From: a virus
IMG/VR virus record: IMGVR_UViG_3300048919_000356
Span: 1 to 29,840 of that record
Length of the DNA: 29,840 nt
Reading direction: 5' to 3' (one strand)
The notes beneath the pieces are model-generated. The model was not told the origin of the DNA, searched no databases, and worked only from the letters and a program-made list of their open reading frames with translations. This document shows, one piece after another, positions 1-29,840 of this stretch (the stretch's first letter is position 1; the number at the start of each line of letters is the position of its first letter). The translations under genes and the position numbers were made by a program.

Positions 1-219
1 GAATTCATCCAACCACAGGCGCCAGGGCCGAGCATAGGTGAGATTGGGCCAGGAGAAGTACCTTGTGGCCAAGCCTGGAGAGAATTCTCGGTGGCACATA
101 TCCGCGACGGCAGCCGTAGCCGAAGCGATGGCTCGGTCAATCTGTCGAGAGTTCCTCGCCGACTCTTTGAAGTCGGGCGCAGACATCACGTCTTCACGAG
201 TGCAATACCAGGCTCTCAC
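1..219 (-). CDS. Probable head-to-tail connector protein, N-terminal part (runs off left edge)
   Basis: The minus-strand frame is open from a GTG at 219 to base 1, giving 73 residues with no stop. The GTG overlaps the stop of the upstream gene as GTGA, which is why this start is chosen. The N-terminus reads VRAWYCTREDVMSAPDF and continues with a helical, R/A-rich stretch (RQIDRAIASATAAV) and the aromatic segment RYFSWPN..YARPWRLW. A WYCTREDV start followed by 'RxxRQxDRAIxxAxxxVxxxxHRxF.P..ATRYF.WPN' is typical of a small actinophage structural protein often placed among head-tail connectors. The function is inferred from that resemblance and from its place downstream of the head genes. The C-terminal part lies outside the window. 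Confidence 0.7.
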   Translation of the reverse strand, partial: MRAWYCTREDVMSAPDFKESARNSRQIDRAIASATAAVADMCHREFSPGLATRYFSWPNLTYARPWRLWLDEF

Positions 220-401
220 CACGGACTCCAATCATCTCGAGGCCACTGCCAGCCATCATTCTGGCAATACCTGCCTAGGCCATCAGGAGTCGGCAGCAAA
301 GGTTCGCCGTCTTTAGGGCATGCTTGAGGTGCTCGAGCCTTCTCTTCTTGTCTGATGTCCATTGTATCGTGGACAATTTCGACCAATTCTTCCCAACCCA
401 C
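216..401 (-). CDS. Small zinc-ribbon-like protein (CPxDGEPL family)
   Basis: A protein of about 61 residues. The C-terminal half carries CPKDGEPL followed 11 residues later by YCQNDGWQW, a pattern that could bind metal through two or more cysteines. The same motif (CPHDGEPL ... HCRYDGY) forms the C-terminus of the large repeat protein immediately upstream, so the two are related at that end. The GTG at 401 is preferred because AGGGGAG lies nine bases upstream; a GTG at 410 directly abuts that sequence. Its own promoter is proposed at 435-463, and its stop overlaps the next gene as GTGA. Function unknown; a structural or adaptor role in virion assembly is only inferred from position. Confidence 0.65.
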   Translation of the reverse strand: MGWEELVEIVHDTMDIRQEEKARAPQACPKDGEPLLPTPDGLGRYCQNDGWQWPRDDWSPW

Positions 402-434
402 CTCTTGCACCTCCCCTACTATCTGGCTTTACCC

Positions 435-463
435 ATCGTATCATCAGGTTTTGATCTCGTCAC
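435..463 (-). promoter_or_regulatory. Putative late promoter (GTGACG-17-TACGAT)
   Basis: On the minus strand the -35 GTGACG (463-458) and -10 TACGAT (440-435) are 17 bases apart, just upstream of the small zinc-ribbon gene. The TACGAT -10 is shared with four other minus-strand promoter candidates in the late region. The -35 overlaps the 3' end of the preceding gene. Confidence 0.45.
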
Positions 464-1789
464 TCACTCCTTTGTATAACCATCATAGCGGCAATGTTCG
501 ATGCCTTCGGGGTTAGTCTGGGTCAGTGGTTCACCATCATGCGGGCAAGCAATAGTTGGAAGCTGATTTTGGGTATTTGCCCAGTACCTAACCTCTGCCG
601 AAACCGCCAAAGCCGAGCCCCATCCCCCACTTCCCGAGTGTTTCGGAGCTCCGATTGAGACTTTCATGCTTTCGAGGCAGGAGCCCGCATCCAAAATGGT
701 AAGGACTTTGCCACCGAAAGTAACGTCAACAGTATCAGCAGCCAAGCCAGATTCTAGGAGGGCGATTGCCGCCGCCACAACGGAATCTTCCACACCTGCG
801 GCGGTGTCGGCAAGCGTTAGGGCTGCAGATTCTACCGTGGATTCTACGGCCGAGGCTGTTTCACCCAGAGAGAGTACCGCGGAGATAGAAATCGCTTCGG
901 TAGCAGCCCCAGTCTCCCCAAAGGAGATATTCTGGGACATTTGGAGCAAATCAGTAGCCGAGCCAGTATCATTGAGACTTAGGGAGGCAGCAATAGAAAC
1001 CGAATCAGCAGCCGAGCCAGTATCGCCAGCACTTGTAGTGGCATTCGCCCCACTTGAATCACTAGCCGTAGACGTTTCGGCCAGTTGTACGGTGGCAGCC
1101 ACTGAGGATGATTCGGCTGCCGAAGCAGTATCCGAAAGAGTCAGAGCAACAGTGATCGAGATGGTCTCGAGGGCTGACCCTACTTCACCCAGTGGGATCG
1201 AGGCGGTGAGAGAAATAGCCTCGGAGGATGTGCCGGTCTCTCCCAATCCCGCCGCAGCGGCAACAGATACGGCGTCACTTCCGCTGGCTGCCTCAGCAAG
1301 TCCCACAGCCGCAGCAACAGTTGAGCTATCAGCAGCCGAGCCAGTGTCACTCAGCGGGTTATCGATAGCCCTAGTGATGACGTCAGCCGCGGTCGCAGTG
1401 TCAGCTAGAGGTACAGCTGCGGCGACAGTCGAGGTATCGGCTGCTGAAGCAGTATCGGCTAGAGGTACAGCCGCCGCAACGGCAGATGAATCGGCTCCTG
1501 AGCCGGTATCTGTTACGGTGAGGGTTGCACTAACGGTCGAAGTATCGGCAGCCGAGGCGGTCTCTGAGGCGCTTGTGGTAGCCGTTTCGGAAGTAGTGTC
1601 AGCAGCCGAGCCAGTTTCACCCAGGGTGAGGGTAACCGTGATAGAGATACCCTCGGATGCCGAGGCTGTCTCAGAGAGCGAGATCGAGGATGAGGATGAG
1701 CCTGATTGCCTTAGAACCATAGGCTGCCCAGTGGGGTTAGCATCTGGTCCGTAGGGTGTGGAAGGCTGAAAACGCCCGAATCTCGCCAT
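464..1789 (-). CDS. Large repeat protein with C-terminal zinc ribbon, probable virion appendage
   Basis: 441 residues in three parts. Residues 1-35 are a short non-repetitive head. From about residue 39 to 344 there are 17 consecutive 18-residue repeats with the pattern [SGA]-[ED]-T-[AG]-S-A-[AS]-[DE]-x(3)-V-x(5)-L, plus a partial copy. The composition is almost only small residues plus Asp/Glu, with no Lys. The last about 60 residues contain CPHDGEPL and HCRYDGY, a likely Cys-based metal site shared with the next gene. Regular repeats of this kind often form an extended solenoid or fibre, so a surface appendage is inferred. The ATG at 1789 follows the upstream stop by four bases. The opposite strand also has a long open frame, an effect of the repeats. 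Confidence 0.8.
   Translation of the reverse strand: MARFGRFQPSTPYGPDANPTGQPMVLRQSGSSSSSISLSETASASEGISITVTLTLGETGSAADTTSETATTSASETASAADTSTVSATLTVTDTGSGADSSAVAAAVPLADTASAADTSTVAAAVPLADTATAADVITRAIDNPLSDTGSAADSSTVAAAVGLAEAASGSDAVSVAAAAGLGETGTSSEAISLTASIPLGEVGSALETISITVALTLSDTASAAESSSVAATVQLAETSTASDSSGANATTSAGDTGSAADSVSIAASLSLNDTGSATDLLQMSQNISFGETGAATEAISISAVLSLGETASAVESTVESAALTLADTAAGVEDSVVAAAIALLESGLAADTVDVTFGGKVLTILDAGSCLESMKVSIGAPKHSGSGGWGSALAVSAEVRYWANTQNQLPTIACPHDGEPLTQTNPEGIEHCRYDGYTKE
758..1675 (-). repeat. Seventeen tandem 54-bp coding repeats
   Basis: The repeat array of the large repeat protein. Each unit is 18 codons, for example ADTASAADTSTVAAAVPL and SDTGSAADSSTVAAAVGL. Units have diverged at the DNA level but keep exact length with no insertions across 17 copies. 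A partial eighteenth unit (LESGLAADTVDV) follows. Confidence 0.85.
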
Positions 1790-1793
1790 CAGA

Positions 1794-2456
1794 TCACCAC
1801 GAGAAGGATCGATCGACTGCAGACTGGATCAATTGGTTTGGGTTGGGCTGACGTACACGTACCCAATCCACAAGACCAGTATTAGCCGGGTACCCACTCC
1901 CGGGGTTTCCCGCCCCTGTAACCAATCCCCACTTCAGCAAGGTGAAGGTAATCGAGCCCGAGAATCGCTGAGTCCAGGAAACACCATCTGAAGACTCAGA
2001 CCATGTCCACGTAGTGCCTGAGCGCTGCATACGGAGGTATCGAGAAGAGGAACCATTCGTAACGAGAGCTGCCCCGTTATCCTTGAGGTTCTCAGCCCCT
2101 CCGACTGTGATGTCTGAGAAATACCGTTGAGGTGACCCAGACCAGTAATTATCAGCCCGAAGGAATCTGGTTGTACTCTCCCAGAAGGCGAAACCCGTAA
2201 TCTGGTAGTTGGCACTCAGTACGGTATCGAATTTGGCTTGGATGTCAAAGGTCTGTACATCCCCCACGGTCTGCACAATGCGAGAACCGTTTGCTCCAGT
2301 GGTATACATGTCTCGGTCACCAGAGGCATTGGAAGAGAAAGCCATTGACACCTGAGTGCCTGTTACCGAGAACGTGGTGCTACCAATGGGGTCTTCAGTG
2401 GTCCAAGTCCCAGTGTCGAGGGCGCTGGCATTGAACTCGTCACTCTTCATAGGCAC
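1794..2456 (-). CDS. Putative concanavalin/LamG-like carbohydrate-binding structural protein
   Basis: About 220 residues, rich in beta-forming, aromatic and polar residues. The pattern D-E-F-N..L...W near the N-terminus, then runs such as FDIQAKFDTV, TGFAFWES, YLRMQRSGTTWTWSESSDGVSW and FTLLKWGLVTG, matches the general layout of jelly-roll (DUF1349/LamG-type) domains. Such domains commonly occur on phage tail or capsid appendages and bind sugars. The GTG at 2456 has AAGGGG ten bases upstream; an in-frame ATG at 2450 is the alternative. It lies between other appendage-type genes and ends five bases before the repeat protein. The fold assignment is by eye. Confidence 0.7.
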   Translation of the reverse strand: MPMKSDEFNASALDTGTWTTEDPIGSTTFSVTGTQVSMAFSSNASGDRDMYTTGANGSRIVQTVGDVQTFDIQAKFDTVLSANYQITGFAFWESTTRFLRADNYWSGSPQRYFSDITVGGAENLKDNGAALVTNGSSSRYLRMQRSGTTWTWSESSDGVSWTQRFSGSITFTLLKWGLVTGAGNPGSGYPANTGLVDWVRVRQPNPNQLIQSAVDRSFSW

Positions 2457-2480
2457 GGCGCCAGCACCCCTTCTAGGAGA

Positions 2481-2954
2481 TTAGCCCTCTCGCCACGCGA
2501 TATAGCAAAGGGCGTTCACCGTTACCGCTGCTGTGACTCGGATTCGGACTACCTGGCTCACGTCCACCACAGGCTCATACCCGAGTGGCCACTGCTTGAC
2601 GTAGGTGTTTGCCGAGAGAACCGGGTTGTCGAACACGCGGCATGTTGCCACGACCGATCCCTCTGAGCTTGGCGAGAATCCCGCTGTCGCCAATGAAGGA
2701 GGCCCACCAGGAGTAAGAACCGAGGGGGTCACAGCAGTAGGCGTACCTCCAGCGACAGTCGTAGTGTTGATGAGTTCTGTCTTGATCGCTGATGGGTTTC
2801 CGTCGAACGAAATACCCCACTCGAGGATCAGAAGCTGGCGTGTAGAAGGAGCGGTGAGCTGGAGAAGGGTCTTGATGGATGTTCCTGTGGCGACTGGAGA
2901 CATTGCCGCAGTAGTCGGAACCGCCGCATTGTAGGCAATATAGTTGACCGTCAT
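2481..2954 (-). CDS. Putative virion structural protein
   Basis: 157 residues, beta-rich, Thr/Ala/Val-rich, with few charged residues. A central motif LLILEWGISFDGNPSAIKTEL and a C-terminal VRIRVTAAVTVNALCYIAWREG resemble small beta-sandwich virion proteins of actinophages, but I cannot assign a named family. The ATG at 2954 lies three bases after the upstream stop; an in-frame GTG at 2960, overlapping that stop as GTGA, is equally possible. It belongs to the string of appendage genes between the capsid gene and the repeat protein. Confidence 0.75.
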   Translation of the reverse strand: MTVNYIAYNAAVPTTAAMSPVATGTSIKTLLQLTAPSTRQLLILEWGISFDGNPSAIKTELINTTTVAGGTPTAVTPSVLTPGGPPSLATAGFSPSSEGSVVATCRVFDNPVLSANTYVKQWPLGYEPVVDVSQVVRIRVTAAVTVNALCYIAWREG

Positions 2955-2956
2955 AC

Positions 2957-3220
2957 TCACGACGAGCACCCCCACACCAGCAGGTAACCCGCGTCGGCGT
3001 TGGCCCCGGCCGGGATTGCTATCCCGGTGCCATTCACCGATACCTGCGCGGCCGCGTTCACGGTAGTACCGAGGAGGACTGCTCGCTTGAGCACTGAGAA
3101 GTCATTGGAGAGGTCCAGAGTATCGCCAGCGCTCACGTTCTTGAGAGCATAGAGCCCGACTCGCTCCGCCCGACCGTCATCCCACACCCGCGTGAAGTGA
3201 GTGCCATCCAGTGCTGCCAT
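2957..3220 (-). CDS. Small beta-rich structural protein
   Basis: 87 residues. It starts MAALDGTHFTRVWDDG and has a hydrophobic, glycine-rich second half ending LLVWGCSS. No recognised family. The start has a clear GGAGG seven bases upstream and sits one base after the preceding stop, so it is translated within the same message as its neighbours. A minor virion component is inferred from position only. Confidence 0.7.
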   Translation of the reverse strand: MAALDGTHFTRVWDDGRAERVGLYALKNVSAGDTLDLSNDFSVLKRAVLLGTTVNAAAQVSVNGTGIAIPAGANADAGYLLVWGCSS

Positions 3221-3221
3221 G

Positions 3222-3392
3222 TCAATCCTCCGCTATCGCGATGAGGACAGCCTGGACCGAAGCGATCCAAGCCCCCTGGATTTTCTCGGGCAGCTCGTCC
3301 CACTTGGGCATCGGATTGCCCTGGAAGTTCTTGAAGTCCGTAACCCGCCCATATGCCGTGTAGGCAATGAGAGCCAGCTCTCTTTCGTCCAT
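3222..3392 (-). CDS. Small protein of unknown function
   Basis: 56 residues starting MDERELALIAYTAYG, followed by a segment with W (PMPKWDELPEKIQGAWIAS) and a hydrophobic C-terminal helix (VQAVLIAIAED). A much longer frame exists upstream, but this internal ATG follows the stop of the fibre-type gene by eight bases and is preceded by AGGAA. The pattern 'F.G.PMP.WDELPE.IQ.AW.A' resembles short proteins in many actinophages with no known function. Confidence 0.7.
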   Translation of the reverse strand: MDERELALIAYTAYGRVTDFKNFQGNPMPKWDELPEKIQGAWIASVQAVLIAIAED

Positions 3393-3400
3393 CCCAGTTC

Positions 3401-3988
3401 CTAGGAGAACGTGAAGGTAACGGTGGCTGTCCAAACCTGACCCGACACCTTGGTGCCCTGGTCCGAGATGGCATGATTGAGCAGTGGCGAGGTGGAAGCG
3501 GCCGTACCATCGGCGGTCCCCTGGTCCACACCCCACTCCTGCCAGTGGTAGTTGCCCTCCGCGGACTGGAACGCAGCCGACCAGGAAAGGGTCCTCGTGC
3601 CGAGGGATCCCGCACCAGAGACGAGCTTCCACTGGCGGTGAGTCGAACCGGTCAGTGCCCCGAGGTCAGTGTCACCGTACGCGGCTGCCGTGTTGGTGTC
3701 CCCAGTACCAATGCGGGTGTGGGTCGCGTCATACGCCTGGGTGGCGCCCTGGTTGGTGAGAAGGTTCATGAGCCGAGTCCAGCCCACGTTGGTGATGAGG
3801 TTTCCCTCATGCACCGTCGTGAGGTAGGATTTCAGCCCGGCCCGCTCGAAGTGCTCGAGGTGCAGATCGCCGTGGTATCCCACACCAGCGAGTCGACGGG
3901 TGAGGTAGTTCACCTGGTCTTCATCAAACCGGTGGAATGTGGTCACGGACCACATGTGCATGCTTTCCTGGGCCTGCATTTCAGTCAT
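3401..3988 (-). CDS. Phage fibre/collar-type structural protein
   Basis: 195 residues. The N-terminus is polar. From about residue 60 there is a head (NLITNVGWTRLMNLLTNQG) and then a beta-rich region ending with GTRTLSWSAAFQSAEGNYHWQEWGVDQG and LLNHAISDQGTKVSGQVWTATVTFTFS. This ending is the hallmark of phage tail-collar/fibre proteins (DUF3751-like): 'EgN..W.EWGv' followed by 'LlNhav...gTK...w..tvt'. Such proteins form or anchor receptor-binding fibres. The start ATG overlaps the end of a small upstream gene by eight bases. Confidence 0.75.
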   Translation of the reverse strand: MTEMQAQESMHMWSVTTFHRFDEDQVNYLTRRLAGVGYHGDLHLEHFERAGLKSYLTTVHEGNLITNVGWTRLMNLLTNQGATQAYDATHTRIGTGDTNTAAAYGDTDLGALTGSTHRQWKLVSGAGSLGTRTLSWSAAFQSAEGNYHWQEWGVDQGTADGTAASTSPLLNHAISDQGTKVSGQVWTATVTFTFS

Positions 3989-4157
3989 CCTTCCTGAATC
4001 CGGGCGGAGGCACTGGGCCTTCAGTAAGATTCTCGTCGGATTCCGATGGGGGGAAGATCCAGACTTGAGGCTGGATGACTTGAGGAACTACCAGAGCCTC
4101 GGCGACGGGAGTTCCCTCACCGTCGCCGAGGTCTTCGGTCTCAGGGCTAGTAGCCAC
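3981..4157 (-). CDS. Short proline-rich acidic protein
   Basis: 58 residues starting at GTG 4157. The sequence is acidic at first (SPETEDLGDGEGTPVAE), then has a short hydrophobic Gln/Val segment (LVVPQVIQPQVWIFPP) and a proline-rich end (GPVPPPGFRKDD). It exactly fills a gap between two well-supported genes, overlapping the first by 11 bases and the second by 8, which is the usual packing in this operon. GGGCGGGGG precedes the start. No family recognised; a flexible linker or assembly factor is possible. Confidence 0.55.
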   Translation of the reverse strand: MATSPETEDLGDGEGTPVAEALVVPQVIQPQVWIFPPSESDENLTEGPVPPPGFRKDD

Positions 4158-4554
4158 TGCCCCCGCCCGACGGGCGTTGTGTACGTGAGCCCTGGCTCTT
4201 AGAGGCTCCTGATGGCCTCCCTGAGCGCCTGGGCTCGTCCGGCATGGAGATGACTACAGACATGCCCTCGGACGCCGTACCGTGCTCCACAGGAGCCTGT
4301 GGCTCTACTGGCAGGGCTTCCCGTTCCACCGGTGGCTCCGGCTTCGCCGCGATCATGTCGTTGGTCACCCGAACCCCGAGGATCCCGAGCACCTCGTGAG
4401 GCTGGATGGTGTCGGCATCCGTGGCATAGCCGTTGGTGCCTTCAGCCATCCGCTCGAGACAGAGGCTCACCAGCCGGTCCCGAACGTTACCGATGACCAG
4501 ATGCTGTTCCTGGTCAGACGGCTCCTCGTGATTCGCGAGGTTCTTCGGGCCCAT
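4147..4554 (-). CDS. Hypothetical protein of the structural operon
   Basis: 135 residues. Residues 1-65 are polar and helical (MGPKNLANHEEPSDQEQHL then VRDRLVSLCLERMAEG), the middle is a Pro/Glu-rich linker, and the last 30 residues are basic and Gly/Ser-rich. The ATG at 4554 follows the preceding stop by two bases; the longer upstream frame overlaps a better gene and is not used. No family recognised. A low-complexity tail of this kind suggests a partly disordered protein. Confidence 0.6.
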   Translation of the reverse strand: MGPKNLANHEEPSDQEQHLVIGNVRDRLVSLCLERMAEGTNGYATDADTIQPHEVLGILGVRVTNDMIAAKPEPPVEREALPVEPQAPVEHGTASEGMSVVISMPDEPRRSGRPSGASKSQGSRTQRPSGGGSGY

Positions 4555-4556
4555 GA

Positions 4557-5018
4557 CTAGTTCGCCACCACCGACGCGCCCGCGTCCAGCGGGACGTAGG
4601 TCAGGGTCCACTGGATGGACCCGGTCGCGTCCGCCGCCGACACGTTCACACCGATAGTACCGATGGGAACGATGATGGGAGCGGACAACAGGTTGGCCGC
4701 ACCAGCGTTCTTGACGACCGTGGCCGCACCGAAGGAACCGATGGTGACGTGCCCGCCGACCTCGGTCGTGCCCAGCGACGTGGTCGTGGTCAGGTCAACC
4801 GCGGTGCCAGTCGTGGGTGTGGAGGTGAACTTGCAGTTCGGGGTCGTTCCGGCCATGATGACCGTCACCACACCGAACAGGCTGGTGACGGCGATCCGAC
4901 CGCCCGACACGGTGAAGAGGGTCTGGGTGGCGTTCTGCGGGACCGCCTTCGCCGTACCGGCGACCTTGACACCGAACAGGTAGGGTTGGAACGTGGAGGG
5001 GTTGACGTATGCCGTCAT
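4557..5018 (-). CDS. Putative capsid decoration or minor structural protein
   Basis: 153 residues, strongly beta-rich, Thr/Val/Ala/Gly-rich with almost no Lys or Arg. Starts MTAYVNPSTFQPYLFGV. Repeated hydrophobic/threonine alternation (VDLTTTTSLGTTEVGGHVTIG) suggests a beta-sandwich. The start has AAAGGAG five bases upstream. It is the second gene after the major capsid gene, a usual place for decoration proteins, but no family can be named. Confidence 0.7.
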   Translation of the reverse strand: MTAYVNPSTFQPYLFGVKVAGTAKAVPQNATQTLFTVSGGRIAVTSLFGVVTVIMAGTTPNCKFTSTPTTGTAVDLTTTTSLGTTEVGGHVTIGSFGAATVVKNAGAANLLSAPIIVPIGTIGVNVSAADATGSIQWTLTYVPLDAGASVVAN

Positions 5019-5059
5019 TTGGGGCTCCTTTCAGCCTTGACAGCTTGAGGTAGGGCTGA

Positions 5060-5494
5060 CTAGGCGATGTTGGAGCGCAGGTTCGGCGCGAACCGCTGGA
5101 CGTGTAGCCCGCCCTGGAGGATGACGAACGACGCCGAGGCGTGGCTCGCCGAAAGGTACTTGTACCCGTCGGAGAGCATCGGCGCGGTGATCTCGCAGCA
5201 GGCGAGGCCGCCAGTGCCGAGCGTGAACGTTGCCGCTGCCGCCTGGGTGATCTTGGTCCAAAGCCCGTTGTTCCAGCGGTAGTACTCGGTGATGCCGTCA
5301 CCGTGAGCCGCGTCCGAGCCGTCGAAGTTGACGGCCGTGCCACCCGACGCCGCGGTCAGCTGCTGGACGGTCACGTTGCCCGAGGTCGCGCCGATCGCCA
5401 GGATGCTGATCGTCTCGCAGTCCTGCAGCGAAATCGGCGTAGCCGCGGTGGTGGCCGAGGTCATGGCATTGAAAGTTCTGCCGAGAGCCTTCAT
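5060..5494 (-). CDS. Putative capsid decoration or minor structural protein
   Basis: 144 residues. The middle contains VTVQQLTAASGGTAVNFDG and a tyrosine/tryptophan motif EYYRWNNGLWTK, then a hydrophobic beta-rich end with LACCEITAPMLSDGYKYLS and FVILQGGLHVQRF. It is the first gene after the major capsid gene and its terminator. AAGGAAGG is found four bases upstream of the ATG. A decoration or head-surface role is inferred from position and fold type only. Confidence 0.7.
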   Translation of the reverse strand: MKALGRTFNAMTSATTAATPISLQDCETISILAIGATSGNVTVQQLTAASGGTAVNFDGSDAAHGDGITEYYRWNNGLWTKITQAAAATFTLGTGGLACCEITAPMLSDGYKYLSASHASASFVILQGGLHVQRFAPNLRSNIA

Positions 5495-5535
5495 GTGCCT
5501 TCCTTCCTTGGGGTATGAATGCCTTGGGAGGCGAA

Positions 5536-5577
5536 GTCCCGGGCAGGGGGCCGGGTTTCCGATGCCCTGCCCGGGAC
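5536..5577 (-). terminator. Strong hairpin between capsid gene and appendage genes
   Basis: A perfect 13-bp inverted repeat, GTCCCGGGCAGGG (5536-5548) and its complement (5565-5577), with a 16-base loop. No U-tract follows, as is common for actinobacterial terminators. No clear new promoter lies between it and the next gene, so it probably reduces, rather than stops, transcription past the capsid gene. Confidence 0.65.
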
Positions 5578-5588
5578 GGCGAAGGGAA

Positions 5589-6944
5589 CTACGGGCGGGT
5601 CGCGAGCTTCACGAACGGCGACAGCGTGTTGCTGCCCTGGTTCGGGGTGATCGCGTTCTGCAGCCACGGCCGACCGTCGACGCGCTCGATCACGCGGACG
5701 GCGGTCTTGTCGTTGCCGAACTGGTAGTGCGTGCTGGTCTCGCTCTGGACGGTCTGACGGTCACCGATCAGGTAATAGCCCGGGTCCACCAGGTTGATGT
5801 CCCCGGCGTTGCCGACCGAGTTGACCTTCTCGGTGAAGATGACAGGCCGGCCCAGGATCGTCACGGGCGGGGTCTGCGACCCATCCGCAGCAGCCCCGGC
5901 ACCGATCCAGACGGCCGAACCACCGGTGCCGACGGACAGCGCCATCGTCGCCAGCTGCTTGAACGTGTCGATGTTGGCGATCCACACACAGCGGCTGAGT
6001 GAGCTGGGGATCATCCGCGAGAACATGCCCGCGAGGTTCTCCCAGACGATGGTGCCGCTGGCCTGGCCGGTCTCCGCGGCAACGCTCACCGCGGCTGCCG
6101 CGTTGAGGAAGCCCTGCGGCTCACCGACGCCGCTTCCGCGGATGAACGCCACGTCCTCGAAGAAGGACAGGGCCTCCGGGAAGGACTGGTCCATGAAGGA
6201 CTGGAGCGAGATGAGCGAGTCGGTGAAGAGCTCGTTCGGGATCTCGGCGTAGACCGTGAGCTTCTTCGCCGTGAGGGTGATCCGACCGAACTTCGGCGCG
6301 GATTCGGTGAGCTTCGCACCCTCCTCGGTCCAGTACCCGGTGACACCGCCGAAGACGGAGCCCGAGTTCGTGACCGAGTCGATGGTCGGGTAGGGGACGG
6401 TCAGCGTCTCCATCGGGACGACCCGGGCACGGGAGCGCATCACGGAGGTCTCGAGGGCGACCCGCAGCAGTTCGGAACGCAGACTCTCGGGGATGAGGAA
6501 CCCACCGTCGCTCGGCACGGTCGACCCGAACGAGTTCATGATCTGCTTGATCTCGGCCCGGGCCTGGAGACCCTCGGCGGTGACGTTCCCCGACCAGATG
6601 GCTCCGTAGTAGTCAGCCCAGTTGCCGTACTTGTCGTCCAGCCGAGCGCCCGGCGCCTTCGCGTTGTAGTGCTTGTTGAATGGCCGAGCAGGCGTCAGGT
6701 CCGGGCGAACCATGTTGGCGTTCAGGATCCCGGCGCGGATCATCTCGCCGTAGGCCTTCTGCGCCTCGTTGCGAATCTGGTCGCCGATCCCGGAGTCGCG
6801 GCTGGCGATCGCCTCGGCGTAGCCCTTCATGAAAGCACCGAACTCGGGCTTCGGCTTCCCACCCTGGAAGAACTGGTCGAGGTTCTTCTCATCATTCAGG
6901 AAAGCCTCGAACTCATCCGCGGTGCGCGGGAGAACGTCAGTCAT
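5589..6944 (-). CDS. HK97-fold major capsid protein
   Basis: 451 residues, the expected size for a phage capsid protein with an N-terminal delta domain. Residues 1-100 are charged and helical, fitting a scaffold-like region removed by the protease. The mature part shows family features: STVPSDGGFLIPE at the start of the shell domain, RARVVPME.L.VPYP, GYWTEEGAKLTESAPKFGRITLTAKKL, ELFTDSL (E-loop and spine region) and a C-terminal DPGYYLIGDRQTV. The ATG overlaps the protease stop as ATGA. Product of the main head operon, expected to be the most abundant protein in the virion. Confidence 0.95.
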   Translation of the reverse strand: MTDVLPRTADEFEAFLNDEKNLDQFFQGGKPKPEFGAFMKGYAEAIASRDSGIGDQIRNEAQKAYGEMIRAGILNANMVRPDLTPARPFNKHYNAKAPGARLDDKYGNWADYYGAIWSGNVTAEGLQARAEIKQIMNSFGSTVPSDGGFLIPESLRSELLRVALETSVMRSRARVVPMETLTVPYPTIDSVTNSGSVFGGVTGYWTEEGAKLTESAPKFGRITLTAKKLTVYAEIPNELFTDSLISLQSFMDQSFPEALSFFEDVAFIRGSGVGEPQGFLNAAAAVSVAAETGQASGTIVWENLAGMFSRMIPSSLSRCVWIANIDTFKQLATMALSVGTGGSAVWIGAGAAADGSQTPPVTILGRPVIFTEKVNSVGNAGDINLVDPGYYLIGDRQTVQSETSTHYQFGNDKTAVRVIERVDGRPWLQNAITPNQGSNTLSPFVKLATRP

Positions 6945-7900
6945 CGGAAGAAAGCTCCTTTCAGCGCCTCGCGGATGGACGCATAGTCCACACCCTCGGC
7001 TTCGGGTTTTTCGACGGCCGTCGGTTCCTCCGCCGGCTCTGGTGTGGTAGAATCCTTCACGTCTGATCGTACATCGTTGGAAATATCCGCGTCATCCCCT
7101 GCGACAGCCGAATTATCATCAGAATCCGTCTGGGGAAGCTCAGGGGTGTCTTCTGGCTGCTCGATCTGGGCCTTCACAGGCTCCTTCTCACGCCGAACAG
7201 GAGGCAGGGGGATGATTGCGGTCGCCTGCGGGCCCTTTTTCGGCAGCAAACCAGGTGGTGTGTGGCGGAAGATCGACAGGTCCCAGGAAGCCGCGACAGC
7301 CGCCTCGGTGTCCTCCTGGGTAGTATCACCCTGGGCCGGCCCGATTCGGTCTGCCAGACCTGCCTCAACGGCCGCAGCAGCCCCGTACCAGGTCTCCTCC
7401 AGCATCGCCTCGCGCCACGTATTGGCAGGCGTCCCAGTGCGGGCCGCGTACACTGAGGCGATAGTATCGGAGATCATGTCCAGTTCATCAGCCATTTTCC
7501 GCATGTCAGCGGCGTTGCCCCGGGCCAATCCGAAGGCATCATGGATCATGATCTGCCCGAATGGGCCGATCTCGATCTCGTTACCAGACATCGCGATGAA
7601 CGACGCGGCCGACGCGGCAAGGCTGTCAATCTTGACCACGACATTGGCCGGGTGACTCACCAATGCCTGGTAAATGGCGATGCCGTCGAAGACGTCACCA
7701 CCAGGTGAATTCAGGTGGAGCTCAATCTGGCTCGCGTTCACCTGATTTAGGGCCGCCACGAAGTCCGAGGCAGTCACACCCCAATACCCGATCTCGTCGT
7801 AGATGTAAATGGCCGCCGTTCCTGGCTGCCCAACAAGATCCTGGATGCGGAACCACTCACGGTTGGGCTTGAGTGACAACCGCCCCCTCTTATCAGTCAC
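6941..7900 (-). CDS. ClpP-like (S14) prohead protease, possibly fused to a scaffold region
   Basis: 319 residues. Residues 1-190 form a ClpP-type fold: LHLNSPGGDVFDGIAIYQAL, a nucleophile region DSLAASAASFIAMSG and the histidine in IMIHDAFG. These fit the Ser-His catalytic pair of self-compartmentalised S14 proteases that mature phage proheads. The last about 110 residues are Pro/Glu/Asp-rich and unstructured, similar to scaffold-protease fusions. The GTG at 7900 overlaps the portal stop as GTGA; an upstream GTG at 7915 is less likely. A promoter candidate lies in the 3' part of the gene. Confidence 0.92.
   Translation of the reverse strand: MTDKRGRLSLKPNREWFRIQDLVGQPGTAAIYIYDEIGYWGVTASDFVAALNQVNASQIELHLNSPGGDVFDGIAIYQALVSHPANVVVKIDSLAASAASFIAMSGNEIEIGPFGQIMIHDAFGLARGNAADMRKMADELDMISDTIASVYAARTGTPANTWREAMLEETWYGAAAAVEAGLADRIGPAQGDTTQEDTEAAVAASWDLSIFRHTPPGLLPKKGPQATAIIPLPPVRREKEPVKAQIEQPEDTPELPQTDSDDNSAVAGDDADISNDVRSDVKDSTTPEPAEEPTAVEKPEAEGVDYASIREALKGAFFR
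7066..7095 (-). promoter_or_regulatory. Putative late promoter inside the protease gene (ATGACG-18-TACGAT)
   Basis: -35 ATGACG (7095-7090), 18-base spacer, -10 TACGAT (7071-7066), pointing to the major capsid gene about 120 bases downstream. The spacer shares TATT-CCAACGAT with the promoter at 9538-9567, so the two are related. It could give extra capsid transcript. Confidence 0.5.
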
Positions 7901-9288
7901 CCCACACCTGCCCACTTCCGCCTCACGGCCTCGATTTGACGGCGTTCACGAGACGCCGTATTGAATACGGACTGCAGCAATGCCTCAGCTACTGCATCCG
8001 TATCGACCTGATCTGGGTCTGACTGCTTCGAGTCTGGCTGCTTCGAGTCTGGCTGCTTCGGGTCTTGCCCGGGCTGGAAAGGAGCAAGTGGCGCCGGGAC
8101 CGGCTTCTCCTTCCACTTCATCTTCGGCAACCCGACGGTGTCCAGGGCGTCCTGAGCATCGAACCCGGCATTGACGAGAGCCACTACCGCATTCGCCTTC
8201 GCCGTGAGGACCAGTGCATCAGTCTGCTTGTCCTCAGGAATCGGGCTCGCGTAGTCGAACTCAAGGCCCCTTGCTGAATCCCCAAACATGGGTAGGAAGA
8301 CAGTGTTCAGTGCCTCACGGATTCGCTCAAGCCGGGGTACGAGCAGCCAGCGAGCGAATACCACTTCCGCAGCCTCAGCATTTGCCCGGTTCACATCCTC
8401 GACAGTACCAAGCATAGGCTTCGGGAAGGTGAATGCCTGGCGGATCATCTCGGAAGAGAGAGCACGCAGCTCAGGGAATTGCATTTCTTGCATGGTGTAC
8501 TTGCGGTCGACCCACTTACCTTCCTCAAGGATCGCCACACGATGGGCATTGGAAACGCCCTTGTGTTGTTCCTCCCACCGGTCGCGCATCTGGCGCCACT
8601 CGCGGTCACCTAGCTCCCGGCCTATCTCGACAATGCCACCGGGTTGCGCAGAGTTGAGGAAGAAGTTTCGGTTCCACTCGGCCGCATACTTCGCCGACTC
8701 GAGGTCAATCAGCACCGACTGGACAGGTCCAAGTCCGCGGTAAGGATCCCACGGGCACGGGATCTTCAACTGAATGACTTGGCTAGTCTCGAGGGGCACT
8801 GACTCGATTGGTGACAGATACTGCCAGCCCTGGAGGAAGTTATCCTTGTTGGGTACCGGGTGCATCCGGTCCGGTCTTACCGGCCAGAGCTCAACAGGCG
8901 GCCCGACATTGCCCCCAGCCCGTGAAACAATCCAGTACGCCTCCCCCGTCAGATCGAGGTGCTGCTGGATGGTCTCGACGAATGACTGTCGGGTGTAGAA
9001 GTTGTTGGGCTTATTCCACACCGTCAGAGCAAGATGGCTCTTGACCTCGTCGCGTTCCTCGTCGGGGTCATCGTTGGACTTGTAGAGGTGCCAGCGGACC
9101 TGTGAGGCGGCCTCAGAGTTACGGTGGACGATCGCGTAGAGCGTCCCCACACCGCCCATGGCACGCATGAACGTCTCAGTGCCGGGAGGTGACCCGATGG
9201 GCAACCCACCAGCACTGGTACCGCGAGGGATCGGCGACTGAGGCGTTCGGCTAACCGCATCACGGACAGCTCGACCAAGGGACCTCAT
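7897..9288 (-). CDS. HK97-family portal protein
   Basis: 463 residues. Family features in order: GTLYAIVHRNSEAASQVRWHLYK near residue 50, HLALTVWNKPNNFYTRQSFVETI, the core LTGEAYWIVSR, ELWPVRPDRM, then PWDPYRGLGPVQSVLIDLESAKYAAEWNRNFF and the late motif FTFPKPMLGTVEDVNRANAEAAEVVFARW. The portal forms the dodecameric ring at the head vertex through which DNA is packaged. The C-terminal 60 residues are Pro/Gln/Asp-rich and contain a triplicated pentapeptide. The ATG overlaps the upstream stop as ATGA. Confidence 0.95.
   Translation of the reverse strand: MRSLGRAVRDAVSRTPQSPIPRGTSAGGLPIGSPPGTETFMRAMGGVGTLYAIVHRNSEAASQVRWHLYKSNDDPDEERDEVKSHLALTVWNKPNNFYTRQSFVETIQQHLDLTGEAYWIVSRAGGNVGPPVELWPVRPDRMHPVPNKDNFLQGWQYLSPIESVPLETSQVIQLKIPCPWDPYRGLGPVQSVLIDLESAKYAAEWNRNFFLNSAQPGGIVEIGRELGDREWRQMRDRWEEQHKGVSNAHRVAILEEGKWVDRKYTMQEMQFPELRALSSEMIRQAFTFPKPMLGTVEDVNRANAEAAEVVFARWLLVPRLERIREALNTVFLPMFGDSARGLEFDYASPIPEDKQTDALVLTAKANAVVALVNAGFDAQDALDTVGLPKMKWKEKPVPAPLAPFQPGQDPKQPDSKQPDSKQSDPDQVDTDAVAEALLQSVFNTASRERRQIEAVRRKWAGVG
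8018..8062 (-). repeat. Three tandem 15-bp repeats in the portal gene
   Basis: Three adjacent near-identical copies of TCTGGCTGCTTCGAG encode a repeated SKQPD motif in the hydrophilic C-terminal tail of the portal. The in-frame length suggests slippage-type copy-number change without loss of function. Confidence 0.8.
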
Positions 9289-9518
9289 TCATGCCACCTA
9301 GCCGTCGGCGTATGCTCCGATTCAGGCAATTCCGGCTTGTCATCCCGCATGAAATCAATGAGAAGGAGTGAGGCACCAGATCCAAGCAAGCCCCAGAGGA
9401 GTCCAATAGTGAAAAGGCCAGCACATAGGCAGGCGAATCCACCAACGCTCAGCAATCCGCGACTTCGGGCAATGGCAAACAATGCCCTGACTGTTGCTTG
9501 GAAACTCTTACGAGCCAC
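9285..9518 (-). CDS. Small membrane protein between terminase and portal
   Basis: 77 residues. A basic N-terminus (MARKSFQATVRALFAIARSRG) is followed by a long hydrophobic stretch (LLSVGGFACLCAGLFTIGLLWGLLGSGASLLLIDF, about 21-55) that can make one long or two short membrane segments, then a polar tail. The GTG start has AGGAGG five bases upstream and its own promoter. The stop overlaps the portal start. A membrane protein in this place is unusual for a head operon; the role is unknown. Confidence 0.75.
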   Translation of the reverse strand: MARKSFQATVRALFAIARSRGLLSVGGFACLCAGLFTIGLLWGLLGSGASLLLIDFMRDDKPELPESEHTPTARWHE

Positions 9519-9537
9519 GATCCACCTCCTCTAGGGG

Positions 9538-9567
9538 ATCGTATATCGTTGGTAATACCTACGTCAA
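9538..9567 (-). promoter_or_regulatory. Putative late promoter (TTGACG-18-TACGAT)
   Basis: On the minus strand, -35 TTGACG (9567-9562), 18-base spacer, -10 TACGAT (9543-9538), directly upstream of the small membrane protein and portal. The predicted message would have a leader of only about 13 bases, starting with its Shine-Dalgarno sequence GAGGAGG. It lies in a 57-base gap between terminase and the next gene. Confidence 0.65.
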
Positions 9568-9575
9568 TCTAGTGA

Positions 9576-11021
9576 TCACATGAAACGGACACTACCATTG
9601 CCTCGCCAATCGCGGTGGGCAATGATATAGCGAGCGGCGTCCATTCCGTGGTCATTCTCTTTCAGGGGCTCATCCTTGAGCTCTCCGTCTTCAGATCGAC
9701 GGCCCTTATTAGCCCAGACGTAGGCGGGGAATTCCTCTAGGGTACAAGTCGGTTTGTTGGCATCGAGAAGAGCTTGGTCCACATCAACCAGAGCTTCCTC
9801 ACAAACCAGAATCCGTTCCTCGTGGACCCGGGCTTGCATGAGGGTAATACCCCCAATGACTTTCTTGTTAGCAGCAATGGTCCCTCGACCAAGTTCACGG
9901 GTTAGTGTGGCCCGATCCTCGGCATCATGGTCACAGACAATGGCGTCGGGCTCTGGCCATCCCTCTGATTTCATGATCTCTTGGATCTGCTTAGCATGAT
10001 CTGAGACAATCCGCCCGGTACGGTAGATCTCTCGAGCTAGGATCAGTCGACCATCTGGGTCCTCGGCCCACATTTGCCACACGAACGGGTTGTTATACCC
10101 GAAGTCTATTGCCCACCAGAACCGCCAATTCTCGTACTTGGTCTCAGCTTTCTTGCCTAGTTCTTTGGGTGTGGGTAGATGACCCGGGAAGACATTGGTT
10201 GCCTCGTTCCACTCCTCGTAGATAACCCCCTCGGCAGCCGCCCACATTCCCTTAAGCAGCCTGAGCCGACGGACACCCGTAAGCTTACCCAACTTACCCT
10301 GGATATAATCCCGTCCAGCTTCGGTGAAGGTAACGCCGTCGGCTTGGTAGTAGATGGGATTATCTCGGTGGAGCGAGACCATCATCCGCATACTACCACT
10401 CTCACACCGAAGTTTGATCCAATGCTTCGGGTGGTCGGGGTTACAGGCGAGGATGATCTGGCGGTACATCCCAGCTGTCCCTCGGAGGCGGGTGATCAAG
10501 ATCTCGAAAGCCGTCTTAGTGATCTGGTTTGCCTCATCCACGAAGATGAGATCCAGCTCAGCCGAGAGGAACTTGTCGGGCTTGTCCAGACCTCCGACAA
10601 TGATCTGAGAGCCGTTCTGGTAGATGTAGGCCGGCGGCTCGTGGGCGTTTCCCCCGAACCACCGCACGATCCCAGAATCCAGTGCGGTACGGATAACGGC
10701 TTTCTCAAACAACTTCAGTGTGGTAGAAGCCAGGGATAGGTGAGTCTGCCTGACCATGAGGGCTTGGACCCCTGGGACCCCAGCACAAGCCAGGTGGATC
10801 TTCCAGAGAGCAGCGAGGCTTTTCCCCGTACCAGCGGGCCCAGCAATGCAGATCTCCGCATCCCGGGCAGTAAGGAGCTTCTGGGCTGCTCCACGAGGAG
10901 CGTACTTAACTTTCCGCCGCTTACGAGTTCTACCACCGGCATCAGGGTCCCTTACCTTAAAGACATCCTGATGTTCTCGCCCGGGCAAAAGAACGGCAGC
11001 TCGAGGATCCTTAAAGCTCAC
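9576..11021 (-). CDS. Terminase large subunit
   Basis: 481 residues. The ATPase domain has Walker A GPAGTGKS at 61-68, Walker B LDLIFVDE around 157-163 and a coupling segment LACNPDHPKHW near 192. The nuclease domain has acidic residues in WAIDFGY (D306), IVCDHDAEDR (about 361-370) and the final DHGMDAARY. It cuts and pumps DNA into the prohead at the portal. The GTG overlaps the stop of the small subunit as GTGA. Full length for the family with all key motifs present. Confidence 0.95.
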   Translation of the reverse strand: MSFKDPRAAVLLPGREHQDVFKVRDPDAGGRTRKRRKVKYAPRGAAQKLLTARDAEICIAGPAGTGKSLAALWKIHLACAGVPGVQALMVRQTHLSLASTTLKLFEKAVIRTALDSGIVRWFGGNAHEPPAYIYQNGSQIIVGGLDKPDKFLSAELDLIFVDEANQITKTAFEILITRLRGTAGMYRQIILACNPDHPKHWIKLRCESGSMRMMVSLHRDNPIYYQADGVTFTEAGRDYIQGKLGKLTGVRRLRLLKGMWAAAEGVIYEEWNEATNVFPGHLPTPKELGKKAETKYENWRFWWAIDFGYNNPFVWQMWAEDPDGRLILAREIYRTGRIVSDHAKQIQEIMKSEGWPEPDAIVCDHDAEDRATLTRELGRGTIAANKKVIGGITLMQARVHEERILVCEEALVDVDQALLDANKPTCTLEEFPAYVWANKGRRSEDGELKDEPLKENDHGMDAARYIIAHRDWRGNGSVRFM

Positions 11022-11503
11022 GCCCCGCTCTCCTCGTCCTGGTCGTCCTCCTCCTCATCCGAGGGGGGTGCAGGCGGGTAAATCTGACCGACATCCACAC
11101 CCACGATCTCGTACATGACTTGCTTGAGCAGACCATCGCCCTGGAGCTTGGGCATGGCCTGGCCGAGTACCTCAGCAGCATGCTTCAGCGCGGCGTGCTT
11201 CACGCGCAGCAGATCTGCGGAGGGCATACCAGACTCGCCGAAAGTATCATTGATAAACTCGACGTCCGCCTGGAGTTCGGCAAGGCGATCCACTAGCTTG
11301 GCAATCCAGAGAGAGCTTAGCTCATCCCCAGGATCCAGGCGAAGGGCGAAAATCTCCTCCTGATGCCGGCCGGCAAAGAAGTCAACCTGCCTCAGGGGCA
11401 TATCGAACCGCTCGGCCAGCTGCTCGTGAGTTTCATCCCCAGCAGCCAAGGCCCTCAATAGAGCCTGTTTGGTGTGGCCGGCAATGTATGGTTGCCCACC
11501 CAT
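11018..11503 (-). CDS. Terminase small subunit
   Basis: 161 residues. Residues 10-50 make a helix-turn-helix region (HTKQALLRALAAGDETHEQLAERFDMP), followed by long helices (IAKLVDRLAELQADVEFIND, DLLRVKHAALKHAAEVLGQ) for oligomerisation, and an acidic C-terminal tail. This is the layout of small terminases that recognise the packaging site and recruit the large subunit, whose gene overlaps it. The ATG at 11503 has GGGAGG eight bases upstream; a GTG at 11512 abuts that sequence and is not used. Confidence 0.85.
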   Translation of the reverse strand: MGGQPYIAGHTKQALLRALAAGDETHEQLAERFDMPLRQVDFFAGRHQEEIFALRLDPGDELSSLWIAKLVDRLAELQADVEFINDTFGESGMPSADLLRVKHAALKHAAEVLGQAMPKLQGDGLLKQVMYEIVGVDVGQIYPPAPPSDEEEDDQDEESGA

Positions 11504-11529
11504 TTGGATCACCTCCCGTCAGTTAAGAA

Positions 11530-11577
11530 CCGGCCGGGCTGGAGGCGGGGAGCCGACGCCCTGCTCAACCCGACCGG
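11530..11577 (-). promoter_or_regulatory. Leader hairpin at the 5' end of the terminase message
   Basis: In the minus-strand RNA, AGCCGGUCGGG pairs with CCCGGCCGGUU as an 11-bp stem with G-U pairs. The predicted transcription start of the promoter at 11586-11615 falls on the first base of this stem, so the message would begin with a hairpin, which usually protects a 5' end from decay. Confidence 0.5.
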
Positions 11578-11585
11578 CTATTGAC

Positions 11586-11615
11586 ATCGTACGCGAGGGC
11601 ATATCCTACACGCAA
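11586..11615 (-). promoter_or_regulatory. Putative late promoter for terminase operon (TTGCGT-18-TACGAT)
   Basis: -35 TTGCGT (11615-11610), 18-base spacer, -10 TACGAT (11591-11586). It lies between the terminator of the lysis cluster and the small terminase gene, the place expected for a head-operon promoter. Confidence 0.55.
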
Positions 11616-11645
11616 TAGAGCGTCTGTGGTCGCCGTACACACGCC

Positions 11646-11680
11646 AAAACGTGCCCCGAGGGTATCTTCCCCGGAGCACG
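11646..11680 (-). terminator. Rho-independent terminator ending the lysis cluster
   Basis: On the minus strand CGTGCTCCGGGG pairs with CCTCGGGGCACG (12-bp stem with two G-U pairs, seven-base loop) and is followed directly by four Us. It sits just after the last gene of the lysis cluster. Confidence 0.75.
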
Positions 11681-11692
11681 CGTTGGGCTTGC

Positions 11693-12007
11693 TCAGCGAT
11701 CGATGGGGCTATCCCACAGGATCCCAACCGAACCAAGCCAGAGTTGGTCAAGAACGGAGCAGATCTTCATCCGCTCAGGCAGCTCAGGCAGCTCCGACTC
11801 GTTTCGCCGCGGCAGAGGCTCGACGGCTGGACGACTAACCAGCTTGAGTTCCCGGACATGGCTAGAACGCCATCCACTGTCCGGGCGTCGGATCACGCGG
11901 ATGACCTCACCCGAAGAATCGGCCTGCTCGAGGAGCCCACAGTGATGGCATTCCCAGCGTTCACTCTCACTGTGCCACGCCATGTAGTGGATGTCGTAAC
12001 GAGCCAT
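11693..12007 (-). CDS. Hypothetical protein with a CHHC motif
   Basis: 104 residues starting MARYDIHYMAWHSESERWECHHCGLLEQ. The WECHHCG motif near residue 20 could be half of a metal site, but no second Cys pair follows; only one more Cys is present (KICSVL). The rest is polar. It follows the small membrane peptide by one base and is the last gene before the terminator. No family recognised. Good reading-frame length and tight spacing support it being a gene. Confidence 0.6.
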   Translation of the reverse strand: MARYDIHYMAWHSESERWECHHCGLLEQADSSGEVIRVIRRPDSGWRSSHVRELKLVSRPAVEPLPRRNESELPELPERMKICSVLDQLWLGSVGILWDSPIDR

Positions 12008-12008
12008 C

Positions 12009-12089
12009 TCACCTACTGAGGTAAAAAGAAGTCACGAGGATCACTCCAGTCACCAGGGAAAGGACGCCCATCCAGGCGTTAGCTCCCAT
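12009..12089 (-). CDS. 26-residue membrane peptide after the endolysin
   Basis: A tiny gene: a few polar residues, one transmembrane helix (WMGVLSLVTGVILVTSFYL) and an SR end. It starts inside the last codons of the endolysin gene, overlapping it by 11 bases, and has AAAGGAG four bases upstream of its ATG, a near-ideal ribosome-binding site. Placement directly after the endolysin suggests a role in lysis (holin, antiholin or regulator), which is inference. Too short to compare with known families by eye. Confidence 0.6.
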   Translation of the reverse strand: MGANAWMGVLSLVTGVILVTSFYLSR

Positions 12090-13329
12090 CGTTCTCCTTT
12101 CCACACCCACAGTCGACAATCGGGTAGTGGCCGTCGGGGCCTGTTGCGGGGGTCTGTACGGGGTGAGGGCACAGCGTCCCGTCCTGGTGGGCGTACATTT
12201 CCCCAGGCGGGGGCGTGCCCGGGCGCCTCGGCAGCAGGATCTCAGCCGTGCGCTCCGCCTCGTCCCCCAGAGGTGTGGCATCCTGTGGCATTGGTGTGGT
12301 ATTCGGCCAGGGATTGTGTGGTACCATCACTGCCGGTGGAGCACCTGCCACGAGTCGAGCAGCAAGTCGATCGACGACCTTGTCCGCGAGCAGATCATAG
12401 TCGATCTGAGCCTGAGGCAGGGTCGTCAAGGCCGTGAGGATGAGGGCGATATCCGCGCGGGCAGCACCCACGGCGGCACCTACTAGGCCAACCTGCTGAT
12501 TACTGGCGACCACACCCTGGTCAATGTTGAGCCCGAGCTGGTTGTAGATCGCCCGGACCATCTCGATCAGACCGTCAGGCTTGCGGGCGAGCTGGTCACG
12601 CCAGTCGGTGAACCCCTCCGCGAGGGCTCTTGGCTGGTTGAGTGCGTCGTTCACGTCCTGAACAGACACAGTGCCTCCCCGGGCTGTCTCGAGCCATTCA
12701 GCGTCAATGTGGGATATATCCAGGGCCGTTGTCGCCCCAGATACGACCGCGGAACTGGTAAATTGCCTCGCCACTACTTGCGATCGGCTCCACTGCGGAG
12801 GAAGTGGGATCTGCTCATCGGGCGTAGCGTTGTAGTTGGCAATGTGGAGGAACCGCCAACCCTCCGGGAGGTCCGAAGGCCAAAGCCCAGACCACGTGAT
12901 ATAGGGCGCGGAGGCGTAAATAACCCCTCGAGTCCAGCCCGATTTGACCATTTGCTGGGCGAATAAGATGGCATGTAGCTTCGCCGTAGAAGCCGCACCA
13001 GCAGATTTCTGGTCCAGGCGAGGATCCTCCATGTCATAGCAGGACCAAGTACGAGCCAAGTTGATGGATGGCCCGAAGACCCCACGAAGAACGGCGGTGT
13101 GGAATGAGGCCTCGGTAGTCCCATCGTGAGCAGAGGGCCGGGCGAAGTGGTAAGCCCCGATCTTCTTGTCCAACCCGATGGCCTGCCGCACGAATCCGGG
13201 GAAGGAAAGATCCGCGGTTAGCCCCTCCGAGGCTTTGAGCAACACCCGATCTGAGCCCAAAGCCCGAAGGATCCCCACAAGGTCAGATCCATTTTGCCAG
13301 TTGCTCAGATCAGGGAATGGTGAGGCCAT
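12079..13329 (-). CDS. Endolysin: GH25-type muramidase with C-terminal extension
   Basis: 416 residues. Residues 1-215 resemble a GH25 lysozyme: FPDLSNWQ (D7), LLKASEG (E35), GAYHFARP (about 58-65), CYDMED (D99/E101), IANYNA and ALDISHIDAEW (D204). These match the acidic active-site pattern at the end of the beta/alpha barrel that cuts the glycan chain of peptidoglycan. The C-terminal 200 residues contain a helical segment and a Pro-rich end with HQDGTLCPHP and DCGCGKEND, possibly a cell-wall or metal-binding part. AGGAGG lies eight bases upstream of the ATG. No signal peptide seen, so export would need a holin. Confidence 0.85.
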   Translation of the reverse strand: MASPFPDLSNWQNGSDLVGILRALGSDRVLLKASEGLTADLSFPGFVRQAIGLDKKIGAYHFARPSAHDGTTEASFHTAVLRGVFGPSINLARTWSCYDMEDPRLDQKSAGAASTAKLHAILFAQQMVKSGWTRGVIYASAPYITWSGLWPSDLPEGWRFLHIANYNATPDEQIPLPPQWSRSQVVARQFTSSAVVSGATTALDISHIDAEWLETARGGTVSVQDVNDALNQPRALAEGFTDWRDQLARKPDGLIEMVRAIYNQLGLNIDQGVVASNQQVGLVGAAVGAARADIALILTALTTLPQAQIDYDLLADKVVDRLAARLVAGAPPAVMVPHNPWPNTTPMPQDATPLGDEAERTAEILLPRRPGTPPPGEMYAHQDGTLCPHPVQTPATGPDGHYPIVDCGCGKENDGS

Positions 13330-13341
13330 CGCATGGCCCTC

Positions 13342-13620
13342 CTAGTTCTGCCCGGGAACGATCAGTCCCTTGGGAATGTGTCGGGCGACGGAGGGCTTTC
13401 CTGCGACCCCCTTGGCATGCTGAGCCAGTGCCTCACCAATTCCGGCGGCACTGTAAGGGTCGAGAAACAGTACGGTTTCACCCGTGAGCATGCCCACCCG
13501 GATGACGACCAGCTTTTCCCCCTCCTGAGTGTCGGCCTCGCCGAGGTCGAATGTCACGGGCGTCGGCTGGGGTGTCACTCGATTCGGGACGGGCTGCCCC
13601 TCCAACGGGTCCATACTCAT
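13342..13620 (-). CDS. Hypothetical protein in the lysis cluster
   Basis: 92 residues with a Pro-rich N-terminus (PLEGQPVPNRVTPQPTPV), then a compact alpha/beta-like part (LVVIRVGMLTGETVLFLDPYSAAGIGEALAQHAKG). The segment resembles small actinophage proteins of unknown role. A weak GAGAGG lies upstream of the ATG. An overlapping frame starting at GTG 13714 has a Cys-rich start but no ribosome-binding site and is not preferred. About 125 bases upstream, between this gene and the peptidase, show no other gene. Confidence 0.65.
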   Translation of the reverse strand: MSMDPLEGQPVPNRVTPQPTPVTFDLGEADTQEGEKLVVIRVGMLTGETVLFLDPYSAAGIGEALAQHAKGVAGKPSVARHIPKGLIVPGQN

Positions 13621-13745
13621 CGGCTTTTGCCTCTCTCACTTGGGTACAAAGTCCTCTCGGGTGGTGCCGCCACCAAGGACAGCCACACCCGAGAATCTGT
13701 GCTTCAGTGGACACGGGGTAATTCTACGTGCTCACTGTAAGAACG

Positions 13746-14729
13746 TCAGCTTTTCCCCGCCACCCAGTGATTCATGACGTCATCCATCGCAGAATCGAGC
13801 ACAGTACGCTGCCGACGGTATTCGCTATACGCCGCCACCAGTTGCTGGTCCGTGACGGAGGGACCGGGCGGGGGCGTGGGCCCGGGGGTGATGACGGGAA
13901 ACGGGCGGCCGGTCAAGCTGGTGAATGCCGCCGCGAAGGAGCTGAGGTTGTAGCCGGCCCGGAAGTCGGGACGCCTAGCCAGATCCATTGGAATGATGAA
14001 GTACACCTCCTCCACCTGCTTGGTGAAGAAAAGGGGCGTAACCAGAGTAGAAGAACCCCAGGTAACCACCCGGAAAAGGTCCCTCACCCGGCCCGCGGAA
14101 TCCCCGTAGGCATTGGTACAAGTGGCATGCCCACCCCACACCGGGGAACCCTTGACGTAATCCCACACCTGCTGGGTCTGCTGGGCGACGTCGAGCACCT
14201 CGCCTGTGACGTTGGCCAGCCCAAGATACGCCGCCGCCTTCATCTCCTCCTCGTTGGTGTGGTCGACCAGACCGAACGCGAGGATCGTACCCTCCTTGAC
14301 CAGGTAATTGAGGAAGTCCTGGATCACCATACCGTTGTCGTTCGGACCACCCGCGTCGGACCATGACTTGAACCCGGGGTTCTGGGTCTGGTAGTAGGCG
14401 AGAATCTGGTCGTCGGTCCAGTTCGTCCGACCCGTGCCGAGAAGGGTGGAGATGGCCTGGAGGGCGTGGTCGACAGCCGCCACTACGCAGTCACCGACTT
14501 GGTCATTCCTGTCCATCGGCCAGGTGGTAGCCGCAATGGGCCACAGATCTGTGAGCGGGTGAGCCGGGATGGTCTCGAGCCCAGCCGAAAACCTCAGGAT
14601 GGGCTTCTCGGGATCGCGCGGGATCCAGCCCGTCTTCTTCTGGGGATGGCCCTTTCCATAGGCCACGTGGCTGACTCCGTCGAGGAAGGACTCGTCCTTC
14701 CAATCCATTCGATCGCGTTCGTCACTCAC
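13746..14729 (-). CDS. Papain-like cysteine peptidase candidate, accessory lysin
   Basis: 327 residues. The motif NDQVGDCVVAAVDHAL (Q77, C81) matches the oxyanion Gln and catalytic Cys of papain-fold enzymes, followed by GGHATCTNAYG (H201) and VVTWGSS (about 221-227), in the order Q-C-H-(N)WG. The N-terminal 60 residues and the proline-rich stretch TPGPTPPPGP near 283 look like linkers, and the last 35 residues form a helix. Next to the muramidase it may cut peptide bonds in the cell wall, or process a phage protein; both are inference. The ATG overlaps downstream membrane-gene context as ATGA. Confidence 0.65.
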   Translation of the reverse strand: MSDERDRMDWKDESFLDGVSHVAYGKGHPQKKTGWIPRDPEKPILRFSAGLETIPAHPLTDLWPIAATTWPMDRNDQVGDCVVAAVDHALQAISTLLGTGRTNWTDDQILAYYQTQNPGFKSWSDAGGPNDNGMVIQDFLNYLVKEGTILAFGLVDHTNEEEMKAAAYLGLANVTGEVLDVAQQTQQVWDYVKGSPVWGGHATCTNAYGDSAGRVRDLFRVVTWGSSTLVTPLFFTKQVEEVYFIIPMDLARRPDFRAGYNLSSFAAAFTSLTGRPFPVITPGPTPPPGPSVTDQQLVAAYSEYRRQRTVLDSAMDDVMNHWVAGKS

Positions 14730-15037
14730 TTTGGCTCCATATTCTCGTTCTCAAGCATAACGGGCAAAGGCTTCGGGCACTTCAATCCAGTAGGCCCATA
14801 GGCCTCCAGGAGATCTCCTCGGGTTTCCGCCTGGGCCGGTGTGGTGGGAGGATGGCTTAGGGCCGTATACATCACGGCGCAAATGGGCTGGCGAATCCTA
14901 TCCACCTGGCGATGAGTACGCTGGCTCTCAGTGAAGGTACGGCCCAGTAGGTAACCGGATACAGCGATCAGAGCCACGATGGAAATCACCATCCAGCGCC
15001 TTTGCCACCATTGCTTAAACACTCTCATTGCCTTCAC
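14726..15037 (-). CDS. Single-pass membrane protein in the lysis cluster
   Basis: 103 residues. A basic N-terminus (KQWWQRRW) precedes one transmembrane helix (MVISIVALIAVSGYLLG, about 15-32), then a polar, probably outside, part that ends ENENMEPK. Start GTG 15037 overlaps the stop of the upstream three-helix frame as GTGA; an ATG at 15028 is the alternative. N-in single-pass topology plus a helical outer part would suit a holin accessory or spanin-like role, which cannot be shown here. Confidence 0.7.
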   Translation of the reverse strand: MKAMRVFKQWWQRRWMVISIVALIAVSGYLLGRTFTESQRTHRQVDRIRQPICAVMYTALSHPPTTPAQAETRGDLLEAYGPTGLKCPKPLPVMLENENMEPK

Positions 15038-15293
15038 CCCCAGAGGAAGAAGCCGAGGACTCCGCCCGCGACGATGAAGAGCCAGAGGAATGTGACCGCA
15101 TAGTCCCGGAAGAACGCTTTCTTTCTCTGCGCATTTCGTCCAGCCCGATGGCGCCAGGAATGCCCATGAGAGCCACGGCGGCCCCGACGAAAATGGGAAT
15201 GGGCCGATTCTCTACTACGAGAAACCCGAATGTCGCCGCCCCTAGAAACCAGCATAGAGGATCCCGAGCGGTCGCCCAGGTCGGCCGCTTCAC
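15034..15293 (-). CDS. Holin-like membrane protein split by a -1 frameshift
   Basis: Two overlapping frames each look like half of a gene. The first (GTG 15293) encodes two hydrophobic helices (CWFLGAATFGFLVV and PIFVGAAVALMGIPGAIGL) and LDEMRRERK, then turns into serine-rich low-complexity sequence and stops at 15015. The second frame continues with KKAFFRDYAVTFLWLFIVAGGVLGFFLWG, a third helix, and stops at 15034 with a GTGA overlap to the next gene. Joining them near 15115-15135 by a -1 shift, over GAAAGAAAG, gives a coherent three-helix protein of about 86 residues. The shift may be programmed, a mutation, or a sequencing error. A holin is a reasonable guess. Confidence 0.6.
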
Positions 15294-15296
15294 TCA

Positions 15297-15473
15297 TCAC
15301 TCACCTTTAAGGTCAGGTCGGAGCTTCAAGAGCTCATCCAAAAGATGGTCGCATTCGGTATACTCGGCTATCACTTCGGACAGGTCATCCGCGGCACGCG
15401 CGTCTATTACCTTCTGAGAATGCCAAGCTAACCGACGCTTTACCTGACCCTCTTTCCACACCATCGTAGTCAT
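15297..15473 (-). CDS. Small helical protein in the lysis cluster
   Basis: 58 residues from ATG 15473, which has AGGAGG nine bases upstream; longer upstream frame is out of the ribosome-binding context. The sequence is helical and charged (KRRLAWHSQKVIDARAADDLSEVIAEYTECDHLLDELLKLRP). No family recognised. Followed three bases later by the frameshifted membrane gene. It may be a coiled-coil or chaperone-type small protein. Confidence 0.6.
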   Translation of the reverse strand: MTTMVWKEGQVKRRLAWHSQKVIDARAADDLSEVIAEYTECDHLLDELLKLRPDLKGE

Positions 15474-15478
15474 GGGGA

Positions 15479-16012
15479 TCAGCCTCCTGTAGAGGTAGAG
15501 CCACCCGACGGGCTTACCCAACTTAGCTCTGGCAGGGGCAAGGAAGGCGAAGGGCTGGAGCTCGGCGAGGGGCTGGGAGTAGGCGTAAGGCTAGCCTCGG
15601 GAGATGGCTCCGGGCTAGGGCTGGCAACCACGGGAGGGGGCGTTGCCCGTTGCTGCGGAATCGCTGACGGCGTCCGTATCGTGCCGAGTCGTACCGGTAT
15701 TGTCGTCACTGTAAGGGCGTGTGTCGGCATGTCAGTGGCGAGGCCAGACGTCTCTATGGCTGTAGGTTGTGTCTGTGTCGCGTATGACGACGTCGCGATT
15801 GACGGCGGAACGTCAAGGGTTGGGGGCAGGGAAAAGGATAGCTGAAGTAGCAGGCCAGTTCCCGCAGCCGCACACGACAAGCCGGCGACGGCGAAGAATG
15901 AGGGGCTGGTGATCACCGCTCGAGTCTTGGCGAATCGACGGGGGCCGCGGTGGACGTGGCGGCGCTGAATGGGCAGCGTGGGGTTCGTTTGATCCGCCCG
16001 GTATGCTGGCAT
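15479..16012 (-). CDS. Membrane-anchored Pro/Ser/Thr-rich protein
   Basis: From ATG 16012 it has 177 residues: a basic N-terminus (RRHVHRGPRRFAKTR), one transmembrane helix (SPSFFAVAGLSCAAAGTGLLLQLSF, about 35-60) and a long Pro/Ser/Thr-rich extension full of PSPSPSP-type runs, probably outside the membrane. A GTG at 16030 with GGGAGG ten bases upstream is an alternative start. It is the first gene after the promoter at 16.1 kb and overlaps a palindromic operator at its start. Such stalks often span the cell wall; the role in lysis is not established. Confidence 0.6.
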   Translation of the reverse strand: MPAYRADQTNPTLPIQRRHVHRGPRRFAKTRAVITSPSFFAVAGLSCAAAGTGLLLQLSFSLPPTLDVPPSIATSSYATQTQPTAIETSGLATDMPTHALTVTTIPVRLGTIRTPSAIPQQRATPPPVVASPSPEPSPEASLTPTPSPSPSSSPSPSLPLPELSWVSPSGGSTSTGG

Positions 16013-16015
16013 ACC
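16000..16015. promoter_or_regulatory. Palindromic operator-like site GGTATGC-TG-GCATACC
   Basis: Perfect 7-bp arms around a two-base centre. One of five dispersed copies of GGWATGC-(TG/CA)-GCATWCC. It overlaps the proposed start of the first lysis-cluster gene, downstream of the late promoter. Confidence 0.55.
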
Positions 16016-16085
16016 CCGATCGCCACTCACCCGTTTTACGCCTCCCTGAGCGCCCCACCCCTCTAGGTGAGGCAAGGTTGTCACG

Positions 16086-16115
16086 ATCGTACGTCGACAA
16101 ATTACTCCTTGACAA
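16086..16115 (-). promoter_or_regulatory. Putative promoter of the lysis cluster (TTGTCA-18-TACGAT)
   Basis: -35 TTGTCA (16115-16110), 18-base spacer, -10 TACGAT (16091-16086), followed by a leader of about 50-70 bases. It lies just after the terminator of an early minus-strand gene and is the rightmost of the TACGAT promoters. Confidence 0.55.
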
Positions 16116-16189
16116 GGGGGATGACGGGCCGTGACAGGGTAATCACCATACGCAGAATGACGGCAAATATCGCACAACGTAACCACAAC

Positions 16190-16222
16190 GCTGCCCCTAT
16201 CACGTACTGTGACAGGGGCAGC
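16190..16222 (-). terminator. Terminator hairpin after the 16.2 kb zinc-finger gene
   Basis: GCTGCCCCT-a-TCAC, loop GTACT, GTGA-c-AGGGGCAGC: a 13-bp stem with one mismatch, directly downstream of the minus-strand gene ending at 16233. It separates this unit from the late promoter. Confidence 0.65.
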
Positions 16223-16232
16223 GCGTTCGGTG

Positions 16233-16418
16233 TCAAACCCACTCGATAACCTGTCGGCGGCAGCCCTTGCACAGCCATCGGATTTTCTCGATCAGATCGA
16301 CCTTTTGGACATCGTCGATCATGGTCCCGCAATGCCCGCACTCGAGGTGCTCGATTGCCTTGTCCTCGGGCCCGAAATAGGCATCGCGCTTATTCACTTC
16401 GTCAGGATCGCGCGTCAT
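16233..16418 (-). CDS. Small four-cysteine zinc-finger protein, leaderless message
   Basis: 61 residues with two CxxC pairs: LECGHCGTM (about residues 27-30) and WLCKGCRRQ (about 49-52), spaced as a zinc ribbon. The ATG lies exactly six bases after the -10 TATAAT, so no leader or Shine-Dalgarno can exist if that promoter is used. It forms a single-gene unit with its own promoter and terminator. A regulator or nucleic-acid-binding role is inferred from the zinc ribbon. Confidence 0.8.
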   Translation of the reverse strand: MTRDPDEVNKRDAYFGPEDKAIEHLECGHCGTMIDDVQKVDLIEKIRWLCKGCRRQVIEWV

Positions 16419-16424
16419 GGATCA

Positions 16425-16471
16425 ATTATATCCCCTCGCCCCGGGCATATCAAGATCAACTCGAAGATCTT
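16425..16471 (-). promoter_or_regulatory. Cassette promoter with AAGATCTT box (leaderless type)
   Basis: AAGATCTT (16471-16464), 10 bases, -35 TTGATA (16453-16448), 17-base spacer, -10 TATAAT (16430-16425), then six bases to the ATG. One of twelve promoters of this family in the window. Confidence 0.8.
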
Positions 16472-16501
16472 TCTCTGCCGTGTGGGGAGCAGGGGCGCGA
16501 G

Positions 16502-16539
16502 GAGGTGATCGGCTTTAGGAAAATTCAGCCGATCACCTC
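16502..16539 (-). terminator. Terminator hairpin after the 16.6 kb gene
   Basis: A perfect 13-bp inverted repeat, GAGGTGATCGGCT (16502-16514) and its complement (16527-16539), with a 12-base loop. It lies between the stop at 16553 and the next cassette promoter. Confidence 0.7.
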
Positions 16540-16552
16540 GCCCGTGCGTGGC

Positions 16553-16849
16553 TCAGTTGTGGTGGCAGCGGCTGTGATCATCCCCATCGTGGATGGGCTC
16601 GTTGCAGCACTGGCTGTAGCTCTGGTTGTACTCGTTGGGCGGCCCGGTGAGACCGCCGCACAGTTCGCAGTGGTAGGCGGCGTCACGGGCCGCGTTGCGT
16701 GCCTCGAGCTCGGCAGCCACCTTGTCCCATTCGCGGCGGGCCTTGAGCTCGGCAGTATCGGTGGCTGCAACAGCCTTCGCCTGCGCCCTACGGCACGCAG
16801 CACGCGCGGCCTTGGTGTTGTCGTGATCGCAGTTCGCGTGGTTTGTCAT
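16553..16849 (-). CDS. His-Cys module protein with additional zinc site, leaderless message
   Basis: 98 residues. The N-terminus MTNHANCDHDNTKAARAACRR is the shared H-x2-C-x-H-x9-C module found in five other proteins here. A charged helix follows, then a second Cys/His-rich part: YHCELCGGLTG, QCCNEP and HSRCHHN. Both parts probably bind zinc. The ATG is six bases after the -10 TATAAT, predicting leaderless translation. Function unknown; the Arg-rich helix next to the module would suit nucleic-acid binding. Confidence 0.75.
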   Translation of the reverse strand: MTNHANCDHDNTKAARAACRRAQAKAVAATDTAELKARREWDKVAAELEARNAARDAAYHCELCGGLTGPPNEYNQSYSQCCNEPIHDGDDHSRCHHN

Positions 16850-16855
16850 GCCTTA

Positions 16856-16903
16856 ATTATAGCCTACCCTGGGCGGCATGTCGAGGCTGGGCAGCAAGAT
16901 CTT
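16856..16903 (-). promoter_or_regulatory. Cassette promoter with AAGATCTT box (leaderless type)
   Basis: AAGATCTT (16903-16896), 11 bases, -35 TCGACA (16884-16879), 17-base spacer, -10 TATAAT (16861-16856), then six bases to the ATG at 16849. Confidence 0.8.
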
Positions 16904-16940
16904 TCCACACCAACGGGCGTGTGGGCGTCGTGGAGCGCCC

Positions 16941-16956
16941 CGTATGCCAGCATTCT
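16941..16956. promoter_or_regulatory. Operator-like palindrome copy (CGTATGCCAGCATTCT)
   Basis: Matches the consensus GGWATGC-(TG/CA)-GCATWCC at 14 of 16 positions. It lies 37 bases upstream of the AAGATCTT box of the 16.85 kb promoter, inside a larger imperfect inverted repeat (about 16911-16970). Confidence 0.5.
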
Positions 16957-17012
16957 GCCCACGCCCGTTACCCCGTCAGCGGGCCGTACAGGCTCATACC
17001 TCACCTGTCAGG

Positions 17013-17042
17013 GCCGTGCGCGCGGGGCAGGGCGCGCACGGC
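17013..17042 (-). terminator. Terminator hairpin after the 17.05 kb gene
   Basis: Perfect 11-bp inverted repeat GCCGTGCGCGC (17013-17023) with its complement (17032-17042) and an 8-base loop, directly after the minus-strand stop at 17051. Confidence 0.65.
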
Positions 17043-17050
17043 GGGCAAGG

Positions 17051-17353
17051 TCAGTTGTCGCGTGTCGGGTGGATCATGCGCACGGCACGGCATTCGTGAT
17101 CATCATCGTCGAAGCAGATCATGTAATCGACGAGGTGCACGGGGCACACGGACAGGTCGAGGCACGCGCGCGTGAGCAGTTCACGATCGGCGGCGTCGAG
17201 CGTGCGCGTCGATTCGATCGGCTGGTCGATGATCATCTCGCGGAGGTATTCGCGAAGATCGGTCATGTCGATCATCGGGTCAGTCGCGTCAGCGGCGTAG
17301 AAGGCGTCGATTTCGTCGATCAGTTCGGGCCTGTCGCGTTCGTTGTTCGTCAT
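17051..17353 (-). CDS. Acidic hypothetical protein, leaderless message
   Basis: 100 residues, strongly acidic: MTNNERDRPELIDEIDAFYA then MIDMTDLREYLREMIIDQP and VDYMICFDDDDHECRAVRM. No recognised family. The ATG directly follows GATATATT-TATCTC, which in other cassettes continues as CTCAACGAC before a leader; here the leader is absent and the ATG takes the position of the transcription start. It forms a single-gene unit with its own terminator. The strong acidity could fit a protein-interaction or DNA-mimic role, which is only speculation. Confidence 0.75.
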   Translation of the reverse strand: MTNNERDRPELIDEIDAFYAADATDPMIDMTDLREYLREMIIDQPIESTRTLDAADRELLTRACLDLSVCPVHLVDYMICFDDDDHECRAVRMIHPTRDN

Positions 17354-17359
17354 GAGATA

Positions 17360-17407
17360 AATATATCCCACGCGCGGCGATATGGCAAGGTGATCGAGCA
17401 AGATCTT
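17360..17407 (-). promoter_or_regulatory. Cassette promoter with AAGATCTT box (leaderless type)
   Basis: AAGATCTT (17407-17400), 11 bases, -35 TTGCCA (17388-17383), 17-base spacer, -10 TATATT (17365-17360), then TATCTC and the ATG. Bases from the box to CTCA match the leadered plus-strand copy at 17973-18020 closely. Confidence 0.85.
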
Positions 17408-17422
17408 TTCTCTCCGCCACAC

Positions 17423-17438
17423 CATATGCCAGCATTCC
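17423..17438. promoter_or_regulatory. Operator-like palindrome copy (CATATGCCAGCATTCC)
   Basis: Matches the palindrome consensus at most positions and lies 15 bases upstream of the AAGATCTT box of the 17.36 kb promoter. A partial box (GATCTTGC) follows further upstream at about 17450. Confidence 0.5.
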
Positions 17439-17532
17439 CGTCGGCAGCGATCTTGCTCCTACGCCCCGCTCAGGGCCGCCAGCCTCGTCCCTCGCCGGGG
17501 AGAGGGCGCCCCGTAGGACGCCCCCTCGGGAA

Positions 17533-17682
17533 TCAGCCGACGAGGATGATGATCCAGGCGGAGATGATCATGGTCAGGGCGACAATGAAGAACATGATCA
17601 CAGCCCCCATGCCCCCCTCGGCCTGGGCACGACGACGGGCAGCACGGCGGCTATGGCTGGCGGGCTTACGTGTTTTCGTCAT
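17533..17682 (-). CDS. Small single-pass membrane protein, leaderless message
   Basis: 49 residues: a very basic N-terminus (KTRKPASHSRRAARRRAQA) and one transmembrane helix (MGAVIMFFIVALTMIISAWIIILVG) reaching the C-terminus. The start is fixed by a promoter whose -10 ends six bases before the ATG. The basic head resembles the arginine-rich part of the His-Cys module but lacks the cysteines. An inner-membrane anchor with a nucleic-acid-facing head is possible; function unknown. Confidence 0.65.
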   Translation of the reverse strand: MTKTRKPASHSRRAARRRAQAEGGMGAVIMFFIVALTMIISAWIIILVG

Positions 17683-17688
17683 GCCCTT

Positions 17689-17718
17689 ACCTTATCCCGT
17701 CAGCCAGGCACATGGCAA
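17689..17718 (-). promoter_or_regulatory. Leaderless-type promoter without box (TTGCCA-18-TAAGGT)
   Basis: -35 TTGCCA (17718-17713), 18-base spacer, -10 TAAGGT (17694-17689), then AAGGGC and the ATG at 17682. Diverges from the promoter at 17758-17796. No AAGATCTT box is seen. Confidence 0.6.
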
Positions 17719-17757
17719 GGATAACTTTGGGCAAGGAGCCGTCACAGAAAATTACTG

Positions 17758-17796
17758 GGCAAGGGCCTTGCCACGTGCCGAGGCACGGGATATGAT
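17758..17796 (+). promoter_or_regulatory. Leaderless-type promoter with two palindromes (TTGCCA-17-TATGAT)
   Basis: -35 TTGCCA (17768-17773), 17-base spacer, -10 TATGAT (17791-17796), six bases to the ATG. GGCAAGG-G-CCTTGCC (17758-17772) overlaps the -35, and CGTGCC-GA-GGCACG (17774-17787) fills the spacer; both look like repressor sites. Confidence 0.6.
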
Positions 17797-17802
17797 GATG
17801 CC

Positions 17803-17952
17803 ATGAACAAAGCCCGCCGCCAGGCCATATCCGATGGATTTTGGCATCAGCCCACGACGATCTTCCTCTTCGCCATGTGGATCACCTTCTGCGTGCGCGT
17901 CGGGTCATGGCTCGGCTTCACCCTTGAGCTCTGGTTCCATCGCATGTTCTGA
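17803..17952 (+). CDS. Small membrane-associated protein, leaderless message
   Basis: 49 residues: basic start (MNKARRQAISDGFWHQP) then one hydrophobic, aromatic helix (TTIFLFAMWITFCVRVGSWLGFTLELWF). The start is set by a -10 box six bases upstream. A terminator hairpin follows within 12 bases of the stop. It lies back to back with another small membrane gene on the other strand. Function unknown. Confidence 0.65.
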   Translation: MNKARRQAISDGFWHQPTTIFLFAMWITFCVRVGSWLGFTLELWFHRMF

Positions 17953-17963
17953 TCTACATTGAA

Positions 17964-18001
17964 GCTGTGGCAAGGATCTTGCCCCGAATCCTTGCCACAG
18001 C
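17964..18001 (+). terminator. Terminator hairpin overlapping the next promoter
   Basis: Perfect 14-bp inverted repeat GCTGTGGCAAGGAT (17964-17977) and its complement (17988-18001), loop of ten. The right arm contains the -35 of the following cassette promoter and the left arm contains most of its box. Confidence 0.75.
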
Positions 18002-18020
18002 CTCGGGTATGGCGTATATT
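17973..18020 (+). promoter_or_regulatory. Cassette promoter with box (AGGATCTT; leadered type)
   Basis: AGGATCTT (17973-17980), 11 bases, -35 TTGCCA (17992-17997), 17-base spacer, -10 TATATT (18015-18020), then TATCTCAACGAC leader and AAGGAG. The box deviates by one base, where it is part of the overlapping terminator. Confidence 0.8.
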
Positions 18021-18048
18021 TATCTCAACGACAACGAAGGAGCCAAAA

Positions 18049-18321
18049 ATGACCGCCATCACCCTCCGCCTCTCGACCCCGATCACCGACACCCACCGTG
18101 ACCTCGACATCGACCTGGTGATCGGTGACGACACCAACCTCGACACCCTGCTGACCACCCGGGGCTTTATCCACCTGACCACCGAGGAGGGTGACGACGT
18201 CGACATGATCACCTACCGCCACCCCGTGCTCGGCGACGTCGACGTGATGGTGTGGCACGACACCCCCAAGGGCTTCATCCCCACCCTGACTGAGGGCCAG
18301 CTGATTGCCCTGCTCCCGTAG
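18049..18321 (+). CDS. Acidic protein, paralogue of the 27.55 kb gene
   Basis: 90 residues. It shares with the gene at 27550-27819 the order L-x-T-[RA]-[KR]-G-F, TEE-x-DD, Y, G-x-VD, VWH-x2-PKGF-x-P. The sequence has many Asp residues (VIGDDTNLDTLL, TTEEGDDVDMITY). No named family recognised. It is preceded by a typical leader (CAACGACAACGAAGGAG) and followed by a terminator shared with a convergent gene. The compact acidic alpha/beta sequence could bind a host protein; speculation. Confidence 0.8.
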   Translation: MTAITLRLSTPITDTHRDLDIDLVIGDDTNLDTLLTTRGFIHLTTEEGDDVDMITYRHPVLGDVDVMVWHDTPKGFIPTLTEGQLIALLP

Positions 18322-18330
18322 CCTCCGCCA

Positions 18331-18383
18331 GCCAGCCCCCGTCCACACCCTCATCTTTCGGGTGACATCGGGCGGGGGCTGGC
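18331..18383. terminator. Bidirectional terminator between convergent genes
   Basis: GCCAGCCCCCG (18331-18341) and its complement (18373-18383) form a perfect 11-bp stem; the 31-base loop holds a smaller CACCC/GGGTG pairing. It lies between a plus-strand gene ending at 18321 and a minus-strand gene ending at 18411. Confidence 0.7.
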
Positions 18384-18410
18384 GAGTGAGGTGGTAGCCT
18401 GCGGCGGGCC

Positions 18411-18728
18411 TCAGGCGGGCGTAGGCGTGTCGTCGCCCGGGCTCGGAATGCTGGCATTCCGGGCTTGCCCTACCCGCTCCTCGAGCAGCCTCGTGGCCTC
18501 GGTCAGCTTGTCCTGGGCGCTCCCGAATTCCTGGAAGCGTGAGGCCACCACCTGCGCGGCCCGCATGAGTGCCTCACCATCCGCCTGGTCGAGCAACAGC
18601 ACCAGCTGAGAGCCCTGTACGGCCTCCTGAAGAACCTCGGCAGTCTGGTAATCGGGGCAAACGACCCCGACCTTGCGGTTGCCCATGGTCCACACCACCA
18701 CGTGGGTGTAGGGCGTCACCGTGCCCAT
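18411..18728 (-). CDS. Hypothetical protein
   Basis: 105 residues. The first half is beta-type (THVVVWTMGNRKVGVVCPDYQTAEVLQEA, then LVLLLDQADG), the second half a long helix (AQVVASRFQEFGSAQDKLTEATRLLEERVGQ). No family recognised. ATG 18728 has AGGAGG eight bases upstream. It is the second gene of a two-gene unit from the promoter at 19.06 kb. An operator-like palindrome lies in its 3' end, encoding part of the tail. Confidence 0.7.
   Translation of the reverse strand: MGTVTPYTHVVVWTMGNRKVGVVCPDYQTAEVLQEAVQGSQLVLLLDQADGEALMRAAQVVASRFQEFGSAQDKLTEATRLLEERVGQARNASIPSPGDDTPTPA
18445..18460. promoter_or_regulatory. Operator-like palindrome GGAATGC-TG-GCATTCC
   Basis: Perfect 7-bp arms around TG; the best-formed copy of the dispersed palindrome together with that at 16000. 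It lies inside the 3' end of a gene, so it could act as a roadblock site rather than a promoter operator. Confidence 0.55.
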
Positions 18729-18731
18729 ACC

Positions 18732-19031
18732 CTAGCCCTCCTGCTTGGGCACGACGATGAACGTCTCCCCGGTCAGCTCGAGCTCTTCGTGATGGCTGCG
18801 AAACGTTGGTCGGCTGCGTCGCACCGCGGCCTGGAATTGGCGGCTCTTGACTTTCTCCGCGTGAGCCAGCTTCCGCCCGAGTCGCTGCACCTTCCTGCGG
18901 TTGGCCCTCGAGTCCGAGCCCCTCACCGGGGACTTGTCCGGCCCGGCCACAGGCTCCCACACCAGCCGATCCGCCTCGGGCCGAGCGCCCTTGGTGGATC
19001 CCTCCGACCGCATGAGCGCGCTGATCTTCAC
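18732..19031 (-). CDS. Basic hypothetical protein
   Basis: 99 residues starting VKISALMRSEGSTKGARP. The middle is rich in Arg and Lys (RANRRKVQRLGRKLAHAEKVKSRQFQAAVRRSRP), suggesting nucleic-acid binding, followed by a beta-type end (ELELTGETFIVVPKQEG). GTG 19031 with AGGGAG six bases upstream is preferred over ATG 19049, which has no ribosome-binding site. It ends three bases before the next gene. No named family. Confidence 0.6.
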   Translation of the reverse strand: MKISALMRSEGSTKGARPEADRLVWEPVAGPDKSPVRGSDSRANRRKVQRLGRKLAHAEKVKSRQFQAAVRRSRPTFRSHHEELELTGETFIVVPKQEG

Positions 19032-19062
19032 TCTTTGCTCCCTTCGCATCGTCCAACACTTC

Positions 19063-19092
19063 AGTATATCATCCCACCTCGGGGAAGAGCAA
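19063..19092 (-). promoter_or_regulatory. Putative promoter (TTGCTC-18-TATACT)
   Basis: -35 TTGCTC (19092-19087), 18-base spacer, -10 TATACT (19068-19063), upstream of the two-gene unit 18411-19031. GATCTTG precedes the -35 without the full AAGATCTT box. Confidence 0.5.
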
Positions 19093-19407
19093 GATCAAGT
19101 CATTTTCCGATCCCCCCGCACGAAAAGTGCGCCGCAGCTTTCACCAATCTGCCAGCTTCACCAATCTGCAAGACCCCATTCACTGTATACCTATTCACTC
19201 TACTGCATACCTAAGCCGGATTTCCGGGCTTGGCATATTTCCGATCATGCCCTGGCGCATTTCCTGTGATCTGTGATGATCAACATCCTCCCTGACGTGC
19301 AGTAACAAAATTTCTGATACGTCGGTATGAACCCCCCCATATAGACGCGCAACAAAAAAGAGTAATGCTACGTATCAGAAATTTCTGTGACAACCGATCA
19401 TGAATCC
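19093..19407. other. Non-coding, repeat-rich region, candidate replication origin
   Basis: About 315 bases without a convincing gene, next to the primase-helicase gene and more AT-rich than its surroundings. It holds tandem CACCAATCTGC repeats (about 19138-19172), an ATTCACT...TATACCT / ATTCACT...GCATACCT pair (about 19178-19211), CTGTGAT repeats, a C7 run, an A6 run and a 15-bp inverted repeat. These are the usual ingredients of phage origins. A regulatory or terminator role is also possible. Confidence 0.4.
19308..19384. repeat. 15-bp inverted repeat with 47-base spacer
   Basis: AAATTTCTGATACGT (19308-19322) and ACGTATCAGAAATTT (19370-19384) are perfect complements. The spacer includes CCCCCCC and AACAAAAAAG. 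It lies 23 bases past the stop of the primase-helicase gene. Confidence 0.85.
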
Positions 19408-21882
19408 CTACCCAGCCCGCCTTCCCGACCACCTAAACCCCGGAATCATCCTCTTCTTCCCCACCACACCCTGCAGGTTCACGGGCACCCAAGGGTCATC
19501 CTTCGCCAATCCTTGCACAATCCCCCTTTTGCCTAGCTCCCTATTGAATGCCTGCGGCGTCATTTTGCCCCCGACTTCCTCATTCCAGGCCCCCAACAAC
19601 TCCCCTCTCACTACGACCTCCTCACCCACGCGAGGGGGAAAGGGCTCGAGTACCTCCTCCAGCCATCGGCCCAGCTCATCCCGCTCGGAACGATATTCCT
19701 GGACCTGGTCATCGACTCCCTTGGGTATCTTAAGGGCTCCCTTGTCGCCTCCGTCGGCAAGCCACGCCTTGGCTCCCTCGGCTGCCCACCGCAGAATTGC
19801 CGGGCCTTCGGCCTCGAGAATGCGCTCGCCCAGTCGGGGGATCTGAGCATGCACTGGCACAACCCCGTTGGTGTGGAGGACGATCACGCGGTTCCATAGA
19901 GCATCGTCGCCGTGCCTAAGATTCGGCGCGTGGTTCGTATCCATCCACAGGGTCATTTGCGGGGTCATGTCATAGGCTTTTTCATACTTCCTCGAGACTT
20001 TCTTGGGCAGGCCTGTACCGTCAGTGAGGTCCTTCAGGAGTGCCTCGTCCACACGCAGACCGTCCTTCGTCTCCGACCACATGGCAAATCGGGCGCCGGT
20101 CAGAGCAGCCAGGCCGTCCTGGTTATTTCGCTCGAATTTCGTGTAAGCAAAGGTGTCCCGCTTGACTGTGCCAGAGTAATCACCCATGAGACCATGGAGG
20201 ACTCGTTGGAGCTGGCTCTTGCCCGAGTCGGTGGGCCCCTGGAGGGTGATGAACCACTTCTTCGCCACACCCACGAGAGTAGATCCTACGAGGCGTTGCA
20301 TGAGGTCTAGATTCTCTGCCCCGATGGTCTCAGTCAAGAATTTCAGCCACCATGATGGCTTAGCTCCCCCTTCTGACCACGGTATCGTGGTTCGCTTGGT
20401 AATGAGATCCTCTGGCTCGGCCTTTCGTGCCTCACCAGTGCGGAGGTCGAGCACCATTCCGCCGCCCACACCCAGCAGGTAGCCGTCGGCGTCGAGCTCT
20501 GGTGCGAGCACCACGACACCAGGGAGAGCTTTGGCTTGGGTGAGGCAGTTATTACCCGCACTGGCTGATAGGCTCGCAGAGGCCCATTTGAGCGTGGCCA
20601 GGCGGGAGCGACCATCGGTGATATCCACACCAGATCTCATGAGATCCTTGGCGAGTTCAATGGCTTTGCCGCGGACGGCGTTACGGTCATCGCGGACCCA
20701 CACCCCAGTATCTGGGTCCCAGACAATCCAGGTCATCCACTCCGCCACCCAGCGGATTTCGCGGCCCCATTTCTCCACTAGGCGTACGGCATTACCCGTG
20801 TCCGTGAGGCTGGCGAGTTCCTCGATATCCGCGGCGGGCTCTTGGAGGTTAACCTCACCAGTAGTCGTTTCGGTCCGACGCCAGCCCTCGCGGCTTAGGC
20901 TACGGAGAGCGGCTTCTATCTCCCTCCTCACCTGCCCGGCGATGTCCCTCCTTCCGCCGAATTTCTCGTGGAATGCGACGGAGTCGGCGACGAGCATGGC
21001 GGCAGCCTGGTCAGCGGAGAGTCCGGCTTTGAGCAATTCCTTCGCCGTCGCGTGGACATGCTCCGATCGATCACCCGTGCGGCCCTCATCATCGCGGAGC
21101 ATGGCACGAGCGGTAGCGGTGAGACGGCTCCTCGCGGCCTCCAGCATGTCCCTGGTGCTCTGCCCAGCCTCGCCTGAGGTAACGGGCAGTAGGACGGCTG
21201 GGTCGAACGCTTCGAGCTCCTCAGGCTCTGGGAGAGCTAGCCACTCAGAGCGTTCGGAGGGATCGACCGCCTCATCCCTCTTCCACCGGAGAAACCTCCC
21301 AGGAGCTCCCTGTGGTCCATACTTACGGACCCGAGTAGGCTTGTAGTTCCTGCGGCCCGGGACACGGATTGGATGGGGCATGTCCCAGCATCCTCGATCC
21401 GCTCCTAGTCCTCGAGTGAGACGGCGGCTCAGCCGCTCCCATTCCTCCAGAGCCAGCGGCTCCTGTAGGACATGGAGACCCTGCCAAGAGCCCGGGCTGG
21501 TTTCCCACACCAGCTGAGGGATCAGGGCGGGTGAGAATCCGCGGGGATCCACTGCGTCATAGTCCGCGTGGACGATCCGACTCGGGGTTGTGTTGGCTTT
21601 GGTGCGGTGCCCCCGTCGCGCGTAGATAACGGGGCTGAAGTAGATATCCTTGTCCCCTCGGGTGTGGAGGAAAGAGGAGATTTCGGCGATCGTATCCTCA
21701 GTGAGTTCCCGTCCTTGCCTGGCGAACCATCGGTCCCGCCAGGCTACCTTGGTGCCGTCGGTACCTCGATCCATCCATCCCATCCAGACCCATCCGTCGG
21801 AGGGCGGTTGCTGGCCCCACACCCACGTGATGACCCGGATTTGGAGCTCGACAGATAGCTCTTTCCCATCCACCTGGTTCAC
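19408..21882 (-). CDS. Primase-polymerase / SF3 helicase fusion (replication protein)
   Basis: 824 residues. The N-terminal part fits an archaeo-eukaryotic-type primase-polymerase: VHADYDA (D107, D109) metal motif, SPGSWQGLHVL (S129, H137) and RVPGRRNYK near 173. The middle (about 360-500) resembles a D5-type linker region. The C-terminal helicase has Walker A GPTDSGKS (549-556), Walker B FAMWSETKDG and motif C LWMDTNHAPN, as in superfamily 3 helicases. Such fusions open the origin and prime replication. GTG 21882 overlaps the upstream stop as GTGA; a longer frame from 21999 would overlap that gene fully and is rejected. Confidence 0.9.
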   Translation of the reverse strand: MNQVDGKELSVELQIRVITWVWGQQPPSDGWVWMGWMDRGTDGTKVAWRDRWFARQGRELTEDTIAEISSFLHTRGDKDIYFSPVIYARRGHRTKANTTPSRIVHADYDAVDPRGFSPALIPQLVWETSPGSWQGLHVLQEPLALEEWERLSRRLTRGLGADRGCWDMPHPIRVPGRRNYKPTRVRKYGPQGAPGRFLRWKRDEAVDPSERSEWLALPEPEELEAFDPAVLLPVTSGEAGQSTRDMLEAARSRLTATARAMLRDDEGRTGDRSEHVHATAKELLKAGLSADQAAAMLVADSVAFHEKFGGRRDIAGQVRREIEAALRSLSREGWRRTETTTGEVNLQEPAADIEELASLTDTGNAVRLVEKWGREIRWVAEWMTWIVWDPDTGVWVRDDRNAVRGKAIELAKDLMRSGVDITDGRSRLATLKWASASLSASAGNNCLTQAKALPGVVVLAPELDADGYLLGVGGGMVLDLRTGEARKAEPEDLITKRTTIPWSEGGAKPSWWLKFLTETIGAENLDLMQRLVGSTLVGVAKKWFITLQGPTDSGKSQLQRVLHGLMGDYSGTVKRDTFAYTKFERNNQDGLAALTGARFAMWSETKDGLRVDEALLKDLTDGTGLPKKVSRKYEKAYDMTPQMTLWMDTNHAPNLRHGDDALWNRVIVLHTNGVVPVHAQIPRLGERILEAEGPAILRWAAEGAKAWLADGGDKGALKIPKGVDDQVQEYRSERDELGRWLEEVLEPFPPRVGEEVVVRGELLGAWNEEVGGKMTPQAFNRELGKRGIVQGLAKDDPWVPVNLQGVVGKKRMIPGFRWSGRRAG

Positions 21883-22109
21883 GCCGCAGACTCGCCGAGC
21901 TGGACATAGACCTCGTCCCCGAGGACGCGGATGTGGCTTTTTATCCCGCGTCGATGTGCCCACGCGCGAGCAGCCGATCGGACGGAATAGGGCCGGCAAG
22001 AGAAGTCTCGGCCCTTGACCAATTTCCTGACTTGGCCATCAGCCATATCCTCCCAGTTGTAGACGGACCGCCCATCGGTGGCCGGCATCTCATCGATGAT
22101 CTCTGGCAT
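21879..22109 (-). CDS. Small protein preceding the primase-helicase
   Basis: 76 residues from ATG 22109, which has AAAGGGAG four bases upstream. Sequence features: DMADGQVRKLVKGRDFSCRPYSVRSAARAWAHRRGIKSHIRVLGDEVYVQLG. The helical, basic middle and short beta end suggest a small nucleic-acid-binding protein; the pattern of 'S.R.AARAWAHRRG..' is typical of phage proteins acting on DNA, but no named family is assigned. Co-transcribed with the primase-helicase by overlap. Confidence 0.65.
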   Translation of the reverse strand: MPEIIDEMPATDGRSVYNWEDMADGQVRKLVKGRDFSCRPYSVRSAARAWAHRRGIKSHIRVLGDEVYVQLGESAA

Positions 22110-22135
22110 CGTCTCCCTTTCACGCGCGGTGACGT

Positions 22136-22164
22136 CGCATAATGATGATAACATGTGCAGACAA
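22136..22164 (-). promoter_or_regulatory. Possible promoter of the replication unit (TTGTCT-17-TATGCG)
   Basis: Minus-strand -35 TTGTCT (22164-22159) and weak -10 TATGCG (22141-22136) with 17-base spacing. An alternative -10 TATCAT lies at 22150-22145. The divergent intergenic region should hold a promoter in each direction. Confidence 0.35.
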
Positions 22165-22177
22165 AGTTGAGACACCG

Positions 22178-22207
22178 TTGAGATTCTCTGTGTTCGGGTG
22201 ACATGAT
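22178..22207 (+). promoter_or_regulatory. Putative promoter of the 22.2 kb operon (TTGAGA-18-CATGAT)
   Basis: -35 TTGAGA (22178-22183), 18-base spacer, -10 CATGAT (22202-22207). A second TTGAGA lies 12 bases upstream as a direct repeat (GTTGAGACACC / GTTGAGATTCT). The operon start codon follows at 22239 after AGGAGG. Confidence 0.5.
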
Positions 22208-22238
22208 AGACTTGTCGCACAATCATCCAGGAGGGCTA

Positions 22239-22727
22239 ATGACCATGGTGGGCAACAAGCGGGGGACGAATGTGCGCCCGCATATCATTGCCTATTTTGC
22301 CTCACACCAGAACCGGTCCATTCATCTCTCAGAGCTGGCGAACAAACTCGAGGACGATCCAAGCCGTATCCGGGTGTCGATCGCCACCCTGATTCGCCAC
22401 GACCGTCAGACGTCGGCGGGTATCCTCGACACGCGCGTGCCGGGTGAATCGTGGATAATGCTCACGTGCCATCAGGGTGACCCAGAGTGTGACTGCGCGA
22501 TCCCGATCCTCGGCGAGGTCAAAGAGCATCCATATCCGCGGGTGACGCCCACCAAGGAGAGCAAGGGCCCCGGCAACCTCACTGACCTGTTGACTTGGAT
22601 GGGGGACAAGCCACGCGGCGCGTTCGACAATCCCGAGCGTCTGTTCCAGCAAATTGGCAAAGCCAGGGGCAACGCCATCATCCTCAAGTGCGAGGATGGA
22701 ACGATCTGGCGAGCGGAGCAGGTGTGA
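22239..22727 (+). CDS. Winged-helix-like DNA-binding protein
   Basis: 162 residues. Residues 10-55 (RPHIIAYFASHQNRSIHLSELANKLEDDPSRIRVSIATLIRH) have the helix-turn-helix pattern of a winged-helix domain. The central part has SWIMLTCHQGDPECDCAIP with three Cys, and the C-terminal part (DNPERLFQQIGKARGNAIILKCEDGTIWRAEQV) is a small beta domain. The ATG at 22239 follows AGGAGG by four bases; a second in-frame ATG six bases later is possible. First gene of an overlapping five-gene operon; may be a regulator. Confidence 0.75.
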   Translation: MTMVGNKRGTNVRPHIIAYFASHQNRSIHLSELANKLEDDPSRIRVSIATLIRHDRQTSAGILDTRVPGESWIMLTCHQGDPECDCAIPILGEVKEHPYPRVTPTKESKGPGNLTDLLTWMGDKPRGAFDNPERLFQQIGKARGNAIILKCEDGTIWRAEQV

Positions 22728-22906
22728 GCCACACCATAAGGCTGACTGACGAGGAAGCCGACGCTCTCGCCGTATCGATTGCCGCCCGTGTAGCCACCTC
22801 TCCTCGCCGTCTGATCGACCCCACTGGCTACGAGGAGCGCACTCGGCTTCTCGAGGGTGTGGTGAAGAAAATTAGCGAATCCGAATGGAGCCCCGATGAC
22901 CTTTGA
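22724..22906 (+). CDS. Small helical protein
   Basis: 60 residues from a GTG overlapping the preceding stop (GTGTGA). The sequence HTIRLTDEEADALAVSIAARV followed by ERTRLLEGVVKKISESEW is helical and charged. 'IRLTDEEADALA' resembles a ribbon-helix-helix or similar small phage protein, but this is not certain. Its end overlaps the next gene by 11 bases. Confidence 0.65.
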   Translation: MSHTIRLTDEEADALAVSIAARVATSPRRLIDPTGYEERTRLLEGVVKKISESEWSPDDL

Positions 22907-23462
22907 GATTCCTCGGCCGCCGATCCTGGCCGGGATTCCTACCCTCGAGAACCTGGTGTCCGAGCAGGGCTGGCTCTCGATGATGAAGCAGGCACCGAGG
23001 CTACCGAAGAATCTCCGACATGAGGGTCAGACACCGTGGACGTTGTGGGCGTGTGTCGCCCGCCGTACCCCCACACCGCCTCAGAAGGTGATGTGGACAT
23101 GGGCGAAGTCAGCTCATCCCACATACGCCCAGGCGTTCAATGCGTGGGTGGCCTCGCGGAAGGCGAACCAGGTCAGAATTGACGCCGGGGCGGTTGGCCC
23201 CATCATCGTGGATTGGTCGATCGTGTGCGGTCCCCGACTCTGGGACCAGCCCATTGACCGGACTTTGCCCGTCGGCACCTCGTGGTGCCCGCGATGCCGT
23301 CGCCCAGTGGTGTGGCGATTCATTGGTCGGCATCACGCCATCCAAGGCCTGTCTGAGTTGTCGCCCCTGCACCGCTGCCCATGGTGCGGTATCCGCGAGG
23401 ACTCGGCATGGCCACACCAAGCCAGTCAGGTCCGGGCTCGAGTGGAGAAGAAAGCCGCATGA
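22896..23462 (+). CDS. Hypothetical protein with a two-CxxC zinc site
   Basis: 188 residues. The N-terminal half is Trp-rich and helical (TPWTLWACVARRTPTPPQKVMWTWAKSAHPTYAQAFNAW). The C-terminal half has SWCPRCRRPVVW (about 128-131) and RCPWCGIRED (about 163-166), two CxxC pairs about 30 residues apart, which would bind one zinc. No family recognised. Third gene of the overlapping operon; its stop overlaps the next start as ATGA. Confidence 0.7.
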   Translation: MTFEIPRPPILAGIPTLENLVSEQGWLSMMKQAPRLPKNLRHEGQTPWTLWACVARRTPTPPQKVMWTWAKSAHPTYAQAFNAWVASRKANQVRIDAGAVGPIIVDWSIVCGPRLWDQPIDRTLPVGTSWCPRCRRPVVWRFIGRHHAIQGLSELSPLHRCPWCGIREDSAWPHQASQVRARVEKKAA

Positions 23463-23644
23463 GCAAAGCCAGAGTGGTGCTCTTCAAGGCAAGCGGCAAA
23501 TACTATACCGAGGAGGAGTGGGAGATACCCGCGAATGCTATCACTCCACATGATATGCTCGCCAGCCCGGACTTTCGTCGTCTTGAGGGGGGCAAGGTTC
23601 TGGTGGAAGCCCAAGAGCCTTGGGGCTACCCACACCTACTCTAG
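23459..23644 (+). CDS. Small hypothetical protein
   Basis: 61 residues: MSKARVVLFKASGKYYTEEEWEIP then an alpha/beta tail containing HDMLASPDFRRLEGGKVLVEAQEPWGYPHLL. 'FKASGKYYTEEEWEIP' followed by 'P.DM..SPDFRR...G.VLV..QEPWG.PHL' is a recurring pattern in small actinophage proteins of unknown role. Starts inside the stop of the previous gene. No domain can be named. Confidence 0.7.
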   Translation: MSKARVVLFKASGKYYTEEEWEIPANAITPHDMLASPDFRRLEGGKVLVEAQEPWGYPHLL

Positions 23645-23663
23645 CCTGAGGAGGCCGAAAGCG

Positions 23664-23876
23664 ATGGATCTACCAGAAGCCGTCCGGATCGTGGAGGACG
23701 CCATCGACAAGAATGAGATCTCGGACAAGGATGCTGACCTGTTGACCCGGGCTATAGTTGAGCGATGGGGTCGGCGATGCGGTAAAGCCATTGCCGCTGC
23801 AATGGCCCAGATGATGGGTAACACCAGCATGGCTGCGAAGATCCTCAGTGACATCCCAAAGCAAGACGAGGTGTAG
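23664..23876 (+). CDS. Small helical protein, last gene of the operon
   Basis: 70 residues, all helical: LPEAVRIVEDAIDKNEISDKDADLLTRAIVERWG, then CGKAIAAAMAQMMGNTSMAAKILSDIP. GGAGG lies upstream of the ATG. No recognised family. It is followed by about 35 bases with no clear terminator and then by the first plus-strand AAGATCTT box. Confidence 0.65.
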   Translation: MDLPEAVRIVEDAIDKNEISDKDADLLTRAIVERWGRRCGKAIAAAMAQMMGNTSMAAKILSDIPKQDEV

Positions 23877-23911
23877 CGGCCAAGGCTGCACCCCCGCGCG
23901 ACACGTAGGAA

Positions 23912-23959
23912 AAGATCTTGCTCGATGTGTTGACAGTACCCCCTACGGGCCGGTATAGT
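23912..23959 (+). promoter_or_regulatory. Cassette promoter with AAGATCTT box (TTGACA-18-TATAGT)
   Basis: AAGATCTT (23912-23919), 10 bases, -35 TTGACA (23930-23935), 18-base spacer, -10 TATAGT (23954-23959). The closest of all cassette promoters to the sigma70 consensus, so probably the strongest. Confidence 0.85.
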
Positions 23960-24004
23960 CTTCACGACGCACCACCCACTGACCCCCACGAAAGGGAGCC
24001 CGAC

Positions 24005-24451
24005 ATGACCGAGCCCACCGACGCGCTGCTCGACGAGGTCGAGGAGATCGCCGTCGACGAGTCCGCCGAGACCGAGGCGGCTCCGAAGGCGAAGAAGGAG
24101 AAGGCGCCGGCCAAGCCGAAGATCGAGTTCGGTGCGCCGTGGCTCGCCGAGCACGTCAAGGAGGTCACCAGCCAGGAGCTCGACGCCAAGGGTGTGCGGA
24201 TGCTGCTGCGCAAGCTGAACTCCGAGGGCAAGCTCGGCGACCGTGAGCACGGCGCGCGGTATGACTTCACCGGCCCCGAGGACCCGCGTGTGATCGCCGT
24301 GGTCGACTCGGTCAAGGAGAAGGCCGCGAAGGCGTCCGAGCCGAAGGCACCTCGGGCGAAGAAGGCCCAGGGTGCGACGGCGTCTGCTGATGAGCCTGTG
24401 GTCGAGGACGAGGACGCCGTGGTCGAGGATCTCGACGATCTCGACGCCTGA
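24005..24451 (+). CDS. Putative DNA-binding protein with disordered acidic and basic tails
   Basis: 148 residues in three parts: an acidic, Lys/Ala/Pro-rich N-terminus (about 1-40), a folded core (EFGAPWLAEHVKEVTSQELDAKGVRMLLRKL, then ARYDFTGPEDPRVIAVVD, about 41-100) and a disordered tail ending in an acidic stretch EDLDDLDA. The core pattern 'L...VR.LLRKL.....RYDF....' is like small winged-helix proteins of actinophages and of the protein at 25509. High Lys/Ala/Pro content is histone-like. The strong promoter and terminator suggest high expression. Function inferred. Confidence 0.7.
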   Translation: MTEPTDALLDEVEEIAVDESAETEAAPKAKKEKAPAKPKIEFGAPWLAEHVKEVTSQELDAKGVRMLLRKLNSEGKLGDREHGARYDFTGPEDPRVIAVVDSVKEKAAKASEPKAPRAKKAQGATASADEPVVEDEDAVVEDLDDLDA

Positions 24452-24473
24452 TCGCGTTTCGCTCCGCCCGGCC

Positions 24474-24505
24474 ACCAGCCCCGCCACATGTGTGGCGGGG
24501 CTGGT
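24474..24505 (+). terminator. Terminator hairpin after the 24.0 kb gene
   Basis: Perfect 15-bp inverted repeat ACCAGCCCCGCCACA (24474-24488) and complement (24491-24505) separated by two bases. Effectively a 13-14-bp stem with a small loop. A weak T-run follows after 15 bases. Confidence 0.8.
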
Positions 24506-24520
24506 CCATGGATAGGCTCC

Positions 24521-24549
24521 TTGTTTTTCACTCTGGACCTTGGTACAAT
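24521..24549 (+). promoter_or_regulatory. Putative promoter (TTGTTT-17-TACAAT)
   Basis: -35 TTGTTT (24521-24526), 17-base spacer, -10 TACAAT (24544-24549), in the first bases after the terminator. It lacks the AAGATCTT box. A possible 15-codon peptide starts seven bases after the -10 (24557-24604). Confidence 0.5.
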
Positions 24550-24587
24550 GGGGGTGATGGACAACCGAGTTTACTCTAGAGATCACC

Positions 24588-24616
24588 TTGCAGAATCGGC
24601 TTGAGAGAGATAGGGT
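24588..24616 (+). promoter_or_regulatory. Second possible promoter (TTGCAG-17-TAGGGT)
   Basis: -35 TTGCAG (24588-24593), 17-base spacer, -10 TAGGGT (24611-24616), 35 bases upstream of the next gene. The GATAGGGTT -10 context resembles GATAGGTT of the cassette promoters. Confidence 0.4.
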
Positions 24617-24650
24617 TGCCTTAACACTGCATCACACCTAGGGACTCGAA

Positions 24651-24851
24651 ATGTTCACTCGCGCACAGCTCGACACCTTCACCGATCAGCAACTTGCCCT
24701 GATAGGTGACGCCCTTGAGCGGCATCACGAGGACGTTGCCGAGGAGCCTGACCAGTACGAGTGGTATACTCCAGCCGAGGTCGTTACAGCCGCTAACGAG
24801 ATCAACTTCGAGCAGCGCCGTCGCGCTGCTCTCGATGGGGAGTCCTCATGA
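24651..24851 (+). CDS. Small hypothetical protein
   Basis: 66 residues: MFTRAQLDTFTDQQLALIGDALERHHEDVAEEPDQYEWYTPAEVVTAANEINFEQRRR, helical and acidic. No strong Shine-Dalgarno is visible (GGGACTCGAA before the ATG). Stop overlaps the next start as ATGA, so the two genes are coupled. No recognised family. Confidence 0.65.
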   Translation: MFTRAQLDTFTDQQLALIGDALERHHEDVAEEPDQYEWYTPAEVVTAANEINFEQRRRAALDGESS

Positions 24852-25132
24852 TCGCTATCGGTGCCACCTTTGATCAAGTTTACTGGGCAGCCGTGGCAGT
24901 CGTTGCCATCTGTAAGACACAAGGGGTCGACCCGATCGAGCTGGCCCAGGCTCCCCTGGACGACGGCTACACCACCAACGAGATCAAGGTGTGGACTGGT
25001 GAGGCCCGGGACAACATGCTGGCCTGCCAGGCTACCACACCACGCGCGCTCGAGCAGATCGATTACACCCTAACCCTTGCCGATGCCGAGACCGTGCTGT
25101 GCTTCGTGACCTTGGTCGCCTCGGGTCGATAA
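24848..25132 (+). CDS. Small hypothetical protein
   Basis: 94 residues with a hydrophobic start (MIAIGATFDQVYWAAVAVVAICKTQGVDP) that is more likely a buried helix than a signal, then a polar helical part and a hydrophobic end (TVLCFVTLVASGR). No recognised family. Its stop TAA is the first part of the TAAAAGATCTT sequence of the next cassette promoter, so no terminator separates them. Confidence 0.65.
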   Translation: MIAIGATFDQVYWAAVAVVAICKTQGVDPIELAQAPLDDGYTTNEIKVWTGEARDNMLACQATTPRALEQIDYTLTLADAETVLCFVTLVASGR

Positions 25133-25180
25133 AAGATCTTGGCACTACGCCTTGACGACGCCTCGGGCATGGGATAGGTT
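25133..25180 (+). promoter_or_regulatory. Cassette promoter with AAGATCTT box (TTGACG-17-TAGGTT)
   Basis: AAGATCTT (25133-25140), 11 bases, -35 TTGACG (25152-25157), 17-base spacer, -10 TAGGTT (25175-25180), leader TATCTCAACGAC and GAGGAG before the ATG. Confidence 0.85.
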
Positions 25181-25207
25181 TATCTCAACGACACTGAGGA
25201 GCTCGAA

Positions 25208-25426
25208 ATGGCTAGCAAACTGGTTGCCCGCATGAAGATCCGCCAGCAGGCTCAGCCTTACATTAACGAGATCAACAACTCCCAGATTAACATCGCCAGC
25301 TGGCAGACATTGCCTCTGCCCGACGATGTTCGGGAGCCGATCGTCCGCGCCGTCGCGGAGCTCGAGGCTGCCAAAGCTTCGCTTGCTGAGGCGCTCGAGG
25401 CGGCGAATCGTTGGGAGATCGGCTGA
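25208..25426 (+). CDS. Small helical protein
   Basis: 72 residues: MASKLVARMKIRQQAQPYINEINNSQINIASWQTLPLPDDV, then a coiled-coil-like helix (AVAELEAAKASLAEALEAANRW). No recognised family. GAGGAG seven bases upstream. The C-terminal helix could serve for dimerisation. Its stop is followed directly by the next AAGATCTT box. Confidence 0.7.
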   Translation: MASKLVARMKIRQQAQPYINEINNSQINIASWQTLPLPDDVREPIVRAVAELEAAKASLAEALEAANRWEIG

Positions 25427-25427
25427 A

Positions 25428-25475
25428 AAGATCTTGAGGTCCTTCCTTGACCGACGCCGACACATGAGATAGGTT
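25428..25475 (+). promoter_or_regulatory. Cassette promoter with AAGATCTT box (TTGACC-17-TAGGTT)
   Basis: AAGATCTT (25428-25435), 11 bases, -35 TTGACC (25447-25452), 17-base spacer, -10 TAGGTT (25470-25475), followed by CATCTCAACG. Confidence 0.85.
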
Positions 25476-25508
25476 CATCTCAACGCACCAACGACCAGGG
25501 AGCCGAAA

Positions 25509-25817
25509 ATGACCACCGACGCCAAGGCCACCGCAAGCGAAGTCGCCGCGATGTTGGGCACGACCCCGAAGATCTTCCGTCGTTTCCTCCGCGACGAGAC
25601 CTCAACCTTCCGCCCAGTTGGCCAGGGTAAGCGGTACGAATTCGGCCCGCGTGACATCGCCGCGGCGAAGCGCCTGTTCCCGATCTGGCAGGCCGCCCAC
25701 ACCCGCAAGCCGAAGGGCGAGGCCGCAGTGCCCGCGCAGGACGGCCAGGCCCGCGCCGAGGCGCTCGACACCGCACTCAAGGCCGCTGGGCTTCACGTGA
25801 GCCAGCACGCCGCCTGA
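25509..25817 (+). CDS. Putative helix-turn-helix DNA-binding protein
   Basis: 102 residues. Residues 7-32 (ATASEVAAMLGTTPKIFRRFLRD) make a helix-turn-helix of the type used by excisionases and Lsr2-like C-terminal domains, followed by a small wing with GKRYEFGPRDIAAAKRLFP. The rest is a polar helix. Many actinophages carry several such small proteins; a histone-like or regulatory role is inferred. Followed by a strong terminator, so it is a complete one-gene cassette. Confidence 0.75.
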   Translation: MTTDAKATASEVAAMLGTTPKIFRRFLRDETSTFRPVGQGKRYEFGPRDIAAAKRLFPIWQAAHTRKPKGEAAVPAQDGQARAEALDTALKAAGLHVSQHAA

Positions 25818-25828
25818 CGATCGACCGC

Positions 25829-25855
25829 CGCCCCGGGCTCATCCCCCGGGGCGGT
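25829..25855 (+). terminator. Terminator hairpin after the 25.5 kb gene
   Basis: CCGCCCCGGG (25829-25838) and complement CCCGGGGCGG (25846-25855) with a 7-base loop; the next cassette box begins ten bases later. Confidence 0.75.
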
Positions 25856-25864
25856 TCGGCGGAA

Positions 25865-25912
25865 AAAATCTTGGCGACGTGCCTTGCCATCATCTCGGTA
25901 AAGGGATAGTGT
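25865..25912 (+). promoter_or_regulatory. Cassette promoter with variant box (AAAATCTT; TTGCCA-17-TAGTGT)
   Basis: AAAATCTT (25865-25872), 11 bases, -35 TTGCCA (25884-25889), 17-base spacer, -10 TAGTGT (25907-25912). One-base box variant that breaks the AAGATCTT palindrome; a weaker member of the family. Confidence 0.75.
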
Positions 25913-25957
25913 TACTTCAACGCCACCAACCAGGGGGCTGAGCCCGAGGAGGGCCAC

Positions 25958-26182
25958 ATGACTCACCACATCTTCGTTAACAAGACCTCCGCCGAATTGA
26001 TCGAGGCGTACAACTCGAATCACAACTCCTGGACGGTGCCCGCGCCGCAACTCGCCAAGGAAGGCGACGGGGTGCTCATGACCAGCAAGGATGGTGTTAA
26101 CTTCCTGTGCTGGGTTGCCGGGGTGCACGAGATCATCGCGCCAGGTCAGGCGCAGGAGATGACGATCCGCATCAGCGGTTGA
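25958..26182 (+). CDS. Small hypothetical protein
   Basis: 74 residues, beginning MTHHIFVNKTSAELIEAYNSNHNSW, then a beta-type part (GDGVLMTSKDGVNFLCWVAGVHEIIAPGQAQEMTIRISG). GAGGAGG lies five bases upstream of the ATG. No recognised family. A small beta-barrel-like fold is possible. Confidence 0.7.
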   Translation: MTHHIFVNKTSAELIEAYNSNHNSWTVPAPQLAKEGDGVLMTSKDGVNFLCWVAGVHEIIAPGQAQEMTIRISG

Positions 26183-26190
26183 TCTTCACT

Positions 26191-26227
26191 CACCAGGCCC
26201 CAGCCCTCGGGCTGGGGTCGGCTGGTG
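26191..26227 (+). terminator. Terminator hairpin after the 25.96 kb gene
   Basis: Two nested stems: CCCCAGCCC-tc-GGGCTGGGG (26198-26217) inside CACCAG (26191-26196) / CTGGTG (26222-26227). Confidence 0.7.
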
Positions 26228-26239
26228 GAGGGGAGGCTC

Positions 26240-26299
26240 ATGCACGACGCGCGCACGTACGCGAGACAGCGTCGTAAGGGCCTCCAGAATCGACGCTGA
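26240..26299 (+). CDS. Possible 19-residue basic peptide
   Basis: MHDARTYARQRRKGLQNRR, preceded by GGGGAGG five bases upstream of the ATG. Very basic, with no promoter of its own visible other than read-through past the terminator. It may be a real micro-gene or a remnant of an arginine-rich tail. Low certainty. Confidence 0.3.
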   Translation: MHDARTYARQRRKGLQNRR

Positions 26300-26384
26300 C
26301 GATCCGACATACGTCTTGAGGGTCATCTATCGAACGAGCGATACGGGCTCGTTAGCGTCTCGCTGGGACGCTCGAAATTCGTCC

Positions 26385-26413
26385 TTGACACCCTCATGGC
26401 GCCCAGATACAGT
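26385..26413 (+). promoter_or_regulatory. Leaderless-type promoter without box (TTGACA-17-TACAGT)
   Basis: -35 TTGACA (26385-26390), 17-base spacer, -10 TACAGT (26408-26413), then CATCCC and the ATG at 26420. The same CAGATACAGT -10 context recurs at 29256. Confidence 0.7.
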
Positions 26414-26419
26414 CATCCC

Positions 26420-26899
26420 ATGACAACGACAACCGATCCCTGGGAGCCCCTGATGACCGAATATGGCTTTACCCCCGAGGAGCTTCGGGATGATCATTCG
26501 GCTCCCTTCCGTCACGACTGTGGTCACATGGTCGTTACGTGGCCCGAGACTGGGGTGCTCGAAGACGCCAACGATGATGGCCCGATGGGCACCGAGCACG
26601 AGTGCAGCCGCACTGACGACATCCCGGACTCTGTGGCTCCAACCCTCGCCGAGCTGCTCGCCAAGGTCAACGCTCTGATCCCGACCGAGCCTGACCACAC
26701 CTCCGAGCCCGGCGAGGCCCCTGGCTGGCCCAGCCCGGCCCGTGACCGCGTTCGGCAGCTCGAGCAGGACGTCGACCGCGAGATCGTCGAGCGAGGCACG
26801 ATCGCCGCTCCGCGCCGAGCGAACTCAAGCCACGCCAACTGCTCTCACCCTGCGACCAAGGCCGCGCGAGCCAAGTGCCGTCGCGATCGTAGCCGCTGA
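26420..26899 (+). CDS. His-Cys module protein (C-terminal copy), leaderless message
   Basis: 159 residues. The N-terminal half includes a Cys/His segment (FRHDCGHMVVTWPETGVLEDAN and GTEHECSRTDD) that may bind metal. The middle is helical and polar. The last 23 residues are the shared module SHANCSHPATKAARAKCRR. The ATG is six bases after the -10, predicting a leaderless message; an in-frame ATG at 26396 lies upstream of the predicted transcription start. A terminator follows. Function unknown. Confidence 0.75.
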   Translation: MTTTTDPWEPLMTEYGFTPEELRDDHSAPFRHDCGHMVVTWPETGVLEDANDDGPMGTEHECSRTDDIPDSVAPTLAELLAKVNALIPTEPDHTSEPGEAPGWPSPARDRVRQLEQDVDREIVERGTIAAPRRANSSHANCSHPATKAARAKCRRDRSR

Positions 26900-26910
26900 T
26901 CTTCACCAGG

Positions 26911-26930
26911 CCCTGCCCTTCGGGGCAGGG
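26911..26930 (+). terminator. Terminator hairpin with UUCG loop
   Basis: CCCTGCCC-TTCG-GGGCAGGG: an 8-bp stem closed by the very stable C(UUCG)G tetraloop, 12 bases after the stop. Confidence 0.75.
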
Positions 26931-26945
26931 TCGAGGAGTGGCTAA

Positions 26946-26993
26946 AAGATCTTGACCTCGATCCTTGAGATCACCTGAGGTGTGGGATATCGT
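26946..26993 (+). promoter_or_regulatory. Cassette promoter with AAGATCTT box (TTGAGA-17-TATCGT)
   Basis: AAGATCTT (26946-26953), 11 bases, -35 TTGAGA (26965-26970), 17-base spacer, -10 TATCGT (26988-26993), leader TGTCTCAACGACGAACACAA and GAAGGAG. Confidence 0.85.
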
Positions 26994-27027
26994 TGTCTCA
27001 ACGACGAACACAACGAAGGAGCTCAAA

Positions 27028-27417
27028 ATGACCACCACCGCCCCCAGCCACCGCATCTGCCTTGACTGCGACGCCAGGCTCACCCGAAAGAACCACCACG
27101 CGGTGGGCCTGTCCCTCTGCGATTCCTGCGCCGAGCGGGCGGGCCACGAGAACGCCCACGAAGATGGTCACCACGCCGGGACCTTTGTTGAGGGCTGCCC
27201 GATGTGCGACGATGCCGAGGCCCCGGTCGAGATCATCCTGCCCTCCACCGATGGCAGCCGTGACCACATCGTGTCCGAGCCGACCGGGCGTAAGAACATC
27301 GACCACTCCGCGTGCCCGCACCCCGCGACCAAGGCGGCCAGGGCAAAGTGCCGCAAGGCTATCGCTCAGACCATGGCTGAGATCAAGGGCCTGAGCAACA
27401 TTCACGACCACGAGTGA
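27028..27417 (+). CDS. Double zinc-ribbon protein with C-terminal His-Cys module
   Basis: 129 residues. An N-terminal ribbon has ICLDCDARL (CxxC near 11-14) and LCDSCAERAG (CxxC near 31-34), followed by GHENAHEDGHHAG and a third CxxC, GCPMCDD. This 'CDsCae.AG.ENaH.DG.H....CP.C' pattern recurs in actinophage early proteins. Near the C-terminus stands the shared module DHSACPHPATKAARAKCRK, then a short helix. Probably several zinc ions bound. Complete cassette with promoter, leader and terminator. Function unknown. Confidence 0.8.
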   Translation: MTTTAPSHRICLDCDARLTRKNHHAVGLSLCDSCAERAGHENAHEDGHHAGTFVEGCPMCDDAEAPVEIILPSTDGSRDHIVSEPTGRKNIDHSACPHPATKAARAKCRKAIAQTMAEIKGLSNIHDHE

Positions 27418-27427
27418 TCGACTCCCG

Positions 27428-27458
27428 CCACGTGCCCGGCTTCGGCCGGGCTTCGTGG
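27428..27458 (+). terminator. Terminator hairpin with UUCG loop
   Basis: CCACG-t-GCCCGGC-TTCG-GCCGGGC-tt-CGTGG: two stacked stems with a UUCG tetraloop, ending eight bases before the next AAGATCTT box. Confidence 0.8.
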
Positions 27459-27465
27459 TGGATAA

Positions 27466-27513
27466 AAGATCTTGGCCGAATGCCTTGAGACGAGGTGTGG
27501 CATGGGGTATATT
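27466..27513 (+). promoter_or_regulatory. Cassette promoter with AAGATCTT box (TTGAGA-17-TATATT)
   Basis: AAGATCTT (27466-27473), 11 bases, -35 TTGAGA (27485-27490), 17-base spacer, -10 TATATT (27508-27513), then TATCTCAC and a leader with AAGGAG. Confidence 0.85.
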
Positions 27514-27549
27514 TATCTCACACCACAACGACAAGCCAAGGAGCCCGAA

Positions 27550-27819
27550 ATGACCACCACCACAAAGGCCGTGACCATCCTCCTCTTCGGCCTCAACTTC
27601 CAGGGCAGCCAGGAGCTCGAGATCATCGTCGACCTTGACGACCTGCATGACGTGCTCACCGCGAAGGGCTTCGGCTACAGCTCGACCGAGGAGGACGACC
27701 ACTGCGACATCGAGTCGTACTACGCGGCGAACGGCCAGAACGTCGATCTGTACGTGTGGCACATCGTGCCCAAGGGCTTCTCGCCAATCAATGCGCAGCC
27801 CCTCGAGATCCTCGCGTAA
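27550..27819 (+). CDS. Acidic protein, paralogue of the 18.05 kb gene
   Basis: 89 residues. Shares with the 18049 gene the motifs LTAKGFGYSSTEEDDHCDIESYY, NVDLYVWH and PKGFSPI in the same order and spacing. Starts MTTTTKAVTILLFGLNFQG. The acid-rich middle (DLDDLHDV, EEDDHCDIES) is stronger than in the paralogue. Both sit in leadered cassettes with TATATT -10 boxes, so gene and cassette may have been copied together. No named family. Confidence 0.8.
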   Translation: MTTTTKAVTILLFGLNFQGSQELEIIVDLDDLHDVLTAKGFGYSSTEEDDHCDIESYYAANGQNVDLYVWHIVPKGFSPINAQPLEILA

Positions 27820-27834
27820 CCTCCCTACTCTCCC

Positions 27835-27857
27835 GCCCCGGCCACACCGGCCGGGGC
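27835..27857 (+). terminator. Terminator hairpin after the 27.55 kb gene
   Basis: GCCCCGGCC (27835-27843) and GGCCGGGGC (27849-27857), 9-bp stem, 5-base loop. Confidence 0.75.
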
Positions 27858-27909
27858 TGCTTGGTGGTGTGAGGCGCTCAGCGCGAGCGTGCGCGACGTT
27901 CCCGGCCCA

Positions 27910-27925
27910 GGATAGCCAGCATACC
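27910..27925. promoter_or_regulatory. Operator-like palindrome copy (GGATAGCCAGCATACC)
   Basis: Fifth copy of the dispersed palindrome, with the left arm imperfect. It lies in a gene-free stretch (27858-27981) upstream of the 27.98 kb cassette promoter, near a small GACGCC/GGCGTC hairpin (27939-27956). Confidence 0.4.
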
Positions 27926-27981
27926 TACCCCGCAGCGCGACGCCACACAGGGCGTCTCCGGCTGTCAGGCAATTCGGCTAA

Positions 27982-28028
27982 AAGATCTTGCCATAACCCT
28001 TGAGACACCCTCAGGCGTGAGATACGAT
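27982..28028 (+). promoter_or_regulatory. Cassette promoter with AAGATCTT box (TTGAGA-17-TACGAT)
   Basis: AAGATCTT (27982-27989), 10 bases, -35 TTGAGA (28000-28005), 17-base spacer, -10 TACGAT (28023-28028). The leader deviates from the others (AAACAACAACAACC) but is still CAAC-rich, and ends with GAGGAG. Confidence 0.8.
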
Positions 28029-28064
28029 GGTACCATCGAAACAACAACAACCGAGGAGCCCACC

Positions 28065-28550
28065 ATGACCACCGCCACGATCGCCGCCCACGACATGTCC
28101 GACGAGGCGCTGACCCTCGCCCTCCACACCGCCGAGGAGATCGTCGCAGGCCGCATGCCCGCTGGTTCGTTCGACGTCAGCGACGTCATCACCAGCCACC
28201 GCGCCCTTGCCGCCGAGGCCGCCCGTCGTCGTCGCCAGCCGATCGTGAAGGAGATCACCGTGACCGAGCCCCAGGACCGCGCCACCAGCCACATCACCTG
28301 CACCCACCCTCGCACCAAGGTCGCGCGTGCCGCCTGCCGTCGGGCTCGTGCCCGTGCCGCGGAGCCCCAGGCGCCCGCGTACTCGCTGATCAAGACCGAG
28401 GCGCAGCTCGCCGAGGCCCGCTCGAAGATCGCCGCGAAGGGCTGCCAGGGCGAGGTCAAGTCGGGGGCTCGTAAGGGTCAGCGTTGCGGGCGTCCAACCG
28501 CCCAGGGCCAGATCGTTTGCTCCGGCCACGCCCGAAGCTTCAAGATCTAA
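28065..28550 (+). CDS. His-Cys module protein with a second C-terminal Cys/His domain
   Basis: 161 residues. Residues 1-60 form a helical domain (MSDEALTLALHTAEEIVAGRMP, VITSHRALAAEAARRRRQP). The shared module TSHITCTHPRTKVARAACRRARARA follows in the middle (about 75-100). The C-terminal 35 residues read GCQGEVKSGARKGQRCGRPTA and IVCSGHARSF, the 'C....k.G.rkGqrCgrp....G..vC..H' pattern of a small zinc domain (DUF5763-like). Highly basic overall, so RNA or DNA binding is likely. Flanked by its own promoter and terminator. Confidence 0.75.
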   Translation: MTTATIAAHDMSDEALTLALHTAEEIVAGRMPAGSFDVSDVITSHRALAAEAARRRRQPIVKEITVTEPQDRATSHITCTHPRTKVARAACRRARARAAEPQAPAYSLIKTEAQLAEARSKIAAKGCQGEVKSGARKGQRCGRPTAQGQIVCSGHARSFKI

Positions 28551-28563
28551 CCACCTCACCGCG

Positions 28564-28590
28564 ACGGCCCGGCCACACCAGCCGGGCCGT
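28564..28590 (+). terminator. Terminator hairpin after the 28.07 kb gene
   Basis: ACGGCCCGGC (28564-28573) and GCCGGGCCGT (28581-28590), 10-bp perfect stem, loop CACACCA. No promoter is seen between it and the next gene, so read-through must supply that gene. Confidence 0.75.
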
Positions 28591-28612
28591 TGCCATCCCT
28601 AGGGAGCCTGAC

Positions 28613-29230
28613 ATGAAAGCCGTACCGACCGAGCTGGAAAGCCTCGAGTCGAGCCGCCAGCTCGTCCGATTCGCCCTCGCGCTGGGTGTGGCCGCGTCGT
28701 TGGCGGCGAACGTGCTCCATGCCGACACCAACGTGATCTCTCGCATCATCGCCGCGTGGCCGCCTACCGCACTGATCGTCACGGTTGAGATCATCACGCG
28801 CATTCCCGGGCGAAGCGGGGTGATGAGCGGAATCCGCATCGCCGCAACGTCGATCGTAGCAGCCATCGCCGCCTGGGTGTCATACTGGCACATGGCTGGT
28901 GTGGCTCGTCGGTACGGCGAGACCTACATCAGCGCGCACATGATCCCGTTCTCGGTCGATGGGTTGATCGTCGTGGCGTCGATCTCTTTGGTCGAGGTGA
29001 ACCGACGACTCGCTGTGTTGCTCACGGCTGAGAGCGTCGTAGAGGCGCCTCAGATTGACACTGACGCACCGAATAACGTCCCGCAGATGATTGCTCAGGT
29101 GACGCCTCGAGAGCCCTCACAGCGCGTCTCACACCGTGTGGGCAACCACCAGCACTGCGATCATGACAACACCCGTGCAGCTCGGGCTGCGTGCCGTCGC
29201 ACTCGGGCCGAGGCACTTACGCCCGCCTGA
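28613..29230 (+). CDS. DUF2637 membrane protein with C-terminal His-Cys module
   Basis: 205 residues with four membrane helices: LVRFALALGVAASLAANVL, PPTALIVTVEIITRI, AATSIVAAIAAWVSYWHMAGV and IPFSVDGLIVVASISLVEVNRRLAVLL. The layout and the motif YISAHMIPFSVDGLIV match DUF2637, a family common on actinobacterial plasmids and phages, related to plasmid-spread proteins. The function is unknown. Unlike usual members, the cytoplasmic tail ends with the shared module NHQHCDHDNTRAARAACRR. GGGAG lies seven bases before the ATG. It has no promoter of its own. Confidence 0.85.
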   Translation: MKAVPTELESLESSRQLVRFALALGVAASLAANVLHADTNVISRIIAAWPPTALIVTVEIITRIPGRSGVMSGIRIAATSIVAAIAAWVSYWHMAGVARRYGETYISAHMIPFSVDGLIVVASISLVEVNRRLAVLLTAESVVEAPQIDTDAPNNVPQMIAQVTPREPSQRVSHRVGNHQHCDHDNTRAARAACRRTRAEALTPA

Positions 29231-29232
29231 CC

Positions 29233-29261
29233 TTGACCCTCTTGCCCGACCCAGATACAGT
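29233..29261 (+). promoter_or_regulatory. Putative promoter without box (TTGACC-17-TACAGT)
   Basis: -35 TTGACC (29233-29238), 17-base spacer, -10 TACAGT (29256-29261) in the context CCAGATACAGTC, which matches the promoter at 26385-26413. Here a leader with AAAGGAG follows. Confidence 0.65.
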
Positions 29262-29293
29262 CGAACTACGACACCGAGCCAAAGGAGCAAATC

Positions 29294-29467
29294 ATGAACG
29301 CCAGGGCTGGGCACTACGGAGGCGAACGCGACAACCGCGGGGGCTACCGCGACCGCTGGGAGCGTGACAGCAGCCGCCGCCACGGGCGGCAGGTCGTGCG
29401 TCGCGAGCTTCGCGACATCCACCGCCGGGTTCGCCTGCAAGGCATCCAAGCCGCTGGAGATCGATGA
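29294..29467 (+). CDS. Small Arg/Gly-rich protein
   Basis: 57 residues with 16 Arg: GHYGGERDNRGGYRDRWERD, then RRHGRQVVRRELRDIHRRVRLQGIQAAG. The RGG- and RD-like composition suggests RNA or DNA binding and little fixed structure. AAAGGAG six bases upstream of the ATG. Its stop overlaps the next start as ATGA. Confidence 0.65.
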   Translation: MNARAGHYGGERDNRGGYRDRWERDSSRRHGRQVVRRELRDIHRRVRLQGIQAAGDR

Positions 29468-29610
29468 TGTACTCGTTCGAGTACCGCGACCGATGGGTCC
29501 GATCCTGCTGTCGGGAGAGATGCAACTGGACGAGTGATTACGTTCGGCTCCAGATGGTGGCCAGGTGGCGTTGGCGGAAACATTTCAAGATCGTTCACAA
29601 AACTCCTTGA
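29464..29610 (+). CDS. Small Cys/Trp/Arg-rich protein
   Basis: 48 residues starting MMYSFEYRDRWVRSCCRERCNWTSDYV and ending RWRKHFKIVHKTP. Starts inside the stop of the preceding gene (ATGA), indicating coupled translation. Three cysteines (CC and C) could bind metal. Its 3' end covers the box and -35 of the next cassette promoter. Short length keeps certainty moderate. Confidence 0.5.
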   Translation: MMYSFEYRDRWVRSCCRERCNWTSDYVRLQMVARWRWRKHFKIVHKTP

Positions 29611-29635
29611 GATGACCTCGGGCTCGAGATAGGTT
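29587..29635 (+). promoter_or_regulatory. Cassette promoter with degenerate box (AAGATCGT; TTGAGA-17-TAGGTT)
   Basis: AAGATCGT (29587-29594), 12 bases, -35 TTGAGA (29607-29612), 17-base spacer, -10 TAGGTT (29630-29635), leader TATCTCAACACCTCAACGAC. The box lies inside coding sequence (Lys-Ile-Val codons), which may explain its change. Confidence 0.8.
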
Positions 29636-29667
29636 TATCTCAACACCTCAACGACAGGGAGCCCGAA

Positions 29668-29840
29668 ATGACCACTCACGCGAACTGCACCCACCCGGCC
29701 ACCAAGGCCGCTCGCGCCACCTGCCGCAGGATCAACGCCGACCACGCCGCTGCCAAGGCCGCTCTCGAGGCCCTCCCCTACCGCCTCGAATCGATCAACG
29801 CCCGGGACGTCACCGAAGGCATGGAGCTCGTCGTCCCCAC
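29668..29840 (+). CDS. His-Cys module protein, N-terminal part (runs off right edge)
   Basis: 57 residues visible. It starts directly with the module, MTTHANCTHPATKAARATCRR, followed by a helix (INADHAAAKAALEALPYRLESI) and the start of a new segment (NARDVTEGMELVVP). The N-terminal position of the module matches that of the 16.85 kb protein. Preceded by a full leadered cassette (GGGAG seven bases upstream). The stop lies outside the window. Confidence 0.75.
   Translation, partial: MTTHANCTHPATKAARATCRRINADHAAAKAALEALPYRLESINARDVTEGMELVVP

Follow-up and report, generated by a model that had tools for sequence, protein, structure and literature searches.

Leaderless genes are common in actinobacteria, where a TANNNT box lies some 12 bp upstream of the start codon and no Shine-Dalgarno (SD) site is present, according to passages in PMC3160421 and PMC4633059; the latter also describes an ATG or GTG at +1 as enough for leaderless translation in mycobacteria. 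Among phages, an excerpt of PMC4351075 describes PL1, PR2 and PL2 of cluster O mycobacteriophages as predicted SigA-like promoters with the +1 on the start codon's first base. Cluster K phages carry short repeats (SAS and ESAS) at many gene starts, the ESAS having SigA-like promoters inside them (passages in PMC3203893 and PMC11373665). Leaderless phage genes appear in the passages found in open-licence literature as predictions in cluster O and Adephagia, and no genome-wide study of them was found among the matches listed.

The window analysed here, a whole stretch of 29,840 nt of viral DNA, belongs to a tailed phage with core genes related to those of actinophages. Its terminase best matches actinophages (49.7% to Streptomyces phage Xkcd426 and 48.4% to Thermobifida phage P1312), the best primase matches are mycobacteriophages at 33%, and the capsid reaches 46% to Streptomyces phage Dagobah, the other nine of its best ten matches being non-actinophages (mostly Streptococcus and Vibrio phages among the ten). 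The host is probably an actinobacterium on these sequence grounds, and an upstream box in common with Streptomyces rRNA promoters hints at the host group. A longer contig of the same phage, G001 (59.8 kb), is 99.99% identical to the window and therefore not independent of it; the sample is thus a single phage represented by two almost identical contigs, without evolutionary replication of these loci. No other close relative for a conservation comparison was found, the one weak match being Microbacterium phage Huwbert.

This phage resembles the actinobacterial leaderless genes in signal, distance and lack of an SD site, but differs in that the signal is phage-borne, belongs to one repeated design, uses ATG only and is interleaved with leadered copies. 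Whereas three promoters are named in the cluster O excerpt, we count, with G001 included, 13-14 leaderless promoters and 11 leadered copies (about two dozen of one design); in phage Firecracker, a spacing scan found none at spacing 6 and two at spacing 7 (mean 0.11). As in cluster K, short repeats stand at gene starts, but here the repeats are the promoters themselves, and the 13-bp SAS GGGATAGGAGCCC had no match in the window with up to two mismatches allowed. The leaderless arrangement is thus of a known kind, but both forms here use a single design, and its upstream box is also found ahead of Streptomyces rRNA genes.

Starts six bases after the -10 box

The original prediction held that six genes of the window have their ATG exactly six bases after the -10 box, and all six were confirmed, each with a TANNNT box whose first T lies about 12 bp upstream of the start codon. 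The six predicted leaderless genes are as follows.

16233-16418, minus strand: 61 aa; box GAAAGATCTTC 16473-16463, -35 TTGATA 16453-16448, -10 TATAAT 16430-16425, ATG 16418
16553-16849, minus strand: 98 aa, CxHxxTKxARAxCRR family; box GAAAGATCTTG 16905-16895, -35 TCGACA 16884-16879, -10 TATAAT 16861-16856
17051-17353, minus strand: 100 aa; box AAAAGATCTTG 17409-17399, -35 TTGCCA 17388-17383, -10 TATATT 17365-17360
17533-17682, minus strand: 49 aa; no box, -35 TTGCCA, spacer 18, -10 TAAGGT 17694-17689
17803-17952, plus strand: 49 aa; no box in register, -35 TTGCCA 17768-17773, -10 TATGAT 17791-17796
26420-26899, plus strand: 159 aa, CxH motif at the C-terminus; no box, -35 TTGACA 26385-26390, -10 TACAGT 26408-26413

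We counted sites with a -35-like hexamer (4/6 to TTGACA), a TANNNT box and an ORF of 35 aa or more that opens with ATG. The window had six at spacing 6 and zero to two at each other spacing from 0 to 40, and 200 first-order Markov copies of it gave a spacing-6 mean of 0.125 and a maximum of 2. Over 59.2 kb of G001, 13 sites fell at spacing 6 compared with a mean of 0.63 and a maximum of 3 for spacings outside 5-7. The searches required ATG, which is accordingly the start codon of every leaderless gene here; a separate count of GTG starts had no spacing peak. A consensus scan of 15500-18700 found eight promoter-like sites (shuffle mean 0.7), five of them at genes treated here, with the 17682 promoter absent from the eight.

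The start at 16849 is supported by an N-terminal match to leadered paralogues. Our simple gene caller rewarded starts at spacing 6, which means that the starts it chose are not independent evidence; even so, for one leaderless gene it called a start 111 nt downstream of the probable site. Coding scores are weak for some leaderless ORFs (for example, 12924 in G001), and the leaderless ORF at 59614 of G001 falls in a region where the assemblies differ.

Spacing-6 peaks also occur in Microbacterium phages Pumpernickel (22 compared with a mean of 1.82 and a maximum of 6) and Huwbert (6 compared with 0.5 and 3). Strict leaderless promoters numbered 15 in Pumpernickel, 6 in Huwbert, and 7 and 19 (last 40 kb) in the IMG/VR contigs G002 and G003, none of which has a terminase match to this phage. 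Pattern scans of IMG/VR matched GATANNNTNNTCTCATGAC in 106 stretches and the CAACGAC form in 22, including some likely promoters on unrelated contigs; as a wider motif these matches were set aside as mostly chance. In strict scans for spacing 6 and spacing 9, ORFs of at least 60 aa followed, among the matches listed, 105 of 130 sites of the first kind and 67 of 121 of the second, a difference that comes from low- and mid-GC contigs, as it is gone at ≥55% GC (16/21 and 15/16, respectively).

One promoter design, two predicted transcript forms

The near-identical sequence claimed for 17353 and 18020 proved to be exact. Minus-strand 17365-17354 and plus-strand 18015-18026, read by eye and confirmed by script, are both TATATTTATCTC; ATG follows directly at 17353 in the former, and AACGACAACGAAGGAGCCAAAAATG follows in the latter, with the ATG at 18049. 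The two promoters lie on opposite strands, and the string has three exact matches in the window, at 17354 (minus), 18015 (plus) and 27508 (plus). The leadered units of the window, all on the plus strand, are as follows.

17971-18321, plus strand: ORF 18049-18321; box CAAGGATCTTG 17971, -35 TTGCCA 17992, -10 TATATT 18015-18020, predicted +1 at 18027, SD AAGGAG
23910-24451, plus strand: ORF 24005-24451; box 23910-23920, -10 TATAGT 23954-23959
24611-24851, plus strand: ORF 24651-24851; no box, -10 TAGGGT 24611-24616, weak SD
25131-25426, plus strand: ORF 25208-25426; box 25131, -10 TAGGTT 25175, predicted +1 at 25187
25426-25817, plus strand: ORF 25509-25817, an HTH protein and candidate regulator; box 25426, -10 TAGGTT 25470
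25863-26182, plus strand: ORF 25958-26182; box AAAAAATCTTG 25863, -10 TAGTGT 25907
26944-27417, plus strand: ORF 27028-27417 (CxH family); box 26944, -10 TATCGT 26988
27464-27819, plus strand: ORF 27550-27819; box 27464, -10 TATATT 27508
27980-28550, plus strand: ORF 28065-28550 (CxH family); box 27980, -10 TACGAT 28023
29256-29467, plus strand: ORF 29294-29467 (weak coding score); no box, -10 TACAGT 29256
29630-29840, plus strand: CxH-family ORF from 29668, extending beyond the window end; no box in register, -10 TAGGTT 29630

The idea of one set of genes being leaderless and another leadered fits only loosely: the predicted leadered gene 18049 sits in a leaderless group, and the predicted leaderless gene 26420 in a leadered one. 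The promoters follow the sigma-70/SigA pattern (-35 near TTGACA, 16-18 nt, -10 TANNNT), one having CATAAT as its -10. When a matrix trained on ten leadered promoters only was run over both strands of 59.8 kb, the 21 best positions (a cut picked after the list was seen) comprised the 10 training sites, eight spacing-6 ATGs, one leadered site and two unassigned positions; 34 positions scored at least 10 compared with 9-15 in five random copies. The sequence also supports the common transcription start that had been claimed, with one predicted +1 in both forms at the seventh base after the -10. A pyrimidine precedes it in 13/13 leaderless and 11/11 leadered units, and it is A in 10 of the 11 leadered units and, by construction, in the leaderless ones.

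The two forms part at the ribosome-binding site. At a threshold of -7.2 kcal/mol, which 5% of random sites reach, SD pairing was found at 0/13 leaderless and 11/12 leadered starts. Moderate SD-like pairing (-5.8 to -6.0) lies upstream of the ATG at four of the 13 leaderless sites and would be usable if transcription started further upstream. A 5'-end signature in common, A--ACGACAACGA versus ATGACGACAACGA, is coding in one form and leader in the other. Strings picked for it after inspection (ACGAC/CAACG/AACGA/ACAAC) occur within the first 22 nt of 5/13 leaderless messages and 8/11 leaders, and at 0/12 ORF starts of leadered genes and 1/64 other ORF starts. Codon 2 is ACG or ACA in 9/13 leaderless, 0/12 leadered and 2/64 other genes.

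Leader class does not follow protein family, as paralogues occur in both: the CxH family holds both start forms, and the idea of a class that tracks family was rejected on this ground. The paralogues MTNHANCDHDNTKAARAACRR (leaderless) and MTTHANCTHPATKAARATCRR (leadered) back the leaderless start, and MTTSHANCTHDATKTARAACRR is another leaderless member. Candidate terminator hairpins that pass the 5% null cut-off stand before 7 of 24 units, above the one or so expected but short of a hairpin ahead of every unit.

An upstream box in common with Streptomyces rRNA promoters

The box AAAAGATCTTG stands in register, 43-44 nt before the -10, at 6/13 leaderless and 8/11 leadered promoters; it is missing in register from three leadered promoters and from seven leaderless ones, of which one has a weaker box at a different distance. 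With a box matrix typed from seven leadered boxes, so that only the leaderless matches are independent, all 14 best matches lie ahead of promoters, leaderless in 6 cases and leadered in 8, as does 1 of the next 13 listed. The string AAGATCTTG was observed nine times compared with 0.23 expected.

Streptomyces 16S rRNA operon promoters have a similar layout, AAAAGATCTTG lying 10-11 nt before TTGAC, then TANNNT. The exact box was found in 5 of 6 Streptomyces 16S rRNA loci, 10-11 nt before the -35 in the six; at the 14 phage sites the gap is 8-10 nt, with 10 at 10 of these, both distances being constrained by the search patterns. Unlike the phage sites, the Streptomyces sites have ACAG after the box and rRNA downstream; the phage units head protein-coding ORFs. 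A wide search matched the box in at least 120 viral and at least 116 bacterial stretches. Promoter-like sites made up 24 of 244 among the matches listed, mostly from scattered taxa and likely to be chance matches, so the box was dropped as a wide signal and only three Streptomyces matches and one Actinomadura match were kept; two others titled Actinomycetes were not promoter-like.

Leader status and its possible origin

We favour, at a probability of roughly 0.8, a reading in which many small genes run as separate units under one host-type (sigma-70/SigA-like) promoter design. Its order would be often the box, then -35 TTGMCA or TTGAGA, usually 17 nt, -10 TANNNT and a start A six nucleotides on. 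An ATG beginning at +1 would give a leaderless message with ribosomal initiation right at its 5' end, and its absence (often AACGAC) an A/C-rich leader of about 20-40 nt with an SD site. The motif, its fixed spacing, the SD contrast, the common box and the common 5'-end signature can be read in the sequence itself. From these we infer that the +1 is real, that the host housekeeping sigma factor acts there, that leaderless translation occurs and that both forms are activated jointly, the leader acting on translation or decay alone. The likeliest origin would be repeated copying of promoter-gene units, with the start codon at +1 gained or lost. The sequence supports the earlier interpretation as to the same design, the two forms and the single predicted +1, in a phage with actinophage relatives, but not as to timing.

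Whether the leader itself matters is evenly balanced: there is about an even chance that leader status is neutral, with copied units drifting at +1 and tolerated because actinobacteria read both forms. The mixed CxH family and the common 5'-end signature fit such drift. So do homologues of the leaderless gene at 11731 of G001: a distant one in Pumpernickel (25.7% identity, E 5e-6) starts six nucleotides after TATGCT (-35 poor by eye), whereas those in Saguaro, Ligma and Perlina have SD-like leaders. Against it stand the exact spacing and the codon-2 bias, as these suggest that the 5' end is under selection.

A more specific version of the favoured reading is doubtful. Here the upstream element of a host rRNA promoter would have spread over small genes, and the TG after the +1 A would set leader status in a shared 5' element, ATGACGAC giving a leaderless message and AACGAC a leader. 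One regulon would then supply two routes of translation, and production of the leaderless share could continue when leadered initiation is blocked.

It is somewhat less likely still that leader status is a phage switch for timing or survival, with leaderless messages translatable when 30S initiation is impaired late or under stress. Passages in PMC4633059 and PMC9031893 describe different requirements for leaderless and leadered initiation, and as both classes use one promoter design, any difference must be post-transcriptional. Yet the classes have the same -35, -10 and +1 context, often with the box in register, and hence look co-transcribed, which leaves the timing role originally proposed unsupported; paralogues in both classes weigh against the switch. 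So do comparable efficiencies in mycobacteria: a passage in PMC4633059 describes leaderless translation as comparably robust to leadered, and one in PMC7148126 reports efficiency similar to one tested leader with lower predicted transcript production, while stating weaker leaderless translation as an alternative model. Least probable are chance -10-like boxes or AT-rich spacers near ATGs of genes with true starts upstream and leaders lacking an obvious SD site: weak SD-like pairing at several sites and in-frame ATGs further up at two of the six starts (17425 for 17353 and 26396 for 26420, before or inside the promoter) would allow it, but the spacing peak is single and sharp, the -35 and, in about half of cases, the box stand in register, and an upstream start would call for another promoter in addition to the one observed.

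On the favoured reading, this phage provides natural leaderless and leadered pairs on one promoter design, some of them paralogous, so that the effect of a leader could be measured with the promoter unchanged. Annotation that expects an SD site may overlook small actinophage genes or misplace their starts, and the box in common with Streptomyces rRNA promoters offers a testable idea for strong phage transcription.

Start-codon spacing and the identity of the phage

Six genes of the window had been proposed to start exactly six bases after a -10 box, and all coordinates of the original prediction were borne out on re-reading the sequence. Counting each -35-like hexamer followed by TANNNT and an ATG-led open reading frame (ORF) of at least 35 amino acids, we found 6 sites with exactly 6 nt between -10 box and ATG (spacing 6) and 0 to 2 at each other spacing from 0 to 40. 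Random first-order copies of the window (n = 200) gave a mean of 0.125 and a maximum of 2 at spacing 6.

The window, a complete 29,840-base IMG/VR record, matches a longer contig, G001 (IMGVR_UViG_3300026078_000032, 59,815 bases), with 1 mismatch in 18,457 bases and 1 in 11,510 bases; a short stretch at the contig end differs. Judged from this near-identity, the two are the same phage, cut differently. An alternative stretch of ~430 bases (window 18458-18762 versus the G001 end) distinguishes them and holds a further candidate leaderless gene (59614, minus strand). Across 59.2 kb of G001, 13 sites lie at spacing 6, whereas spacings other than 5-7 hold 0.63 on average and never more than 3; a separate count of GTG starts gave no spacing-6 peak.

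Seven of ten long ORFs scanned in the window match phage families, of named role or unknown, the roles being capsid, head protease, portal, terminase, endolysin and primase/helicase; the other three had no phage-family match. The right part of the window carries many small ORFs. The closest isolated relatives are Streptomyces and Thermobifida phages for the terminase, mycobacteriophages for the primase and Streptomyces phage Dagobah for the capsid, the other nine capsid rows among the matches listed being non-actinophages. The host is likely to be actinobacterial, as far as sequence relationships indicate.

One promoter design with two predicted start forms

The proposal that one promoter design serves both leaderless genes (ATG at the predicted +1) and leadered genes (a leader with a Shine-Dalgarno site before the ORF) is well supported by the sequence. 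We scanned both strands of G001 with a matrix trained on ten leadered promoters only. The best 21 positions, a cut-off picked after the list was seen, comprised the ten training sites plus eleven more, of which eight have ATG at spacing 6, one is a leadered promoter (5624) and two are unassigned. At scores of at least 10, G001 had 34 positions, whereas its five random copies had 9, 14, 13, 11 and 15.

Leaderless matches outside the training set (ATG at spacing 6)
G001 11719
G001 8078
G001 58198, minus strand
G001 58624
G001 57263, minus strand
G001 13143
G001 58527, minus strand
G001 13550

A further leaderless promoter, at G001 12423, has CATAAT as its -10 box and a downstream ORF of 126 amino acids, the start of which a simple gene caller placed 111 nt downstream. 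By eye, the leadered genes at window 18049-18321 and 27550-27819, both preceded by an exact copy of the promoter core TATATTTATCTC, look like paralogues. Because the promoter is shared, transcriptional timing is unlikely to separate the classes; the suggested role of leader status in timing or survival is a guess.

Some promoters of both classes carry an upstream box, AAAAGATCTTG, 43-44 nt upstream of the first -10 base. With a box matrix made from 7 leadered boxes, each of the 14 best genome matches lies ahead of a promoter of this design, leaderless in 6 cases and leadered in 8; given the origin of the matrix, independent support comes from the leaderless matches alone. One of the next 13 matches in the list lies ahead of a leaderless start, at a different distance. 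An in-register box accompanies 6 of 13 leaderless promoters (12423 included via the genome-wide list) and 8 of 11 leadered promoters, and AAGATCTTG occurs 9 times in the genome versus 0.23 expected. An HTH protein (window 25509-25817) encoded under one of these promoters is a candidate for binding the box. Near the leaderless cluster lie all four copies of a 10-bp palindrome, a possible operator or terminator, each form of which (ATGCTGGCAT or ATGCCAGCAT) occurs twice in the genome, with ~0.03 expected per form from base composition.

Palindrome copies
Window 16003
Window 16944
Window 17426
Window 18448

The box also occurs before Streptomyces rRNA genes. A bacterial-genome scan for the phage box plus CTTGNC matched at least 116 stretches, mostly in unrelated taxa among the matches listed; three Streptomyces and one Actinomadura match among these have GTTGCC[A/C]CGGAGCC in common after TANNNT, and in one of the four 16S rRNA begins ~630 nt downstream (Rfam). 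Among 61 Streptomyces genomes, AAAAGATCTTG-N(7-10)-CTTGNC was found in 6, and AGATCTTGACAG followed by TTGAC and TANNNT in 15, once each; reversed-pattern controls of both searches gave no match in the 61. The patterns constrained box distance, not rRNA context. Exact AAAAGATCTTG, identical to the phage box, lies 10-11 nt before TTGAC (-35) in 5 of 6 fetched cases. In two of the six a 16S start motif follows, at 579 and 642 nt, and the remaining four sequences, of 1.8-1.9 kb, stop too early to show one. In the phage, by comparison, this distance is 8-10 nt (10 nt at ten of 14 sites). We read the phage and Streptomyces boxes as a common promoter element.

AAAAGATCTTG before 16S rRNA, 10-11 nt before the -35
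L669, Streptomyces rRNA region
L672, Streptomyces rRNA region
L674, Streptomyces rRNA region

Translation signals, message 5' ends and protein families

Predicted anti-Shine-Dalgarno pairing reached -7.2 kcal/mol, the 5% point of random sites, at 11 of 12 leadered and 0 of 13 leaderless starts, four of the latter lying at -5.8 to -6.0. This leaderless list includes 59614 (minus strand) and omits 12423, and the reverse holds for the 5' signature below; both leadered start lists include 13936, whose promoter is outside the 11 leadered promoters.

Of 13 leaderless messages 5 carry the signature (ACGAC, CAACG, AACGA or ACAAC within the first 22 nt; strings picked after inspection), as do 8 of 11 leaders. 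Among ORF starts it is absent from all 12 leadered genes and present in 1 of 64 others, and therefore tracks the message 5' end, not the ORF start. The second codon is ACG or ACA in 9 of 13 leaderless, 0 of 12 leadered and 2 of 64 other ORFs. ATGACGACAACGA and AACGACAACGA differ by TG. Because no downstream preference is reported at mycobacterial leaderless starts (PMC4633059), the signature may stem from transcription or from ancestry, not from translation.

At least nine small proteins of this one phage form a family, eight of which, when aligned, share H-x2-C-x-H-x2-T-x3-R-A-x-C-R.

Motif family
Window: 16553-16849, 26420-26899, 27028-27417, 28065-28550, 28613-29230, 29668-end
G001: 12435, 13562, 13936

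The motif sits at the extreme N terminus of leaderless members (16849, G001 13562 and, by eye, G001 12435) and of leadered ones (29668, G001 13936), the latter supporting the leaderless protein starts. The leaderless gene at G001 11731 has a distant homologue (25.7% identity) in Microbacterium phage Pumpernickel, where the annotated ATG lies 6 nt after TATGCT, with a -35 that is poor by eye; SD-like leaders are seen ahead of its Saguaro, Ligma and Perlina homologues. As both paralogues and homologues show the two forms, the presence of a leader appears to change within families.

Probable leaderless promoters in other phages

Two isolated Microbacterium phages have a spacing-6 peak and offer good laboratory material: Pumpernickel (NC_073468; 22 versus a mean of 1.82, maximum 6) and Huwbert (OR521080; 6 versus a mean of 0.5, maximum 3). 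Eight further genomes had only 0-2 sites at each of spacings 6 and 7; where GC-rich genomes show a small excess, as some do, each may have a few leaderless promoters. The scans covered the first 60 kb of P1312, Ligma, Saguaro and Xkcd426, the first 166,130 bases of Pumpernickel and the whole of the other genomes.

Sites at spacing 6; spacing 7; other spacings
Lambda: 2; 1; mean 0.42, maximum 2
Ligma: 1; 2; mean 0.08
Xkcd426: 1; 1; mean 0.05
Firecracker: 0; 2; mean 0.11
Saguaro: 0; 1; mean 0.03
CrimD: 0; 1; mean 0.29
Perlina: 0; 0
P1312: 0; 0

All ten IMG/VR contigs searched, which were picked for having matches, hold at least one strict site, and the reversed pattern matched once in total, in contig G002. 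The 146-kb contig G003 has 20 (TTGAC-N18-TANNNT-N6-ATG), 18 of them inside its last 13 kb, and 17 of these 18 on one strand. Among twelve records tested, a terminase match to this phage, a weak one, was found in contig G006 only, and none in G003. Among the matches listed, ORFs of at least 60 amino acids follow 105 of 130 spacing-6 versus 67 of 121 spacing-9 sites (16 of 21 versus 15 of 16 in GC-rich contigs).

Earlier reports describe leaderless genes with TANNNT at ~12 bp as common in Actinobacteria (PMC3160421), a +1 ATG or GTG as sufficient in mycobacteria (PMC4633059), and promoters whose predicted +1 coincides with the start codon in cluster O phages (PMC4351075) and at Adephagia gene 90 (PMC11373665). 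Cluster K phages have a repeated start-associated sequence (PMC3203893), whereas the window lacks it. As far as searches of open-licence literature show, three features are new: the scale, the way leaderless and leadered copies of one promoter design are interleaved, and a 5'-end signature common to both. Given the spacing-6 peaks and strict sites elsewhere, leaderless single-gene promoters appear to be present in several unrelated phages beyond this one.

Follow-up and report, generated by a model that had tools for sequence, protein, structure and literature searches.

The CCHC zinc knuckle of the retroviral nucleocapsid type is a very short element that presents four Cys/His ligands between basic flanks and is functional alone. 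The module described here is likewise very short, with four Cys/His ligand positions and basic residues, but zf-CCHC is spaced CX2CX4HX4C whereas the module is spaced H-x2-[CH]-x-H-x9-C, with its final ligand within a predicted helix. Given this different spacing and the lack of any Pfam zf-CCHC match among 106 carriers, the module could not be placed in that family. A second relevant background is phage protein domain mosaicism, in which fragments are shuffled between unrelated proteins (PMC10684548). Our starting material, referred to as the window, is the whole 29,840-nucleotide stretch of virus record IMGVR_UViG_3300048919_000356. A sequence-only reading of this DNA had proposed that a small His-Cys module is attached to six otherwise unrelated proteins.

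The module and its carriers in the window

All six proposed H-x2-C-x-H-x9-C-R motifs were found in the right frames and positions. Dinucleotide-preserving shuffles of the window gave 0.067 expected occurrences of this loose motif against the six observed, and a stricter pattern (H..[CH].H..[TS]...R..CR) gave 0 expected against six observed. The module measures approximately 17-20 residues. Copy A (HANCDHDNTKAARAACR; 16790..16840, minus strand) is N-terminal, 3 residues past the start methionine of carrier A (16553..16849, minus strand), which also has a C-terminal CxxCG...CCNE...HH zinc-ribbon-like domain; the same type of protein with an N-terminal tag occurs in G030 and G456. The remaining five copies are on the plus strand. 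Copy B (HANCSHPATKAARAKCR; 26831..26881) lies 5-6 residues from the C-terminal end of carrier B (26420..26899), a protein without assigned function. Copy C (HSACPHPATKAARAKCR; 27304..27354) lies about 20 residues from the C-terminus of the zinc-ribbon-like carrier C (27028..27417), and similar proteins are C-terminally tagged in Zuko, KimJongPhill, G460, G032, G468 and others. Copy D (HITCTHPRTKVARAACR; 28290..28340) is internal to carrier D (28065..28550), a protein without assigned function whose C-terminal segment contains Cys. Copy E (HQHCDHDNTRAARAACR; 29147..29197), 5-6 residues from the end, closes the C-terminal tail of the membrane protein carrier E (28613..29215), and copy F (HANCTHPATKAARATCR; 29677..29727) is N-terminal, 3 residues past the start methionine of carrier F (29668..29838), which runs past the window end and is full-length in L007.

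These positions agree with the earlier assignment of N-terminal (16849 and 29668), C-terminal (26420 and 28613), near-C-terminal (27028) and internal (28065) copies. When the module was masked, blastp separated the six carriers into six different families, so the proposal that they are otherwise unrelated holds. The DUF2637 assignment of the 28613 protein was likewise borne out by Pfam (score 47 bits, cut-off 22.8). The claim that the carriers include zinc-ribbon proteins stood only in part, as CxxC pairs are present in two of them and Pfam returned no match. The window is nearly identical, in sampled 40-mers, to IMGVR_UViG_3300026078_000032 and spans the ends of that record, which is 59.8 kb long, some 650 bp of it being terminal redundancy, and contains ten module copies. 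Since the window encodes a major head protein, portal and terminase (in addition to an endolysin and a primase), this phage has a portal-terminase head.

Distribution of the module

Profile and pattern searches gathered 108 distinct module copies from actinobacteriophages, IMG/VR contigs and a few actinobacterial genomes. Similar strings thus occur in actinophage proteins, as the sequence-only reading had noted. The largest number in one phage is 11, in Streptomyces phage Zuko, followed by KimJongPhill with 10, and other tagged phages infect Gordonia, Tsukamurella, Mycobacterium and Nocardia. A genome scan of about 85,000 species returned only 8 module loci, some of which adjoin tyrosine-integrase-like genes as judged by eye, and the module was present in 4 of 395 sampled genomes of the class, three of these being seeds already known. 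On the basis of these low counts the module looks to be carried by viruses or mobile elements. Plasmid searches found no module; the search with 26-aa queries is insensitive and is discounted because it also missed known copies in the phage collection, leaving the other plasmid search as the one that counts. Across the 108 copies, identity at codon positions 1, 2 and 3 was 0.68, 0.70 and 0.48, respectively, and the invariant module arginine is encoded by all six of its codons. With third codon positions the most variable, a DNA-level repeat is ruled out and the module is repeated at the protein level.

Residue conservation and predicted structure

Module residues are numbered from the first histidine (H1, [C/H]4, H6, [T/S]9, R13, C16 and R17). 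The key positions were freed one at a time in searches of the open reading frames of 18 tagged phage genomes. The freed positions admitted only H1 (82 of 82), C4 (61) or H4 (21), H6 (82), R13 (82), C16 (82) and R17 (82), and four additional phages contributed 17 copies, every one of which matches this rule. The exchange at position 4 is a change of TGC to CAC. The four ligand positions thus tolerate Cys-His exchange only, as in zinc fingers and knuckles, and position 4 reads as a metal ligand because such an exchange is what metal binding predicts. AlphaFold2 modeling of the module alone, from an alignment of 67 copies, gave a pLDDT of 92.6; in the model a loop is ordered and residues 13-35 form a helix. 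The predicted helix has a basic face formed by module residues 10, 13, 17 and 20, adjoining the last ligand. Mean net charge of the module is +4.3, with almost no acidic residues at positions 8-18. From the ligand pattern and the ordered loop of the model we infer that the module coordinates Zn2+. The earlier interpretation is retained to the extent of a very small tag with a basic helix that probably binds metal, its ligand positions being only His or Cys.

The module was also compared with described domains of which it might be a piece. None was found: models in Pfam (scan of 106 carriers), NCBIfam and PADLOC do not extend over the module, and no PDB entry matches it in sequence. Foldseek returned only SpoVG at an insignificant E value of 9.3, the 36-residue query being too short, and an alignment to the c-Fos basic region was not significant (E 0.37) and was rejected. 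Neither the motif strings nor a description of the module was found in the literature searched, most subscription journals lying outside the reach of that search. Two PHROG HMMs, 18656 and 1342, do match over the module (82 and 48 of the 106 carriers, respectively). These contain it, but they are whole-protein clusters without function in which the module is not set out as a domain.

A terminal tag on unrelated proteins

Once the module was masked, blastp resolved 107 carriers into 51 unrelated families. In 85 of 106 carriers (65 N-terminal and 20 C-terminal copies) at most 15 residues separate the module from a terminus, compared to an expectation of 33.5 and a maximum of 51 in 20,000 simulations. 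Two copies never occur in one protein. Most carrier start codons were chosen by script; when the starts deposited with the Zuko and KimJongPhill genomes were used instead, no more than 9 residues separated 19 of 21 copies from a terminus, and the remaining two started 23 residues into the protein. Several Gordonia phage SprT-like proteins (PF10263) are N-terminally tagged, while their orthologues in mycobacteriophages (ZoeJ, Medusa and Apocalypse) and in Muntaha, Zuko and KimJongPhill have no tag. The tag is therefore an addition to SprT and not a part of it. Zuko gp84 (L012:24497-25864), a 455 aa protein of phrog_2319 without assigned function, whose family also occurs in large Vibrio and Aeromonas phages, has the tag added as well, with untagged relatives in Stormageddon, E3 and Aeh1. 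The module is accordingly a terminal, single-copy tag that is absent from the orthologues of two carriers.

Pfam recognized SprT-like, HNH_3 and DUF2637 domains in a scan of 106 carriers. Among the carriers that could be recognized, proteins of nucleic-acid metabolism or genome access predominate; many others have no recognizable nucleic-acid function, and membrane proteins are among the carriers. In the Zuko gp95 family a five-stranded C-terminal barrel was modeled for which almost all matches listed were Hfq (Z 9.3, rmsd 1.2 over 55 residues). As this is a small barrel modeled from six sequences only, the likeness is a strong hint, rather than proof, that the relatives of Zuko gp95 end in an Hfq/Sm-like barrel. 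Predicted Hfq/Sm-like tagged proteins include KimJongPhill gp98 (L011:31562-31933) and Zuko gp95 (L012:31446-31814), with more than one paralogue per phage genome. Lys/Ala/Pro-rich, histone-H1-like tails were seen in tagged proteins of three Streptomycetaceae loci (L060, L061 and L065; Actinacidiphila and Streptomyces). In two proteins (G435, L338; G437, L329) a MuF-type head-morphogenesis domain is followed by the tag and then by a C-terminal domain that, by eye only, may be papain-like. In two more (G027, L113; G456, L313) an N-terminal tag is followed by a long linker and a HExxH metallopeptidase-like region.

Promoters and repeated upstream units

In the window and in Zuko, most small genes, tagged or not, are preceded by their own promoter (TTGACN-N17-TANNNT), with 5 such patterns found in the window region against 0.6 expected. 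The carrier B promoter (TTGACA-N17-TACAGT; 26385..26413, plus strand) ends 6 nt ahead of the ATG, so carrier B is probably leaderless, and on such promoter positions some of the small genes probably are too. Many small genes are also preceded by a repeated unit of approximately 60 nt, AAAGATCTTG-N6-CCTTGA-N17-GGGATAGGTTTATCTC...GGAGCCCGAAATGACC. It holds the -35/-10 pair, and the -10 is overlain by an operator-like inverted repeat (GGGATA-N4-TATCTC). On the plus strand, this unit provides the upstream region and promoter of carrier C (TTGAGA-N17-TATCGT; 26945..27006), carrier D (27995..28037) and carrier F (29602..29644), and other copies in the window lie at 17972-18033, 25132-25193, 25426-25484, 25864-25925 and 27465-27526.

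Association with a replication cassette

Comparison of the tagged phages identified approximately 15 replication genes common to 12 of the 13 examined, including those for a helicase, PolI, a Cas4-type exonuclease, a Sak4-like protein and an SSB-like protein; most were unmatched in three control phages. Phage GTE7 has one tag, yet only the helicase of this cassette. On the plus strand of the window the cassette includes a phrog_13148 protein without assigned function (22896..23462), an acidic phrog_16498 protein (23998..24451) and a phrog_15118 HTH protein (25509..25817). To evaluate the association, 70 IMG/VR contigs carrying the Sak4-like gene were compared with 44 control actinophages selected by a mycobacteriophage Medusa-type terminase. 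The tag was present in 37 of 70 cassette contigs, a count inflated by contigs first found via the module (about 17 are new), versus 0 of 44 controls; helix-only matches in 2 of the 44, with the ligand half absent, were left out of the count. Roughly half of the phages with this cassette lack the tag. Between 18 tagged and 12 untagged cassette phages, no gene family was in all of the tagged and absent from the untagged, the best tracking family being present in 11 of 18 and 0 of 12, respectively. With no phage gene tracking the tag, a dedicated phage-encoded receptor is unlikely and an ever-present target is favored, the candidates being nucleic acid, a protein of the host or a cassette protein common to these phages. 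The phrog_16498 protein, which is very acidic yet has Lys-rich stretches, occurs in every cassette phage examined, whether tagged or not. Although appealing as partners of a basic tag, this protein and other cassette genes were rejected as the tag receptor, being equally present in the 12 untagged phages.

Function of the module

The module exists, it is strictly conserved, it is placed terminally and once per protein, it is absent from orthologues of two of its carriers and it is associated with one replicon type. Its sequence suggests a tag that parks its carriers on DNA, RNA or one common partner. The reading that we prefer, and to which we give an even chance, is a basic helix, stabilized by zinc, that would hold early-acting phage proteins on nucleic acid; here zinc, binding, co-localization and early action are all inferred. 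The module would be an autonomous mini-domain of about 20 residues, attached terminally to phage proteins of unrelated families, which would all use it for docking. One zinc ion would be held by His1, Cys/His4, His6 and Cys16 and would pin a short loop onto a helix beginning at Thr9. The basic stripe of this helix (Lys10, the invariant Arg13 and Arg17, and often Arg20) would most likely contact the DNA or RNA phosphate backbone in the fashion of a zinc knuckle. Docking could then gather early proteins (protease, nuclease, Hfq-like, zinc-ribbon and membrane-protein tails) on nucleic acid during infection. This reading is favored by the recognizable carriers, namely SprT, HNH_3, the Hfq/Sm-like barrel, zinc ribbons and Lys/Ala/Pro-rich tails, and also by the strict residue conservation, the ordered model, the basic helix face, the link to the cassette and the lack of a phage gene that tracks the tag. 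Against it count the membrane carriers, the many carriers without a recognizable nucleic-acid role and the roughly one half of cassette phages that are untagged. It is also weakened because tandem or internal copies might be expected of a nucleic-acid binder, whereas the module is strictly single and mostly terminal.

That placement also fits a protein docking peptide, in which the zinc-stabilized helix would bind one conserved host or core phage replication protein and bring its carriers to it, as a dockerin or an encapsulation peptide does. Docking on a host protein is the main rival. Unrelated carriers, one copy at either end, untagged orthologues and enrichment of the tag in phages with one replication cassette all agree with such docking. 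We nevertheless regard it as the less probable explanation: no gene is specific to tagged phages, the cassette genes are equally present in untagged ones, GTE7 is tagged with the cassette missing save for its helicase, and the basic, Arg-rich surface is typical of nucleic-acid contact.

The tag inside MuF-type head proteins, and on proteins with a HExxH metallopeptidase-like region, could instead indicate co-packaging, in which the tag would bind phage DNA or a capsid part and load its carriers into the virion, from which they would reach the next host together with the genome. The capsid-targeting sequence of the T4 internal proteins is the analogue invoked for this scheme. For domains fused to MuF, delivery into the host is presumed (PMC5512222). 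This explanation is improbable, however, as most carriers are small, self-promoted genes located by replication genes and away from virion genes, membrane proteins are tagged, and a MuF protein would need no extra packaging signal. It is similarly doubtful that the module merely fills a structural role, such as capping a protein to aid its folding or stability, and that it has no common target and was spread through recombination between repeated upstream regions, since the promoter-leader repeats before many small genes could promote N-terminal shuffling but cannot account for C-terminal copies, and the ligands and both arginines are invariant across divergent phages while synonymous sites vary.

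Nucleic-acid docking is therefore kept as the preferred reading. More generally, and tentatively, at somewhat short of an even chance, we propose that the module is a phage address tag, a zinc-stabilized mini-domain that sends many unrelated proteins (up to 11 per genome, Hfq-like, SprT, nuclease, membrane and MuF-linked proteins among them) to one site in actinobacterial infection. If true, this would be a protein-sorting scheme not described for such phages. The module marks out a set of small genes, each with its own promoter, as functionally related, and a function for it would annotate dozens of unreadable actinophage gene families together. Transferred to GFP or any bait, the tag would provide a handle for identifying what its carriers assemble on.

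Comparison with described systems

The spread of the module resembles the mosaicism described in PMC10684548, a paper in which a term search found neither zinc nor words beginning with 'actino-'. The module is added by phages of soil actinobacteria to otherwise unrelated proteins, with carriers in 51 families, far beyond the six proteins first noted, and no described function was found for it. Unlike in encapsulation peptide and dockerin systems, no shell or receptor was found for it. Encapsulation peptides, the T4 capsid-targeting sequence and dockerins are not known to be metal-ligand modules of this spacing. They likewise consist of one short segment at either end of unrelated proteins, and if the module does sort proteins, it would be a rare instance of a common address label used by a phage.
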